In this document: positions 1 to 64,000 of the stretch, piece after piece | Numbering within the stretch: the first letter of the stretch is position 1 | Layout: the number at the start of each line of letters is the position of its first letter | Assembly: GCF_003073045.1 (NCBI RefSeq) | Contig: NC_037598.1 | Span: forward strand, 9,727,543 to 9,791,542 | Length of the DNA stretch: 64,000 nucleotides | Direction: 5' to 3' | Source: Pomacea canaliculata | Lineage: Eukaryota; Mollusca; Gastropoda; Architaenioglossa; Ampullariidae | Notes under the pieces: generated by a model | Database searches by the model: none | What the model was told of the DNA's origin: nothing | Seen by the model: only the letters and a program-made list of their open reading frames with translations | Program-made: the position numbers and the translations under genes

Positions 1-976
1 TTTTTTTTTCTTTTTTTTTTTTTAAGATCCCATATTCGCTTCTAGTGTTCGAGACGTCGAAAATGGGTGCTATTTATTCCTCCCTCCACCTAAAAATCAA
101 CTCAGCTTCAAAGTGAGTAAACAGTGTGAATAATGGCCTACCCTGTCCGCTAATATTACGGCACAGCATTTCAGTCGCACATAATTGATCGTATGGCGCT
201 TGTACGGAGTGTGTGAACTGCTCGAGCAGGGAGAAAGGTTGTGCGTCTGAAATGCATACACCAACGATATTGTGTCCGACGTTTGGTCGCCCGACATCGT
301 TATGGGGGCCGAGGGGAGAGCACTCGCGCTGCCAGCCAAGGGACTTAAAAGGGGCAATTGTAAGTGATCGTGTTTTTGTGCTCTCTTCCTCTCTCTCTCT
401 CTTTTTCTCGCTCTCTCGTTCTCTGAAAAAGTGTTCTTGCCTTGCTACCCACGTTTGCGAAGGGTGTTGTATCAGGTGGAAAAAAAAAAAAGAAGAAAAT
501 TTGTGGACCACGCTTGGGTTGATTTTTCCTTCCTGTCTAAAGAGCTGTGGCATTCCCACCCTAGTTTATTGAAATGTATTTCATTTGAACAAACCCCTCC
601 TCCTTACCTAAACCTTCTCCGTCTTCTTTGAGTTTCTCTCTCTCTCACAGATATATGAAGGCATAGACACCAGCACACACAGCAAGTGAACACTAATGGT
701 AGCAATGGTGACAAGAGTAATGACAATAAAAGACTAATAACATTCTAATGACTATAGATTCAAACATAATACACATACACAAAAATATCCATAACTATAA
801 AGAGGCAAACAACATCAACAGGAGCAAGAAAGACCGTGACTGCGAAGAGATAGGCGAGTCTCATGACTGAAGTTTTGTTTTGGATAAACTTCTAGGAGGA
901 AGAGAGGTGAGAACAGAGTGCAAGCCTGGCACCGAGACAGGTGACCACGCAGGCCAACCGACATAACTGAGAATAT
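1..976. other. No gene recognised; low-complexity flank
   Basis: The stretch holds a poly-T run at the very start and a CT-rich run at about 385-425. Reading frames are short and look non-coding: they are rich in low-complexity residues and match no family I know. I see no splice-bounded exon. Confidence 0.5.
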
Positions 977-1063
977 CCCAGCAAACACGCAAGATTCGGC
1001 CAAGCTCTGGCCAAGCTTGGGCCAATGTTTTTAGCTTGGCCCAAGCTTGGCGGAATCTTGCGT
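977..1063. mobile_element. Foldback (hairpin) MITE-like element
   Basis: A perfect 20-base inverted repeat (978-997 against 1043-1062, beginning CCAGCAAACACG) encloses inner arms built of repeated CCAAGCTTGG blocks. The flanks on both sides read AATAT, which could be a target duplication. There is no coding capacity. Palindromes of this kind are typical of short non-autonomous DNA transposons in animal genomes. The family name is unknown to me. Confidence 0.6.
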
Positions 1064-3656
1064 GTTTGCTGGAATATAGAGGTCCCCAGTATGAGTTAAA
1101 CTGGTTCGGCAAAATAATTATAAATAATAATTCTTAGTGCAGCTGTCAGAGAAAAAACAACAACAAAAACAACCACGTCTTTGGAACCAGCACCCACAGT
1201 GTTTTACACCCGACAGGAGGAACATTCCCGAATTACACAGAAAACTCGCACATGGTGTTTAAAAATAGAACTCACGTAATCTTTCAAGCACCTCAGGGGA
1301 AAATCTAACGAACAAGTCAAAAATCTCAACCGAGGCTGCGATCTGACCCCCATTCCCAGCACCATCCTGGCTGAGCCATCAACCCCAATCAGACCCTGAC
1401 GCAAGCAGCTCATCCTACTGCGTACAGGCAGTCTCGTCAAGACCACGTGACCTCCTCCTGACCCTTCCGTCACCCACCCCCGCCTCCAATGAAGCTGCTG
1501 TTAAGTCATGCACAGCTTCTGAGAAATTTAGTTGGTTTCTCGAAGCTTGGAAAGGACGGTTTATTGGAAGTGGAGAGTTCCCCCCAAAATCACTTTATTT
1601 TTATTTTATTTGTTTTTCTTTCATCCCTGTCGGTGTCATCAGCACCGCGATAATTTCCTGCTAATACCTAACACGTCCTCTATGTAGTTAAATAGCCCCA
1701 CCCTACTTTCTTTGCTGTCTCCTTCCTAAAAAAAAAAAAAAAAAAAAAACTGAGAAATTTGAGTGACTGATAGTAAAAGATCAGTTTTCAATGTTACGTT
1801 TCCTTATCCCGAGCCCATAACGTTGAAACATAAAAAAGACAACTTTATTAAAGCAAAAACTCATACTTTTAGTTTTAAAAAAAATTATTCCTCGAAAGTA
1901 GATAGCAAAATTGCTCTGTGAATTACGAAGAAAGAAGAAAACATGGGTAGGTGCGAACGAAAATAGTGTCAGGGGACTGAATTTGGCGCTGCAAATGAAC
2001 ACCGCATCTCGACTTACCTCTCCCCGACAACCGTCGTCGTACCCCGACATGTTGATACAAACTCTCGACTCAGGCGAGAATGGTCTGTGCTCTTTGTTTT
2101 TTTTTTTGTTTTGGTTTTTTTTTGTTTTTGTTGTTGTTGTTATTTTTTTGGTTTTTTTTGGTTTTTTTGGTTTTTGGTTTTTTTTTTTTTCTCCACAAGC
2201 CGTCGTCTACATTCGACAATATTTGTACTTCAAAATGATATCACGATAAAAATTCTGACCAAAGACGTTTAATCTTTGTACTTGTAACAAATGTATATGT
2301 AGGGTTGGAAATTGTGTTCGGTAATTTTACGAAGCATCATTAATAAAATGTTCATAAGAAAAAGGGGACAGCTGGAAGAAAAGGGGATGAAAGAGAGAGA
2401 CGAAGGAGGAGCTCAAGTGATAAAACGTATTTGTAATAATGTAAATTTGTTTGTTGTTGACTTTGCTGTATATCGACAAATTCAGGTTCAAAGAAAAATT
2501 AGAAGAAATAGAAATAGGTTAAGAATATTTAAAATATTTTGTATATTGTAAATTCTTGTTCATTTACTTTAGAATGCATCATCAATGAACGAGTTAAAGT
2601 TTTTTGTTCCTTGTTCCTTGTTTTGTGATACCTGTCCAACGTGGATGGCTGCAACCACACGCCCTAAAAGCATGCCTGACATGTAGGTACTGCTAACATT
2701 GGCCGTGTCATAGACGATATTTGTCATCTAAATCTGGCCCTCGCATCGCTCCAAAATAGCCCCGTTAATCGCCGCGGGTGATTAGCATAGTCCGTGGAAC
2801 GCGAGCCATCGTCCCCCTCCTCTCCCCTCTTGTCTTCCACCCAACCCCCCCCCCTTCATGCTATCAGCAGCACGATGAAGTCTCGACGAGAATCACATGG
2901 AGAGGCTTGTGACCCCTGTCCCTACCCTCAAAAGGAACCGATAAATAAATGAATCGATTAATAAAGTAAGGAAGCGCGTGAGGGATGTGTGGGTGGACGG
3001 TTGGGGGTGGGGAAAGGGCTGTATTGCCCTTATCCTCGAAGGCACACCTTTGTACCCATAATGCTGAGCCAACGACTGCAAACGAAGGAGAAAGAATCAG
3101 GAGGCCACAGAGCCAAGCTGGACCGTGGCCCGTCCAGGTGTGAAATATCGCACAAACCCTCATCCCAGTTTTAACTCCGGACGATGGGGATGGAGGAAGG
3201 TTAGTTTAGGGGGGCTTCAGGTTGGGAGGGAAGGTGGTGTAATCGGGTGGACGATTTATGTGGTGCATTGGCCAGCAACGGGTGATGTGTGTGTGTTAGG
3301 GGGGATGGGTAGGGGAGGGAGAGAGAATCCCGTCAGGCTGCAGTTTCCTGTAGTTTGAGCGCTATCGTATGAACCCCACAAGATTGCTCAATCCGGTCAC
3401 TGACTGACGACTGGCGACAGCAAAATAACATGAGACTTCTCGTCTCGCCTCCCTCTTTCCCAGGACAGGGGAGGGATACAAAAATCGCCTTATCGACGGC
3501 CTGATAAAAAGGGGACTTAACCGTGATTAATGACCTCCCGGAAGTAAGGGGCCGCACATACGGGTAGTTTGCAGCGCGAGATATTTTTGGCCCACTAGTG
3601 TGCGGGAACGTGACAAAATTGAGGCAAGGAGATGATTTGAACTTTTCCACAGCCGA

Positions 3657-3688
3657 AGCGCGCGCGCGCGTGTGTTTGTGTGTGTGCT
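3657..3688. repeat. Alternating purine-pyrimidine tract (GC)n(GT)n
   Basis: A run of GC dinucleotides passes directly into GT dinucleotides. Such tracts can adopt Z-DNA. No gene is adjacent. Confidence 0.7.
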
Positions 3689-5249
3689 TTGTTCAACATC
3701 TTTACACTGGAGCAAGCTGTGTCCACCCGCAGCTGAAATGAAGTGCAGCATGGAAGGGCTCAGTGCAAGGCAAGATGCTTTAAAAAGATAATGAGACTTA
3801 AAGGCTAACCCGAGAGAAAAAAATGATTGGGTGGAGTGGATTAAGGTCGGTTAAGGATACTAATTTATTTGAGAATTTTGAATCTCGCAGTTTTCACCCT
3901 ATTAGAGAACTCTCGAGAATTTAGTTCCCCCAAATCAGCTCGCTGATTGGGCAGCATTTTATCGACGTATGTTTTAAACTTCCGCTTTAACAAAGTCAGT
4001 GTTCAGAATTAAGGGTAGCTCATGTGCATTTTTCTAAATAAATAAAAAAAAAATCATATTTGTGTCAGGTTAGACTCTCTCCTGTAACCCAGCCACTAGC
4101 AAGAGACATTAGTGAAGTTTATTTTATGTAGTATTTTATGTAGTATCACAGATTTGGGGTCATAGTATCTTACTTTACTAAATCATTAATAAATATTACA
4201 CTTCACTAAGCCTTTAAATATAACAATTTGTGTGTGTGCGTGAGAGAGAGAAGAAGGGTCGAGGGGAACCAGAAAAAAGACAGTCTAAAGTTAATGTTAT
4301 CCAAAAATAAATTTTATGCTACAAGTTATTTTTTACTGTTGTGGGATGTCATCAACGTTGTCTCCCCTGATCTCCCATCCCCTTCCCCCAAATGATTGGG
4401 CGAACTTAGGGTCTCACAGCTCCTGTGGCTAAACGTGGCCGTCCCTCCGTCTTACGGAATGTGGGCACACATGAAGAGGGATTGGGGGTAGGGAGAGGTC
4501 CTGAGGGGCCATCCGATAGTTGTTTCACGAAACAAAGTGCGAGACACAGATTCCGATACCCCCAACCACAGCCCTCAAGTATATTATCCCCCTCCACCAC
4601 CAAACCACTACTTTTCCCCACAGACACTGAGAATGACGATGGAATATATTAATATTTTTGTGTGAATATTTTTCATGCATTTTCGTGGTCATTAAAAGTG
4701 GGTTACAACCGCAGGCAGTAGCAAGGTGTACATCAGCAGCTACAACACCGGCGTCAGTGATCTCCCTTTTTGTCCGCCCAGTTGTCGTTCGTGACAATCG
4801 TCGGGCGTCTCCTGCTATCACCTATCCCCCTCCACCCTCAGCCTCCCACCCCTCCCTCAGGTACAAACTCTTGCACCGTTGCCAAAGTAATTGACAGCAT
4901 GTTAATATCACACGCAAAAATGTCGGCGTGTTGAGCGGCGTCTGTCGGGGAGGAAAAGCGAGATTTCACGTGACGGTGTCTTTTCCTCCCACCCGTCATG
5001 GGCAGGTCGATCTTTCAACACGATTTCAACAAACGCCGCCTGCAGTGAAAACAAAGCACGTCGACGACAGACGAGGTCAGTTGCAGTTCAGCATCTTTTG
5101 TTTTACTCTTGAAGCCTCTTACTTCCCCCCCACACACCTACCAGCCCTCCCCCTCCCCAACTCCCAGCGCAACGTGCGACAAAGGTTCCCGTTGCCGGGT
5201 GGTTAGTAACGATGCTTTTAAAACAGAGTCCCTCGTTGCTAGCGGGCGT

Positions 5250-5345
5250 CTGGGCTGAAGTAGGGGTAGGGTGGGGTAGGGTTAGGGAAGGGGTCGGATG
5301 GTTATGGTGGTGGGTGGGTGTGGTGGTGGCGAAGGGAGGGGCGCG
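5250..5345 (+). repeat. G-rich tract with GGGTAGGG/GGGTTAGGG blocks
   Basis: Several GGG and GGGG runs are separated by one to four bases on the plus strand, including one block of the telomere-like kind GGGTTAGGG. It is not a long regular telomeric array. It could form G-quadruplexes. Confidence 0.6.
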
Positions 5346-5979
5346 ATGAGTCGTCACAACAAACAGAAGTGAGTGACGGCGCTTTGCATTGTTTCTGCTA
5401 AGCGCTGGTGGGCGTTGTTGCGGAAAAACTACCCTCCCCCCCACACACACACCACCACCACCACCACCACCGTCCTTCAGCACCCTTCCAATCCGACGAC
5501 CGACATTTCTTCTCGACACAACATCGACAGGTCACGAGACGGTAGACTAGTGACCTTCTTGTGTGACTTGTTTACGTCCTGCGGTGTATCGGTGGATAGG
5601 TAAGATTGATTGATTGACTGGTGCAGGAAATCTGCCTTAGGGAAGCCAGTTGCTGCAACAAGGCCAGACTAATCTCCGAACATGAGACAAAGTTCTCTCT
5701 TTCAGCAGGATATACATTATCCACCTAAGTCAGGAAACAAAAGAGATATTTTTGAGTCGTCTACGAGACCTATAAATAGCGAGTTATGACAACGACAATT
5801 TTCTTTATTCATCTGTTAACGCCCATACTGATACAGGAAAGTAAATATTTCAACACCCACAGAGAAAGTATATTCATGAATAACATACATAAAAAGAATG
5901 GTATCAAGTTACAACGTTCATCTTGAAGCATTATGACAATACGTAAACACTGAAGCAGTCACAAAATGTAAATAACTCA

Positions 5980-6042
5980 TAAAGCAAACAAATAAATAAA
6001 AATAAATAAATAAAATAAAATAAATAAATAAAATAAAATAAT
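5980..6042. repeat. AAATA-type microsatellite
   Basis: Mixed AAATA and AAAATA repeats form an ordinary A/T-rich microsatellite. Confidence 0.8.
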
Positions 6043-6486
6043 TATGAGTGATGTCTCATGTTAAGGGCAGTATACAGAAAACAGGTCATATTCCAGGGTT
6101 ATACAAACAGAGAGAACTCGAGTAAAAGGTTTCGCTGACCAAACTTCCAAGATGATGAAGTCATAATTTCTTTCCCGTTGAACCCCACCCAAGACGCAAC
6201 AGAAAAGCTGTGTTGACTTCCGGAGGATGTGAAAGGGCAGGTAGGAGGCTGCTGTGGCGCAAGGCTGGAGATGTTGCTGCTGTTGTAGACAGCAACCTGT
6301 GTGGAATGTGCTGGACTAGTTCAAGCAGCAGGCTGCTGCCCAAACACGTATTACAAGGGCCGCCGCCGCCGCTACCCACTTCAAAACTCCGGGTAAACTC
6401 AAGTGTCCCCCTCCCCCAATCCTTTTTTTACGACCCACCCGCCATATATGTCAGGGTAATTTTTTTAAGTGTCTCCGTGTCTTGTC

Positions 6487-6905
6487 TATAGAATGTGGGT
6501 GTCAGTATATCATGATCTATATATAGATAAAACAAGGGTATCTATATATTGTGATCTATATATATATATGACGTGGATGTCTGTATATCGTAATCTACAT
6601 ATATATATATATAAAACGTAGGTGTCTGTTTATCATGATGTATATAACGTGTGTGTCTGCTCATCGTGATCTACATACATAACGTAGGTATCTGTATATA
6701 GTGATCTATACATATAAAAAAAATGAGTTTCTGTACATGATATCTATATATTTAACTTAGGTGTATGTATTTCGTGATCTATAAATATATTCTACAATAT
6801 ATGTTATACAATGGGTGTCTGAATATCATGACCTATATATATATAAAACGTGGGTGTCTGTATATTGTGATCTATATATATATAATGTGGGCGACTATAT
6901 ATCGT
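6487..6905 (+). repeat. AT-rich minisatellite, forward units
   Basis: Irregular units of about 45-65 bases repeat the pattern GTGGGTGTCTGTATAT followed by CGTGATCTA and a TATATA run. About eight units can be followed. Each unit combines a conserved 15-20 base core with a length-variable TA run. Confidence 0.75.
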
Positions 6906-6984
6906 AAAAGTTTACGATATACACAGAACTATTATAAGAGACATGCTTTATCTATAGATCGAAACAGATCATAATATAAAGACA

Positions 6985-7092
6985 CCACACATTTTATATG
7001 CAAATCAATATATACAGACACCCACAATATATATATAGATAACGATATACAGACATACATGTTAATATATATATAGATCATTTATACATCAT
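6985..7092 (-). repeat. Same minisatellite, inverted units
   Basis: The core ACAGACACCCAC and the TATATATAGAT runs of the preceding array appear here in reverse complement, about two units long. The two blocks could pair as a large hairpin about 80 bases apart. Confidence 0.65.
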
Positions 7093-7705
7093 TACTTACT
7101 GCAGATCATGGTCTGTACTTTAAGTCTATTTAAAGCACACTTCTCTCCTTTTTGTCCTTTTCAGTTATACTTCCGAGCAACCTTGTCAGTCAGGCTTTGC
7201 CACAAAATTCTGTCACGCAATCCTTTCATTCATGCCACCCACACACGAGAGTCTTTTGATCTGCAAATGCATTAAAATACAGTAAACACATCTGTCAAAA
7301 ATATGCCACATGTCATGGGCAAGAAAAGGTGAAGTGAAAATATACATGGCTTTAATTATTTGTGCTCAAAAACACCAGCAAAGCTTGAACCATACACAAA
7401 ATGCACAACATTCACTTGCCTACACAAACCTTTTTTCGGCCGAGGGCTTATAGATAATTATAATATTCACAGGCCATAAAAGCTATCAACTTAAAAATAA
7501 TAGCTTGTTATATTTGGTCAAACATTTAATTAATGGTTGCTTTGGCAGGGTCAGACAACAAGACTTTGCTGGCTTAAGAGTTGTGAAAGTGGACAATTCA
7601 ATTTTACATACTTCCACTGTGAGTGAATGAAGTCTATCAATGGTGGTTTGTGAGGCATCAAGTAACTCTTGTATAAAATATTAAAATATTTTAATGCTGT
7701 CTGGG

Positions 7706-7805
7706 TCTAACTTGGGTGTTTGTATATCGTAATCGACGTGTATATATATATAAGTTGGGTGTTTTTATATTATGATCTGCATGACATGGGTGTCTGTATC
7801 TATAT
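7706..7805 (+). repeat. Outlying units of the AT-rich minisatellite
   Basis: The GGGTGTTTGTATATCGTAATC and GGGTGTCTGTATC cores recur here in forward orientation, about 0.6 kb from the inverted block. Confidence 0.55.
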
Positions 7806-9614
7806 AGGTCTAGGTCAACGAGAGGTGTTGGTGAGCGCCAGGAGCCATACAGGCTGACTGGTTTGTGTCTCTGGCATGGGACTACATTGCTGTCGTTTCA
7901 CTTTTGCAGTAATAAAAGAGACGTCTGGACAATGCAGTGAGGATAGCTCTGGGTTCAGATCTTGTCTGTGATTTCAATTTTTTTTCTGGTTCGCAGGTCT
8001 AGCCGATAGAAGTGAAAAAGAAGAGCGGGTTGTTTTCCCAACTGGTCCAGTTCTGTTTAAAATGTGCTTTGTTTACCCATAATTCTCGATCAGCTGCAGG
8101 AATGTAATCTAGACCAGGGTTAACATTCACGTTCCCTGCAGCAAAAAAAAAAAAAAATTGGAATAAGAAATTATCTACAGCTCAAGGGCTCAAACCGCTG
8201 GATATATTTCTCCCCAGTGATTTTTTTTTTTTTACCGACCATCTCGAGTGCGTGACGTACCACCATCCACTCTCTCTCCCCCACCTCCTCCACCACCTTC
8301 CACTCCCGACCGCCATCGTCGCTGCGTCAAGACAGGATTCACGCATCAATGAGATCATGTCGGAAAGCAAACGGTCGTCAGCGCCCTGATATAAGACTTT
8401 CCGTCGGATACGTGTTGAGACCCCGGCGACAGTTTGGCAACTGGAGTAGAAGATAAAAATAGGGGTGAACACTGGGAACTCGCCATTAAAAGTTTTCATT
8501 CAAGGGGGTGGTGAACCCAGCATCAAACTACATTTAACATCCCCTGAAGCCTCTACCTCCCACTTCTGCTGACAAACTTTCAAGCTCACAAGCAGAGGAA
8601 TAGAAATGGAACGGAAAGAAACTTCTGAATGTTTTGATTGAAGAAAAACTGATTGTTCATTGATTTTTCATGGAATAAAGTTAAAGAAATGGGTCGTTTT
8701 GAGGTTAAGGCCTTTGTACACGATCATTGGCAGTTGTACATGGAGTGTGGGGTACACAGAGCGAAATGAGAATTTCTTGACACAAGGGGAAGTATGGTTG
8801 TCAGTGTAATTACAATTCCCCACTTTTTAAATTTAATTCTTTATAAAGAGTTATCTTATTTTTATTGTAAAGTTTCTCTTCCTAATAATATATGAAAAGA
8901 CAAGATTTTTTAAATTCTACAAATTCTACAACCTCTTTTTGCTAGTGTTGTGAAGATCGAACTTTTCTGGATCGCTTCCGAGGAAGACGCTCTTTTCTGA
9001 TTGACAGAAACAGGCAAGAATTTATTTTATTTATTTACTTATTTTTCTATCCGCTGTTAGTCTCGGAGAGCCTAAATAATGAATGTGACTAAACCGAAAG
9101 TTTTGTATACACCAACCTCGTTTTAGCAGTTTAAATCGTCTGCAAGCAGTCCAGTAATACAAGTTCGTGATTACATTCTTTTGATCACTTGCTTGTTCTT
9201 TGATTTCATTCTTTCCGTGTCTTCATCATCTTCGTTTGGGTTTCGGTTACCTACTTTGCATACCTTCATCGCCTACTGGGAGTTCTTGGATCACCCATGG
9301 TTCTGTGTTGCTTACTCGCGCTCATTCTCGCAGTTCGATCTCCTTCTGTGATCGATGATCAGATCGATAGGTGAGGAATTCGGTGCTAGGGTTTCGATCA
9401 TGTAGTTCAAAGAAAAGTGTGAATCATTCACGAACTAAACGAAGTGATTCGATGTCAGTGAAAAACAGATGTTGGCACTGAAGTTTCGGCAGTCAGACAT
9501 TCCCGTTGCTGTCCACCCACCTGTCAGTAGGTCTGCTTTCTCACCAACTTTCAGTTTGCTTTGGCAGTCGTTCTTTTCAACTGGATGGAGCGCACATAGC
9601 AGCATAAACATGGT
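7806..9614. other. No gene recognised
   Basis: The sequence is AT-rich. No exon-like open frame with recognisable similarity is present on either strand. The last bases before 9615 precede the left edge of the tandem duplication. Confidence 0.45.
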
Positions 9615-10639
9615 GACAGGTGTAAACAAAAAACAACGAACTGTCACCTGATTTTGCAGGTGTTTAAGCGTCCTAATCCACGTGTTCAAAAAGCATGTTT
9701 TTTTTCAAGAGAGAGCTGTTTGAAAGAATAAATCAGTTTCCCTCGTTATTTCTATGTTAATATAATTATATATAAGGGGTCAATCTCAACATTTATCAGG
9801 TGGTTTCATCCTAAATGGAGTACAAAGGGAAACGTATTTAAAGTTTTTAGAAATTTAATTAGAGAAACTTTCTTTTGCTCACAAACGTCTTCTGTTTCCT
9901 GAGATGAAAGTATTTTTCTGATGATACAAATGATACAGAAACTAGTTCAACGACAACCTATATACTGTTTTTTTCGTCAATCATTCTTGCCATTTTATGC
10001 ATCTTTCTTTTTTATACAACGGTTTATTCATCAATACATTTACTCCTTGAAAAGTATTTTAAAAAACTATGGAATAGCTTCATATCTAATTTTCAAGAAG
10101 AACGTCTTTGCCATGTACTTAGCTTTATACATGTGTTTGTGTGTGTTCTTATATTTTTTCATATATGAATGGTGTCCTGCGTCTAATTCTTTGACTGCTT
10201 GGGTTATTCGGACATTTTACAGAAAAATAAAGATCAGCTGAACATGTCTGTGTGGAGCTCTCTTTTACTGCTCATCTGTCTTTTCCTCAAGACAGCTGTC
10301 AATAATGTTCACTGTATTCCTGAATCGCTCAGTCCTCTATACAGTACGGATTTCTTTGTTGTTGAAAAAAACGTTTTTCACATTATTTTTCAGTTCAACA
10401 CATTATTGTTCAGTTCAACCCCAAACAAATCTGTTGTTCTTTTGTTTTCTTTAGGTTCTGTGAACAAGTATCCACATCCAGAGAGAAGAGCGAATGTCCC
10501 GAGACGAGATGTGAACGCTGAGGCTCTCAGCAGCAGACCCACCCTCGTTATTTACACAGCGCATTCACTGATTGGCTAGTTTATTTTGAAAGAAAAACCG
10601 TGGCTAGAAATACTCCTGCTACTGCTTCTACCGGTTCTG

Positions 10640-10830
10640 TGCGTTAGACTCGTGTCTTCTGTCTTTTGTCATCCTGTAAACACGTGTGTCTCACCACAGC
10701 AGTGCAGGGGAGACAATCCTGACGGCGGCACTGTTGTCTCCCAGCATCTCTGACAACTCCTCTGTACTGCCGACATGACACCGGGTCCCGACTGCGACTA
10801 CACCACCACCACAGACACCACCTGCATGTC
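10640..10830 (+). pseudogene. Coding-like island of unit 1, broken copy
   Basis: This is homologous to the open frames at 29.8-30.2 kb and 37.6-37.85 kb (core SPSISDNSSV, then MTPGPDCDYTTT). Here one G is missing in the GTACTGGCCGACATG region, which shifts the frame. Similarity also stops after the ACCACC repeat, where unrelated sequence begins. I do not recognise the protein. Confidence 0.4.
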
Positions 10831-12132
10831 GGTGATGTGGCTAGCGAATGGGGAGGTTGGAGGGGGTAGGTAAGCTCCGTCTGCTCGTTAGCAACTGATG
10901 CACGAGCTTTTAAAGGTAAAAAATGCTTACGTGTCTCTATATATATCTGCGTGTATGTAAAAAAAAAAAATAAATAAATAAACAACTTTCTTATGTGTCT
11001 AAAACGAGAAAGAAGATGCTCTAGCGTGTTTTCTTTAGTGCAGGCACGCTATAGACAAGTGTGTATAGTAATGACAACAATCACCATGGATCTAATCATC
11101 TCATGATAACAACACAGCCAAGAAGGAGAACAGAACTTTCTTGTAACTTTCCTGGTTTGTTTTTTTTTTTATTTATTGAGGTAGAAAAAAGGAGTGACGT
11201 AAAAGCTAGTAAAACTTACAAGAAAAAATTATTAATAATAGGTAATGATTGATGGTTAATAAAAAGAAGAGAAAGATTTTGAAGTTGAATTTTCTGTATC
11301 AGCAGGAATTAAAACCTTTTACATACGGGCGACAGAGAAAGCCTTTAAAGGCCGGTATCAGATAAACAGAAATATGTATACAAAATGCACAACAAAATAC
11401 TAATAAAGTTTATCTAGAAAGCACTAACATATAAAACTAGAGTGCTTGATTATAAATAGTCTGAACTACTGAAGCCTTTCAATTTTGACACGGTGCTGAA
11501 GATAGTAATGACTAAGAATTTGAATGTCAACCAATGATTTGGAAATAGTAATTGTTGTTCGAAATACGCAAACAAAAATTAATATAAACAGTCAGGTGCT
11601 TTCTTTCAAAGTTCTACGTTTATTTTGTATTTTTATCATCATTATTATCACTACTACTACTACTACTAATAATGAAGTCGACGTTGAATTCAGTATTTCA
11701 CATATGGACATGCAGTATATATCTAGCAATAAATATGTTTTATATATGTTATATATGTATGTAAACATAATAACAGCTATATATACACACACAGTGTAGG
11801 GCCATTAAGCCAGGTGATTGGGGTCCAGGATGCTTCACCGCGGATAAGGTTATCCTCGGCTTACTGAATTTTAGAAAATGAATAAATTACAATAAATAAT
11901 GAAAAAGTACATGGTTTTATCACATAACTTTGTAGCATAGTAAGGTGTGAATCGGTTATGATGGCGGCCTCCATAACGATGACACACAATGTGGATAAAA
12001 CAGATTAATATTTGAATTTCATGGTAAGTTATTTTACTGTTTGTTGATAAATAAAGACTGATGTTTTATAAATGCTTCTCTGAAGTTATAAGTCAGCATT
12101 TAAATATTTAATCGGCGATAGTAACTAGCATG
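10831..12132. other. AT-rich spacer of unit 1
   Basis: No gene seen. The spacer contains short TA-rich stretches and an ACT/AAT triplet run near 11650-11670. The same spacer recurs at about 20.9-21.8 kb, 30.2-31.5 kb and 37.85-39.2 kb, with a 38.04-38.10 kb AAAC repeat in unit 4. Confidence 0.5.
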
Positions 12133-12393
12133 TTAATCACGGACATTGGAAATGTCAAAGTGACAACTGTCAACACCTGTCTCGAGTGTTGGAGAGGCCA
12201 TGTCGAGGTCGGTACCATCTAAAGTGTTAAAAACTTGGAATCCAAGCATTTTTCGGGTCTTAATCGGATCAGTGGACCGTGGCTCAATGACCCTACACTG
12301 TATATGCACACTTAAAGACATTTCAATAAAGCTATATGAACTTTTTGTAATTCGTAAAGTGCTTACTATAATAATAATAACAAAGGACACCAT
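12133..12393 (-). CDS. Small conserved frame 3' of P450 A, unknown
   Basis: The minus-strand frame lies about 0.5 kb beyond the P450 A stop codon. It shares MSLxVHIQC, EPRSxDP, KMLGF, TLDGTDL, LETGVDSCHF and the final SNVRD with units 2 and 4. In unit 3 a stop interrupts it. No family is recognised. It could be a small gene, a separate last exon, or conserved 3' DNA of the duplicon. The similarity of non-coding flanks means coding status is not proven. Confidence 0.25.
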   Translation of the reverse strand: MVSFVIIIIVSTLRITKSSYSFIEMSLSVHIQCRVIEPRSTDPIKTRKMLGFQVFNTLDGTDLDMASPTLETGVDSCHFDISNVRD

Positions 12394-12879
12394 AAATGAT
12401 TGCTCATACAGAACTGAAAGTTAGTAAAAAGAGGAAAACGATTAACCAGGTAAAAAATTTTTTAACTGTCGGCTGCACTGACTTCGAAGCACAAAAACTG
12501 CAGGAAGTGCCTGCAAAACTAGTGGGGTAGTAGGGGCCCACTACAGGCTGGGTGTATTCTTTCTGTCTAACACCATCCTGTCTTTATGACCGACTTGAAA
12601 TGTTGAAATATACCTTTGCTTTTCAGCAAACGCTACCTCTGTATTGACTAAATGTCAGATCTCACATACTGAAAAAATAAAGACAAAAAGAGCTCATCCC
12701 TCTCATGAATCAAAATATTAATCTACTACTGAGATGAAAGAGTAAGAAACGGAAAAAAAGTTAAAACCGCAAAAACACCTTGCTTCGAACTCGTAGATTC
12801 ATGCACCGTAGTGAGAGGCAGCAAAGCCAGAACCCTGACGCCTTCTTTGAATGAGGTGGATGCGCTCCTGTCCACAAAC

Positions 12880-15800
12880 TCATTCGCTGTACACTAGGAC
12901 TGGAGCGCCCTCTTTTGGTCGGAAGTCAACCTGCACGTCGTTGACTGGTGGCAGGATCTCGACGCCGTAGCTCTCCGTATTAGGCTCCGTCTTCTGACCC
13001 TCGGGGAGGTGGAGCGAGAAGGAGTTGATGAGGCTGACCACGAACCACTTCACCTGCATGAGGGCGAAACGCTGGCCTACACAGGCTGAGCCAAAGGACA
13101 AGATAAGTTTCTTCACCTCCTTGCCGTACTTGTAGAAAGTTGTGTTGACAAAACGTTTGTGCTTGAAAACCTGCGCAACCAAGGAGATAAAAGATATTAA
13201 TGTTTAACCTGAAAGAAATAAATACTGTAATGGCAGAGAACATAATTTAAAGGCTCGACATTTTAACTTCGACATTTGACTACACTGAGATTTTAAAATG
13301 ATTAATATCAATATTGTGAATGGTAAGATTAGTTATCTTAACCATTATGTATTTTTTAATTTTTTTTTTTGAGTGACTAATCCATTATGACAAGATGAGC
13401 TTGTCGTTAGTATCTCATTAAGTTTCTACTTCATCTTTGTAGGGAATGGCGATGTGAACATCATAGAGATACATGTACACACCTCTGGATCTTGGAAGAT
13501 TTCAGGGTCCATGTGAACTGCTGCTGCACTTATGGCTACACGGTCCCCCTTGCGCACTGTGTACTTGTGTCCGCTGGGCATCTCGAACTCTGTATCTTCA
13601 GTGATGTACCGAACCACTAAGGCGGAGCTATACATCCTCAAGGTCTCCTTCAAGAAGGAATCTGCAATAATAAGTTGATTCTAGAATAAAGTGCAAGCGA
13701 ATAAGTAAGATAAAAGCTCACCACAACATATAACACTCATAGTTTATATATGATAATCTCTACGGCTTTCACCGGGCACTTTTTTAGACTACAAATGAAA
13801 TACAAACGCTTCATATGAAAGGAGGAAAAATTTGATGCAGTTCTAGTTGTTTTAAATGAAATTTGCCAGTCTCTTGGCATTTGAACAGTTAAGACTAATG
13901 TAGACCTTTTATTTCACTTGTTTCCCCTGATAAAGAAGGTGTTTAGAATACACTATACTGTCTGTGAGTGCGGCGAAAATAATCACTTTTTATCAGGTCG
14001 CCAAGAGATCGACAGTGAAATGTGATAATAGTTAAGAGTATTGCCTTCTGTACCAGGATAATGATGAGACCATTTCGTAAACTTTTTGTTAGGGGCGGGG
14101 GAGGGGGTAAGGACTACCCCATGAAGGGGAGGTAGCTGACATAGTCTGACATATCTGTACACAAAATCTACTATACGCAATGTAGATCATTAATATTGAT
14201 TAGGCAACATCTTACATCGGTCGATTTCGCTCGTTCATTTCCATCGCTAATGATTTGTCTTTGAATAACGAGATAAAAGTGACAAAGAAAAAAAATATAT
14301 ATATTTATATAAACTTGAAAAATATATATATACTTCATGGAACACTTACCAAGAAGAGGGAATTCATCGATCTCTGCCAAGGTGAAGGCCACACTTTCCT
14401 CTCCGTCTGCGCGTTTCATTTCGATGGCTTCGTGAAGCTCCCTCTCGAGGTCCTTGAGAACGCGAGGGTCCTCCGCCAGTTTGTACACGCACCAGAAGGT
14501 CACACGGAAAATATTGTAGTTGACGTGAACCAAGATGAGGTTATAAACTGCAATGTCTTGCTCACTGTGACCGTGTTGGTGAAAGTGATTGATGGAGACC
14601 TTGACTTGCTCGGACACTCCGTCACGCTGCAACATGTTGTGGGATGTCGGCTGCTGTAACAGGACCGCGAACGCCTCGGCGGCTTTGGGAAAGAGTTTCA
14701 GCGGCAAGCCAATCCACAGGTAGGTGAAGTACTTGTGAAAGATGTCAAAATTGTCGTGAAAAACCTTCGGGCAGAAGTTCTTTGTTGTATTCTCACCTGA
14801 GGGGTCCACGCTGCACCCGAACATGGTGTAGAACAAGGAGGCGAAGACGGTCCTCGACATCAGCGTGAAAAGCGTTTCTCTTCTCCAGTCGACGCTGGTG
14901 TTCCCGTCGGTGTTGATGTTGGCATTGCAGTCCGAGTTGGTCATGGCTGAGGTCTTCGTCAAATCTGTGAAGGAGTTCTGCACGTGTTTCGCAAAGTTGT
15001 CCATCGTAGTGTTCAAGTACACGCCTTTTAAGCGCTTGGCGGTTTCACTGAACAACTTGCGGCGAGATTTCACCTCAAGGCCGAAGACATTGGAAATTAC
15101 TTGCTTCGTAACTAAAGAGAAATCAAAATTCTTCTCCTTAACGAACATTTCGTAGCAGTTCGGGTCCATGATGACGGTGAAGTAGTGGTAAAGAAGACGG
15201 ATGGTGAAGATGTCGCCCAGCTGTTTCTGAGATGTCTGCAGGAAGCGCACAAGATGTTTTGAGAACTGTGCGCTGTTACCCCACAGAAAATGTCCGGGTA
15301 CGTAGGGAGGCTCGCTTTTCCGCCTAAAGGACACAGTTTCAAGAGAAAAGAGTTACTTTGCAGAAAGCCATCTGCTACATAAGATTTCTTCTTCTTCTTC
15401 TTCTTCTTCTTCTTCTTCTTCTTCTCTTCTTCTTCTTCTTCTTCTTCTTCTTCTTCTTCTTCTTTCTTTCTTCTTTCTTCTTCTTCTTCTTCTTCTTCTT
15501 CTTCTTCTTCTTCTTCTTCTTCTTCTTCTTCTTCTTCTTCTTCTTCTTCTTCTTCTTCTTCTTCTTCTTCTTCTTCTTCTTCTCTTCTTCTTCTTCTTCT
15601 TCTTCTTCTTCTTCTTCTTCTTCTTCTTCTTCTTCTTCTTCTTCTTCTTCTTCTTCTTCTTTCTTCTTTCTTCTTTCTTCTTTCTTCTTCTTTCTTCTTC
15701 TTTCTTCTCTTCTTCTTTCTTCTTCCTTCTTCTTCTTCTTCTTCTTCTTCTTCTTCTTCTCTTCTTCTTCTTCTTCTTCTCTTCTTCTTTTCTTCTTCCT

Positions 15801-16208
15801 TCTTTCTTCTTCTTCTTTCTTTTCTTTCTCTCTTCTTCTTCTTGCTTTTCTTCTTCTTCTTTGTATTAAGAATATTTTTAGAATATGTTATCTTCTTTCT
15901 CATACCTTTAATTAATTAAAAAAGAATAACAAAGGTCTAGTCATAGTATAATACTAAGTATAAATCTTTTAATTTCAATATGGTCTTCTTAAGGAGAAAA
16001 CATTTAGTGTGAGCAGTTATTTAGATGATCATTATGTTGGTTAGGTGGTAAAATAACTAGGTCTCTGATACAAAACAAATAGAAGCTGAAGGACAGAGTA
16101 CTTTTTGGTTCATTCTTTCTTCCTCCTTACCTGACACGAAAAGTAAGTCGAAGATAGACGACAAGAAGAAGAAAACTGGCGATCAAATGGATATCCAACG
16201 GTCAACAT
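12880..16208 (-). pseudogene. Cytochrome P450 A, CYP7/CYP8-like, exon 1 frameshifted
   Basis: Exons (minus strand): 1 at 16208-16131, 2 at 15323-14350, 3 at 13661-13483, 4 at 13170-12880, all with GT-AG borders and the same phases as the intact copies. The restored length would be about 507 aa. Exon 2 starts RRKSEPPYVPG (hinge) and carries the I-helix with HVNYN and R three residues later. Exon 3 carries KETLR (ExxR). Exon 4 has FKHKRF and the ligand loop FGSACVGQR, short by about three residues. Exon 1 lacks one G and one C relative to copies B and C, so the membrane anchor is out of frame with exon 2. Exons 2-4 are fully open, so the loss is recent or an assembly error. Intron 1 holds a long GAA/TTC expansion. 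Confidence 0.8.
15386..15863. repeat. GAA/TTC triplet expansion in intron 1 of P450 A
   Basis: About 480 bases of almost pure TTC (plus strand) with occasional TTTC and CTC interruptions. In the sense of gene A the transcript would carry GAA repeats, about 155 units. Units 2-4 have a short T run, a TTCTTG repeat and a CAT repeat at the same place. Confidence 0.95.
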
Positions 16209-16419
16209 TTCTGGTTGTGATGAGGTTTCTAGATCTGACGTTGCCAAAGAGACGAGTAGATGACACTGTCTTGCCTGTAGCCCCACACGAGAATAAACTT
16301 CACTGTGTGCGTCGGCGAATAAATAACTACACAAAGTAAGTCTGGTCAGGCGACAGAAGAACTGTGATATAGTCCGAAATCTCTACAAGGAGGAGCATTT
16401 CAAATATTCATTGATACTG

Positions 16420-16500
16420 TGCGCCGCGATAGGTTCGCTCCACCCTACTCGCCCCGCCCCTCTTTTCACATCTGACTAGAATAGATAATAGAGAATGAGA
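16420..16500 (-). promoter_or_regulatory. Conserved upstream block of P450 A (GC box, GATA-like)
   Basis: A GC box (GCCCCGCCCC on the plus strand, 16451-16460) and TCTATTATCTATTC (minus strand) lie about 245 bases upstream of the exon 1 ATG. The block of about 75 bases is almost the same in all four units, better preserved than its neighbours. Promoter function is inferred from position and conservation. Confidence 0.45.
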
Positions 16501-17578
16501 GATGTCACCTCACTCGAGGAGCAGATAAGTTACAACCAGAATGCATCGGAAGAGGAGAAATAATGGAAAAAAAAGAGAGGGATAAAAAAATTAAATTAAG
16601 CCTGTTTCACGAAAAAGGAAAGATAAAAAATCATTTCCTTTACTGTCCTCATAAGATGTTGAGCTTTGCAAAATAGTGTTTGATGCTTCATACGATTATA
16701 TGCTATTTCCCAACTCTAGTGTGTTGGTTAGAGAGTGCAAGACAGCAATTACAAATTAAAGTAATGGTGGCGAACATGATATTTGTACTTTTCTGTGGCT
16801 CACAGTCTATGACTCAGGTTTCTACTGGTCCCTGACACGTGGTCAGGTCGACCTGCACTGAAATTTGGATGTGAAGAAAGGTCTTTACATCCTCCAGCAT
16901 CTTGTCATTAACATGTCAGAGTATTTGTGCGAAACACCTGCATGGTATGTCAGCGACAAACAATATCTCTGTCAACAAGCATCCCATGACAACTTACGAG
17001 TTAATGGACATGTTGACTGGACGCTTTTCAACCTAACACTTTTTATGATAAACTTTTTAACTCACTAAAGGAACTCAATGCTGCTAGTAAAACGAATTCC
17101 ATTTTCCTTGGATGAAATATAACATCAGAGATAGTGAAGTTAATTAAGTTTTATATTTGCTTATTTATTTAAATTGTAACATTCCTTAGTGCCTTGGTTA
17201 ATTAATAGGAGATAATGAGCAGAGAAAATAATACTTAGTCATGAGAGGCGTGGAACGTCCGGCACACGGGTCACCTAAGGTCAACGAAATCCTGTGCTGT
17301 GGTCCTGCTTGGATCTTGAACACAATTCGGTGCAGAAAGAGTACTTTACCCAGAAAATTACCTCATGACCAAAGCACCAAGGTACTTTCCCTTTATGAAA
17401 AAAAAAAAAAAAAAATCCACAAAAATTCAGCACCTGTCGTTCGGCTTACATAAGGGAATCGACGGTTGATTTCATGATCTGCAGTAGGAGAGAGTAGAGA
17501 AACGGGTTGAATGGTGCGGGACGAGGAGTCCAGACGGCAACAAACTCGTAGCTTCATTCCCTGTAGGCCAGCAACAGG
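16501..17578. other. Spacer between P450 A and unit 2, no gene recognised
   Basis: Conserved duplicon DNA, repeated at about 27.1-28.1 kb, 35.4-36.0 kb and 42.5-43.4 kb, and partly inverted at 54.6-55.06 kb. A frame of about 70 codons (MRGVERPAH) is shared by units 1 and 2, but nothing supports it as a gene. Confidence 0.5.
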
Positions 17579-17609
17579 TCGTCGTCGTCGTCGTCGTCGT
17601 CATCATCAT
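17579..17609. repeat. GTC/ATC microsatellite, unit 1
   Basis: A GTC run passes into an ATC run. The same pair occurs at 28147-28175 in unit 2 with fewer ATC units. Confidence 0.85.
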
Positions 17610-18374
17610 CAAACTCCACAGAAAAAGCACGAAACAGTGATTTCACAAACTCTTGTGTTGTCGAATCGACAGCCAAAAGGGTTTAATGAAATAGGTATTT
17701 CCACAAACCTTTGTTCGTGTTAAGTAGACGAAACGTGGATTGAAAAAAACAAACCCTAGTGACATGTAAACAAAAGTAACAAACTGTCACCTGCTTTTTG
17801 CACGTGTTCAAACAGCATGTGTTTTGAAGAAAGTTATGTGAAAGAAGAAATCAGAACTGCATTTTCCCTCGTTATTTTCATGTCTTAACACACACATATA
17901 TATATACAAAACATTTTGTGCGGGGAGGGAGAAGGAAATAAATCTCAATATTTATGAAGTGACTTCGTCCTAAATGGCGGACAAAAAAAAGGTATTTACA
18001 ACATTAGAGAATGTTCCTGTAGCCATGACACAGTCTAACACACAAACACAAACAAGTATTTCAAGCATGTGTGACGTTTCTTCATCATGTCCGCGGGTTA
18101 AAATAATGTCTTCCTCTTTCTGTTATGTTGTCATTTGATACTTTTCATTATACAGTGGTACCTCGACATACGAGTTTAATTCGTTCCGTAACCTCGCTCG
18201 TATGTCAAATTGCTCGTATCTCAAAGCAATTTTCCCCATTGAAATTCATTGAAATGCCATTAATCCGTTCCAGCTCCCAAAACACCACCTCAGTTGTTTT
18301 TGTTAAGTGTTTTTGAATAAGAAAAAGTGTATTTACAGGAAGAAACATTTATTTATGAATATCAAATACATATT

Positions 18375-18746
18375 CTATAAAAACATATTAAATTTTTCGT
18401 TTGTGGAAGTGTGTGGGATCTGCTTCAGCAAATCACCGTAAATCGCTCGTGCCTTCTCACACATGATGCTTTGTGTTAAGGTTCCTCCTTGAAGCTGCTT
18501 CTCTGTCACCCACACAGTCAATAGTTTCTCCATCTTTTTATGGAGAGAAGTCCGGAGCTTATAAATTATTGTAACGCCCCTAGCTGGCGTTGTACCCTTT
18601 ATCAACTCCTGTTTAAGCACAGAACATATCAGTGATGTGCTATGCCCGTACATCCTCGCCAAGTCAATTACTCGCACACCTTGCTCATGTTTTTCTACGA
18701 TTTCGCGCTTTAATTCAATAGACATCATCTTCTTCTTCGGACCCAT
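18375..18746 (-). pseudogene. Truncated Tigger transposase (CENP-B-type HTH domain)
   Basis: Starts MGPKKKMMSIELKREIVEKH, followed by GVRVIDLARMYGHSTSLICS, which is a psq/CENP-B N-terminal helix-turn-helix. A partial second HTH follows (ending EKARAIYGDLL), then a premature end. The DDE catalytic domain of about 300 residues is absent, so it cannot transpose alone but may keep DNA binding. Confidence 0.85.
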
Positions 18747-18894
18747 GGTTACAAAAATAAATGTGACAATGTTTTGTAAATGTACAAAAAGCAAAACAAC
18801 GCGAACCCAACTTATCAAAAATGCTTCAAAAACGAGGGAAACAAGCACACAACACAGACTGAGGTCTAGTCTGAGGTGGGAGAAACTGTTAGAA

Positions 18895-18943
18895 GCTGCA
18901 CACGACCCCAACATCCGCCCCGCATGTTGGGGTCGTGTGCAGC
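18895..18943. repeat. Perfect 20-base hairpin inside the Tigger element
   Basis: GCTGCACACGACCCCAACAT (18895-18914) is repeated in perfect inversion at 18924-18943 with a 9-base C-rich loop. It lies just upstream of the transposase start. Confidence 0.9.
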
Positions 18944-19070
18944 GGTGTAGTGTGCGATTCCTCGTATCTCAAATCTTGCTCTTATCTCGAAGCAAAATAT
19001 TTCTCGCTCGGCGGCTCGTATCTCAAAACACTCGTATGTCAGGGCACTCGTATGTCGAGGTACCACTGTA

Positions 19071-20559
19071 CTACATCTTGCATTGCATTTTATATTTATA
19101 ATATTCCGTCCCCCTCTCTCTCCCATCCACCGTTCCTTATAGTCATCATGTAAAGGGAATAAAACAAAACGAGCTCAGTGATAACCATTATACTGTTTTT
19201 TCTTCAATCTTGCCTTTTTATACATTTTTGTATGCATCGTAAGTGTTCGAAACATCATGTAGATAAAACTATTGAATCGCTTCTTATTTGATTTATAAGA
19301 ACATGTTTGTTTTTCACTATACTTCATTTTTTTTATGTGCTGTTATCATCAGTTTCTTACGAAGCAATGGAAGCTATCTTTCAATTCATAGGAAATAAAG
19401 AATGCCCGAAATAAATCTTACTTCCAAAATCGGAGATGATTTGTTTCTCTTCGTTTTCATGTAACCCTTAATTTGAATTAAAGAGAAAAGTGATCCCTTC
19501 ATAGTTTGCTCATTTTCATTTTATATTATACCGAACGATAGGGAATAAATACAAAATTAAAATAACTAATAATAATAAAATAAATAAAATAATGTGTTTA
19601 CTTTATTATTTTATAGCAACATTTGCATATTTCCCTCTCTAGTTTAGTAGTTTTATTTTTCTGATTAAAGGTTTCAGTTAGGAATACTCTTTGCTTGTTT
19701 GTCTTCCATGTTTAATTGTTTTATCATCCTCATTTATAGTAGTATGTTTAACTGTGTTAGAAGTTTTACTGCCTTGTTTTACTTTATCTTACTTTACTTT
19801 ATCTTACTTTATCTTGCTATATTAACAGGGTCATGTTTGTGTGTTTTGCCTCTAAATTTTACGCCCCCTATTCTCCATATTTATCTAAAAATTTGAATGT
19901 GTTGTCCTCTATTAATGCTTTATTCAGTTTCTAGGGATAATCCGATGTTAGTTGGGTTCAGTTCTCTCCTCATCTCTGTTCTTTCTCTGTATGTAGCACT
20001 TGTTTATTGGCTGGCGGCCATGACATGGTGTAACCTGAGTTGCTGTCTCCTATTCCCGTTCATTGTTCTTAGGCGCACGTGTATGTCTATTTTTATGCTT
20101 TTTTGTCGTATTCCCTATCTCAGCAAAGATAAAGTTGAAAACCTGACACGAAAATGTAATTATCACTTACAGCTTTTTCTTACATAACGTTTACCTTTTA
20201 TTTCTCTCTCTTCTACTGTCTATCTATCTTTTTGTCGAAACTGTACAACTGTCAATGGTGTTCACTGTAGTCCTGAAGCGTCCGAATGCAGTTATCGTTC
20301 AGTCTTCTATGTTGTCCAGATTTCTTGTGTTATTGGAAAAATCTTTTCCACATTATCTTTTATTTCAACCCCAAACTTAGTTCTGTTATTCTCTTGTTTT
20401 CTTTGGGTTCTGTAAACAAGTCCCGTCACATCCAGAGAGAAGAGCGAATGTCCCTAGACGAGATCTGAACGTTCAGTGCAGTGGGGTCAAGCGAGTGGTT
20501 CACGAGACCTCCCCTCATTGTTTACACAGATCAATCACTGATTGGCTAGTTTATTTTGA
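19071..20559. other. AT-rich spacer of unit 2, no gene recognised
   Basis: Matches 9.9-10.6 kb, 28.74-29.8 kb and, in part, 36.3-37.5 kb. It carries a GGGTTCAGTTCTC motif followed by CATCTCTGTTCTTTCT (near 19.95 kb, also at 29.6 and 37.2 kb), possibly the tail of an old SINE. No convincing coding sequence. Confidence 0.45.
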
Positions 20560-20880
20560 AAAGAAAATGGCTAGAAATACTACTGCTGCTGCTTCTACTT
20601 TAATTGCTATTTTTGCGTTGGATTCGTGTTTTCTGTCTTTTGTCATCCTGAAAACAGTGTTTCACCACAGCAGCGTAGAGGAGATAATCCTAACGGTCAC
20701 CAAGCATCTCTGACAACTCTTCTGTACGCGCCGACATGACACCGGGTCCGGACTGCGACTACACCACCACCACAGACACCACCACAGCAACTACCCACCT
20801 TTTGACCATTGACCCGCGCATGCGTTCCAAAACAGTCGTAGGAACAAATGCAGTCGCTTCCAGGCTGCCACAGCAATAAA
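20560..20880 (+). pseudogene. Coding-like island of unit 2, broken copy
   Basis: This copy matches the islands of units 3 and 4. It lacks about 11 bases between the HHSS and SISDNSS segments, so the frame is shifted. The downstream part, from the MTPGPDCDY segment through the Thr-rich run to ASRLPQQ and a TAA stop, is still readable. The product is unknown. Confidence 0.4.
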
Positions 20881-21795
20881 CTAACTAGCAGACGTCCACG
20901 AAACCACTCATAGGCGCCAGATGTTTGCAGATCTTTTAAAGGTAAAAATATTTACGTGTCTACAACATATCTCTCAGGATGAATCAAACCATCTCATGAC
21001 AAAAGGCACAACCAAGAAGGAGAGCAGTAATTTTTTGTAACGTTCAAATTTTTTATTGATGTAAAAGAAGAGTGATGAAAAAGTAATAATTTTTAGTACA
21101 AAAAACTAGAAAACAATAATTGATGGTTAATAAAAAGAAGAGAATGATTTTGAAATTGAATTTTCTGTATCAGCGGGATTTAAAACGCTTTACATACGGC
21201 GAGAGAGAACGCCTTCAAAGGCCGGTATCAGATGAACACAGAAATGTGTATACAAAATACACAACAAAATACTAATAAAGTTTATCTAGAAAGAACTAAC
21301 ATACAAAACTAGAGTGCTTGATTATAAACAGTCTGTGCTAGCTCTGTAAGCTACTGAAACCTTTCAATTTTGACACGGTGCTGAAGATAGTAATGACTAA
21401 GAATTTGAATGTCAACCAATGATTTGGAAATAGTAATTGTTGTTTGAAATACGCAAACGAAAACTAATATAATTAAATACACGCATTGAAATAAATTTTC
21501 ATCACTACAAATGACTTGTGTAACTGTAAACTAATCCTAGCCCGATTGTGTGAGGAAGGAATAAACTCCTAGTAGTGAATAAATGTCTAAGACGATAAAA
21601 GTCAAACGGTCAGGTGCTTTCTTTCAAACCTGTACGGTTTATTTTTAATTTTTTATTATTTTCATCATCATTATCAATGTTTCAGTGCAAGTTATTTTAT
21701 TGTTTATTGATAAATAAAGACTGATGTTTTATAAATTTTTATTTGAAGTTATAAGCCAGCATTTAAATATTTAATCGGCGATAGTAACTAGCATG
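20881..21795. other. AT-rich spacer of unit 2, 3' of the P450 and small frame
   Basis: Repeats the 10.9-12.1 kb spacer with an extra segment near 21.48-21.60 kb that units 3 and 4 share and unit 1 lacks. No gene seen. Confidence 0.45.
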
Positions 21796-22086
21796 TTAAT
21801 CACGGACATTGGAAATGCCAAAGTGACAACTGTCAACACCTGTCTCGAGTGTTGAAGAGGCCATGTCCAGGTCCGTACCATCCAAAGTGTGAAAAACATG
21901 GAATCCAAGCATTTTTCGGATCTTAAGCGGATCACTGGACCGTGGCTCAATGACCCTACACTGTCTATGCACATATAACGACATAATAATAAAACTATAT
22001 GAACTTTTGTAATTCGTAAAATGCTTACTATAATAATAACAATGACACAATAGATGATTGCTCAAACAGAACTGAAAGTTAGTCAA
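21796..22086 (-). CDS. Small conserved frame 3' of P450 B, unknown
   Basis: Open paralogue of the frame at 12.13-12.39 kb, ending in the same SNVRD and TAA. The recognisable part begins at MSLYVHRQC. It differs from unit 1 at scattered positions without frameshift. Confidence 0.25.
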   Translation of the reverse strand: MTNFQFCLSNHLLCHCYYYSKHFTNYKSSYSFIIMSLYVHRQCRVIEPRSSDPLKIRKMLGFHVFHTLDGTDLDMASSTLETGVDSCHFGISNVRD

Positions 22087-23665
22087 AAGAGGAAAAAGAT
22101 TTACGAGGTAAACAATTTGTAAACTGTCGGCTGCACTGATTTCGAAGCATAAAAACTGCAGGAAGTGTATTGTCTGCCTGACTTAAACCACCGACTTGAA
22201 ATATTTAAATATTAACTAAATACTAACCCTAAACCTTACCCCGTACTTCTTGCTTTTTAGCAAACGCGGCCTGCGTATTGCCTAAATGTCAGATCTCAAA
22301 AATCCCTGTCATGAATCAAAAGGTTAATATAGTACTGAGGTAAAAAAAAGTGTTAAGAAACAGACAAAGAGAAGTTAAAACCGAAAAAAAACACCTTTCT
22401 TCGAACTCGTAGATTCATGCTCCGTAGGGACAGAGGCAGCAAAGCCTAACCCTAACCCTTCTTTGAATGAGGTGGATGCGCTCCTGTCCTCAAACTCATT
22501 CGCTGTACACTAGGACTGGAGCGCCCTCTTTTGGTCGGAAGTCAACCTGCACGTCGTTGACTGGTGGCAGGATCTCGTTGCCATACTTCTCCGTATCACG
22601 CTCCGTCTTCTGACCCTCGGGGAGCTGGAAGGAGAAGGAGTTGATGAGGTTCATCACGAACCATTTCACTTGCATGAGGGCGGAACGCTGGCCTAGACAG
22701 GCTGAGCCAAAGGACAAGATGGGCTTCTTCACCTCCTTGCCATACTTGTAGAAAGTTGTGTTGACAAAGCGTTTGTGCTTGAAAACCTGCGCAACCAAGG
22801 AGATAAAAGATATTAACGTTTAACCTGAAAGAAATAAATACTGTAATGGCAGAGAACATAATTTAGAGGCTCGACATTTAGACTTCAACGAAACTTTTGA
22901 CTAAACAGAGATTTTAAAATGATTAATATTAACATTGTGAATGGTAAGATTAGTTATCTTAACTATTATGTATTTTTTAATGTTTTTTAAAGTGCCTAAT
23001 CCATTATGACAAGATGAGCTTTTCGTTGCCCGTTTGTTGGTTGCTCATTAAGTTTCTACTTCATCTTTCTAGGGAATGGAGATGTGAATATCATAGAGAT
23101 ACATGTACTAACCTCTGGATCTTCGAAGATTTCAGGGTCCATGTGAAGGCCTGCTGCACACATGGCTACACGGTCGCCTTTGCGCACTGTGTACTTGTGT
23201 CCGGTGGGCATCTCGAACTCTGTATCTTTAGTAACCAGCCGAACCATTAAGGCGCCGCTGTACATCCTCATGGTCTCCTTCAAGAAGGAATCTGCAAAGG
23301 TGAGTTGATTCAAGAGTAGAGATCAAGCGAATAACTAAAATAAAAGCTCACCACAACAGATAAGACTCCTATCTTCTGTATGGCATCTCTATAGTTTTTA
23401 TCCAGAACTTTTTTAGACTACAAATGAAATAAAAAAACTTCAAAGGGAAAGAGAAAAAATTTGATGCAGTGCTAGTTGTTTTAAATGAAGTTTGCCAGTC
23501 TCTTGGCATTTGAACAGTTAAGACTAATGTAGACCTTGTATTTCGGTTTTTTTCCTAGCAAAGAAAGTGTCTAGGATATACTAAACTGTTTGTGAATGCG
23601 GAGAATTCCATGTGATAATAGTTAAGAGTATTTTTTCTGTACCAGGATAATGATGAGACCATTTT

Positions 23666-25107
23666 CCGCGCACTCCTCAGACTGTTGACACTGACAGACG
23701 CATTAATTGCTGACTTTCACATCTCCCCCTTACAGCTACTTTTACTTGTCCCCTTCCAGACTAAAAATTTTTTTAAAAAAATAGCACAGGAGGTTTGTGA
23801 CAATATTTATTTACTCTCCATGCCAGCCGCTTGGAAATTGTCTGCCATTGTCCCAGTTCCGAAGAAAGTTTCAGCTCGGCATCTCAATGGCTTTAGACCA
23901 GTGGCCTTAACATCGTTGGTCATGAAAGTATTTGAGACAATCATCAAGGCATTGATTCTTAAAGCCACTAACAATTGTCTTGATCCCTTTCAATATGCAA
24001 TCCAGTCCAAACGAGGTATTGATGATGCTAAACTGTTCATCCTCCACTTTTTACTCAAACACCTGGAGAATCCTCAAGCCCATGCTCGACTGTTGTTTGC
24101 TGATTTCTCGTCGGGCTTCAACACTATTCAGCAACATATCCTAGCTAGAAGACTCCTAGACGAGTTTTCCCTTGACCATCAGCTTGTCATGGATCATTCA
24201 CTTTTTTGTTGACAGGCAGCGACGAGGTATTGTCAATGGCACTGACTTAATCACCATGTGCACCGGCTCACCTCAGGGCTGTGTTCTGTCCCCGCTTCTG
24301 TTTATTCTGTATACCAACAGTTGTCGTAGTAGTCATGAGGATCAACATCTTGTCAAATTCTGTGATGACACTGCTTTGCTCTCTCTCCTTAGCGGGCCGG
24401 TGCACACCCACGGTGTAGCCTTGGAGGAATTCATTGTCTGGTGCGATGACAGCTTTCTAGAGCTTAATGTGAGTAGGACGAAAGAGATTGTCTTTGACTT
24501 CCGTCGGAATTCTCCACCATGTCCTGTATGTGTCATACATGACAAGGAGGTGGAAATTGTTTCTGCCTTTAAATACCTGGGCACCATCTTCGATAGGCGA
24601 CTTTGCTGGGATGTCAACACTCAATCTGTCGTGAAGAAGACTCAACAACGCCTCTTCCTTCTCCGGAAGCTGAGGTCTTTCTCTGTCTCCCACCAATTTC
24701 TTCAGCTTTTCTACAGATCGCACATAGAGAGCGTACTGTCCTTCTCTTTTATTTGTTTCTATAATAGTTTATCAGTGAAGGACAAGAGCAGCCTGCATCG
24801 TGTGGTATCCACCTGCTCCAGAGTGATTGGGTCCACTCAGAGTTCTCTTCAGACTCTGTATAATCGGCGGACTCTTCTGAAGGCGGCTGCCATCCTTCGT
24901 GATGACAGGCATGCTCTGTCAACAGAACTTGTCCGGCTCCCGTCGGGCCGCCGATTTTGTGTGCCTGCATTTTGTTGTTTCAGCAGTGCGACTTTTGAAT
25001 GGGGCTGTGCGAATGAAGGAGACATGAATAGTTTTGTGCATGCAATTGTGTATGAATTTTAATTTTAATCCAGCTACAACAGAATTGCCCTCAGGGACAA
25101 ATGAAGT
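23666..25107 (+). mobile_element. 5'-truncated non-LTR retrotransposon (LINE) in intron 2 of P450 B
   Basis: Unit 2 follows unit 1 up to GATGAGACCATTT, then carries about 1.44 kb of LINE sequence on the plus strand, antisense to the P450, and then returns to intron sequence. There is no endonuclease domain and no long poly-A; the 3' end is a short ATCTTATATTTAA-like tail. The reverse transcriptase resembles the CR1/L2/Rex group. Confidence 0.85.
23685..25062 (+). pseudogene. LINE reverse transcriptase, frameshifted
   Basis: Two frames (23685 to about 24190, and from there to 25062) join in the palm domain. Visible motifs: GFRPVALTS, LLFADFSSGFNTI (motif A Asp), GSPQGCVLSPLLF (motif B), KFCDDTALL (motif C with Cys in place of the usual Ala of FADD), LNVSRTKEIVFDF and FKYLG. 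The C-terminal RLPSGRRF motif, known from CR1/L2-type fish and mollusc elements, is present. The frameshift makes it inactive. Confidence 0.85.
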
Positions 25108-27007
25108 CTTATCTTATATTTAATACTTAATTGAAACAATTCCGTGGGATGTCCATTTCACAAACTAAGAAAACAGGAGAAAGTAAAGAAAAATCCACAT
25201 ATCTGTACACAGAATCTACTATACGCAATGTAGATCATTAATATTGATTAGGTAACATCTTACATCGGTCCTTTTCGCTCGTTTATTTCCATTGCTAATG
25301 TTTTGTCTTTGAATAACGAGATAAAAGTGACAAAAAAAAAAGGAATATATATTGATATAAACTTGAAATATATATATACTTCATGGAACACTTACCAAGA
25401 AGAGGCAATTCGTCGATCTCTGCCAAGGTGAAGGCCACACTTTCCTCGCCGTCTACGCGTTTCAATTCGATGGCTTCGTGAAGCTCCCTCTCGAGGTCCT
25501 TAACAATGCTGGGGTCCTCCACCAATTTGTACACGCACCAGAAGGTCACACGGAAAGTATTGTAGCTGACGTGGAAAACAAGAAGGTTATAAAGTGCAAT
25601 ATCTTGTTCGCTTTGACCGTGTTGGTGAAAGTGATTGATGGAGACCTTGACTTGCTCGGACACTCCGTTACGCTGCAACATGTTGTGGGATGTCGGCTGC
25701 TGTAACAGGACCGTCATCGCCTCGGCGGCTTTGGGAAAGAGTTTCAGCGGCAAGCCAATCCACAGGTAGGTGAAGTACTTGTTAAAGATGTCAAAATTGT
25801 CGTGAAAAACCTTCGGGCAGAAGTTCTTTGTTTTCTCCTCACCTGAGGGGTCCACGCTTCGCCCGAACAGGGTGTAGAACAAGGAGGTCAAGACGGTCTT
25901 CGACATCAGCGTGAGAAGCGTTTCTCTTCTCCAGTCGACGCTGATGTTACCGTCGGTGTTGATGTTGGCATTGCAGTCCGAGGTGGTCATGGCTGAGGTC
26001 TTCGTCAAATCTGTGAAGGAGTTCTGCACGTGTTTCGCAAAGTTCTCCATCGTAGTGCTCAAGTACATGCCTTTCAAGCGCTTTGATATTTCACTAACCA
26101 AAGTGCGGCGAGATTTCACCTCAATGGCGAAGACATTGGAAATTACTTCTTTTGTAAGTATAGAGAAATCGAAATTCTTCTCCTTAACGAAGGTTTCGTA
26201 GCAGTGTGGTCCATGATGACGGTGAAGTAGAGGTTAAGAAGACGGATGGTGAAGATGTCGCCCAGCTGTTTCTGAGATGTCTGCAGGAAGCGCACATGAT
26301 CTTTTGAGAACTGTGAGCTGTTACCCCACAGAAAATGTCCGGGTACGTAGGGAGGCTCGCTTTTCCGCCTAAAAGACACAATTTCAAGAGCCTAGAATTA
26401 ATCTGCAGAAAGCGTTCTTTTTTTTTTTCCTTCTGCTTTGTATTTATTATTAGAATATCTTATCGTCCTTCCCCTACCTTTAATTCATGAAAAAGAATAA
26501 CAAAGATCTAGCCACAGTATTAATATAATCATTTAATATTTTCTTTTCATTCAATGTCTCTGCTTAAAAAGAAATCATTTTAGTGTGAGCAGTTATTTAG
26601 ATGATCATTATGTCTGGGTTAGGTGGTAAAATAACTAGGTCTCTGATACAAAACAAATAGAAGCTGAAGGACAGGGTACTTTTTGATTCATTCTTTCTTC
26701 CTCCTTACCTGATACGAAAAGTAAGTCGAAGGTAGACGACAAGAAGAAGAAAACTGGCGATCAAGATGGATACTCCAACGGTCAACATTTCTGGTTGTGA
26801 TGAGGTTTCTAGATCTGACGTTGCCAAAGAGACGAGTAGATGACACCCTGTCTTGCCTGTATCCCCACGAGAAATAAACTATTCTAATGTGTGCTTTGGC
26901 GAATAAATAACTACACAAGGTAAGTCTGGTCAGGCGACAGAAGACCTGTGCACACATTCCGAAATCTCTACAAGGAGGAGCATTTGAAATATTCATTAAT
27001 GCTGAGT

Positions 27008-27083
27008 GACGCGATAGGTTCGCTCCACCCTACTCGCCCCGCCCCTCTTTTCACATCTGACTAGAATAGATAATAGAGAATAA
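27008..27083 (-). promoter_or_regulatory. Conserved upstream block of P450 B
   Basis: The GC box is at 27036-27045, about 250 bases upstream of the ATG, with the same flanking GATAGGTTCGCTCC and GATAATAGAG elements as in the other units. Confidence 0.45.
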
Positions 27084-28146
27084 AACATGTCATCTAACTC
27101 GAGGAGCAGATAAGTTTCAACCAGCATGCATTGAAAGAGAACAAAAAGAGAGAGAGAGAAAATTAAGTTAACCCTATTTCAATAAAAAGGACAGATAAAA
27201 ATCATTTCCTTTACTGTCCTCATAAGATGGTGAGCTTTGCAAAATACTGTTTGATGCTTCATACGATTATTATGCTATTTCTAAGTCTAGCATGTTGATT
27301 AGAGAGTGCAAGACAGCAATTAAAAATTAAAGTTATGATGGCGAACATGATATTTGTACTTGTGTGTGGCTCACAGTCGATGACTCAGGTTTGTACTGGT
27401 CCCCGACACGTGGTCAGGTCGACCTGCACTGAATTTTGGATGTGAAGAAAGGTCTTTACATCCTCCAGCATCTTGTCATTAACATGTCAGAGTATTTGTG
27501 CGAAACACCTGCATGGTGTGTCAGTGAGAAACACCCAATATCTCTGTCAACAAGCAAGCCATGACAACTTACGAGTTAATGGACATGTTGACTGGAAGCT
27601 TTCGAACCAAACACTTTCTACGAGATAAACTTTGTAACTCACTAAAGGAACTCAATGCTGCTAATAAAACGAATTCCATTTTCCTTGGATGAAATATAAC
27701 ATCAGAGATAGTGAAACTAATTAAGTTTTATATTTGCTTATTTATTTAAATTGTAACATTCCTTAGTGCCTTGGTTAATTAATAGGAGATAATGAGCAGA
27801 GAAAATAATGCTTAGTCATGAGAGGCGTGGAACGTCCGGCACACGTGTCACCTAAGGTCAACGAAATCCTGTGCAGTTGTCCTGCTTGGATCTTAAACAC
27901 AATTCGGTGCAGAAAGAGTACTTTACCCAGAAAATTACCTCATAACAAAAGCACCAAGGTACCAAGCACCTTTATGGGAAAAAATCCACAAAAATTCAGC
28001 ACCTGTCGTTCTGCTTACATAAGGGAATCCAGAGTTGATTTCTGGCCTGTAGTAGGAGAGAGTTGAGAAACGGGTTGAATGGTGCGGGACGAGGAGTCCA
28101 GACGGCAACAAACTCGTAGCTTCATTCCCTGTAGACCAGCAACAGG

Positions 28147-28175
28147 TCGTCGTCGTCGTCGTCGTCGTCATCATC
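28147..28175. repeat. GTC/ATC microsatellite, unit 2
   Basis: Paralogous to the repeat near 17.58 kb, with a shorter ATC part. Confidence 0.85.
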
Positions 28176-29809
28176 AAACTCCACAGAAAAAGCATGAAAC
28201 AGTGATTTCACAAACTCTTGTGGTGTCGAATCGACAGCCAAAAGGGTTTAATTAAATAGGTATATCCACAAACCTTGATTCGTGTTAAATAGACGAAACG
28301 TGGATTGAAAAACAACAACAACCTAGTGACAGATGTAAACAAAAGTAACAAACTGTCACCTGCTTTTTGCACGTGTTCAAACAGCATGTGTTTTGAAGAA
28401 AGCTATGTGAAAGAATAAATAAGAACTGCATTTTCCCTCGTTATTTTCATGTCTTAACACACACACACACACTCATATATATATATACACAAAACATTTT
28501 GTGCGGGGAGGGAGAAGGGAATAAATCTCAATATTTATGAATTGACTTCGTCCTAAATGGCGTACAAACAAAAGGTATTTACAACATTAGAGAATGTTCA
28601 TGTAGCCATGACACAGTCTAACACACAAACACAAACAAGTATTTCAAGCATGAGTGACCTTTCTTCATCATGTCCACAGGTTAAAATAATGTCTTCCTCT
28701 TTCTGTTATGTTGTCATTCGATACTTTTCATTGTACTACATCTTTCATTGCATTTTATATCCATAATATTCCGTCCCCCTCTCTCTGCCATCCACCGTTC
28801 TTTATAGTCATCATGTAAAGCAAAGAAAAGGAAATTAGTTCAATGATAACCTATATACTGCTTTTTCTTCAATCTTGCCATTTTATACATTTGTTTAGGC
28901 ATCGTAAGTGTTCGAAACATCATGTAGATAAAACTATCGAATCGCTTCTTATTGGATTTATAAGAACATCTTTTTTTCAATATACTTAATTTCTTTGTGT
29001 GCTGTTACCATCAATTTCTTACGAAGCAATGGAAGCTATCTTTAAATTCATCGGAAATAAAGAATGCCCGAAATAAATCTTACTTCCAAAATCGGAGATG
29101 ATTTGTTTCTCTTCGTTTTCATGTAACCCTTAATTTGAATTAAAGAGAAAAGTGATCCCTTGATAGTTTGCTCATTTTCATTTTATATTTTACCGAACGA
29201 TAGGGAATAAATTCAAAATTAAAATAACTAATAATAATAAAATAAATAAAATAATGTGTTTACTTTATTATTTTATAGTAACATTTGCATATTTCCCTCT
29301 GTAGTTTAGTTGTTTTCTTTTTCTGATTTAAGGGTGCAGTTAGGAATACTCTTTGCTTGTTTGTCTTCCATGTTTAATTGTTTTATCATCCTCATTTATA
29401 GTAGTATGTTTATCTGTGTTAGAAGTTTTACTGCCTCATCTTGTTATATTTACAGGGTCATGTTTGTGTTTGGTCGTGTTTTGCCTCTAAATTTTACGCC
29501 CCCTATTCTCCATATTTATCTACAAATTTGAATGTGTTGTCCTCTATTAATGCTTTATTTATTTTGCTTCCAGGGACAATCCTGTGGGGGTTGGGTGCCC
29601 CGGGTTCAGTTCTCTTCTCATCTCTGTTCTTTCTCTGTATGTAGCACCTGTTTGTTGCCGTGATGTAGCCTTACTTGCTGTCTCCTATTTCCCCTCCGTT
29701 GTTCATTAGCGCACGTATATGTATATTTTTCTGCTGTTTTGTCATTTTCCGTACCTCAGCTAAAGTGGGAATGTCCATAGACGAGATCTGAACGTTCACT
29801 GTCAGTGCA

Positions 29810-30211
29810 GTGGGGTCAAGCGAGTGGTTCACGAGACCTCCCCTCCTTATTTACACACAGCAATCACTGATTGGCTGTTTGATTTTGAAAAAAGTGGCTA
29901 GAAATGCTACTGCTTCTATTGTAACTGCTTTTTTTGCGTTGGATTCGTGTTTTTTGTCTTTGGTCGTCATGAAAACAGTGTGTCACCACAGCAGTGCAGG
30001 GGAGACAATCCTGACTGCGGCACTGTTGTCTCCCAGCATCTCTGACAACTCTTCTGTACTGGCCGACATGACACCGGGTCCGGACTGCGACTACACCACC
30101 ACCACAGACACCACCACAACAACTACCGACGTTTTGACCATTGACCTGCACGTGCGTGCCAAAACCGTCGTAGGAACAAATGCAGTCGCTTCCAGGCTAC
30201 CACAGCAATAA
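29810..30211 (+). CDS. Hypothetical Thr-rich protein or exon (unit 3 island)
   Basis: An open frame of up to 133 codons lies on the strand opposite the P450 genes. Its C-terminal 80 residues are nearly the same as in unit 4. They contain SPSISDNSSV with a possible N-glycosylation Asn, MTPGPDCDY, a run of about 12 Thr/Asp residues, then LTIDL and a C-terminal RLPQQ. The region is richer in G+C than its surroundings. I recognise no family. It may be an exon of an unknown gene or only well-preserved duplicon DNA. The start codon is uncertain. Confidence 0.3.
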   Translation: MGSSEWFTRPPLLIYTQQSLIGCLILKKVARNATASIVTAFFALDSCFLSLVVMKTVCHHSSAGETILTAALLSPSISDNSSVLADMTPGPDCDYTTTTDTTTTTTDVLTIDLHVRAKTVVGTNAVASRLPQQ

Positions 30212-31489
30212 ACTAACTAGCAGACGTCCACAAAACCACTCATAGGAGCCAGATGTTTGCAGATCTTTTAAAGGTAGAAATGTTTTCGTGTCTATATATC
30301 TCTCAGAATGAATCAAACCATCTCATGACAAAAGGCACAACCAAGAAGGAGAGCAGTAATTTCTTCTAACGTTCACATTTTTTATTGATGTAAAAGAAGA
30401 GTGATGAAAAAAGTAATAATTTTTAGAACAAAAGACTAGAAAACAATAATTGATGGTTAATAAAAAGAAGAGAAAGATCTTGAAGTTGAATTTTCTATAT
30501 CAGCAGGATTTAAAACGCTTTACATACGGGCGACAGAGAACGCCTTTAAAGGCCGGTATCAGATAAACAGAAATATGTATACAAAATGCACAAAAAATAT
30601 TAATAAAGTTTATCTAGAAAGCACTAACATATAAAACTAGAGTGCTTGATTATAAAACAGTCTGAGCTACTGAAACCTTTCAATTTTGACACGGTGCTGA
30701 AGATAGTTATGACTAAGAATTTGAATGTAAACCAATGATTTGGAAATTGTAATTGTTGTTTGAAATACGCTAACAAAAATTACTATAATTAAATACACGC
30801 ATTGAAATAAATTTTCATCACTAATAATGACTTGTGTAAATGAAAACTAATCGTAACCCGATTGTGTGAGGAGAGTATAAACTCCTTGTAGTGAACAAAT
30901 GTCTAAGACGATAAAAGTCAAACGGTCAGGTGCTTTCTTTCAAAGTTCTACGTTTATTTTGTATTTTTATTATTCTCATCATTACTACTACTACTACTAA
31001 TAATAATAATAATAATGAAGTCGACGTTGAATTCAGTATTTCACATATGGACATGCAGTATATATCTAGCAATAAATATGTTTTATATATGTTATATATG
31101 TATGTAAACATAACAACATCAATATATATATACACACAGTGTAGGGCCATTAAGCTAGGTGATTCGGGTCCAGGATGCTTCATCGCGGATAAGGTTATCC
31201 TCGGCTTACTGAATTTTAGAAAATGAATAAATTACAATAAATAATGAAAAAGTACAAAGTTTTATCACATTACTTTTTCTTAACTTTGTAGCATTGTAAG
31301 GTGGGAATCGGTTATGATGGCGGCCTCCACAATGCTGACACACAGCGAGGAGAAAACAGATTAATATTTGAATTTCATTGTAAGCTATTTTACTGTTTGT
31401 TGATAAATAAAAGACTGATGTTTTATAAATACTTCTCTGAAGTTATAAGCAAGCATTTAAATATTTAATCGGCGATAGTAACTAGCATG
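30212..31489. other. AT-rich spacer of unit 3, no gene recognised
   Basis: Paralogous to 10.9-12.1 kb. It contains ACT/AAT triplets near 30.98 kb and a TATATA stretch near 31.1 kb. No gene seen. Confidence 0.45.
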
Positions 31490-31720
31490 TTAATCACGGA
31501 CATTGGAAATGCCAAAGTGACAACTGTCAACACCTGTCTCGAGTGTTGGAGAGGCCATGTCGAGGTCCGTACCATCTAAAGTGTCAAAAAATTGGAATCC
31601 AAGCATTTTTCAAATGTTTAGCGGATCATTGGACCGTGGCTCAATGTCCCCACACTGTATATGCACATATAACGACATATCAATAAAGCTATATGAACTT
31701 TTGTAATTCGTAAACTGCTT
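31490..31720 (-). pseudogene. Small conserved frame 3' of P450 C, interrupted
   Basis: Same sequence as the frames in units 1, 2 and 4, but the codon for Arg after DPLNI is TGA instead of CGA, a CpG-type transition. The rest (KMLGF to SNVRD) remains readable after the stop. Confidence 0.3.
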
Positions 31721-32254
31721 ACTATAATCATAACAAAGGACACCATAGATGATTGCTGAAACAGAACTGAAAGTTAGTAAAAAGAGGAAAAAGATTAACA
31801 AAGTAAAAAAAAAAATTTGTAAACTGTCGGCTGCACTGATTTCGAATCACAAAAACTGCAGGAAGTGCCTGCAAAACTAGTGGGGTAGTAGGAGCCCCAC
31901 TATAGGCTGGGTGTATTCTTTCTGCCTAACACCATCCTGTCTTTATGACTTAAACGACCGACTTGAATTGTTGAAATGTATCTATTTCTTTTTAGCAAAG
32001 GCAACCTACGTATTGCCTAGATGTCAGATCTCATACACGGAAAAAATAAAGACAAAAAGAGCTCATCCCTCTCATGAATCAAAATATTAATATATTACTG
32101 AGATGAAAGAGTGTTAAGAAACGGAAAAAAAAAGTTAAAACCGAGAAAACACCTTGCTTCGAACTCGTAGATTCATGCACCGTAGTGACAGAACAACAAA
32201 GCCACAACCCTGACGCCTTCTTTCAATGAGGTGGATGCGCTCCTGTCCTCAAAC

Positions 32255-35088
32255 TCATTTGCTGTACACTAGGACTGGAGCGCCCTCTTTTGGTCTGAAG
32301 TCAACCTGCACGTCGGTGACTGGTGCCAGGATCTCGATGCCGTAGCTCTCCGTGTCAGGCTCCGCCTTCTGACCCTCGGGGAGGTGGAGCGAGAAGGAGT
32401 TGATGAGGTTGACCACGAACCACTTCACCTGCAGTAAGGTGATGCGCTGCCCGCTGCACAAAGAGCCAAAGGACAAGATGGGCTTCTTCACCTCCTTGCC
32501 GAACTTGTAGAAAGTTGTGTTGACAAAGCGTTCGAGCTTGAAAACCTGCGCAAGCAAGGAGATAAAAGAAAACGTTTCACCTGAAAGAAATAAATACTGT
32601 AATGGTAAAGAACATAATTTATGGGCTCGACATTTTGACTTCAGCGAAACTTTCGACCACACAAAGATTTTTAAATGATTAATATCAATATTGCGAATGG
32701 TAAGATAAGTTATCTTAACCATTATATATTTAAATTTTTTTTTAATTTTGAGTGCCTAATTTATTATAACAAGATGAGCTTTTTGTTGGCGTGTTTGTTG
32801 TTTGCTCAATACTTTTATACTTCATCTTTCTAGGGAATTGCGTTGTGAATATCACAGAGATACATGTACACACCTCTGGATCTTCGAAGATTTCAGGGTC
32901 CATGTGAACACCTGCTGCACACATGACTACACGGTCCCCCTTGCGCACTGTGTACTTTTGTCCGGTGGGCATCTCGAACTCTGTATCTTCAGTGATGTAC
33001 CGAACCATTAAACCGCCGCTGTACATCCTCAATGTCTCCTTCAAGAAGGAATCTGCAAAGGTGAGTTGATTCAAGAGATCAAGTGAAGAACTGAAATAAA
33101 AGCTCACCACAACAGATAAAACTCCTATCTTCTGTATGACATCTCTATAGTTTTTATCGAGGACTTCTTAAGACTACAAATGAAATACAATTGCTTCATA
33201 CGACAGGACGAAAAAAAGATAAATTTAATGCAGTGCTAGTTGTTTTAAATGAAATTTACAAGTTTCGTGGTATTTAAACAGCAGAAACATCAAAGCTTAC
33301 AGCCGTCAGACGACGAACTACACATGCGGTTGTGTGCCCTGTGTGTATGTTAAGCTGAGAATGTATGTTTAATCATTAATTATGAGAATTCCTTTGGATC
33401 TCCATTCACAAAACAAAGCAAGAAAACAGGAGAAAGCAAAGTCCTCATATCTGTACACAGAATCTACTATACGCAATGTAGATCAATAAATATGGATTAG
33501 GCAACATCTTACATCGGTTGATTTAACGCATTCATAATGTTTTTTTTCTTTGAATAACGAGATAAAAGTTACAAATAAAAAAGAAATATATATTTCTATA
33601 AACTTTATATAAATATATATCTATACTTCATTGAACACTTACCAAGAAGAGATAATTCATCGATCTCTGCCAAGGTGAAGGCCACACTTTCCTCTCCGTC
33701 TGTTCGTTTCATTTCGATGGCTTCGTGAAGCTCCTTCTCGAGGTCCTTCAGAATGCGGGGGTCCTCCGCCAGTTTGTACACGCACCAGAAGGAAACACGG
33801 AAAATATTGTAGTTGACACGAAATAAGACGAGCATATAAACTGCAATATCTTTTTCACTGTGACCCTGCTGGCGGAAGTGATTGATGGAGACCTTGACTT
33901 GCTCGGACACTCCGTCACGCTGCAACATGTTGTGGGATGTCGGCTGCTGTAACAGGATGGTCAACGCCTCGACGGCTTTGGGAAAGAGTTTCAGCGGCAA
34001 GCCAATCCACAGGTAATCGAAGTACTTGTTAAAGATGATAAAATTATCATGAAAAACGTTCGGGCAGAAGTTCTTTGAGGGGTCCACGCTGCGCCCGAAC
34101 AGGGTGTAGAACAAGGAGGTCAAGACGGTCCTCGACATCAGCGTGAGAAGCGTTTCTCTTCTCCAGTCGACGCTGGTGTTCCCGTCCGTGTTGATGTTGG
34201 CATTGCAGTCCGAGGTGGTCATGGCTGAGGTCTTCGTCAAATCTGTGAAGGAGTTCTGCACGTGTTTCGCAAAGTTCTCCATCGTAGTGTTCACGTACAC
34301 GCCTTTTAAGCGTTTGGTGGTCTCACTGAACAACTTGTGAGGAGACTTCACCTCAAGGCCGAAGACATTGGTCATTACTTGCTTCGTAACTAGAGAGAAA
34401 TCAAAATTCTTCTCCTTAACGAAGGTTTCGTAGCAGTGCGGGTCCATGATGATGGTGAAGTAGTGGTAAAGAAGACGGATGGTGAAGATGTCGCCCAGCT
34501 GTTTCTGAGATGTCTGCAGGAAGCGCACAAGATGTTTTGAGAACTGTGCGCTGTTACCCCACAGAAAATGTCCGGGTACGTAGGGAGGCTCGCTTTTCCG
34601 CCTAAAGGACACAATTTCAAGAGAAAAGAGTTACTTTGCAGAGAGCCATCTGCTACATAAGATTTCTTCTTCTTGTTCTTCTTGTTCTTGTTCATCTTGT
34701 TCTTCTTGTTCTTCTTGTTCTTGTTCTTGTTCTTCTTCTTCTTTGTATTAAGAATATTTTAGAATATGTTATCTTCTTTCTCATACCTTTAATTAATTAA
34801 AAAGAATAACAAAGGTCTAGTCATAGTATTAATACTAAGTACTAAATCTTTTAATTTCAATATGTCTTCTTAAGGAGAAAACATTTTAGTGCGAGCAGTT
34901 ATTTAGATGATCATTATGTCTGGGTTAGGTGGTAAAATAGTCCTGATACAAAACAAATGAAAGCTGAAGGACAGAGTACTTTTTGGTTCATTCTTTCTTC
35001 CTCCTTACCTGATACGAAAAGCAAGTCGAAGGTAGACGACAAGAAGAAGAAAACTGGCGATCAAGATGGATACTCCAACGGTCAACAT
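32255..35088 (-). CDS. Cytochrome P450 C, CYP7/CYP8-like, intact (502 aa)
   Basis: A haem-thiolate enzyme, presumably anchored in the ER. Exons (minus strand): 1 at 35088-35009, 2 at 34601-33643, 3 at 33052-32874, 4 at 32545-32255, with a total of 1509 bases including the stop. Exon 1 gives a hydrophobic anchor (about residues 4-19) and a basic stop. Then come the RRKSEPPYVPG hinge, the I-helix RVNYNIFR followed by SFW, KETLR (ExxR), DPEIFEDPE, the FKLERF segment, and the ligand loop FGSLCSGQR with Cys436. Relative to A and D, five codons (GEEKT region) are missing in frame. By eye the closest known families are prostacyclin synthase (CYP8A1) and CYP7/CYP8B sterol hydroxylases. The substrate is unknown, and the shortened cysteine loop makes ordinary monooxygenase activity uncertain. 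Confidence 0.88.
34664..34743. repeat. TTCTTG microsatellite in intron 1 of P450 C
   Basis: Mixed TTCTTG and TTCTTC units lie at the same site as the long TTC tract of unit 1. Confidence 0.85.
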
Positions 35089-35305
35089 TTCTGGTTGTGA
35101 TGAGGTTTCTAGATCGGACGTTGCCAAAGAGACGGGTAGATGACACCCTGTCTTGCCTGTAGCCCTGCGAGAAATAAACTATTCCACTGTGTTCTTTGGC
35201 GAATAAATAACTACACAAGGTAAGTCTGGTCAGGTGACAGAAGAACTGTGATATAGTCCGAAATCTCTACAAGGAGGAGCATTTCAAATATTCATTGATA
35301 CTGTG

Positions 35306-35381
35306 CGCCGCAATAGGTTCGCTCCACCCTACTCGCCCCGCCCCTCTTTTCACATCTGACTAGAATAGATAATAGAGAATA
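35306..35381 (-). promoter_or_regulatory. Conserved upstream block of P450 C
   Basis: The GC box is at 35335-35344, about 247 bases upstream of the ATG of this intact gene. The block is nearly the same as in units 1, 2 and 4. Confidence 0.45.
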
Positions 35382-36089
35382 AGACATGTCCTCTCACTCG
35401 AGGAGCAGATAAGTTACAACCAGAATGCATCGGAAGAGGAGAAATAATGGAAAAAAAAAGAGAGGGATAAAAAAATTTAATTAAGCCTGTTTCACGAAAA
35501 AGGAAAGATAAAAAATCATTTCCTTTACTGTCCTCATAAGATGGTGAGCTTTGCAAAATACTGTTTGATGCTTCATTCGATTAGTATGCTATTTCTAAGT
35601 CTAGTATGTTGATTAGAGAGTGCAAGACAGCAATTACAAATTAAAGTTATGGTGGCGAACATGATATTTGTACTTGTGTGTCGCTCACAGTCTATGGCGC
35701 ACGTTTCTACTGGTCCCCGACACGTGGTCAGGTCGACCTTTACTAAATTTAGGATGTGAAGAAAGGTCTTTACATCCTCCAGCATCTTGTCATTAACATG
35801 TCAGAGTATTTGTGTCAAACACCTGCATGGTGTGTCAGCGACAAACAAACAATATCTCTGTCAACAAGCAAGCCATGACAACTTACGAGTTAATGGACAT
35901 GTTGACTGGAAGCTTTTGAACCTCACACTTTCTATGACAACTTTTTTAACTCACTAACGGAACTCAATTCTGCTAGTAAAACGAATTCCTTACCCCTTCG
36001 ATAAAATACAACATTTCTCAAGTGACTTCGTCCTAAATGGCGAACAAAGATAAACGTATTTACAACAAAATTAGAGAAAGTTCCTTTAG

Positions 36090-36900
36090 CCACGACAGTC
36101 TTTCTAACACACAAACACAAACACAAACAATTGCAATGCGATTTTTTCGTTTTGTTTCTCTACTGTACTGTGCATTGAGTCTACTTCAAAATGGAAAAAT
36201 GTGTTTTAAAATCTACTACTACTTCTCATTATCATCAATATCCAAGAATATTAGACAGGAAAGGCGGTTTGATAATCAAACTTAATTTTATTTTAGAGGC
36301 ATGCGTGACTTTTCTTCATCATGTCCTCAGGTTAAAATAATGTCTTGCTCTTTCTGTAATGTTGTCATTCAATACTTTCCATTGTACTACATCTTGCATT
36401 ACACTTAATTTTTCAATAAATTACTCCGTTTCTTCTATATTTATCTTATGCTGTGCACAATTTTTAATATTTTACACCGTCTTGATAATTTTTAAGATAC
36501 TTTTTTTTAAATTCTGAACTAATTTGAAACGAGACTGTTTAAATTCTAGATACAATTATTAGTTTATTTTGTTTATGCATAAAAATATTTAACATTATTA
36601 ATGGGATTTCTAGAATGAATTTTCCAACACGTACAGGAGTTGAATGCGCTGTACACATACAATAAGTAATGATGCCGAATGACAGAGAAGACATTAACAA
36701 TCAGACAAACATACAAACACACGTGCTCAGTCAACATTTCTTTATACAATATACCTTTTTCACTTTTCTTTCTGACCGCTGTTCAACATCACCTGCCTTC
36801 ATCTCTATCTCTGTGATGACATTTGAAGAGCAAACATCTTCATTGTCATCTTGATTGCCACTTATACTTGACTATGTAATCTAGTGTTTACTTTCCTAGT
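36090..36900. other. Unit 4-specific segment, no gene recognised
   Basis: This part has no obvious counterpart in units 1-3. It is AT-rich with short frames only. It may be an insertion or DNA lost from the other units. Confidence 0.4.
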
Positions 36901-37594
36901 TTATAGCAACATTTGCATATTTCCCTCTGTAGTTTAGTTGTTTTCTTTTTCTGATTTAAGGATGCATTCAGGAATACTCTTTGCTTGTTTGTCTTCCATG
37001 TTTAATTGTTTTATTATCTTCATTTATAGTAGTATGTTTATCTGTGTTAGAAGTTTTACTGCCTCATCTTTTTATGTTTAAAGGGTCATGTTTGTGTGTT
37101 TGGTCGTGTTTTGCCTCTAAATTTTACGGCCCCTATTCTCCATATTTATCTAAAAAATTGAATGTGTTGTCCTCTATTAATGGTTTATTTATTTTGCTTC
37201 CAGCGACAATCCGATGGGAGTTGGGTGACCTGGGTTCAGTTCTCTTCTCATCTCTGTTCTTCCTCTGGATGTAGCACCTGCTTGTTGCCGTGATGTAGCC
37301 TTACTTGCTGTCTCCTATTTCCCCTACGTTGTTCGTAGGCTCACATATATGTTTATTTTTCTGCTGTTTTGTCATTTTCCGTATCTCAGTTAATGTGGGA
37401 ATGTCCATAGACGAGATCTGAACATTCACTGTCAGTGCAGTGGAGTCAAGCAAGTGGTTCACGAGACCTCCCCTCCTTATTTACACAGAGCAATCACTGA
37501 TTGGCTGTTTGATTTTGAAAAAAAGTGGTTAGAAATGCTACTGCTTCTATTTTAACTGCTTTTTTTTTTTGCGTTCGATTCGTCTTTTCTGTCT

Positions 37595-37846
37595 TTGGTC
37601 GTCATGAAAACAATGTCTCACCACAGCAGTGCAGGGGAAACAATCCTGACGGCGGCCCTATTGTCTCCCAGCATCTCTGACAACTCTTCTGTACTGGCCG
37701 ACATGACACCGGGTCCGGACTGCGACTATACCACCACCATAGACACCACCACAACCACTACCGACGTTTTGACCATTGACCTGCGCGTGCGTTCCAAAAC
37801 CGTCGTAGGAACAAATGCAGTCGCTTCCAGGCTGCCACAGCAATAA
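37595..37846 (+). CDS. Hypothetical Thr-rich protein or exon (unit 4 island)
   Basis: This is the paralogue of the frame at 29.8-30.2 kb, open from a possible ATG (MKTMSHHSS) to the same TAA after RLPQQ. Differences from unit 3 are few and mostly single substitutions (for example TTTTD becomes TTTID). Units 3 and 4, whose P450 genes are intact, also keep this frame open, whereas units 1 and 2 do not. No function can be assigned. Confidence 0.3.
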   Translation: MVVMKTMSHHSSAGETILTAALLSPSISDNSSVLADMTPGPDCDYTTTIDTTTTTTDVLTIDLRVRSKTVVGTNAVASRLPQQ

Positions 37847-38040
37847 ACTAACTGACAGACGTCTACGAAACCACTCATAGATCTTTTAAAGGTAAAAATA
37901 TTTACGTGTCTATATAAATATATCAGAATGTATCAAACCATCTCATGACAACAGCACAAGGAGAATAGAAATTTTTTTCTAACTTTCAAATTTTTTTATT
38001 GATGTAAGAAAACAGTGAAAAAAAGTAATAATTTTTAGAA

Positions 38041-38104
38041 CCAAAAAAAAACAAAACAAAACAAAACAAAACAAACAAACAAACAAACAAACAAAAAACA
38101 AAAG
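38041..38104. repeat. AAAAC/AAAC microsatellite in unit 4 spacer
   Basis: About five AAAAC units are followed by about six AAAC units. The tract is present only in unit 4; units 1-3 have a short A-rich stretch at this place. Confidence 0.85.
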
Positions 38105-39187
38105 AAGGCAATATTTCATGGTTAATAAAAAGAAGAGAAAGATTTTGAAGTTGAATTTTCTGTATCAGCAGAATTTAAAACGCTTTACACACGGGCGAGA
38201 GAGAACGCCTTTAAAGGTCGGTATCAGATGAACACAGAAATATGTATACAAAGTGCACAACAAAATATTAACAAAGTTTATCGAGAAAGCACTAACATAC
38301 AAAACTAGAGTGCTTGATTATAAACAGTCTGAGCTAGCCTTGTAAGCTACTGAAACCTTTCAATTTTGACACGGTGCTGAAAACAGCGATGACTAAGAAT
38401 TTGAATAAGAAGACTGAGAATGTCAGTCAATGATTTGGAAATTGTAATTGTTGTTTGAAATATGTAAACAAAATTTAATATACTTAAATAACCGCATAAT
38501 AAATTTTCATCACTAGTAATGACTTATGTAAATGAAAACTAATCGTAACCCAAATGTGTGAGGAGAGAATAAACTCCTAGTAGTGAATAAATGTCTAAGA
38601 CGATAAAAGTCAAACGGTCAGGTGCTTTCTTTTAAACCGGTTTATTTTTTACTTTTATTATTCTCATCATCATCATTATTATAATTAATGCAGTCTACGT
38701 TGAATTCAGTGTTTTACTTATTGACTCACAACATATACATATATAGCAATAAATATAATTTATGATATTTTCTGTTTTATATATGTTATATATGTATGTA
38801 AACATAACAACATCAATATATATATATACACACCCAGTGTAGGGCCATTAAGCCGCGGTGATTGAGGTCCAAACTGCTTCATCGCGGATAAGGTTATCCT
38901 CGGCATACTAAATTTTGGAAATGCATAAATTATAATAAATAATGAAAAAGTACAAGGTTTCATCACATTACTTTTTCTTAATTTTGTAGCATTGTAAGGT
39001 GTGAATCGGTTATAATGGCGGCCTCCATAACGATGACACACAGCGTGGATAAAAAAGATTAATATTTGAATTTCATGGTAAGTTACTTTACTGTTTGTTG
39101 ATAAATAAAAGACTGATGTTTTAGAAATACTTCTCTGAAGTTATAAGCCAGCATTTAAATATTTAATCGGCGATAGTAACTAGCATG

Positions 39188-39448
39188 TTAATCACGGACA
39201 TTGGAAATGCCAAAGTGACAACTGTCAACACCTGTCTCGAGTGTTGGAGAGGCCAGTTCCAGGTCGGTACCATCTAAAGTGTCAAAAATTTGGAATCCAA
39301 GCATTTTTCGAATGTTTAGCGGATCATTGGACCGTGGCTCAATGTCCCCACACTGTATATGCACATATAACGACATAACAATAAAGCTATATGAACTTTT
39401 CATTATTCGTAAAGTGCTTACGATAATAATAATAACAAAGGACACCAT
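39188..39448 (-). CDS. Small conserved frame 3' of P450 D, unknown
   Basis: Open paralogue with EPRSNDPLNIRKMLGF and the ending CHFGISNVRD. The product is unrecognised; see the copy in unit 1 for the alternatives. Confidence 0.25.
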   Translation of the reverse strand: MVSFVIIIIVSTLRIMKSSYSFIVMSLYVHIQCGDIEPRSNDPLNIRKMLGFQIFDTLDGTDLELASPTLETGVDSCHFGISNVRD

Positions 39449-39882
39449 AGACGATTGCTCAAACAGAACTGAAAGTTAGTAAAAAAAGGAAAACGATTAA
39501 CCAGGTAAAAATTTTGTAAACTGTCTGCTGCACTGATTTCGAAGCATAAAAACTGCAGGAAGTTTATTGTCTTCCTGACTTAAACGAACGACTTTATACA
39601 ATAAAATATTTAAATATTAACTTTATTAATTCTAACCCCATGCTTCTTGCTTTGAGCAAACGCGTCCAGCGTATTGCCTAAATGTCAGATCTCAAAAATC
39701 CCTGACATCAATCAAAAGGTTAATATATATATATATGAGATAAAAGAGTCTTAAGAAACAGACCAAGAGAAGTTAAAACCGAAAAACCACCTTGCTTCGA
39801 ACTCCTAGATTTCTAAACAGGAGTGACAGAGGCAGCAAAGCCACAACCCTTCAATGAGTTGGAAGCCCTCTTGTCCACAAAC

Positions 39883-41944
39883 TCATTTGCTGTACACTAG
39901 GACTGGAGCGCCCTCTTTTGGTCGGAAGTCAATCTGCACGTCGTTGACTGGTGGCAGGATCTCGTTGCCATACTTCTCCGTATTAGGCTCCGCCTTCTGA
40001 CCCTCGGGGAGCTGGAGCGAGAAGGAGTTGATGAGGTTCATCAGGAACCATTTGCCCTGCAGTATGGCGCTACGTTGGCCTGGGCAGAGTGAGCCAAAGG
40101 AGAAGATCAGTTTCTTCAGCTCCTTGCCGTACTTGTAGAAAGTTGTGTTGACAAAGCGTTTGTGCTTGAAAACCTACGCAACCAAGGAGATAAAAGAACA
40201 CAATAGTATAACTGTAAGAAATAAATATTATAATGGTGAAGAAGCTATTTTACAGACCAGACATTTTGACTTCAACAAGGCATTCGACTACGGATTGTTA
40301 AAAGAGTAATCATAATAATTATTTGAATGGCAAAATTATCAGTCATCTTAACCATAATGGTTTTTGATGAATGGCGTTGTGACTATCGTAGAGATACATG
40401 TACTCACCTCTGGATCTTCGAAGATTTCAGGGTCCATGTGAACGCCTGCTGCACACATGACTGCACGGTCCCCCTTGCGCACTGTGTACTTTTGTCCGCT
40501 GGGCATCTCGAACTCTGTATCTTCAGTGATGTACCGAGTCATTAAGGTGCCACTGTACATCCTCAGGGTCTCCTTCCAGAAGGAATCTGCAAAGACGAGT
40601 TGATTGTACAGTAAAGTTCAAGCGAATAAGTATTACTCATAGTTTTAAATAATATTCGCCAGTCTCTTTGCATTTAAACAGTTAAGGTTAATGAAGAACT
40701 TAATTTCGCTTAGACAGTTTGATATAATTTTTTTCTAGCGAATTCGGTGTCTAGGAGACACGATGCTGTTAGTGAATGTAGAGAAAATAATCGCTTTTAT
40801 CAGGTCGCCAAAGGATCGACACTTCCATGTGATAGTAGTTAAGAGTATCGCCTTTTGTACCAGAATAATGATGAGACCATAAATTTATATATCTATACTT
40901 CATTGAACACTTACCAAGAAGAGGGAATTCACCGATCTCTGCCAAGGTGAAGGCGACACTTTCCTCTCCGTCTGCGCGTTTCATTTCGATGGCTTCGTGA
41001 AGCTCCCTCTCGAGGTCCTTCAGAATGCGGGGGTCCTCCGCCAGTTTGTACACGCACCAGTAGGCAGCACGGAAAGTATTGTAGTTGACGTGGAAAATAA
41101 CGAGGTTATAAAGTGCAATATCTTGTTCGCTGTGACCGTGTTGGTGAAAGTGATTGATGGAGACCTTGATTTGCTCGGACACTCCGTCACGCCGCAACAT
41201 GTTGTGGGATGTCGGCTGCTGTAACAGGACCGTCAACGCCTCGACGGCTTGGGGAAAGAGTTTCAGCGGCAAGCCAATCCACAGGTAGGTGAAGTACTTG
41301 TGAAAGAGGTTAAAATTATCATGAAAAACTTTCGGGCAGAAGTTCTTTGTTTTCTCCTCACCTGAGGGGTCCACGCTGCGCCCGAACAGGGTGTAGAACA
41401 AGGAGGGAAACATGGTCTTCGACATCAGCGTGAAAAGCATTTCTCTTCTCCAGTCGACGCTGGTGTTACCGTCGGTGTTGATGTTGGCATTGCAGTCCGA
41501 GGTGGTCATGGCTGAGGTCTTCGTCAAATCTGTGAAGGAGTTCTGCACGTGTTTCGCAAAGTTGTCCATCGTAGTGTTCACGTACATGCCTTTTAGGCGT
41601 TTGGCGATCTCAATAGACAACTTGCGAGAAGACTTCACCTCAAGGGCGAAGACGTTGTTGAGGACTTGATGCATAATTGCAAAGAAATCAAAATTCTTCA
41701 CCTTAACGAAGGTTTCGTAGCAGTGTGGGTCCATGATGACGGTGAAGTAGTGGTTAAGAAGACGGATGGTGAAGATGTCGCCCAGCTGTTTCTGAGATGT
41801 CTGCAGGAAGCGCACATGATGTTTTGAGAACTGCGCGCTGTTACCCCACAGAAAATGTCCGGGTACGTAGGGAGGCTCGCTTTTCCGCCTAAAGAACACA
41901 ATTTCAAGAGCCCAGAGTTACTTTGCAGAGAGCCATCTGCTACA

Positions 41945-41989
<45 letters not shown>

Positions 41990-42257
41990 GATGGGTTTCC
42001 AGAACAGAGAAGAAAACAACATACAATAATGATGTGAAGAGAGTACATTTGACACAATAAATGTATGTGATATGATGAACAGGTCTGTGCACAATTCAAT
42101 CCATTTTTCATGTGTCGGGTGGTGGTCTATATGAACAGAACGACAGAGTATTTTCTGGTTCATTTATTCTTTCTCCTTACCTGATCCGAAAAGTAAATCG
42201 AAGGTAGGCCACAAGAACAAGAAAGATGACCAAGATGAATACTCCAGAGATCAACAT
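39883..42257 (-). CDS. Cytochrome P450 D, CYP7/CYP8-like, intact (506 aa)
   Basis: Exons (minus strand): 1 at 42257-42181 (one codon shorter than in B and C), 2 at 41888-40915, 3 at 40586-40408, 4 at 40173-39883, 1521 bases in all. Borders are GT-AG; the last acceptor is TAG rather than CAG. The anchor reads MLISGVFILVIFLVLVAYL. The protein shows RRKSEPPYVPG, I-helix HVNYNTFR followed by AYW, KETLR (ExxR, after DSFW), DPEIFEDPE, FKHKRF and FGSLCPGQR with Cys440. It is the only copy that keeps the classical Cys-Pro-Gly after the shortened loop. The conserved GC-box block lies about 240 bases upstream of the ATG. The role is presumably oxidation or rearrangement of a lipid or sterol, inferred from the family only. 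Confidence 0.88.
41945..41990. repeat. CAT microsatellite in intron 1 of P450 D
   Basis: About 15 CAT units lie at the place where unit 1 has TTC repeats. The repeated motif has therefore changed between paralogues. Confidence 0.9.
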
Positions 42258-42463
42258 TTCTGATGCTGATGCTGCGTCTGACGTTCCTAAGGAGAAAGGT
42301 AGATGACACCCTGTCTTGCCTGTAGCCCTGCGAGAAAGAAACTATTCCACTGTGAGCTTTGGCGAATAAATAAGTACACAAGGTAAGTCTGGTCAGGCGC
42401 CAGCCGACCTGCGCATTAGTAATCTCTTCAAGGAGGAGCATTTGAACTATTCATTGATGCTGA

Positions 42464-42538
42464 GCGCCGCGATAGGTTCGCTCCACCCTACTCGCCCCGC
42501 CCCTCTTTTCACATCGGACTAGAATAGATAATAGAGAA
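42464..42538 (-). promoter_or_regulatory. Conserved upstream block of P450 D
   Basis: The GC box is at 42494-42503, about 237 bases upstream of the ATG. The immediate neighbours of the block are more diverged here (a deletion shortly after it), yet the block itself is kept. Confidence 0.45.
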
Positions 42539-43429
42539 CAAGAGATGTCATCTCACTCGATAAGTTACGACGTGCATGCATCGGAAGAGGCGAAAAAAAG
42601 AAGGAAAGAAAGAAATATTAAGTTAATGCTCTTTGCTCTTAAGATGGTGAGCTTTGCGAAATAGTATTTGATGATTAATGCCAGTGATATTAATAATATT
42701 AATAATAATAGTGATACGATTAATATGCTATTTCCCAAGTCTAGTATGTTGGTTAGAGAGTGCAAGAGAGCAATTACAAATTAAAGTAATGGTATTTGTA
42801 CTTGCGTGTGGCTCGCAGTCTATCTCGCAGGTTTCTACTGGTCCCCGTCACGTGGTCAGGTTGACCTTTACTAAATTTTGGATGTGAAGAAAGGTCTTTA
42901 CATCCTCCAGCATCTTGTCATTAACATGTCCGAGTATTTGTGTCAAACACCTGTATCGTGTGTCAGCGACAAACAAACAATATCTCTGTCAACAAGCAAG
43001 CCATGACAACTTACGAGTTAATGGACATGTTGACTGGAAGCTTTAGAACCTAACACTTTCTACGATCAGCTTTTTAACTCACTAACGGAACTCAATGCTG
43101 CTAGTAAAATGAATTCCTTTGTCCTTTGGTGAAATACAACATGAGAGATAATTCAACTAATTAAGTTTTGTATTTATTTATACATTTAGTTTCTAACATG
43201 CGTCGGTACCTTGGTTAATGAATATGAAATAATACTTAGTCATGAGAGGCATGGAACGTCAGGCACACGGGTCAAAGGTCAACGAAATCCTTTGCTCTGG
43301 TCCTGCTTAGACCTTACACACAATTGGATGCAGTAAGAGTGCCTTGCACAGAAAATTACCTTAAAACCAAAGTATCAGAGTTACTATTTTGAAAAAAAAA
43401 ATCCACAAAAATTCAGCACCTGTCGTTCC

Positions 43430-43620
43430 GTTTACATAAGGAGACACCGTTGCGGCCTGTTTGACCCGGAAGTGAACCTGCACGTCGTTGACTGGTGGCA
43501 GGACCTCTTTGCTGTAGCTCGCCGTAAGATTCTCCATCTTTTGACCTTCGGGGAGCTGGAATGAGAAGGAGTTGATGAGGTTCATCAGGAACCACTTGAC
43601 CTGCAGCGGGGAGATGAGTC
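43430..43620 (-). pseudogene. P450 F: fragment of a last exon
   Basis: The minus strand reads LQVKWFLMNLINSFSFQL, PEGQK, EVLPPVNDVQVHFRVK, which is the C-terminal half of exon 4. The part with the cysteine loop is missing, and the C-terminus runs into duplicon spacer sequence (equivalent to 17.4 kb) instead of GAPVL. The HFRVK ending is shared with gene E and not with A-D, which have DFRPK. It is probably a remnant of an E-like gene cut by the rearrangement. Confidence 0.75.
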
Positions 43621-43984
43621 TGGTGTCTACTTTGGCAGCTTTCCCTTCTCAGTGGACATGACACCCTCATGTTTACACCCCGTTTACTGTCGTTAGTGTT
43701 TTTCTGAAGTTTTATAATGTAGTGTTTGTCATTCCACGAAAGATATTAAACCTACGTGTGTAATATTCAATAGAACTACCCAAGCAGAACACCGCAAGTA
43801 ACGAACTTAAAGATTAATAAGCATCGACAACCTACAGAACCCACGAAAATGTTATCCACAAACAAAGTCTTAAAAGTGGTTAGATGAGTGCATATTTGTT
43901 GTTTTGAAACGCGTAAGAACATCGTGTTTAAAGTATATTATCTGTCAAAAATTAGATAAGTCTGGCTAATTTAATGAGGAAGGG

Positions 43985-44300
43985 ACGGCCAGCTCGTATG
44001 GAGTTGGTCAACCTGGGTCGCTAACCGAGTTCTCCAGGGCACGGGGAGGCAGTTGGGTTGGGCAGATTTTTATACAATGATGTTATAACTTGTGTTAGTA
44101 ATTCTAAGGTCACTTGAATCAATATATTTTTAAAAGTTCGACTTAAAATTAAAATAAAATTGTTTAACTCATAAAATAATTTACAATTTTATTACGATTT
44201 TAGATATAAATAAGTTGTGAGCACTTTGAAATATTTATCCTTTAATCAAAGTAACCAAAGGTGCCAGTCTTCCACTGTTCTAGCCTTAAATAAAAAATGC
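43985..44300. repeat. Left arm of an inverted duplication
   Basis: 44060-44215 (TTATAACTTGTG to GATATAAATAAGTT) matches 54121-54270 in reverse complement, and 44221-44290 matches 53635-53690 likewise. Together with F and gene E this shows that DNA downstream of an E-like gene was copied in inverted orientation. Confidence 0.7.
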
Positions 44301-44504
44301 ATTCGGTTGTTTTTTTTGTTTTTTTTTTGTGAAGCCTGGTGGCCCTACGCTGAAGTTCACAGCTTGCTTCCAGCCAGACATTATGTTATACCACAGCAAG
44401 AAAAGAACTAAAAGAAAATACCCTATTTCCAGAAATTGTAGGGCAATCTGAAAGGATAGCTGATATTTTGTTTGTAGATAATTCAGCAAGCATGATGACT
44501 GGTG

Positions 44505-44720
44505 GGGCGCCAATTAGCGTAGTGGTTAAAACATTGACTTGTCTCCACTGACCCTGGGTTCAGATGGGACACGTCCTCAATGGGACATCTATTCTCAGGG
44601 ATACCTGTCAGGAGATTTTCGTCAGGTTTCCTCCTTCATCACTTTCCCCTCATAGTGCGAAATCTCTTCTAGGTGAAAGCACTTCCCCGCCATAGCCAAC
44701 AGCCAAGCAGCGGTACTTTT
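44505..44720 (+). mobile_element. tRNA-derived SINE
   Basis: A-box TAGCGTAGTGG (44515-44525) and B-box-like GGTTCAGATGG (44557-44567) are spaced as in a tRNA gene, but the sequence does not fold into a full tRNA. It is followed by a non-tRNA body (GTCAGGAGATTTTCGTCAGG and onward). This is the usual layout of a tRNA-derived SINE. The 3' end is not clear. Confidence 0.6.
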
Positions 44721-44899
44721 TTCACGAGAGTTTTTTGAGTGATTAAAAGTTCAGATGGTCGCGTGAACTTCTATGCTCGAGAAGAAATCAGTCATCGTAC
44801 TTCAGTCCGCAGTCAGCCCAAGCACGTCACGTTGGGCAAAAACCACCTTCACCAGGAATCTGGGATTGTATGTCACTGCTAACATTACCTTGACAGATG

Positions 44900-44995
44900 A
44901 GCTACAGGTGTCTGTCAGTCTATTATGAAGCTGCAGGTGTTTGTCAGTCTGCCAACTATGATTAAAGTTACAGGTGTCTGTCAGTCTTCTTATTC
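44900..44995 (+). repeat. Short tandem repeat of an ACAGGTGTCTGTCAGTCT core
   Basis: Three copies of a roughly 20-base core (one changed to GCAGGTGTTTGTCAGTCT) occur at about 40-50 base spacing. Confidence 0.65.
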
Positions 44996-45309
44996 TCTAC
45001 GCGCCCTACCTGTACTCTTGTGTTTTATTTTCTTTGCAAGCTCCTGACTTCACTATTTCTCTAAACTTCTCTGTCCTTTCTTCCCAACCAAACAACTACG
45101 CTCTTCGTATGATAACCATATTGAACTAAGCAATTTAGCAGAAGAAGAACAACATGTGGTCACAGAATGTTTAGTTATTGTGCAGCTAAACAACGGCTCC
45201 CCTTCCACATTCCCCAGCTACCCAACACAAAATCCTTTAAATGTGTACTAAAATACAACCCCTCCTTGTACAAGACCACCAACCCAGTCCCTGACGTTCG
45301 TAAATCAGT

Positions 45310-45655
45310 TTTTTTCTGACTACCACGGTGTCCACTGCCCTCCAATGTACCTTGCAGAGTCTTGGACAGTGTCAAGCTGGGTCACATGGCCAAAGACCAC
45401 CTTACACGCTTGACTGTTGACTGGGTCTACGTTTGACATCCCTAAAAGCAGCATCAGTACTACAAGGGACTTGTACAGATTGTACTTTGTAGTAAACCTG
45501 ATGCCACAGACCTTTTCCATGTCTCGCTGACCCCTATTCCAAGTAATCAGTGAGATGCGAGCGCTCGGGGGCGTCCATGATGTCTTGTTGCTGGGGGAGG
45601 GTACACGAGCTATGGTGCTGCTAATGACCAGGTCACGTGTTACACCAATCTTTGT
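45310..45655 (-). mobile_element. LINE 3'-end fragment, copy 1
   Basis: The minus strand reads VVFGHVTQLDTVQD and ends in a QGTLEGSG-like segment, the C-terminal tail known from many animal LINE reverse transcriptases (FGHVTRHDTL, LQGTLEGG). It is degenerate. It is repeated directly from 45.65 kb and inverted at 48.67 kb. Confidence 0.65.
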
Positions 45656-46100
45656 CCACTGCCCTCAAATGTACCTTGCAGAGTGTCTTGGACAGTGTCA
45701 AGCTGGGTCACATGGCCAAAGAAGACCAGCTTACGCCGCTTGACTGTTGAAAGTAGGGATTGCTGGTGTCCTACGAGTGTGGCGACTTTGTACAAAAAAG
45801 TCTTTTTGTTTTGTTTTGCTTTGCTTTGCTTTGTTATGTTTTGTTTTGTTTTGCTTTGCTTTGCTTTGCTTTGTTTTGTTATGTTTTGTTTTGTTTTGCT
45901 TTGTTTTGTTTCGATCCTGTTCTTTGTACGAAATCCAAAGCAGGCTCCTCAGGCAATTGTTGTCGAATGTACGGGACACTGTCTCTACGTTTCACATCCC
46001 TACAAGCAGCATCAGTACTACAAGGGACTGTACAGATTGTACTTTGTAGTAAACCTGATACGACAAACCTTTTCCAGCCAAGCCATTGCCACTGTAGCTG
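45656..46100 (-). mobile_element. LINE 3'-end fragment, copy 2, with microsatellite insertion
   Basis: The minus strand from 45.78 kb to 45.65 kb is open and reads QQSLLSTVKRRKLVFFGHV, then TQLDTVQDTLQGTFEGSG, the best-preserved copy of this tail. Sequence equivalent to copy 1 resumes after a TTTTG repeat. Confidence 0.7.
45802..45911. repeat. TTTTG/CTTTG pentanucleotide microsatellite
   Basis: About 22 units, alternating TTTTG and CTTTG, with two ATGTT variants. The tract splits LINE fragment copy 2. The long frames across it are artefacts of the five-base period. Confidence 0.95.
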
Positions 46101-46369
46101 CGCACCACAGCACCATCCAGAAACAATGTTAGACTCGACCATGTGGTGCGAGATTTATTTCTTGTTGTTAACTGTAGTACTAATGGTTGAATAGCATAAA
46201 TTTCCTAAAACATTGGGAACAGTTTCTTAAAAGAATGCTACATTTACTGACATTGCCATTTTGTCGTTTAAAATTTTCGTTAAGAAAAATCTTTAAAGGT
46301 TAAAAATATGAACTGATAGGTTTTAAAAAAATGTTATGTGTAGCTAGAGAGGAAAAAATAATAAAAATT

Positions 46370-46700
46370 TCCTTCTTGGCATCTGTGCTCTAAGCACTCC
46401 TCTATCCACTCCCCACCCACCGACCCTCCCATACAAAAAAAAAAAAAAAAAAAAAGTCCACGCCTCACATCTGGATTGGAACCAGTCCAGTTGTCAATCA
46501 CCCGATGACCCAGGTCGCTAGTGATCCCCGACATAGGATCAGGGCCCACTGGAGCTGAATGTTTGGAAACGAGTGAAGGGTCATCAACATATTTTTTAGA
46601 TTGTTCAACATCCTTGTTCGTCTGTCGTCTGTCTTGTCTCTGTTCGTAGTGAAACTGGTGATGGGCGTCAGCGAGGAGCACGACTATGTCTTTCAACGAT
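46370..46700. repeat. Inverted copy of 55.25-55.58 kb
   Basis: The minus strand reads MKDIVVLLADAHHQFHY and then PDPMSGITSDLGHR. The plus strand at 55.26 kb reads KDIVMLLDDAHHQLHY and similar sequence onward. A poly-A run at 46435-46454 interrupts it. The origin is unknown; it may be an unclassified repeat. Confidence 0.65.
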
Positions 46701-48667
46701 GTTTTTGTCCGTTGACATGCTGATGCAGACTAAACTTTTTAAAGCAAACCTACTTTATACTCTGTACCAAAATCTTTTCGATAAATGTTCATGGGAAAGC
46801 AAATTCTTTTCGAGATACTATGTGACTAATAAAAAATATATAAAAAAATGTTTACATTGATAAATGTGTATAAAATATTTTATAATGTTAAGATATTTTT
46901 AATGATAAAAATGTCTTTTTCAGCAGTCAGTGGTAACTATAAAGTTACAATGCTGGAAATTAGCCATCTAACGAAGCAATTACAGAAGTTTGTCTTATAC
47001 GAACGCACACTTTAAATGTGTTTATATTTCACTAACAATGATAGTACATAATAAATACAAACATTTGGTTCCACATAAAATCGTGTTGTACTTCACAGTA
47101 GATACTCGTAGTTTGTAAGCCGTTAGTTCAAGAGTTATTTGGGTCTGTGAATGGCAAAACATCTCCAACCCACCCATCAGAAGAAGGGTCATCCCGTTCT
47201 TTCTTTTAGTCTTCCTCAAAATTTACAATTTGACAGAGCGTTCAGTAAAGATATATATTATTTATAATATAAAACTGGAAATCACTGTTATGATGTCAGA
47301 AATTACTTGATTGCGTCAACAACAATGTCCTTTTAGGTTTTAGCTAGCAAGATATATTTGAGAAGACAAAAACATTTTCACATCTGAGAGAGAAAAGAGA
47401 CTCATGTGTGTCAGAAATTTTAAATGATTGCAAAAAAATGGATTTACACACAAGTAAACCCAGAACAGGTTGGAAACATAGCAAACTATATTTCTTGACA
47501 AGAGCATTTTAACAATATGTACAATGCCCATTAGAGAGAAATAAATGATCATGAGTTTTAAAAAGTTAATAAAAGTTTGATTCGAGCACATTCCTCGTGC
47601 CTGCAGTGATATATGTTCTGCACTATGTTATTCTTATTGTTATTGTTTTGTTCAGTCGTTCTTTGGGTTCAGATGCATAATTTTTAGTTGACAATTTTAT
47701 CTTTTACAAAAGAACAAATAAATGTGTTCAGAAAAGAACAGTTACATGTAAATTGGCCAAAGAATTGCACTGTCGGTGACATTTTGCAGATGAAGGAGAG
47801 GAAGCAATAACTGCCCCCCTCCCAAGTGTTGCTGGTATGATGGCGATGGAAGATGATGAGCCAAGCATTGTACTTTTACTGTCGTTTGTGATGACATGTA
47901 TGCATTAGTAATTAAAAGTACAAACTGCCATGAATTTCACCAAGTCTCAGTGTCTAAACTCCAGGTGAGGGGTTTGTCCTGATACTGGAACTTCTGGACA
48001 GAGTAAAGTACTCACGACCTGCCTGTTCTCATGGCTGTTCGCCAATGGTCTCTGTACTCATCGCAACATCCTCCCTCTTTGTCGTGCAGGTCTGTACAGT
48101 AATATCTTTCAACATCCTTTCAACAAAACAACATTTGAGTTATTTGATATAATGACACCAGAATAAACTCTTGACCCCAGCACATGTTAACCGATTTCCC
48201 ACACTGCCTCAAATAGTTTTTTTTTAATCAATCTAAAATTGTTTCGTGGAGTTTACTGACACAGTACAGGACAGATGTCTCAGCCAAGTTCAACATTGAA
48301 ATTCTTGTTAAAGAATACATATTTCTCCTTTGTCGTTCTCTACTTTTGTAAACACCAAGGGTCAGGTACGTTAGGTGATTTTTGACCGTACCTAACATGA
48401 TATATATATATAAATATAAATGCAGGCCACACCTGCAGATTAAGATCTCAATAAACTTGTAAGACTATAATTTCATGTTCCATTGTTATGAAGTAAACTA
48501 TGCTCGGGTATTATGAAACGATACACAAAAATGGTTCGTTAATAAATAGAAATCAACCCTGTAGTCAACAAAACTTTTGTTGTGAAGGTTCTAATTTTTG
48601 TCTCTGGGACAGTGTCATTGACAGACACAGCATCGGCAAATGTAATATTAATCGTCTCTTGCTTTTA
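46701..48667. other. Gene-free AT-rich interval
   Basis: No recognisable gene. Frames of 60-85 codons are AT-driven. A short TATATA run lies near 48.4 kb. Confidence 0.5.
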
Positions 48668-49005
48668 AAGATTGGTGTAACACGTGACCTGGTCATCAGC
48701 AACACCATAGTTCGTGTACCCTCCCCCAGCAACAAGACATCATGGATGCCCCCGAGCGCTCGCATCTCACTGATTACGTGGAATAGGGGTCAGCGAGACA
48801 TGGAAAAGGTCTGTGGCATCAGGTTTACTACAAAGTACAATCTGTACAAGTCCCTTGTAGTACTGATGCTGCTTTCAGGGATGTCAAACGTAGACCCAGT
48901 CAACAGTCAAGCGTGTAAGGTGGTCTTTGGCCATGTGACCCAGCGTGACACTGTCCAAGACTCTGCAAGGTACATCTGAGGGCAGTGGACACCGTGGTAG
49001 TCACA
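48668..49005 (+). mobile_element. LINE 3'-end fragment, copy 3 (inverted)
   Basis: Almost exact reverse complement of 45.31-45.66 kb (AAAGATTGGTGTAACACGTG through ACACCGTGGTAGTC). The two form an inverted repeat with a spacer of about 3 kb. Confidence 0.75.
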
Positions 49006-49802
49006 AACAACTCGTTAGGTTTATTTACAATAGTTTCTGTGGTATATAACATAATGTCTGCCGGTAGCAGGCTGTGACCTTTAACGTAAGGTCAGTTCCT
49101 CTTCACAAATTAAAAAAAAAAATTCTGACTGCATCCGAGGATTTTCGATTGGCTCGTTTCTCTATTGTTTTAAGCCCCTCAACTAGCTTGGCCACTCCTG
49201 TGAATATATATGACTGACACTCGTTGCCGGTTTTATTTATTTCAAACTTAGCATTGCTTAGGCAAACACTTCTGTAAGTATCTCATTATTTACTTTCATA
49301 ACCCTGTACGTTTATTCATGATCGAAATTATTTATTAATTTTTGAAGATAGTATTATCTTGGGATCAAACTTAAATCATTGAACGTAAGTTAAATATGAT
49401 TTTTAAAAGAATACATATCCTTGATAATTTACACCAAAAACAAACAAACATAAACAAACTGATGGAGAGAGAAGGAGGGATGTGCAAAGATAAAGTTTGT
49501 AAGACTTGGAAATATGCCAGCCTTGGGGGTTGTTTTTTTTTTTTTGCATCGAAAGTTTCATTCCAGTTTATTGGGGGGAAAGATTTTACTTCAACGTTTC
49601 ACTATTTAGTTCGGTCCTCTAGTTGTTAACACTCCTCAATGTTATTCATTTGGAAATTTTTCAGCGAAATAAAATTAAATGAATATAGTTGTTTACTTCT
49701 GTAGCAAATCCTTTTTAAGATACTCTTCGTCATATGCTATGTATGAGGTACAAAATATTTGAGAAGGAAAAACCCGGAAAAGAGGAATCCTGTCTCAATC
49801 CA
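49006..49802. other. Interval upstream of P450 E, no gene recognised
   Basis: AT-rich DNA with a T run at 49531-49545. The last 300 bases before the ATG probably include the 5' UTR and promoter of gene E, but no TATA box stands out. Confidence 0.4.
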
Positions 49803-49812
49803 GCGCATGCGC
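49803..49812. promoter_or_regulatory. NRF1-like palindrome upstream of P450 E
   Basis: GCGCATGCGC matches the core of the known NRF1 site and lies 321 bases before the ATG of gene E. The GC-box block of A-D is not found here. A single short match, so regulatory use is only a possibility. Confidence 0.25.
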
Positions 49813-50132
49813 GTCGTGAGGTATATGTTCCAATTCATCAATTGTCGTCCTTCTTCTCTCTATTGTGTATGCCTACAAAGTCTTGCAAGGATGTAGCTTA
49901 GTGGGAGTAGGGAGTAATGAGTGAATGTTAATAATATCTATCTTACATGCCTTGCTTTTGACAATCAAAGAAGTCACGTAGCCAAATAGCAGGGTTCGTC
50001 CTCCATCTTCAAATTTAATTCCATTTATCATCTGTCTTGTAGGAAGACAAAGCACCTTTATCGCCAGTCAGCGAGCAAGCAAGGTATAGCGGCCTGTTCC
50101 TTCAAGTCTTTCAAGGGACGTAATCAGCAGCC

Positions 50133-53100
50133 ATGTGGACCACTGGAGTTTGCATCGCCATTGCCATCACTGCTTTCCTTGTCGCCTACATTCGATTAGC
50201 CTTTCGCACCAGGTAAGAAAAAGGAAGGAATAGATCATAAAATGGTCTCCAATGCAGTTTGCATTCGTTAAGTTAGTCCAGTTCTTAACAGTTAACACTG
50301 AGAGGACTCTCGTGTAGAGACCTTTTTGTGAATACCTTAAGTGGGCGAGAAAATCGTACTTTGATGTTTGTTGTGTAAACTTCTCGTGCATCAAAGGCCT
50401 GTTCAAGAATGATTGAAGACTTTTAAAACTGTCTTGCAGACGAAACAATGAACCTCCGTATGTGGCCGGGCATTTTCTGTGGGGCAGTGGAGTGGAGTTT
50501 TCTCAGAATGTCGTTCTCTTCTTGCACAAATCTCAGAAGCAGCTGGGCGACATCTTCACCTTCCGCGTCCTCAACAAGTACATCACCATCATCATGGACC
50601 CTCACTGTTACGAGGATTTCAACAAAGAGAGGAATTTCGATTTTGCCCCGATGGTGGCAAAGGTCAACCGAAACATCTTCGGGTTTACGGTCAAAGACAG
50701 TTTCGGTTTGATAACTTATGCCAGCAAAACCGTTAAAGGCAAGCATTTGAGAAGCAGCATGAAGATATTCACAAGGAACTTGCAGGACTCTTTAGAAGAA
50801 TTAATGAAGACCAACGACACCCACGCTTCAAACTGCAACGTGGAAGCTGACGGGAACACCATCGACTGGAGCAGAGAAAGTCTTCGCACAATGATGTCAA
50901 AAACCCTATTCACCGCCATCTTCTACACAGCCTTCGGACACAGCGCGGATCCCTCAGGAGAAGAAAAAGTGAAGGACTTCCATCCGCAGGTGTTTGACAA
51001 AAACTTCCAAAACTTCCACAAGGTCTTCAACTACCTGTGGATCGGTCTTCCGCGGAGGCTCTTTCCAAAGGCTGCCGAGTCGTACAACATTATGTGTCAG
51101 CTTCTCAACCATCACGAACTATTGCAGCGTAACGAGGTGTCCGACTTTGTCAAATTCTCCATCGAGTACATGCTTCAAGTGGGAGAAAAGGATGAGGACA
51201 TCATGGGCCACACTCTGGTCTACCTGCACGTCCAGTACAATACAGTTCGCCTCGCATACTGGTGCGTGTACAAGATGGTGGAGCAGCCCCGCGTGCTGAT
51301 GGACCTTGAGATGGAACTCAGCAAAGCCATTGAAGAGAAGCGCGAAGACGGCGAGGAAACAGTGGCCTTCACTTTGAATGAGATCAACAAACTCCCTCTT
51401 CTTGGTAAGCCTACCCTGCATCGGACACACCCGTCTACGTCCCTTGATAATAGTTTATCCTTATGCTTAGATTTTAGCAACAATCGGTGTCCTAGATTTT
51501 CAGTAAAAAAAACATTTTTGAGGAGCTGGCAGAGGAATTTGTTGATGACGCTTTCATCGGGAAAACACTATACTAATGTCAGCCACAACCCTTGCATCAT
51601 CACATTCAGTTTCCTTTGTTATCAGTGAGTGAAAAGTCAGCAAAGCAGAAAAAACAAAAACAAAAAACAAAAACAAAAAAACAAAACAACAAAAAAAAAC
51701 AAAAAACCCAACAAACAAAAATCAAAAACGTCCCTACCTGCGTGTCTGCTTCTATATTGTAGCACTCCTCTGATCGACTCTTTACTCTCTTCCCCGATAT
51801 CTTCAACGCATCCCTCAAACTCTGTGTTGTTTCCCGCTATTTCTAATCATCAGTCAACGTCCCTGTCCCCAAAAAGCTCGACAACAGACATGTGGCCATG
51901 ATCCTGGTCCTGATGAAAGTTCTGAAACGAGTCGGACATCCCCTGAGTACCACCACATGCAACTTAAAATCTCGTCAATGTTCCCATCAGGCCGGTCGGT
52001 CCGTGGACAACACTTTATGATTGTTACCTCCCTCTTCATGAATCTGTCTAATCAATACCTGAAAACAGCAAAGGCTAATAATAATAATAACAACAACAAC
52101 TCTGTAAAGTGAAATTCCAGCGCGCGGCCAAATTTTATTTACTTCACTTTACCAGACCAGATGTATATAAAATGATATCAAAAGTGAGTTAAATTATATA
52201 TATTATCTTAACCAAGCACGACACAAGACTACAGTAAAACTGGAGTTAATACAAGAGGCATTTAGATGTCCTTATTAAAACTTATGAACAGTCTGAACAG
52301 AAAATGAAAGCAAGTTTCAAAGTCAGCGGCCAGCATTAGAGAAGGATCACTTACCAAACTTCCCTGTGTCAATGTTTGTAACAGGTGAATGATAGTGTGA
52401 CCTGTCTATGAGTCTATCTTATCCATGTGCCGAAAACTTTCCATCGGTCGTAATTGTGCTTCTGTCTGTCTTCTTGATACTCCATTGCTTTCTACTCCAA
52501 AACTAACTCGTTCTTGCAGATTCCTTCTTGAAAGAAACGTTGAGGATGTATGGTGGAGCAGTCATGATTCGGTACTGTACTGATGATACAGAGTTCAAGA
52601 TGCCCAACGGACAGAAATACGCAGTTCGCAAGGGGAATATGGTGGCCATGTACCCACCAACCACTCACATGGACCCTGAAATCTTCAAAGATCCAGAGGT
52701 GGGTGCATGTGTGTCCATAACATTCTCAGCGCCGTTTCCTAGAAATGTGAAGCACAGTACTGTGCGATAGCTCCTCAGAGTATGTGAACACGAAGATGCT
52801 CTGTAAAATGAGCTGGATGTATGTCTCTTCTAGAGATTAGTATTTTCACTGTAGCTTAAACATATTCCATCGTTCATCCAAAATTTTTCATAAAAATTGT
52901 TCTGATGAGTGCCAAAGTGTTCTCAGAAAAGCAAACGTGGACAATGCAGGTAGGTAAGTCAAAACGGAAGATCGTCCACACCATCGACTCCGGGAAGTTT
53001 TTCACTTCACGAAGAAAAGGTAACTATCATTGTTTATGTGAAGATTATCTTTCTTCAAATATATTTTGATTTCCCTTGTGTGCGCAGGCCTTCAAGCACG

Positions 53101-53378
53101 ACCGCTTTGTGAACGCGACCTTCTACAAGTACGGCAAGGAGCTGAAGAACCCGTTGGCACCGTTTGGCTCGCTGTGCGTCGCCAGGCAGATGGCGCCGCT
53201 GCAGGTGAAGTGGTTCCTGGTCAACCTCATCAACTCCTTCTCCCTCGAACTGCCCGAGGGTGAGAAGACGGAGCCTAAGACGGAGTGCTACGGACACGAG
53301 ATCCTGCCACCAGTCAACGACGTGCAGGTTCACTTCCGGGTCAAAGAGGGCGCTCCGGTGCTGGCCTACAGCGACTAA
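50133..53378 (+). CDS. Cytochrome P450 E, CYP7/CYP8-like, intact (504 aa), opposite strand
   Basis: Exons: 50133-50212, 50440-51404, 52520-52698, 53088-53378, with GT-AG borders and the same phases as A-D (1515 bases). The ATG begins an anchor MWTTGVCIAIAITAFLVAY. Next come RRNNEPPYVAG, GDIFTFRVLNKY, I-helix HVQYN with Asn294 and Arg297 and then AYW, KETLR (Glu354-Arg357), DPEIFKDPE, FKHDRF (410-415) and the ligand loop PFGSLCVAR with Cys438. The loop is about three residues shorter than in CYP7/CYP8, and the Gly two after Cys is Ala440. It is the most diverged member (anchor, exon 2, promoter), and it alone keeps the Pro before FG. The family relation to CYP8A1 is clear by eye; the substrate is unknown. 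Confidence 0.9.
51640..51725. repeat. A-rich CAAAAA repeat in intron 2 of P450 E
   Basis: Irregular CAAAAA/CAAAAAA units about 235 bases after the exon 2 donor site. Confidence 0.75.
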
Positions 53379-53634
53379 AGCTACAAAGTCGTGGTCAAAA
53401 CTGAGATCTTATTTCTAGAAAAAGCTCAGTTCTTGTGTTCTTGCTTAAAATCAGGCTTTTAGATGGGCAAATCGAATTTAATCGTCTAATCTTACTCACA
53501 GACCAAAGTGCTGGTCTCTCTTCCTCTAATACTAGACAGCGCGTGCAGATACGAGTTTATCGCCGTTTATCTCTTATTTCAGGCTAGAACTCATTTTGTT
53601 TTCTATTTTAGACCCTAATGCTCTTTTTCTTATT

Positions 53635-54290
53635 TAAGGCTAGAACAGTGGAAGACTGGCACCTTTGGGTACTTTGATTAAAGGATAAATATTTGGGGAG
53701 GCTACTCTTTCTGCATCGCTTTGTCTCAAAACTAATGCCGCCAATGGTATACGATAAATCCTATTTTGATAATTTCTGCCTTTTTAATCATCATTATTGT
53801 CGTAGTAGATTTTGTATGTAATTTTTATCATCATCGCGGTTACTGAAAAAATATGGAAATTCTCTTTTTAAAAAAATGCATGCTCGAAATACAAGTTTGG
53901 TTACATTAACACACATTCCTGCTATAAACACGTCTTTGTCCTCATTAATACACATTTGCATACTATAAATACAACTTTTCATGAACACAGAAAACAGCTT
54001 TGAGAGGAATGCTCCATGGTGTTCCTTCACAAACTTTTGCTATTGTTCACAATATGTTCACTTCTCTTTATTTTGTTAGGATACCGGATGGCTTTAACTT
54101 TACCGAGCCCAATATGCTCGGAACTTATTTATATCTAAAACCGTAATAAAGTTGTAAATTATTTTATGGGTCAAATACATTTTTTTTTTTTTAATTTTAA
54201 GTCGAATTTTCTTTTGAATATATTGATTTAAGTAACCTTAGAATGACTAACACATGTTATAACATCATTGTATTAGAATCTGCTTTTACT
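53635..54290. repeat. Right arm of the inverted duplication, 3' of P450 E
   Basis: Reverse complement of 44.06-44.30 kb in two blocks, separated here by about 430 bases of unrelated AT-rich DNA. The candidate poly-A signal of gene E lies in this arm. Confidence 0.7.
54145..54150 (+). terminator. Candidate polyadenylation signal of P450 E
   Basis: AATAAA lies 767 bases after the stop codon of gene E. It is a plausible 3' end signal for a long 3' UTR, but this hexamer is common in AT-rich DNA. Confidence 0.2.
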
Positions 54291-54597
54291 TATTGAAATG
54301 ATCAGATTTCCATTCTCTCAGTACTAATATCTTGTGAAATTTAAGGAGTTTTAACAAACTAACCAGTATCGCACTCAAGCAGATTTATTAAAGAGTTCTT
54401 AAAATTATTTGTATCTTTCTTGTTGCTGTTTTGTTGGACAACACCAAAAAGTTATAAAAATTACAGTAGGTTTTGTTTTGTGTATTTCTTCTGTCTTTGG
54501 CTGTCATTTCAAGAAATATTTCCATCTTTTCTGAAAAACTCTAATTACATAAACTCATTACTGATTGTTTTGTAAATAGTCAAATAGACCTTAGATG

Positions 54598-55060
54598 GCC
54601 CGTGTGCCGGACTTTCCCCGCCCATGATGACTGAGCATTATCTCCCATTTATTAACCAAGGCACCGACGCATGTTACAATTTAAATGAATAAATAAATAT
54701 AAAACTTAAATAGTTGAATTATCTCTAATGTTGTATTTCATCGAAGGACAAGGGAATTGTTTTACTAGCAGCATTGATTTCCTTCAGTGAGTCAAAAAAA
54801 AAAAAAAGTTTATCGTAGCAAATGTTAGGTTCAAAAGCTTCCATTCAACAGGTTCATTAACTCGCAAGTTGTCATGGCATGCTTGTTGATATTCCTGTTT
54901 CTTGTTGACACACGATGCAGGTGCTTCACAAAAATACTCGGACATGTTAATGACAAGGTGCTACAGGATGTAAAGACCTTTCTTCACATCCAAAATTCAG
55001 AGCAGGTCGACCTGACCATCTGTCAGGGACCAGTAGAAACCTGACATTGACTTTTGAAGG
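54598..55060. repeat. Inverted piece of duplicon spacer
   Basis: Reverse complement of spacer DNA found at 16.8-17.3, 27.4-27.85, 35.7-36.0 and 42.85-43.25 kb (for example GGATGTAAAGACCTTTCTTC here). It places a piece of the A-D duplicon beside gene E in the opposite orientation. Confidence 0.75.
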
Positions 55061-55244
55061 CAGCGGTTTGCCAGACCTTGATTTCTCTGTCGGCGATGAC
55101 GGCGGGTGGTTGGTTGAAGGTATTCCACAGCAACTAAGTGGATTCTACCTCGGAAGACTTTCCATTGCTCCTCAATACCAGACTGAATTCAAGTCATGTC
55201 CTTCAGCTTTCTGGCCAGTTCACAAGAGAACTTTCTAGCAACAT

Positions 55245-55580
55245 GTCAACTAACCCAACATCGTTGAAAGACATAGTCATGCTCCTCGATGACGCCCATC
55301 ACCAGCTTCACTACAGAGACAAGACAGACGACAGACGAACAAGGAAGTTGAACAATCTAAAAAATATGTTGTTGACCCTTCACTCATTTCCAACATTCAG
55401 TTCATGTGTGCCCTGATCCGATGTCGGGGATCACTAGCAACCTGGGTCATCGTGCCATTGACAATTGGACTGGTTCCAATCCTGGTATTCAGATGTGAGA
55501 GTGGACTCGGTGGGTGGGGAGTGGATAGGGGAGTGCTTAGAGCACAGGTGCCAAGCAGGACATTTTTATTAATTTTTCTC
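55245..55580. repeat. Inverted copy of 46.37-46.70 kb
   Basis: Same element in plus orientation, ending near AGAGCACAGGTGCCAAGCAGG. Both copies have broken frames, so I do not call a gene. Confidence 0.65.
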
Positions 55581-55599
55581 TCTAGCTACACATTACATT

Positions 55600-58500
55600 T
55601 TTTTTTCAAAACCCCAAAAGCCAATCTCAAAGACCTTGGTATCAATTCTGTCAACTGCTTTCCTTTAATAAAAATGGCTCTATAATAATTAGAAACCGTC
55701 GCAAACAAATCACAAAATATCATCCATTTCCTTTTTATTTGTTCATTTATTTATTTTATGCCTGGTATACAGCTCTTTGATCCCACACGGCGCATCTTGA
55801 TGACGGAAGTTCTATCCCTGTCTTCACTGACGATAACAGAGTGAATCTTTTCATTTTAGGCTTCAAGAAGGGGACACGAGAAAAAAAGTCGCACGGCACA
55901 GATAGATACCCGGGGTAGGTCATACACAATTTCCTCAAGCACCCTCCCCCACTTCCCTAACCCCCATCTCCCGACAAGGACCCTCAACTCGTGATGACGA
56001 GGCGCCAGACGGCGACATCCACCTAAGCCCACAGCGCCCAGGTGTGAATAGGACCGGTAGTCTACCCAGGGGCGTGCTGTATCGTCTGCTGTTTGCTGAA
56101 AGTTGAAATCCCAACTCCGTGTTTTGTAACAGACCGTGTTATTACACATTTTCCCATCCCTGAGGCAAGAAAAAGATCAAACCCCGCTGCATACGACGGC
56201 CACGACACGGTGGTCTGTTTGTCAAGCCTGCCGCGTCGTCGGTGAGGTTCTCAAATGACGAACTCTTGCCGCTCTATTGGCGGCTATTTGTTGTTCGCCA
56301 CCGTGGGCAAGGAAATGATGCTGCCATTCCAAAGTTCTTCCGTCTTATTCTGCTTCCTGTTCGCAGACTAATTTTTTTTTTTCATTGGTTAAGTTTGTCA
56401 TCAATGATGAGGGAGAGAAAAAGAAACAAATGAAGACGCTTAGAGAAAAGTGACGAAGGGGAAGGAGTGAAACAAAGTTGTGTTGTGCTGTGCAATATTG
56501 TGTTGTTATACTATATTGTATTGCTTGAGATGCAAAGGGACAAACGTTTTACAAACGTTACACAAACGTTTTATTTGTCCATTGATATCGATGGCTTGAC
56601 TGGCCACACCGATTGGTCTCCGATTTATTTCCGGTAGCCAATAACTATCGTCATATAGCGCAAAATAAAAGAATAATTTTATTATTAAAATAAAACAAAG
56701 AAAAAAAACACACAGACACACGCACGCACACACACACACACAGTCCTTTCCCAAAACTGAAGTCCTCGACTTCCAACCTCAGATATCTAATGATGGATAA
56801 AGAAGTACGATTTTCACAAGCAAGAAAAATATTTGCCTCCTCTGTAAGCTTTCATGCTGACGATTAGCTCAGGGTTCGGCTGGTGGTGAATATGATTTGT
56901 GTTTTCAGCTGGCGATCGTTTCTTCTTTGAAGTTGGTGGGAGGTGTCTCTTTGTGCATTTGACTTTTTGTCCTTCTATTCCGCGCAACGAATTCTCTTGT
57001 GCAGGAGCCTCTCTTTCGTGAAAAGCATCTTTGAACTGCTGGAAAGGTTTTTTCCCCTCTTTTTCGAGAGATCGGAGGTTAAAAGACGGGGATGGGCCAA
57101 GGGTGGGTGGATTTTTTTCAAAATGAAAAATGTCTTGCTTCAGTGAGCTATTAAAATGAACAGCTGACAGTCTGACATGAAAAATAACAAGTAGGTAGCG
57201 AAGAAGATTGATTAAATAGGAAAGGGGAGAAAAATATGGTGGTGGTGGGGAGGGAAATTATGGGGAAGAAATTAACTTATTGACAAGCATACTAAAAATT
57301 GATAGGGCAATGTTGACCACAAACCGGTTAAAAAGCACTATGAAGTGTAAGTAAGGTCCAAGTACACGCATGGCTGGACGACATGCTCGAGAGTGAATGT
57401 TTTCCGTACTTTTTTCCTGTCAATCTGCATTTATTTTTATGTCGACTGTTACATTCATCTGTGATTTCGCTGTGTCGGTTATCTCAGGTCTGCGTTGTAA
57501 AATCTTGCTACAGATACAGAACGTCGACGAACCGTCTCTATGCCACATCTGCGCCATCTTGTCATCGTTTTTGGTAAACTGGATTACATCTCTGCGCTTC
57601 ACTCCAATCGTGGTCCTCGAAATACTTGTGCAGTATTTGTGTATATTATTTTCGGGTGCAGAGCTGTAGTTTTTCCCGAGGGTAAGAGGTCGCCTGTCCT
57701 GCGGGTGAGGCCTGGACCTCGTCTCTAGGAAGGTTGCTTTTAGACAAGTTTTGCGCAACGCAAGTCTTTCGCGTCCCACTCGACATCCGGGTGTTTACAC
57801 TGCGTCTTTGTATTGTTCCTTTGACCCTGTTTCATTCCCTGCATCTATATCCCAGTTTTCTTTCTTTTCGAGCAACTTTCGTATAGCTTCAACATTGTTG
57901 ACATATCGTATGCTTGTATGCTCAATTTAAATAGCCTTCTTGCGCTAGCCATGCGGTTAGTAGAAAGCTTATAAAACCTGTTCGAAGGGAAACAGAAACA
58001 GCTAAACGTTCCGCATCCTTTGAAGCGAACGTTCGTCATTGTCATCGACCACAATCCGCCGCAGAAGGTCAAGCCAGGGGAGATTAGCCAGGGCTCCGGA
58101 CGTCGCGACGATGACGCTGTCTGTCGGGGGTTCCATTCCTGCCCTACTACCCCCCTCTCCCCGACTCCTCCACCACCATCACAAGCCTTGCAACAGGACT
58201 GCGTGGGCTGGAGCGTACCTTCTTGTCTAAGACTTCAAACATCGCTTCGTTTTTTGATGTTCTTGCAAGGCACCTCCCCCTTGACATTCGGGAGATCCAC
58301 GAAAATAGAAAGCAACATGTGAAGGAGAGAGTTTGTGGGGGGAAGGGAAAAGAGGTGGGCAAAAAAAAAAAACATCTGGAAGTTTTGGCTACTTTTAGTT
58401 TGGCTGACGCCAGGGGGATCCGGCGCGACACGTCCACCACCCTGACCTACTTCGGGTGGGCGGGCCACCTGTCTTGCCTCTCACCTGTGAAGCACAAAGC

Positions 58501-61500
58501 ACGTGCGAGGTACGAATGGCGGCGCTCTGAAGTGCTTAGAAAACAGTTCTTTCTTTTCATTCTTCCTTCTTTAAATCATTCATTATTTCTTTCTTTCATT
58601 CTTTTACCGAGACTAAACTGCGAGTAAGCAAATTCAAGTGTTGACAGGTAACACAAAAAAGACAAAACCCTCAGGTCGGATATGTGCTATAAATAACTCT
58701 CCCACGTCATCCACTGCTTGGTGCTGGCGCCAGAATCGGAGGTGTCCAGAGAGGCTCATCGAAGTGTAAAGTTCATAGGCAGCATCAAGGAAAGGTCTCC
58801 GGTGATGGCATCCCTCCTAAAAAGGTGGAAACCTTAATTCTGCAAAACCCAGAACATGCTGCACGACTGCACCTTGGTGTGTGTGGGAACATGTTTGAAA
58901 GTTTTCAGCCATAAGACACCAGGCTAGCGTGCCACACGGCTTGCGGAGGTTTGCAAGGGCAAGAAAAGAAAAAATATTTTGAAAATAAGGAGCAAAGGAG
59001 AATATGGGGGTAGGGAGTAGTTTGGGAGGGAAAGAAGCCTACTGTCACCTGAACTATGTGATGATGGACGCTGGAACTGACTCTTTGATGTGCCCACCCC
59101 CTCAGCTAGAAGTGCGCCTGGATTTGGTATCAGAATAGGTAGCAGAATCCAATAGTCATCTTGGGTGGTGACATCATTCGTATTAAAATAAAACGCAAAC
59201 AGGGATATTAGAAAATCAAATCTGCTTGCAAACGCTCATCATAAAATGTTGAAACATCGACTGGGTTTTTCTTCGAACTTTAAGTTTAAAATAAAGGTTT
59301 TGGATACAGGGGAGTTAATGTCATTGTTCTTTCCATTTTATGGTGGCGAGCAGAGTGATAGCAATAATGTTGTAATGTGACCTGTAATGTGCTACATTGC
59401 CTCATTCCTCGACGATCCCTGCATCTAAGACTGTTTGTAGCCACACAAATAACCTCCCATCCGAGGTAGCCATTTTTGATCGAACAGCTTTGTACTACCG
59501 GCATCATGGCTAGCGCCCGTTTGCATGAAGTGAAGGTAGCGCTGACACAGAGGTAAGTCAGGACCAAACAACAATGCGGCATCCTCGAGCTAGAAAAAAG
59601 TGCAGGTCTCGGGAAAAAAGATATAGTATCTGCAGATGGCTGTGGGTCATAGGTCAAAGTCCTTGGTTTGGTCCACTGCTGCAGATTTACAGACGCTTCC
59701 TTGGGCTGCAGCTATGGATCGGAGGTAATGCAACCTCGTGAATTCCTGCAGACATCCAATCCCCAACCTCTGGTTGCAGGGAGTAGTGCACTTCCTGGAT
59801 CAAGAAGAGTATAATAAAAACAAACAAACAAACAAACAACCCCCTACCATCCCCCAAAAAGTATGTATGGATACTTTCAAAGCTTGTGGTTAGAATACCC
59901 TTATAAGAAATATACTTGCAACCAGAGGTGGAAAATGCAAGTTAAATCTTATACTAGCACCAAAAATAGATAAATTCATATACTATATATTTATATTAGC
60001 ATGTACATTACAATCCCAGGGACGCAAACATCTTTCACTTAACACGAAAGAAATTCAACTGAACAAACGAGGATTTTACCACGTCTCGACCATCTGGTTC
60101 TTGGTCGCCCCCCTGGAGACCCTAGAGCTACGTACGCTGCTTTGTGTGAGTTGATGTTGTATGTTGGTTCTGTTTTGGAAAGAACGGGTGCGGGTATGCG
60201 ATGCCCTCGGGGTGGAGCGGCAGCTGATCACCCACGACGGTCGCCGGCCACAGCGGAGACGTCGTCAACTGTGTTGCTGGCAAGAGTGCTAGCGCGCTCG
60301 CGTGGTAGGCAGGTAAACTCGCCCACGAGGACCTCGCCTGCAGGGGCCCAGACCAAAACGACAACCCACTTCAGCGATCTTTTCTTTGCCTAGAGTACGA
60401 TTTTGTTCGGGGGAATGTATAGACGCAGGTTTGAAGGAGTTGACAGTCTGTAGCTATTTAGTGTATTGCTTTTGCTTTAGAACATTTTCCTTTGGGGCAC
60501 CTCTGTGAGTGTGTGTGTTCTTTTCATACATCAGCGCTCACACACGCACGCCGCTCTTTAGCTTCCCTATCATTTGTCTGCAGTCCCGCTTCGCGACGTT
60601 TTGTCCCTCATTGCTGGGGAGGAGCAGCGCAAACACTCGGCTGCAGGCTCGCCGCCACTGTCGTCCCCCCGACGAGAGCGGAGCCCCGCGAGTGCTCGAG
60701 ATGCCGACAAAGACATCTGAGGGCGCGCCGTCACAATCCCCCCGATGTTTATGCAGGGGTGGAGATCTGAATGTCATCATCGAGGCCCCATTAGCAACTG
60801 TTTGCGCACAACTAGCTTTTTTCAGCAGCGCGCGAGAGAAAGATGAATTGACCCGACGAGATGAGAGAAACACGACGAACGCTGTCTCTCAACCTCTCCC
60901 CCTCCCTCGTCCTCTAACCCCCCAGTCTCCTGCATGACTATCACCAATCCTCTCCACACTCCTCCCGTGCATTGCCTCATTGGCAGAACGATGGACAGCC
61001 CCCCTTCTTCCTCCCTATTCCTTCACCCATCTTTTTTTTTTCCAATTACGCGTGACTCAAAGCAAAAGATTTCCTGGCTGACTGCAGCAAATTATAACAC
61101 ACCTATCTGGCCGTCGTTACAGCACACCTACCCCGCCGTAGCTTCAAAGGTTAAAAACATTCTTCAACTTCCTTAATCATACAAAGTGAATAAAAGCTTG
61201 ATAAAGTCTAGGAAAACCTTTAACCGTAATATTATAAACGGTTAAACGGACATCCATGTTTGTATGGTTAGAAAAAGCCTTTAGTGATCTCTGGAGCATC
61301 TACCCACAGGTATATCGACCTATTGTACCTATATTGATTTCAGTCGATCTTGCTCGCTGAAACAACATTAGCAGAAAGGTTGGGAACACCTGCAGGTCTC
61401 AATATATGTGTGATATGTATACGCTACTTCCGTAAACAACACACAGTTGTTTACATGTTGATCCTATGAAGAGCGATGCCTGTTACTGACTCAAGAATGC

Positions 61501-62320
61501 ACACTCTTCGAAACGAAAATTCTGCGTTTTGTACAAACACAAACCAAATGATTTTAGCAGTTCATCATATGATATTAAAGACTTGTATCTTTTCTATTAC
61601 GCACTCTCGTTCGCATCCATGCCTACGCATATATAAGCTCACGAGCGCACACACACACACATGCGAGCAAACAACTTTTTCTATTGTAAAGAAGGTTTTA
61701 ATTGGCGCTAGGATTCTGACTTCTTGAGTTCAGTGCTGTTTGAACAATCCTCTCTTAAACGGGAAAGAGGGTGTGGGTAGATGGTCGGGTGGCCCGTTGG
61801 TTTATTTTTTTACCTGTTGCACTTGTCGCGAAGACAGTGGGTGTCGTTAGCCATGGGTTCCGATCTCATCTCTAAATTCTTTCTGGATGTGGAATTTATT
61901 GGCATGAAGCGTCCAGTAGAGTAGTGATAAGGTACATACTTCGCTCGCTTGTCGACCTGCAGTGAGGATCGAATACGAAGACGAAGTGAGGCTCGTGTAT
62001 TATTATTAATTTAAACTAGCACTGTACCTATATCCTGTACTGGTTAAAAGCGAGATACTTAAAAGGTGCGGTGGCCAACAGTTTACATAAAAGAGGCTGT
62101 AAATACATTTCATGGAAAACAGAATAAAGAACAGAGAAAAGTGTATTACTTCGAAAATATGAAACATAAAATATGAGAGAAAAGGAAGAGACAAGGGAAA
62201 AGGATGTATAGATAGTAAATATGTACTAAGGGAAATATTCGTAGGAGAGAAAGTTACATTGTGTGTGTGTGTGAGAGAGAGAAAGAGCTTAGTGTGAATC
62301 ATCCAGACTGTGTACTACAG
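55600..62320. other. Gene-free or unrecognised interval
   Basis: Several frames of 90-140 codons occur (for example 58223-58627 plus, 59286-59657 minus, 60509-60937 plus), none with recognisable motifs. Around 60.1-60.9 kb the DNA is rich in G+C and CpG, which could mark a promoter or first exon of a gene lying outside. CA/GT microsatellites occur near 56.71-56.74, 61.65 and 62.26 kb. Confidence 0.4.
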
Positions 62321-62329
62321 TTCTGTTCT

Positions 62330-63626
62330 GCTTCGTGAAAAAGTGGGCGAGTGGTTTTCCTGCGACTAAGGGAGTCCGTCAAGGATGCACTTTGTCTCCG
62401 GTGTTGGCGAACAGCGCAACAAACATCACAGATGAGTAGGAGAAACCTAAACTCAACTTAGATCCACGGACGAGACAAAAATGACAGTTGGTCCCTTCCA
62501 GTGAGGTGAAGGGACATCCCTCTCTCCAATACGCTGCACAAACACATCTTGTTCATTGGAGAGAGACCGTGAAAAATAAGTAAACTCCGTTTTGCTGATG
62601 ACATCCATCTGACAGAAGACAGCAGTGATGAGCTGCAGGCTTTCAAAAATAAGACTCGCCACCAGTTCCAACTCATGAGGGATGCCATCAGCACGGACAA
62701 GAGAAAATAATGGCCAGCACTTTCAGACAGGGTTCCATCTGAATGGTCTGCAACTTGAGGTGTAGAGTTTCAAGTACCTGGTACCATCGTCGTTCCTTTC
62801 CTCGCTAATTCCTTCTCCTAGGACCTAGGTAATTCCTTCTCCCAGGTAATTCATCTCCGTGGTAATTCCGTCTCCCAGGTAATTCCTGACTAGGCAAGGA
62901 ATTAATCCGATTCCCCAATCTTTTCCACTCAAGTTTCGCTACAATCTCTCTGCTTCGAAGACTGACGGGGGGATAACCAAACTCAGTATTTTCGCCATCT
63001 ACAGGGGTTCAATGAACCTTTTGCTCGCTTATGCACGCTTTTCTTAAAACGTCCTCACTTCCACGCCTTCCATCTAGTACGCGGGTAAAGGCGAGAATCT
63101 CTGCCTCCCAGCAGACAGAGGCGTCGACCCTCCCGATCCTAATCCAATATGTCCCTAGTCTTATCCTTCTCGCTGTGACCTTGTTGACCAAAATGGACAG
63201 GAAGATTTAGGCATTCGAAATAAAATGCTCCCAGAGATTACTCCGAATTTCCTACAAGTAACAGAAAAGGACTTTGTTCGTCGTCTGCTCACCTGTCTGA
63301 TCGGTTTCCAGGAATCTCTGCTCGCCGTCAAGAGGAGAAAACTAGTTTTGTTTGGGTATGTCACTCGGCATGACACTCTACCCATGACAGTCCTCCATAG
63401 ATTTATGGAGGGAGGATGTCGAAGGGACAAACATAAAAAGTGGGGGTTGAATAACATCAAGGAGGGGACAGTTGCGAGACCTACTGAATGGGGCGCAGAA
63501 CAGGTCAGACTGGCTCGCCTTGCTGCTCCTCATCATGTCCCAACGGCGACTGATCACCGTCAACAAACAGCGAAACAGAGAGAAGGAAATCATTTGATGT
63601 CTACCGATATGAGTGTGCTCGTGTGA
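62330..63626 (+). mobile_element. Degenerate LINE, 3' part of reverse transcriptase
   Basis: Pieces in different frames: TKGVRQGCTLSPVL (62.37 kb, RT motif B), LRFADDIHLTEDSSDELQ (62.58 kb, catalytic FADD), a damaged FKYL segment (62.77 kb) and, from 63.3 kb, ESLLAVKRRKLVLFGYVTRH followed by EGGCRRD and NNIKEGT (C-terminal tail). Order and spacing fit one LINE copy with many frameshifts and an inserted tandem repeat. It belongs to the same broad group as the fragments at 45.3-49.0 kb and not to the LINE in P450 B. Confidence 0.75.
62810..62895 (+). repeat. Tandem GGTAATTCCnTCTCCCA repeat
   Basis: Four to five units of about 20-23 bases around GGTAATTCC lie inside the degenerate LINE, between the FKYL segment and the C-terminal tail. 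Confidence 0.7.
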
Positions 63627-64000
63627 CTTCACGTAACCCTGAACCCATCTTTGTTTACGAGGAAAAGATCCTCTATAAATAAACATTTATTATATTATTA
63701 AGTCATGTAACTGAACGCATTAAAAAATTCTAAAGTTTCCCAGCGCTAAAACAAGGTGGAAAATATAATTAGGATAATGAGAGGTACGTTTGCATCGTTT
63801 CCCAGCATGCTTCATTCGTCTTTCTCAGTCTCCTATCCACAGCACAAGCGTCTCTTTTTTCTTGCTATTCGAGGCAAAGATTTTATAGAATGTTAACTGC
63901 AGTGCACAAGAATGAGCAGTCTAGAGGATTTCTTAATATTTTGTCACTCCTGATTCATATATCTGATTAAATTAGCATTTGCTCTAGCAAGAATAAATTC
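63627..64000. other. No gene recognised
   Basis: AT-rich end of the window after the LINE remnant. Only short frames occur. Confidence 0.5.

Follow-up and report, generated by a model that had tools for sequence, protein, structure and literature searches.

The window, that is, the whole stretch of 64,000 nucleotides of Pomacea canaliculata DNA that was analysed, contains five cytochrome P450 copies with a loop-bearing exon 4. A sixth copy (copy 0), carrying the same short haem-ligand loop, is located 26 kb beyond the window, at G000:C9:9701007. Copies 3, 4, and 5 are complete four-exon genes that run from ATG to stop and encode 502, 506, and 504 amino acids, respectively; GT-AG introns, a membrane anchor, the ExxR motif, and the meander arginine are present in all three. 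A previous sequence-only reading of this DNA had counted three intact copies, and these are the ones that are open throughout, copies 1 and 2 being broken in frame. Single-base frame breaks are found in three of the six copies (0, 1, and 2).

Copy 5 is encoded on the plus strand. Its exon 1 (50133-50212) carries the start codon and the N-terminal membrane anchor MWTTGVCIAIAITAFLVAYIRLAFRT and ends in a phase 2 donor (CAG/GTAAGA). Exon 2 (50440-51404) provides the N-terminal two thirds of the P450, ending before helix K; the corresponding ORF (50417-51628) matches PF00067 with 42.2 bits and CYP7A1 with an E value of 7.2e-20. Exon 3 (52520-52698) bears the K-helix motif ETLR, and exon 4 (53088-53378) contains the meander (FKHDR), the short loop, the L helix, the C-terminus, and the stop codon. 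The haem loop, FGSLCVA, lies at 53163-53183; this and the other loop positions were read from the six-frame translation.

Copies 1 to 4 are encoded on the minus strand. Copy 3 is composed of exon 1 (35009-35088, membrane anchor), exon 2 (33643-34601, with 15 bases deleted in frame compared with copies 1 and 4), exon 3 (32874-33052, ETLR), and exon 4 (32255-32545, including the stop), with the loop FGSLCSG at 32450-32470. Copy 4 comprises exon 1 (42181-42257, membrane anchor), exon 2 (40915-41888), exon 3 (40408-40586, ETLR), and exon 4 (39883-40173, including the stop), with FGSLCPG at 40078-40098; the TAG ahead of its exon 4 is only an apparent stop, as it sits in the intron acceptor. In copy 1, exon 1 (16131-16208) is out of frame and shows two single-base deletions, exon 2 (14350-15323) is open in its own frame, and exons 3 (13483-13661) and 4 (12880-13170) follow; ORF 12880-13203 matches PF00067 with 30 bits, and the loop FGSACVG is at 13075-13095. 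Copy 2 consists of exon 1 (26709-26788, membrane anchor), exon 2 (25396-26368, with a frame break near 26209 that leaves it a net one base short), exon 3 (23113-23291), and exon 4 (22496-22786), with FGSACLG at 22691-22711. A relic of a 3′ exon, an exon-4 fragment on the minus strand (43436-43615), starts past the loop, which cannot be scored there.

With respect to family placement, all ten single-exon ORFs tested match PF00067 at E values up to 1, six of them being above the cut-off on their own. Every one of the 25 sequences listed as matches to the spliced copy 5 is a P450, and the top six, PDB entries of CYP7A1, CYP8B1, and prostacyclin synthase (PTGIS), all belong to clan 7 (CYP7, CYP8, CYP39). 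CYP7A1, the cholesterol 7-alpha-hydroxylase (PDB 3dax, 3sn5), is the best match (E 7e-54), and copy 5 is colinear with it from the anchor hinge almost as far as the C-terminus. CYP8B1 and CYP8A1/PTGIS (PDB 7lyx, 3b6h, 2iag, 3b98) come next, with E values from 1e-45 to 3e-36; for instance, GKELKNPLAPFGS of copy 5 aligns with GKRLKNYNMPWGA of PTGIS. The ExxR motif of helix K is conserved in the six copies (copy 2 has ETMR and the others ETLR), and so is the meander arginine. However, the L-helix glutamate of CYP7A1 is replaced by glutamine in all six, the start of helix L is variable among them, and CYP7A1 has six more residues between the meander and the loop (29 versus 23 in Pomacea). The I-helix position after the asparagine is occupied by I, T, I, T, T, and S in copies 1, 2, 3, 4, 5, and 0, respectively, so that the usual oxygen activation is not clearly kept.

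Few parts of P450s are as constant as the cysteine-ligand loop, which serves for their recognition. It usually contains a bulge glycine, and the residue located two positions before the cysteine usually touches a haem propionate. As the sequence-only reading had indicated, FGS[A/L]C is present in the five loop-containing exon-4 copies of the window. The loop cysteine is found in the six copies, always at Phe+4 rather than Phe+7, and none of them has a full-length FxxGxxxCxG; CxG is retained in all but copy 5 (CVA). The absence of a full loop weakens the claim that these are ordinary P450s, not their P450 descent.

The earlier proposal that about three residues are missing precisely from the ligand loop agrees with the HMMER alignments. 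Aligned with CYP7A1, CYP8B1, and prostacyclin synthase, all of which possess a loop of normal length (FGSGATIC in CYP7A1), the snail copies show a three-residue gap that falls in the haem-thiolate loop. Among the best five of the six matches to copy 3, the five alignments place the gap in the loop, three as FGS---LC and two as FG---SLC, whereas the best five of the 25 matches to the spliced copy 5 all give FGS---LC. An ungapped fit to generic P450s anchored at the cysteine, with the gap outside the loop, would bring Ile or Leu to the place of the Phe, and Phe to that of the bulge glycine; it was rejected because GKExKxxxxxFGS can be aligned to PTGIS and CYP7A1 as far as FGS with no gap. The flanks do align well, although they are less uniform than previously described: copies 1 and 4 have KKL instead of KKP, and copy 4 has QGKWF instead of QVKWF. 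In an alignment of the six copies, columns 21-38 of exon 4 are the least conserved among 79 windows of 18 columns; within them F, G, S, and C are invariant and the other 14 columns all vary. Since only these four residues are invariant there, the short loop is more than chance.

A micro-exon or another splice restoring the missing residues, which had been put forward as a possible objection, was worth considering, since five of 30 other P450 loci show GRRxCxG after intronic-looking residues. However, the F-G-S-x-C codons are contiguous in the six copies, leaving no place for an insertion, and a micro-exon is thus ruled out.

Among 55 other loci from P450 searches of the snail genome, 26 have an uninterrupted full-length loop and none has the short loop in a P450 context. 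P450 controls were picked by a Pfam scan in which 92 of 701 candidates were scored and the genes of the window itself were not listed. When the C-terminal stretch of CYP7A1 was searched against the genome, the first pass of which may miss distant genes, the six best places were the six short-loop copies. Seven weaker places were also obtained, one being the relic at 43436-43615 and six lying elsewhere. Five of the latter (L062, L081, L082, L084, and L085) are full-loop P450s, which were rejected as normal-loop clan-7 paralogues on account of their poor fit outside the loop region; the other, L083, showed no P450 loop on inspection. A weak exon-4 match at C12:3919756 had no P450 features on inspection and was considered a chance match.

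Three deep lineages exist among the snail copies, and all of them carry the short loop. Whole-gene dN/dS values are 0.34 and 0.35 for copies 3 and 4, respectively, against copy 5 (499 and 503 codons). For exons 3 and 4 together, the values range from 0.22 to 0.27 between copy 0 and the five others, and from 0.32 to 0.37 between copy 5 and copies 1-4. The short-loop copies are therefore under purifying selection between deep lineages. However, dN/dS reaches 0.66 between copies 3 and 4, and up to 0.9 in single exons of close pairs, which indicates either weak constraint or a recent release from it and counts against the main reading given below.

A short loop of this kind is already in print. 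Capitella teleta CYP3067A1, reported in 2014, has the haem loop AFGS...LCPG, a gap that the authors called "peculiar" (PMC4229089). The gene clusters with "CYP7s/CYP306s" in the printed tree, and EST support is stated for the gene, not specifically for the loop (PMC4229089). Its three-residue gap is identical to that of the snail copies, and it has ExxR as ESFR and the meander as FKYDR (PMC4229089, Tables 1 and 2). There are 56 residues from the K helix to the meander, as in Pomacea copies 3-5 (55 in CYP7A1), and 24 from the meander to the loop, close to the 23 of Pomacea. The annelid protein differs in the distance from the I helix to the K helix (58 versus 60) and in being encoded by a single gene instead of a cluster. 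Thus, the snail copies share the length of the CYP3067 loop (AFGS---LC) and its motif spacing. Membership of a P450 family is usually set at about 40% identity across the whole protein. Common descent of the snail and annelid genes is suggested by the loop, two of the spacings, and the printed tree.

In the main text of open-licence PMC articles, neither FGSLC nor FGSAC was found in connection with P450s, CYP3067 was named in one article, and no second case of the short loop beside Capitella emerged among the matches listed. CYP20A1 is an animal P450 family in which the loop also carries a deletion in some species: according to the available part of one source, it reads F-AGKRKCPG in the jellyfish Aurelia (PMC8110760), and the available part of another describes no settled function for this family (PMC8669017). 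However, one residue is missing there, not three, and CYP20A1 belongs to a different clan. The CYP20A1 loop of Capitella is full length (PMC4229089).

The explanation that we favour, and hold to be rather probable, is that these genes would encode membrane-anchored P450s of the CYP7/CYP8 clan, members of an old lophotrochozoan lineage in which the cysteine of the shortened loop still acts as the thiolate ligand and the substrate is a lipid. Nine bases of the haem-ligand loop (its GxxR-type part, from FGS to Cys) would have been lost and the loss then kept, and CYP3067A1 would be a likely relative of this lineage. The cysteine would most likely remain the axial thiolate, the haem being held in a tightened loop in which Phe stands four, not seven, residues before Cys and which would dispense with the bulge glycine and with the residue two before the cysteine. 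The proteins may be of the ER type, and their substrate, like those of their clan relatives, might be a membrane lipid of a sterol, fatty acid, or eicosanoid kind.

Other chemistries are conceivable. The proteins could dispense with O2-dependent hydroxylation and instead use a thiolate haem for the rearrangement of lipid peroxides, like CYP8A1 or the CYP74 enzymes, whose haem loop is altered, and would then need neither a reductase nor the I-helix threonine. This is possible but unlikely: the nearest relatives of solved structure include prostacyclin synthase, the I-helix threonine site varies among copies, and Cys and ExxR are kept in the six, but the hydroxylases CYP7A1 and CYP8B1 outscore prostacyclin synthase and the sequences give no sign of a peroxide substrate. 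Also doubtful, and slightly more so, is that the fold persists as a lipid-binding or membrane protein, the haem being lost or non-catalytic and F-G-S-x-C having a structural role only. The lack of the bulge glycine and of the residue at position Cys-2, the Ala that replaces the Gly after Cys in copy 5, and the variable start of helix L would fit such a pseudoenzyme, but Cys and ExxR, which serve the haem and the core, do not vary among the six snail copies and also occur in the annelid gene, while their surroundings vary.

Two independent deletions, the annelid and snail loops being alike by chance or through similar constraint, appear improbable. The annelid protein was compared through table rows alone (PMC4229089), and loops can shorten more than once, since the available part of the Aurelia report shows a separate one-residue deletion in CYP20 (PMC8110760). 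However, the three missing residues are identical, the flanking FGS and LCPG are as in copies 0 and 4, and both proteins are CYP7-like in placement and have a shorter stretch from the meander to the loop. Least credible, and strongly disfavoured, is a decaying pseudogene cluster or an artefact of assembly or splicing. Although single-base breaks disrupt the frame of three of the six copies and the cluster includes the 3′ exon relic (43436-43615), the other three are open across 502-506 codons with every splice site present, between-lineage dN/dS values stay below 0.4 (exons 3 and 4, whole gene), the loop codons are contiguous, and an annelid gene with stated expression has the identical gap. 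Six separate loci as well as the annelid gene show the short loop, which makes an assembly fault, raised earlier as a possible objection, very unlikely.

The short loop is thus probably an old, kept change rather than the mark of a broken gene. The suggestion that the deletion is old and tolerated in P450s of the CYP7/CYP8 type is borne out by the three deep snail lineages, by purifying selection, and by the published annelid gene; as a whole, the first interpretation of this DNA was largely right and is partly supported. A further proposal, to which we give little weight, is that annelids and molluscs might share a separate, very old P450 class (hundreds of millions of years) in which the haem thiolate sits in a four-step F-x-x-x-C loop, and that this tighter loop might have shifted the enzyme to lipid-peroxide isomerase or lyase chemistry, which does not rely on the usual oxygen-activating I helix.

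Since the cysteine-ligand loop is used to recognise P450s, motif filters may discard short-loop genes. A mollusc lineage under selection, and apparently an annelid one too, lacking three residues would reveal what part of the loop is truly required for the thiolate, and is a natural experiment on the influence of the ligand loop on redox potential and reaction type. The short loop being already in print for an annelid, the snail cluster probably represents a change worth testing. It also bears on molluscan sterol and eicosanoid metabolism, as the nearest CYP7A1 relatives found in the snail are all short-loop proteins.

The five P450 genes of the window (copies 1 to 5) carry a haem-ligand loop, F-G-S-[L/A]-C, in which the cysteine stands at Phe+4, and not at Phe+7 as in the full-length FxxGxxxCxG loop. 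The sequence-only reading had listed five FGS[A/L]C motifs and described the loop as shortened; the motifs are present at the places given, the Phe-to-Cys distance is four residues, and alignment to CYP7A1, CYP8B1 and prostacyclin synthase leaves a three-residue gap. Each motif lies within a 291-base last exon that starts at an acceptor and ends at an in-frame stop codon. With HMMER, copy 3 showed the three-residue gap in all five alignments shown (the best five of six matched sequences, from CYP7A1, CYP8B1 and prostacyclin synthase), placed after FGS in three and after FG in two, and spliced copy 5 gave FGS---LC in 5/5 alignments shown, the best five of 25 matched sequences. The pre-loop stretches of copy 5 and prostacyclin synthase (GKELKNPLAPFGS and GKRLKNYNMPWGA) align without gaps, indicating that the residues were lost from the loop itself. 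The meander-to-loop stretch, six residues shorter than in CYP7A1, is a second difference from that enzyme. A micro-exon restoring the loop, which had been proposed as a refutation, is excluded, since the F, G, S, x and C codons are contiguous in the five window copies and in copy 0, a sixth gene located 26 kb outside the window.

Each window copy is composed of four exons: exon 1 is short and codes for the membrane anchor (MLTVGVSILIASFLLLVVYLRLAFRI in copy 3), exon 2 is long and reaches the LL codons ahead of helix K, exon 3 has 179 bases (SFLKETLR in copy 3), and the last exon carries the meander and the loop. Copies 3, 4 and 5 have uninterrupted reading frames of 502, 506 and 504 codons, respectively, between ATG and stop, with GT and AG at all intron ends; a TAG ahead of copy 4 exon 4 was rejected as an in-frame stop because it is the intron acceptor. 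The exons of copy 0 are arranged likewise: its anchor exon lies at C9:9696618, and its last exon, matched at C9:9701007-9701288 and containing FGSLCPGK, extends beyond the stop position of the other copies. Two single-base deletions are present in copy 1 exon 1 (16131-16208), the frame of copy 2 exon 2 is broken near 26209 with a net loss of one base, and copy 0 exon 2 (locus L048) shows two single-base frame breaks. These single-base breaks could be residual long-read errors and not true lesions. A relic 3' exon at 43436-43615(-) derives from another member of this P450 family; it lacks the loop, and the upstream sequence at the expected loop site was not recognisable in the three frames inspected.

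Other elements are interspersed among these genes. Two overlapping ORFs in different frames at 23622-25062(+), inside the second intron of copy 2 and antisense to it, encode reverse-transcriptase halves (RVT_1, E 1.5e-9 and 2.1e-9), the second also matching ALKBH8_N (2.5e-12); this is a broken retroelement, probably non-LTR. An ORF at 18375-18968(-) has a weak match, under the cut-off, to a Tc5-type transposase DNA-binding domain (E 4e-4). The first intron of copy 1 contains a long GAA/TTC purine-pyrimidine tract (15353-15915) whose mock ORFs are runs of E, K and R. Near-identical ORF stretches (GVTRDLVIS...NSQACKVVFGHVTQ) at 45320-45664(-) and 48497-48979(+) form an inverted repeat of unassigned kind, the former giving no match in a Pfam search. 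The GC content is 40.4% in the window and 40.3% in the Pomacea canaliculata genome (PMC6129957).

The 440,159,624-base assembly (24 contigs), in which the window lies at G000:C9:9727543-9791542, was searched with a loose first look, by which distant genes may be missed. Exon 4 found eight places (8/8 candidates scored), namely copies 1-5, the relic, copy 0 and a C12 match judged to be chance. The nine places found with exon 2 (9/9 scored) all lie within these copies. The C-terminal stretch of human CYP7A1 found 13 places (15/15 candidates scored), with copies 0 to 5 in the top six ranks (E 6e-9 to 2e-5) and an E of 0.006 for the seventh. By this search, therefore, the six short-loop genes are the nearest CYP7A1 relatives in the snail. 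The genome paper counted 157 P450 genes by Pfam, and its P450 section does not mention a short-loop group (PMC6129957).

As controls, 55 other loci from P450 searches of this genome were scanned for the full-length pattern and for [FW]G[ST]xCx[GA]. The full-length pattern was found in 32, and 26 of these have an uninterrupted loop: 7/7 in the C1 array (L017-L023), 15/20 around other Pfam hits (L061-L080) and 4/5 among weak CYP7A1 matches (L081-L085). In five more (L028, L035, L038, L041 and L043) GRRxCxG is preceded by intronic-looking residues, and the L039 pattern is a chance match. A single-frame full loop was not seen in 23 of the 55, of which 17 lie on C6 and have Pfam hits that mostly end at the loop or immediately ahead of it. 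The short pattern appeared in two controls, L024 and L031 (FARWGSGCSGHFS), both taken as chance because P450 flanks are absent, and in six of six loci of the short-loop family. The C1 array (G000:C1:3154239-3191284) comprises seven P450s in tandem with FS[LM]GRRRCxG loops, six of which cover almost the entire Pfam profile in a single open frame; L028, L035, L038, L041 and L043 form an array at 26.8-27.4 Mb (G000:C6) in which an intron seemingly splits the haem-loop codons just 5' of GRRxCxG.

That the loop is an artefact or mere decay is very improbable. Invariant columns are 52 of 96 in the six-copy alignment of exon 4, and columns 21-38, inside which the loop lies, are the least conserved of 79 18-column windows; only F26, G27, S28 and C30 are invariant there, the other 14 being variable. 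Four invariant columns placed randomly among 18 would give this exact set once in 3060, a descriptive figure, as the window was picked post hoc. Whole-gene dN/dS is 0.34 (copies 3 vs 5) and 0.35 (4 vs 5), and 0.66 in the younger pair 3 vs 4. For exons 3 and 4 it is 0.22-0.27 between copy 0 and the five others and 0.32-0.37 between copy 5 and copies 1-4; for single exons it is at most 0.42 between copy 5 and copies 1-4, and at most 0.90 among the latter. Since copies 1-4 are close, the independent snail lineages are three and not six. The proposal that the loop change is old is well supported.

Among the three lost residues are the bulge glycine and the one located two positions ahead of Cys, which contacts a haem propionate in many P450s. 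The Phe near Cys, Cys, ExxR and the meander Arg are retained, and the Gly two after Cys is kept in 5/6 copies. A haem thiolate that is still needed, on a shortened strand leading to Cys, would fit this pattern. The proteins are probably haem-thiolate enzymes acting on lipids. After Asn in the I helix, copies 1, 2, 3, 4, 5 and 0 have I, T, I, T, T and S, respectively, and the retention of classical oxygen activation is therefore not clear-cut; the counterpart is Asn-Thr in CYP7A1 and Asn-Met in prostacyclin synthase, so that either chemistry is possible. A lipid-peroxide isomerase or lyase, mostly a subset of haem-thiolate lipid enzymes, is a minority possibility, and a pseudoenzyme, to be set against the retained residues, seems no likelier.

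The loop gap itself is already in print. Table 2 of a P450 survey gives 'AFGS...LCPG' as the haem loop and '....NT' as the I helix of CYP3067A1 from the annelid Capitella teleta (PMC4229089). The authors of the survey place this sequence with 'CYP7s/CYP306s', call its gaps peculiar, regard its function as open to question, and report EST support (PMC4229089); as far as found, the first noting of such a gap is theirs. The loop letters are those of snail copies 0 and 4 (FGSLCPG). CYP3067A1 and snail copies 3-5 all have 56 residues between K helix and meander, against 55 in CYP7A1. The meander-to-loop distance is 24 in CYP3067A1, 29 in CYP7A1 and 23 in the snail, and the distance between the I and K helices is 58 in CYP3067A1 and 60 in the snail. 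From the loop letters, the first two of these spacings and the printed clustering, we infer a common descent predating the annelid-mollusc split. A full-text library search for CYP3067 found only the Capitella survey (PMC4229089); as far as the searches show, what is new is that in a second phylum the gap marks a lineage that is duplicated and under selection. This short-loop variant of clan-7 P450s is real and conserved; in the literature searched it had one earlier member, tabulated and unexplored.
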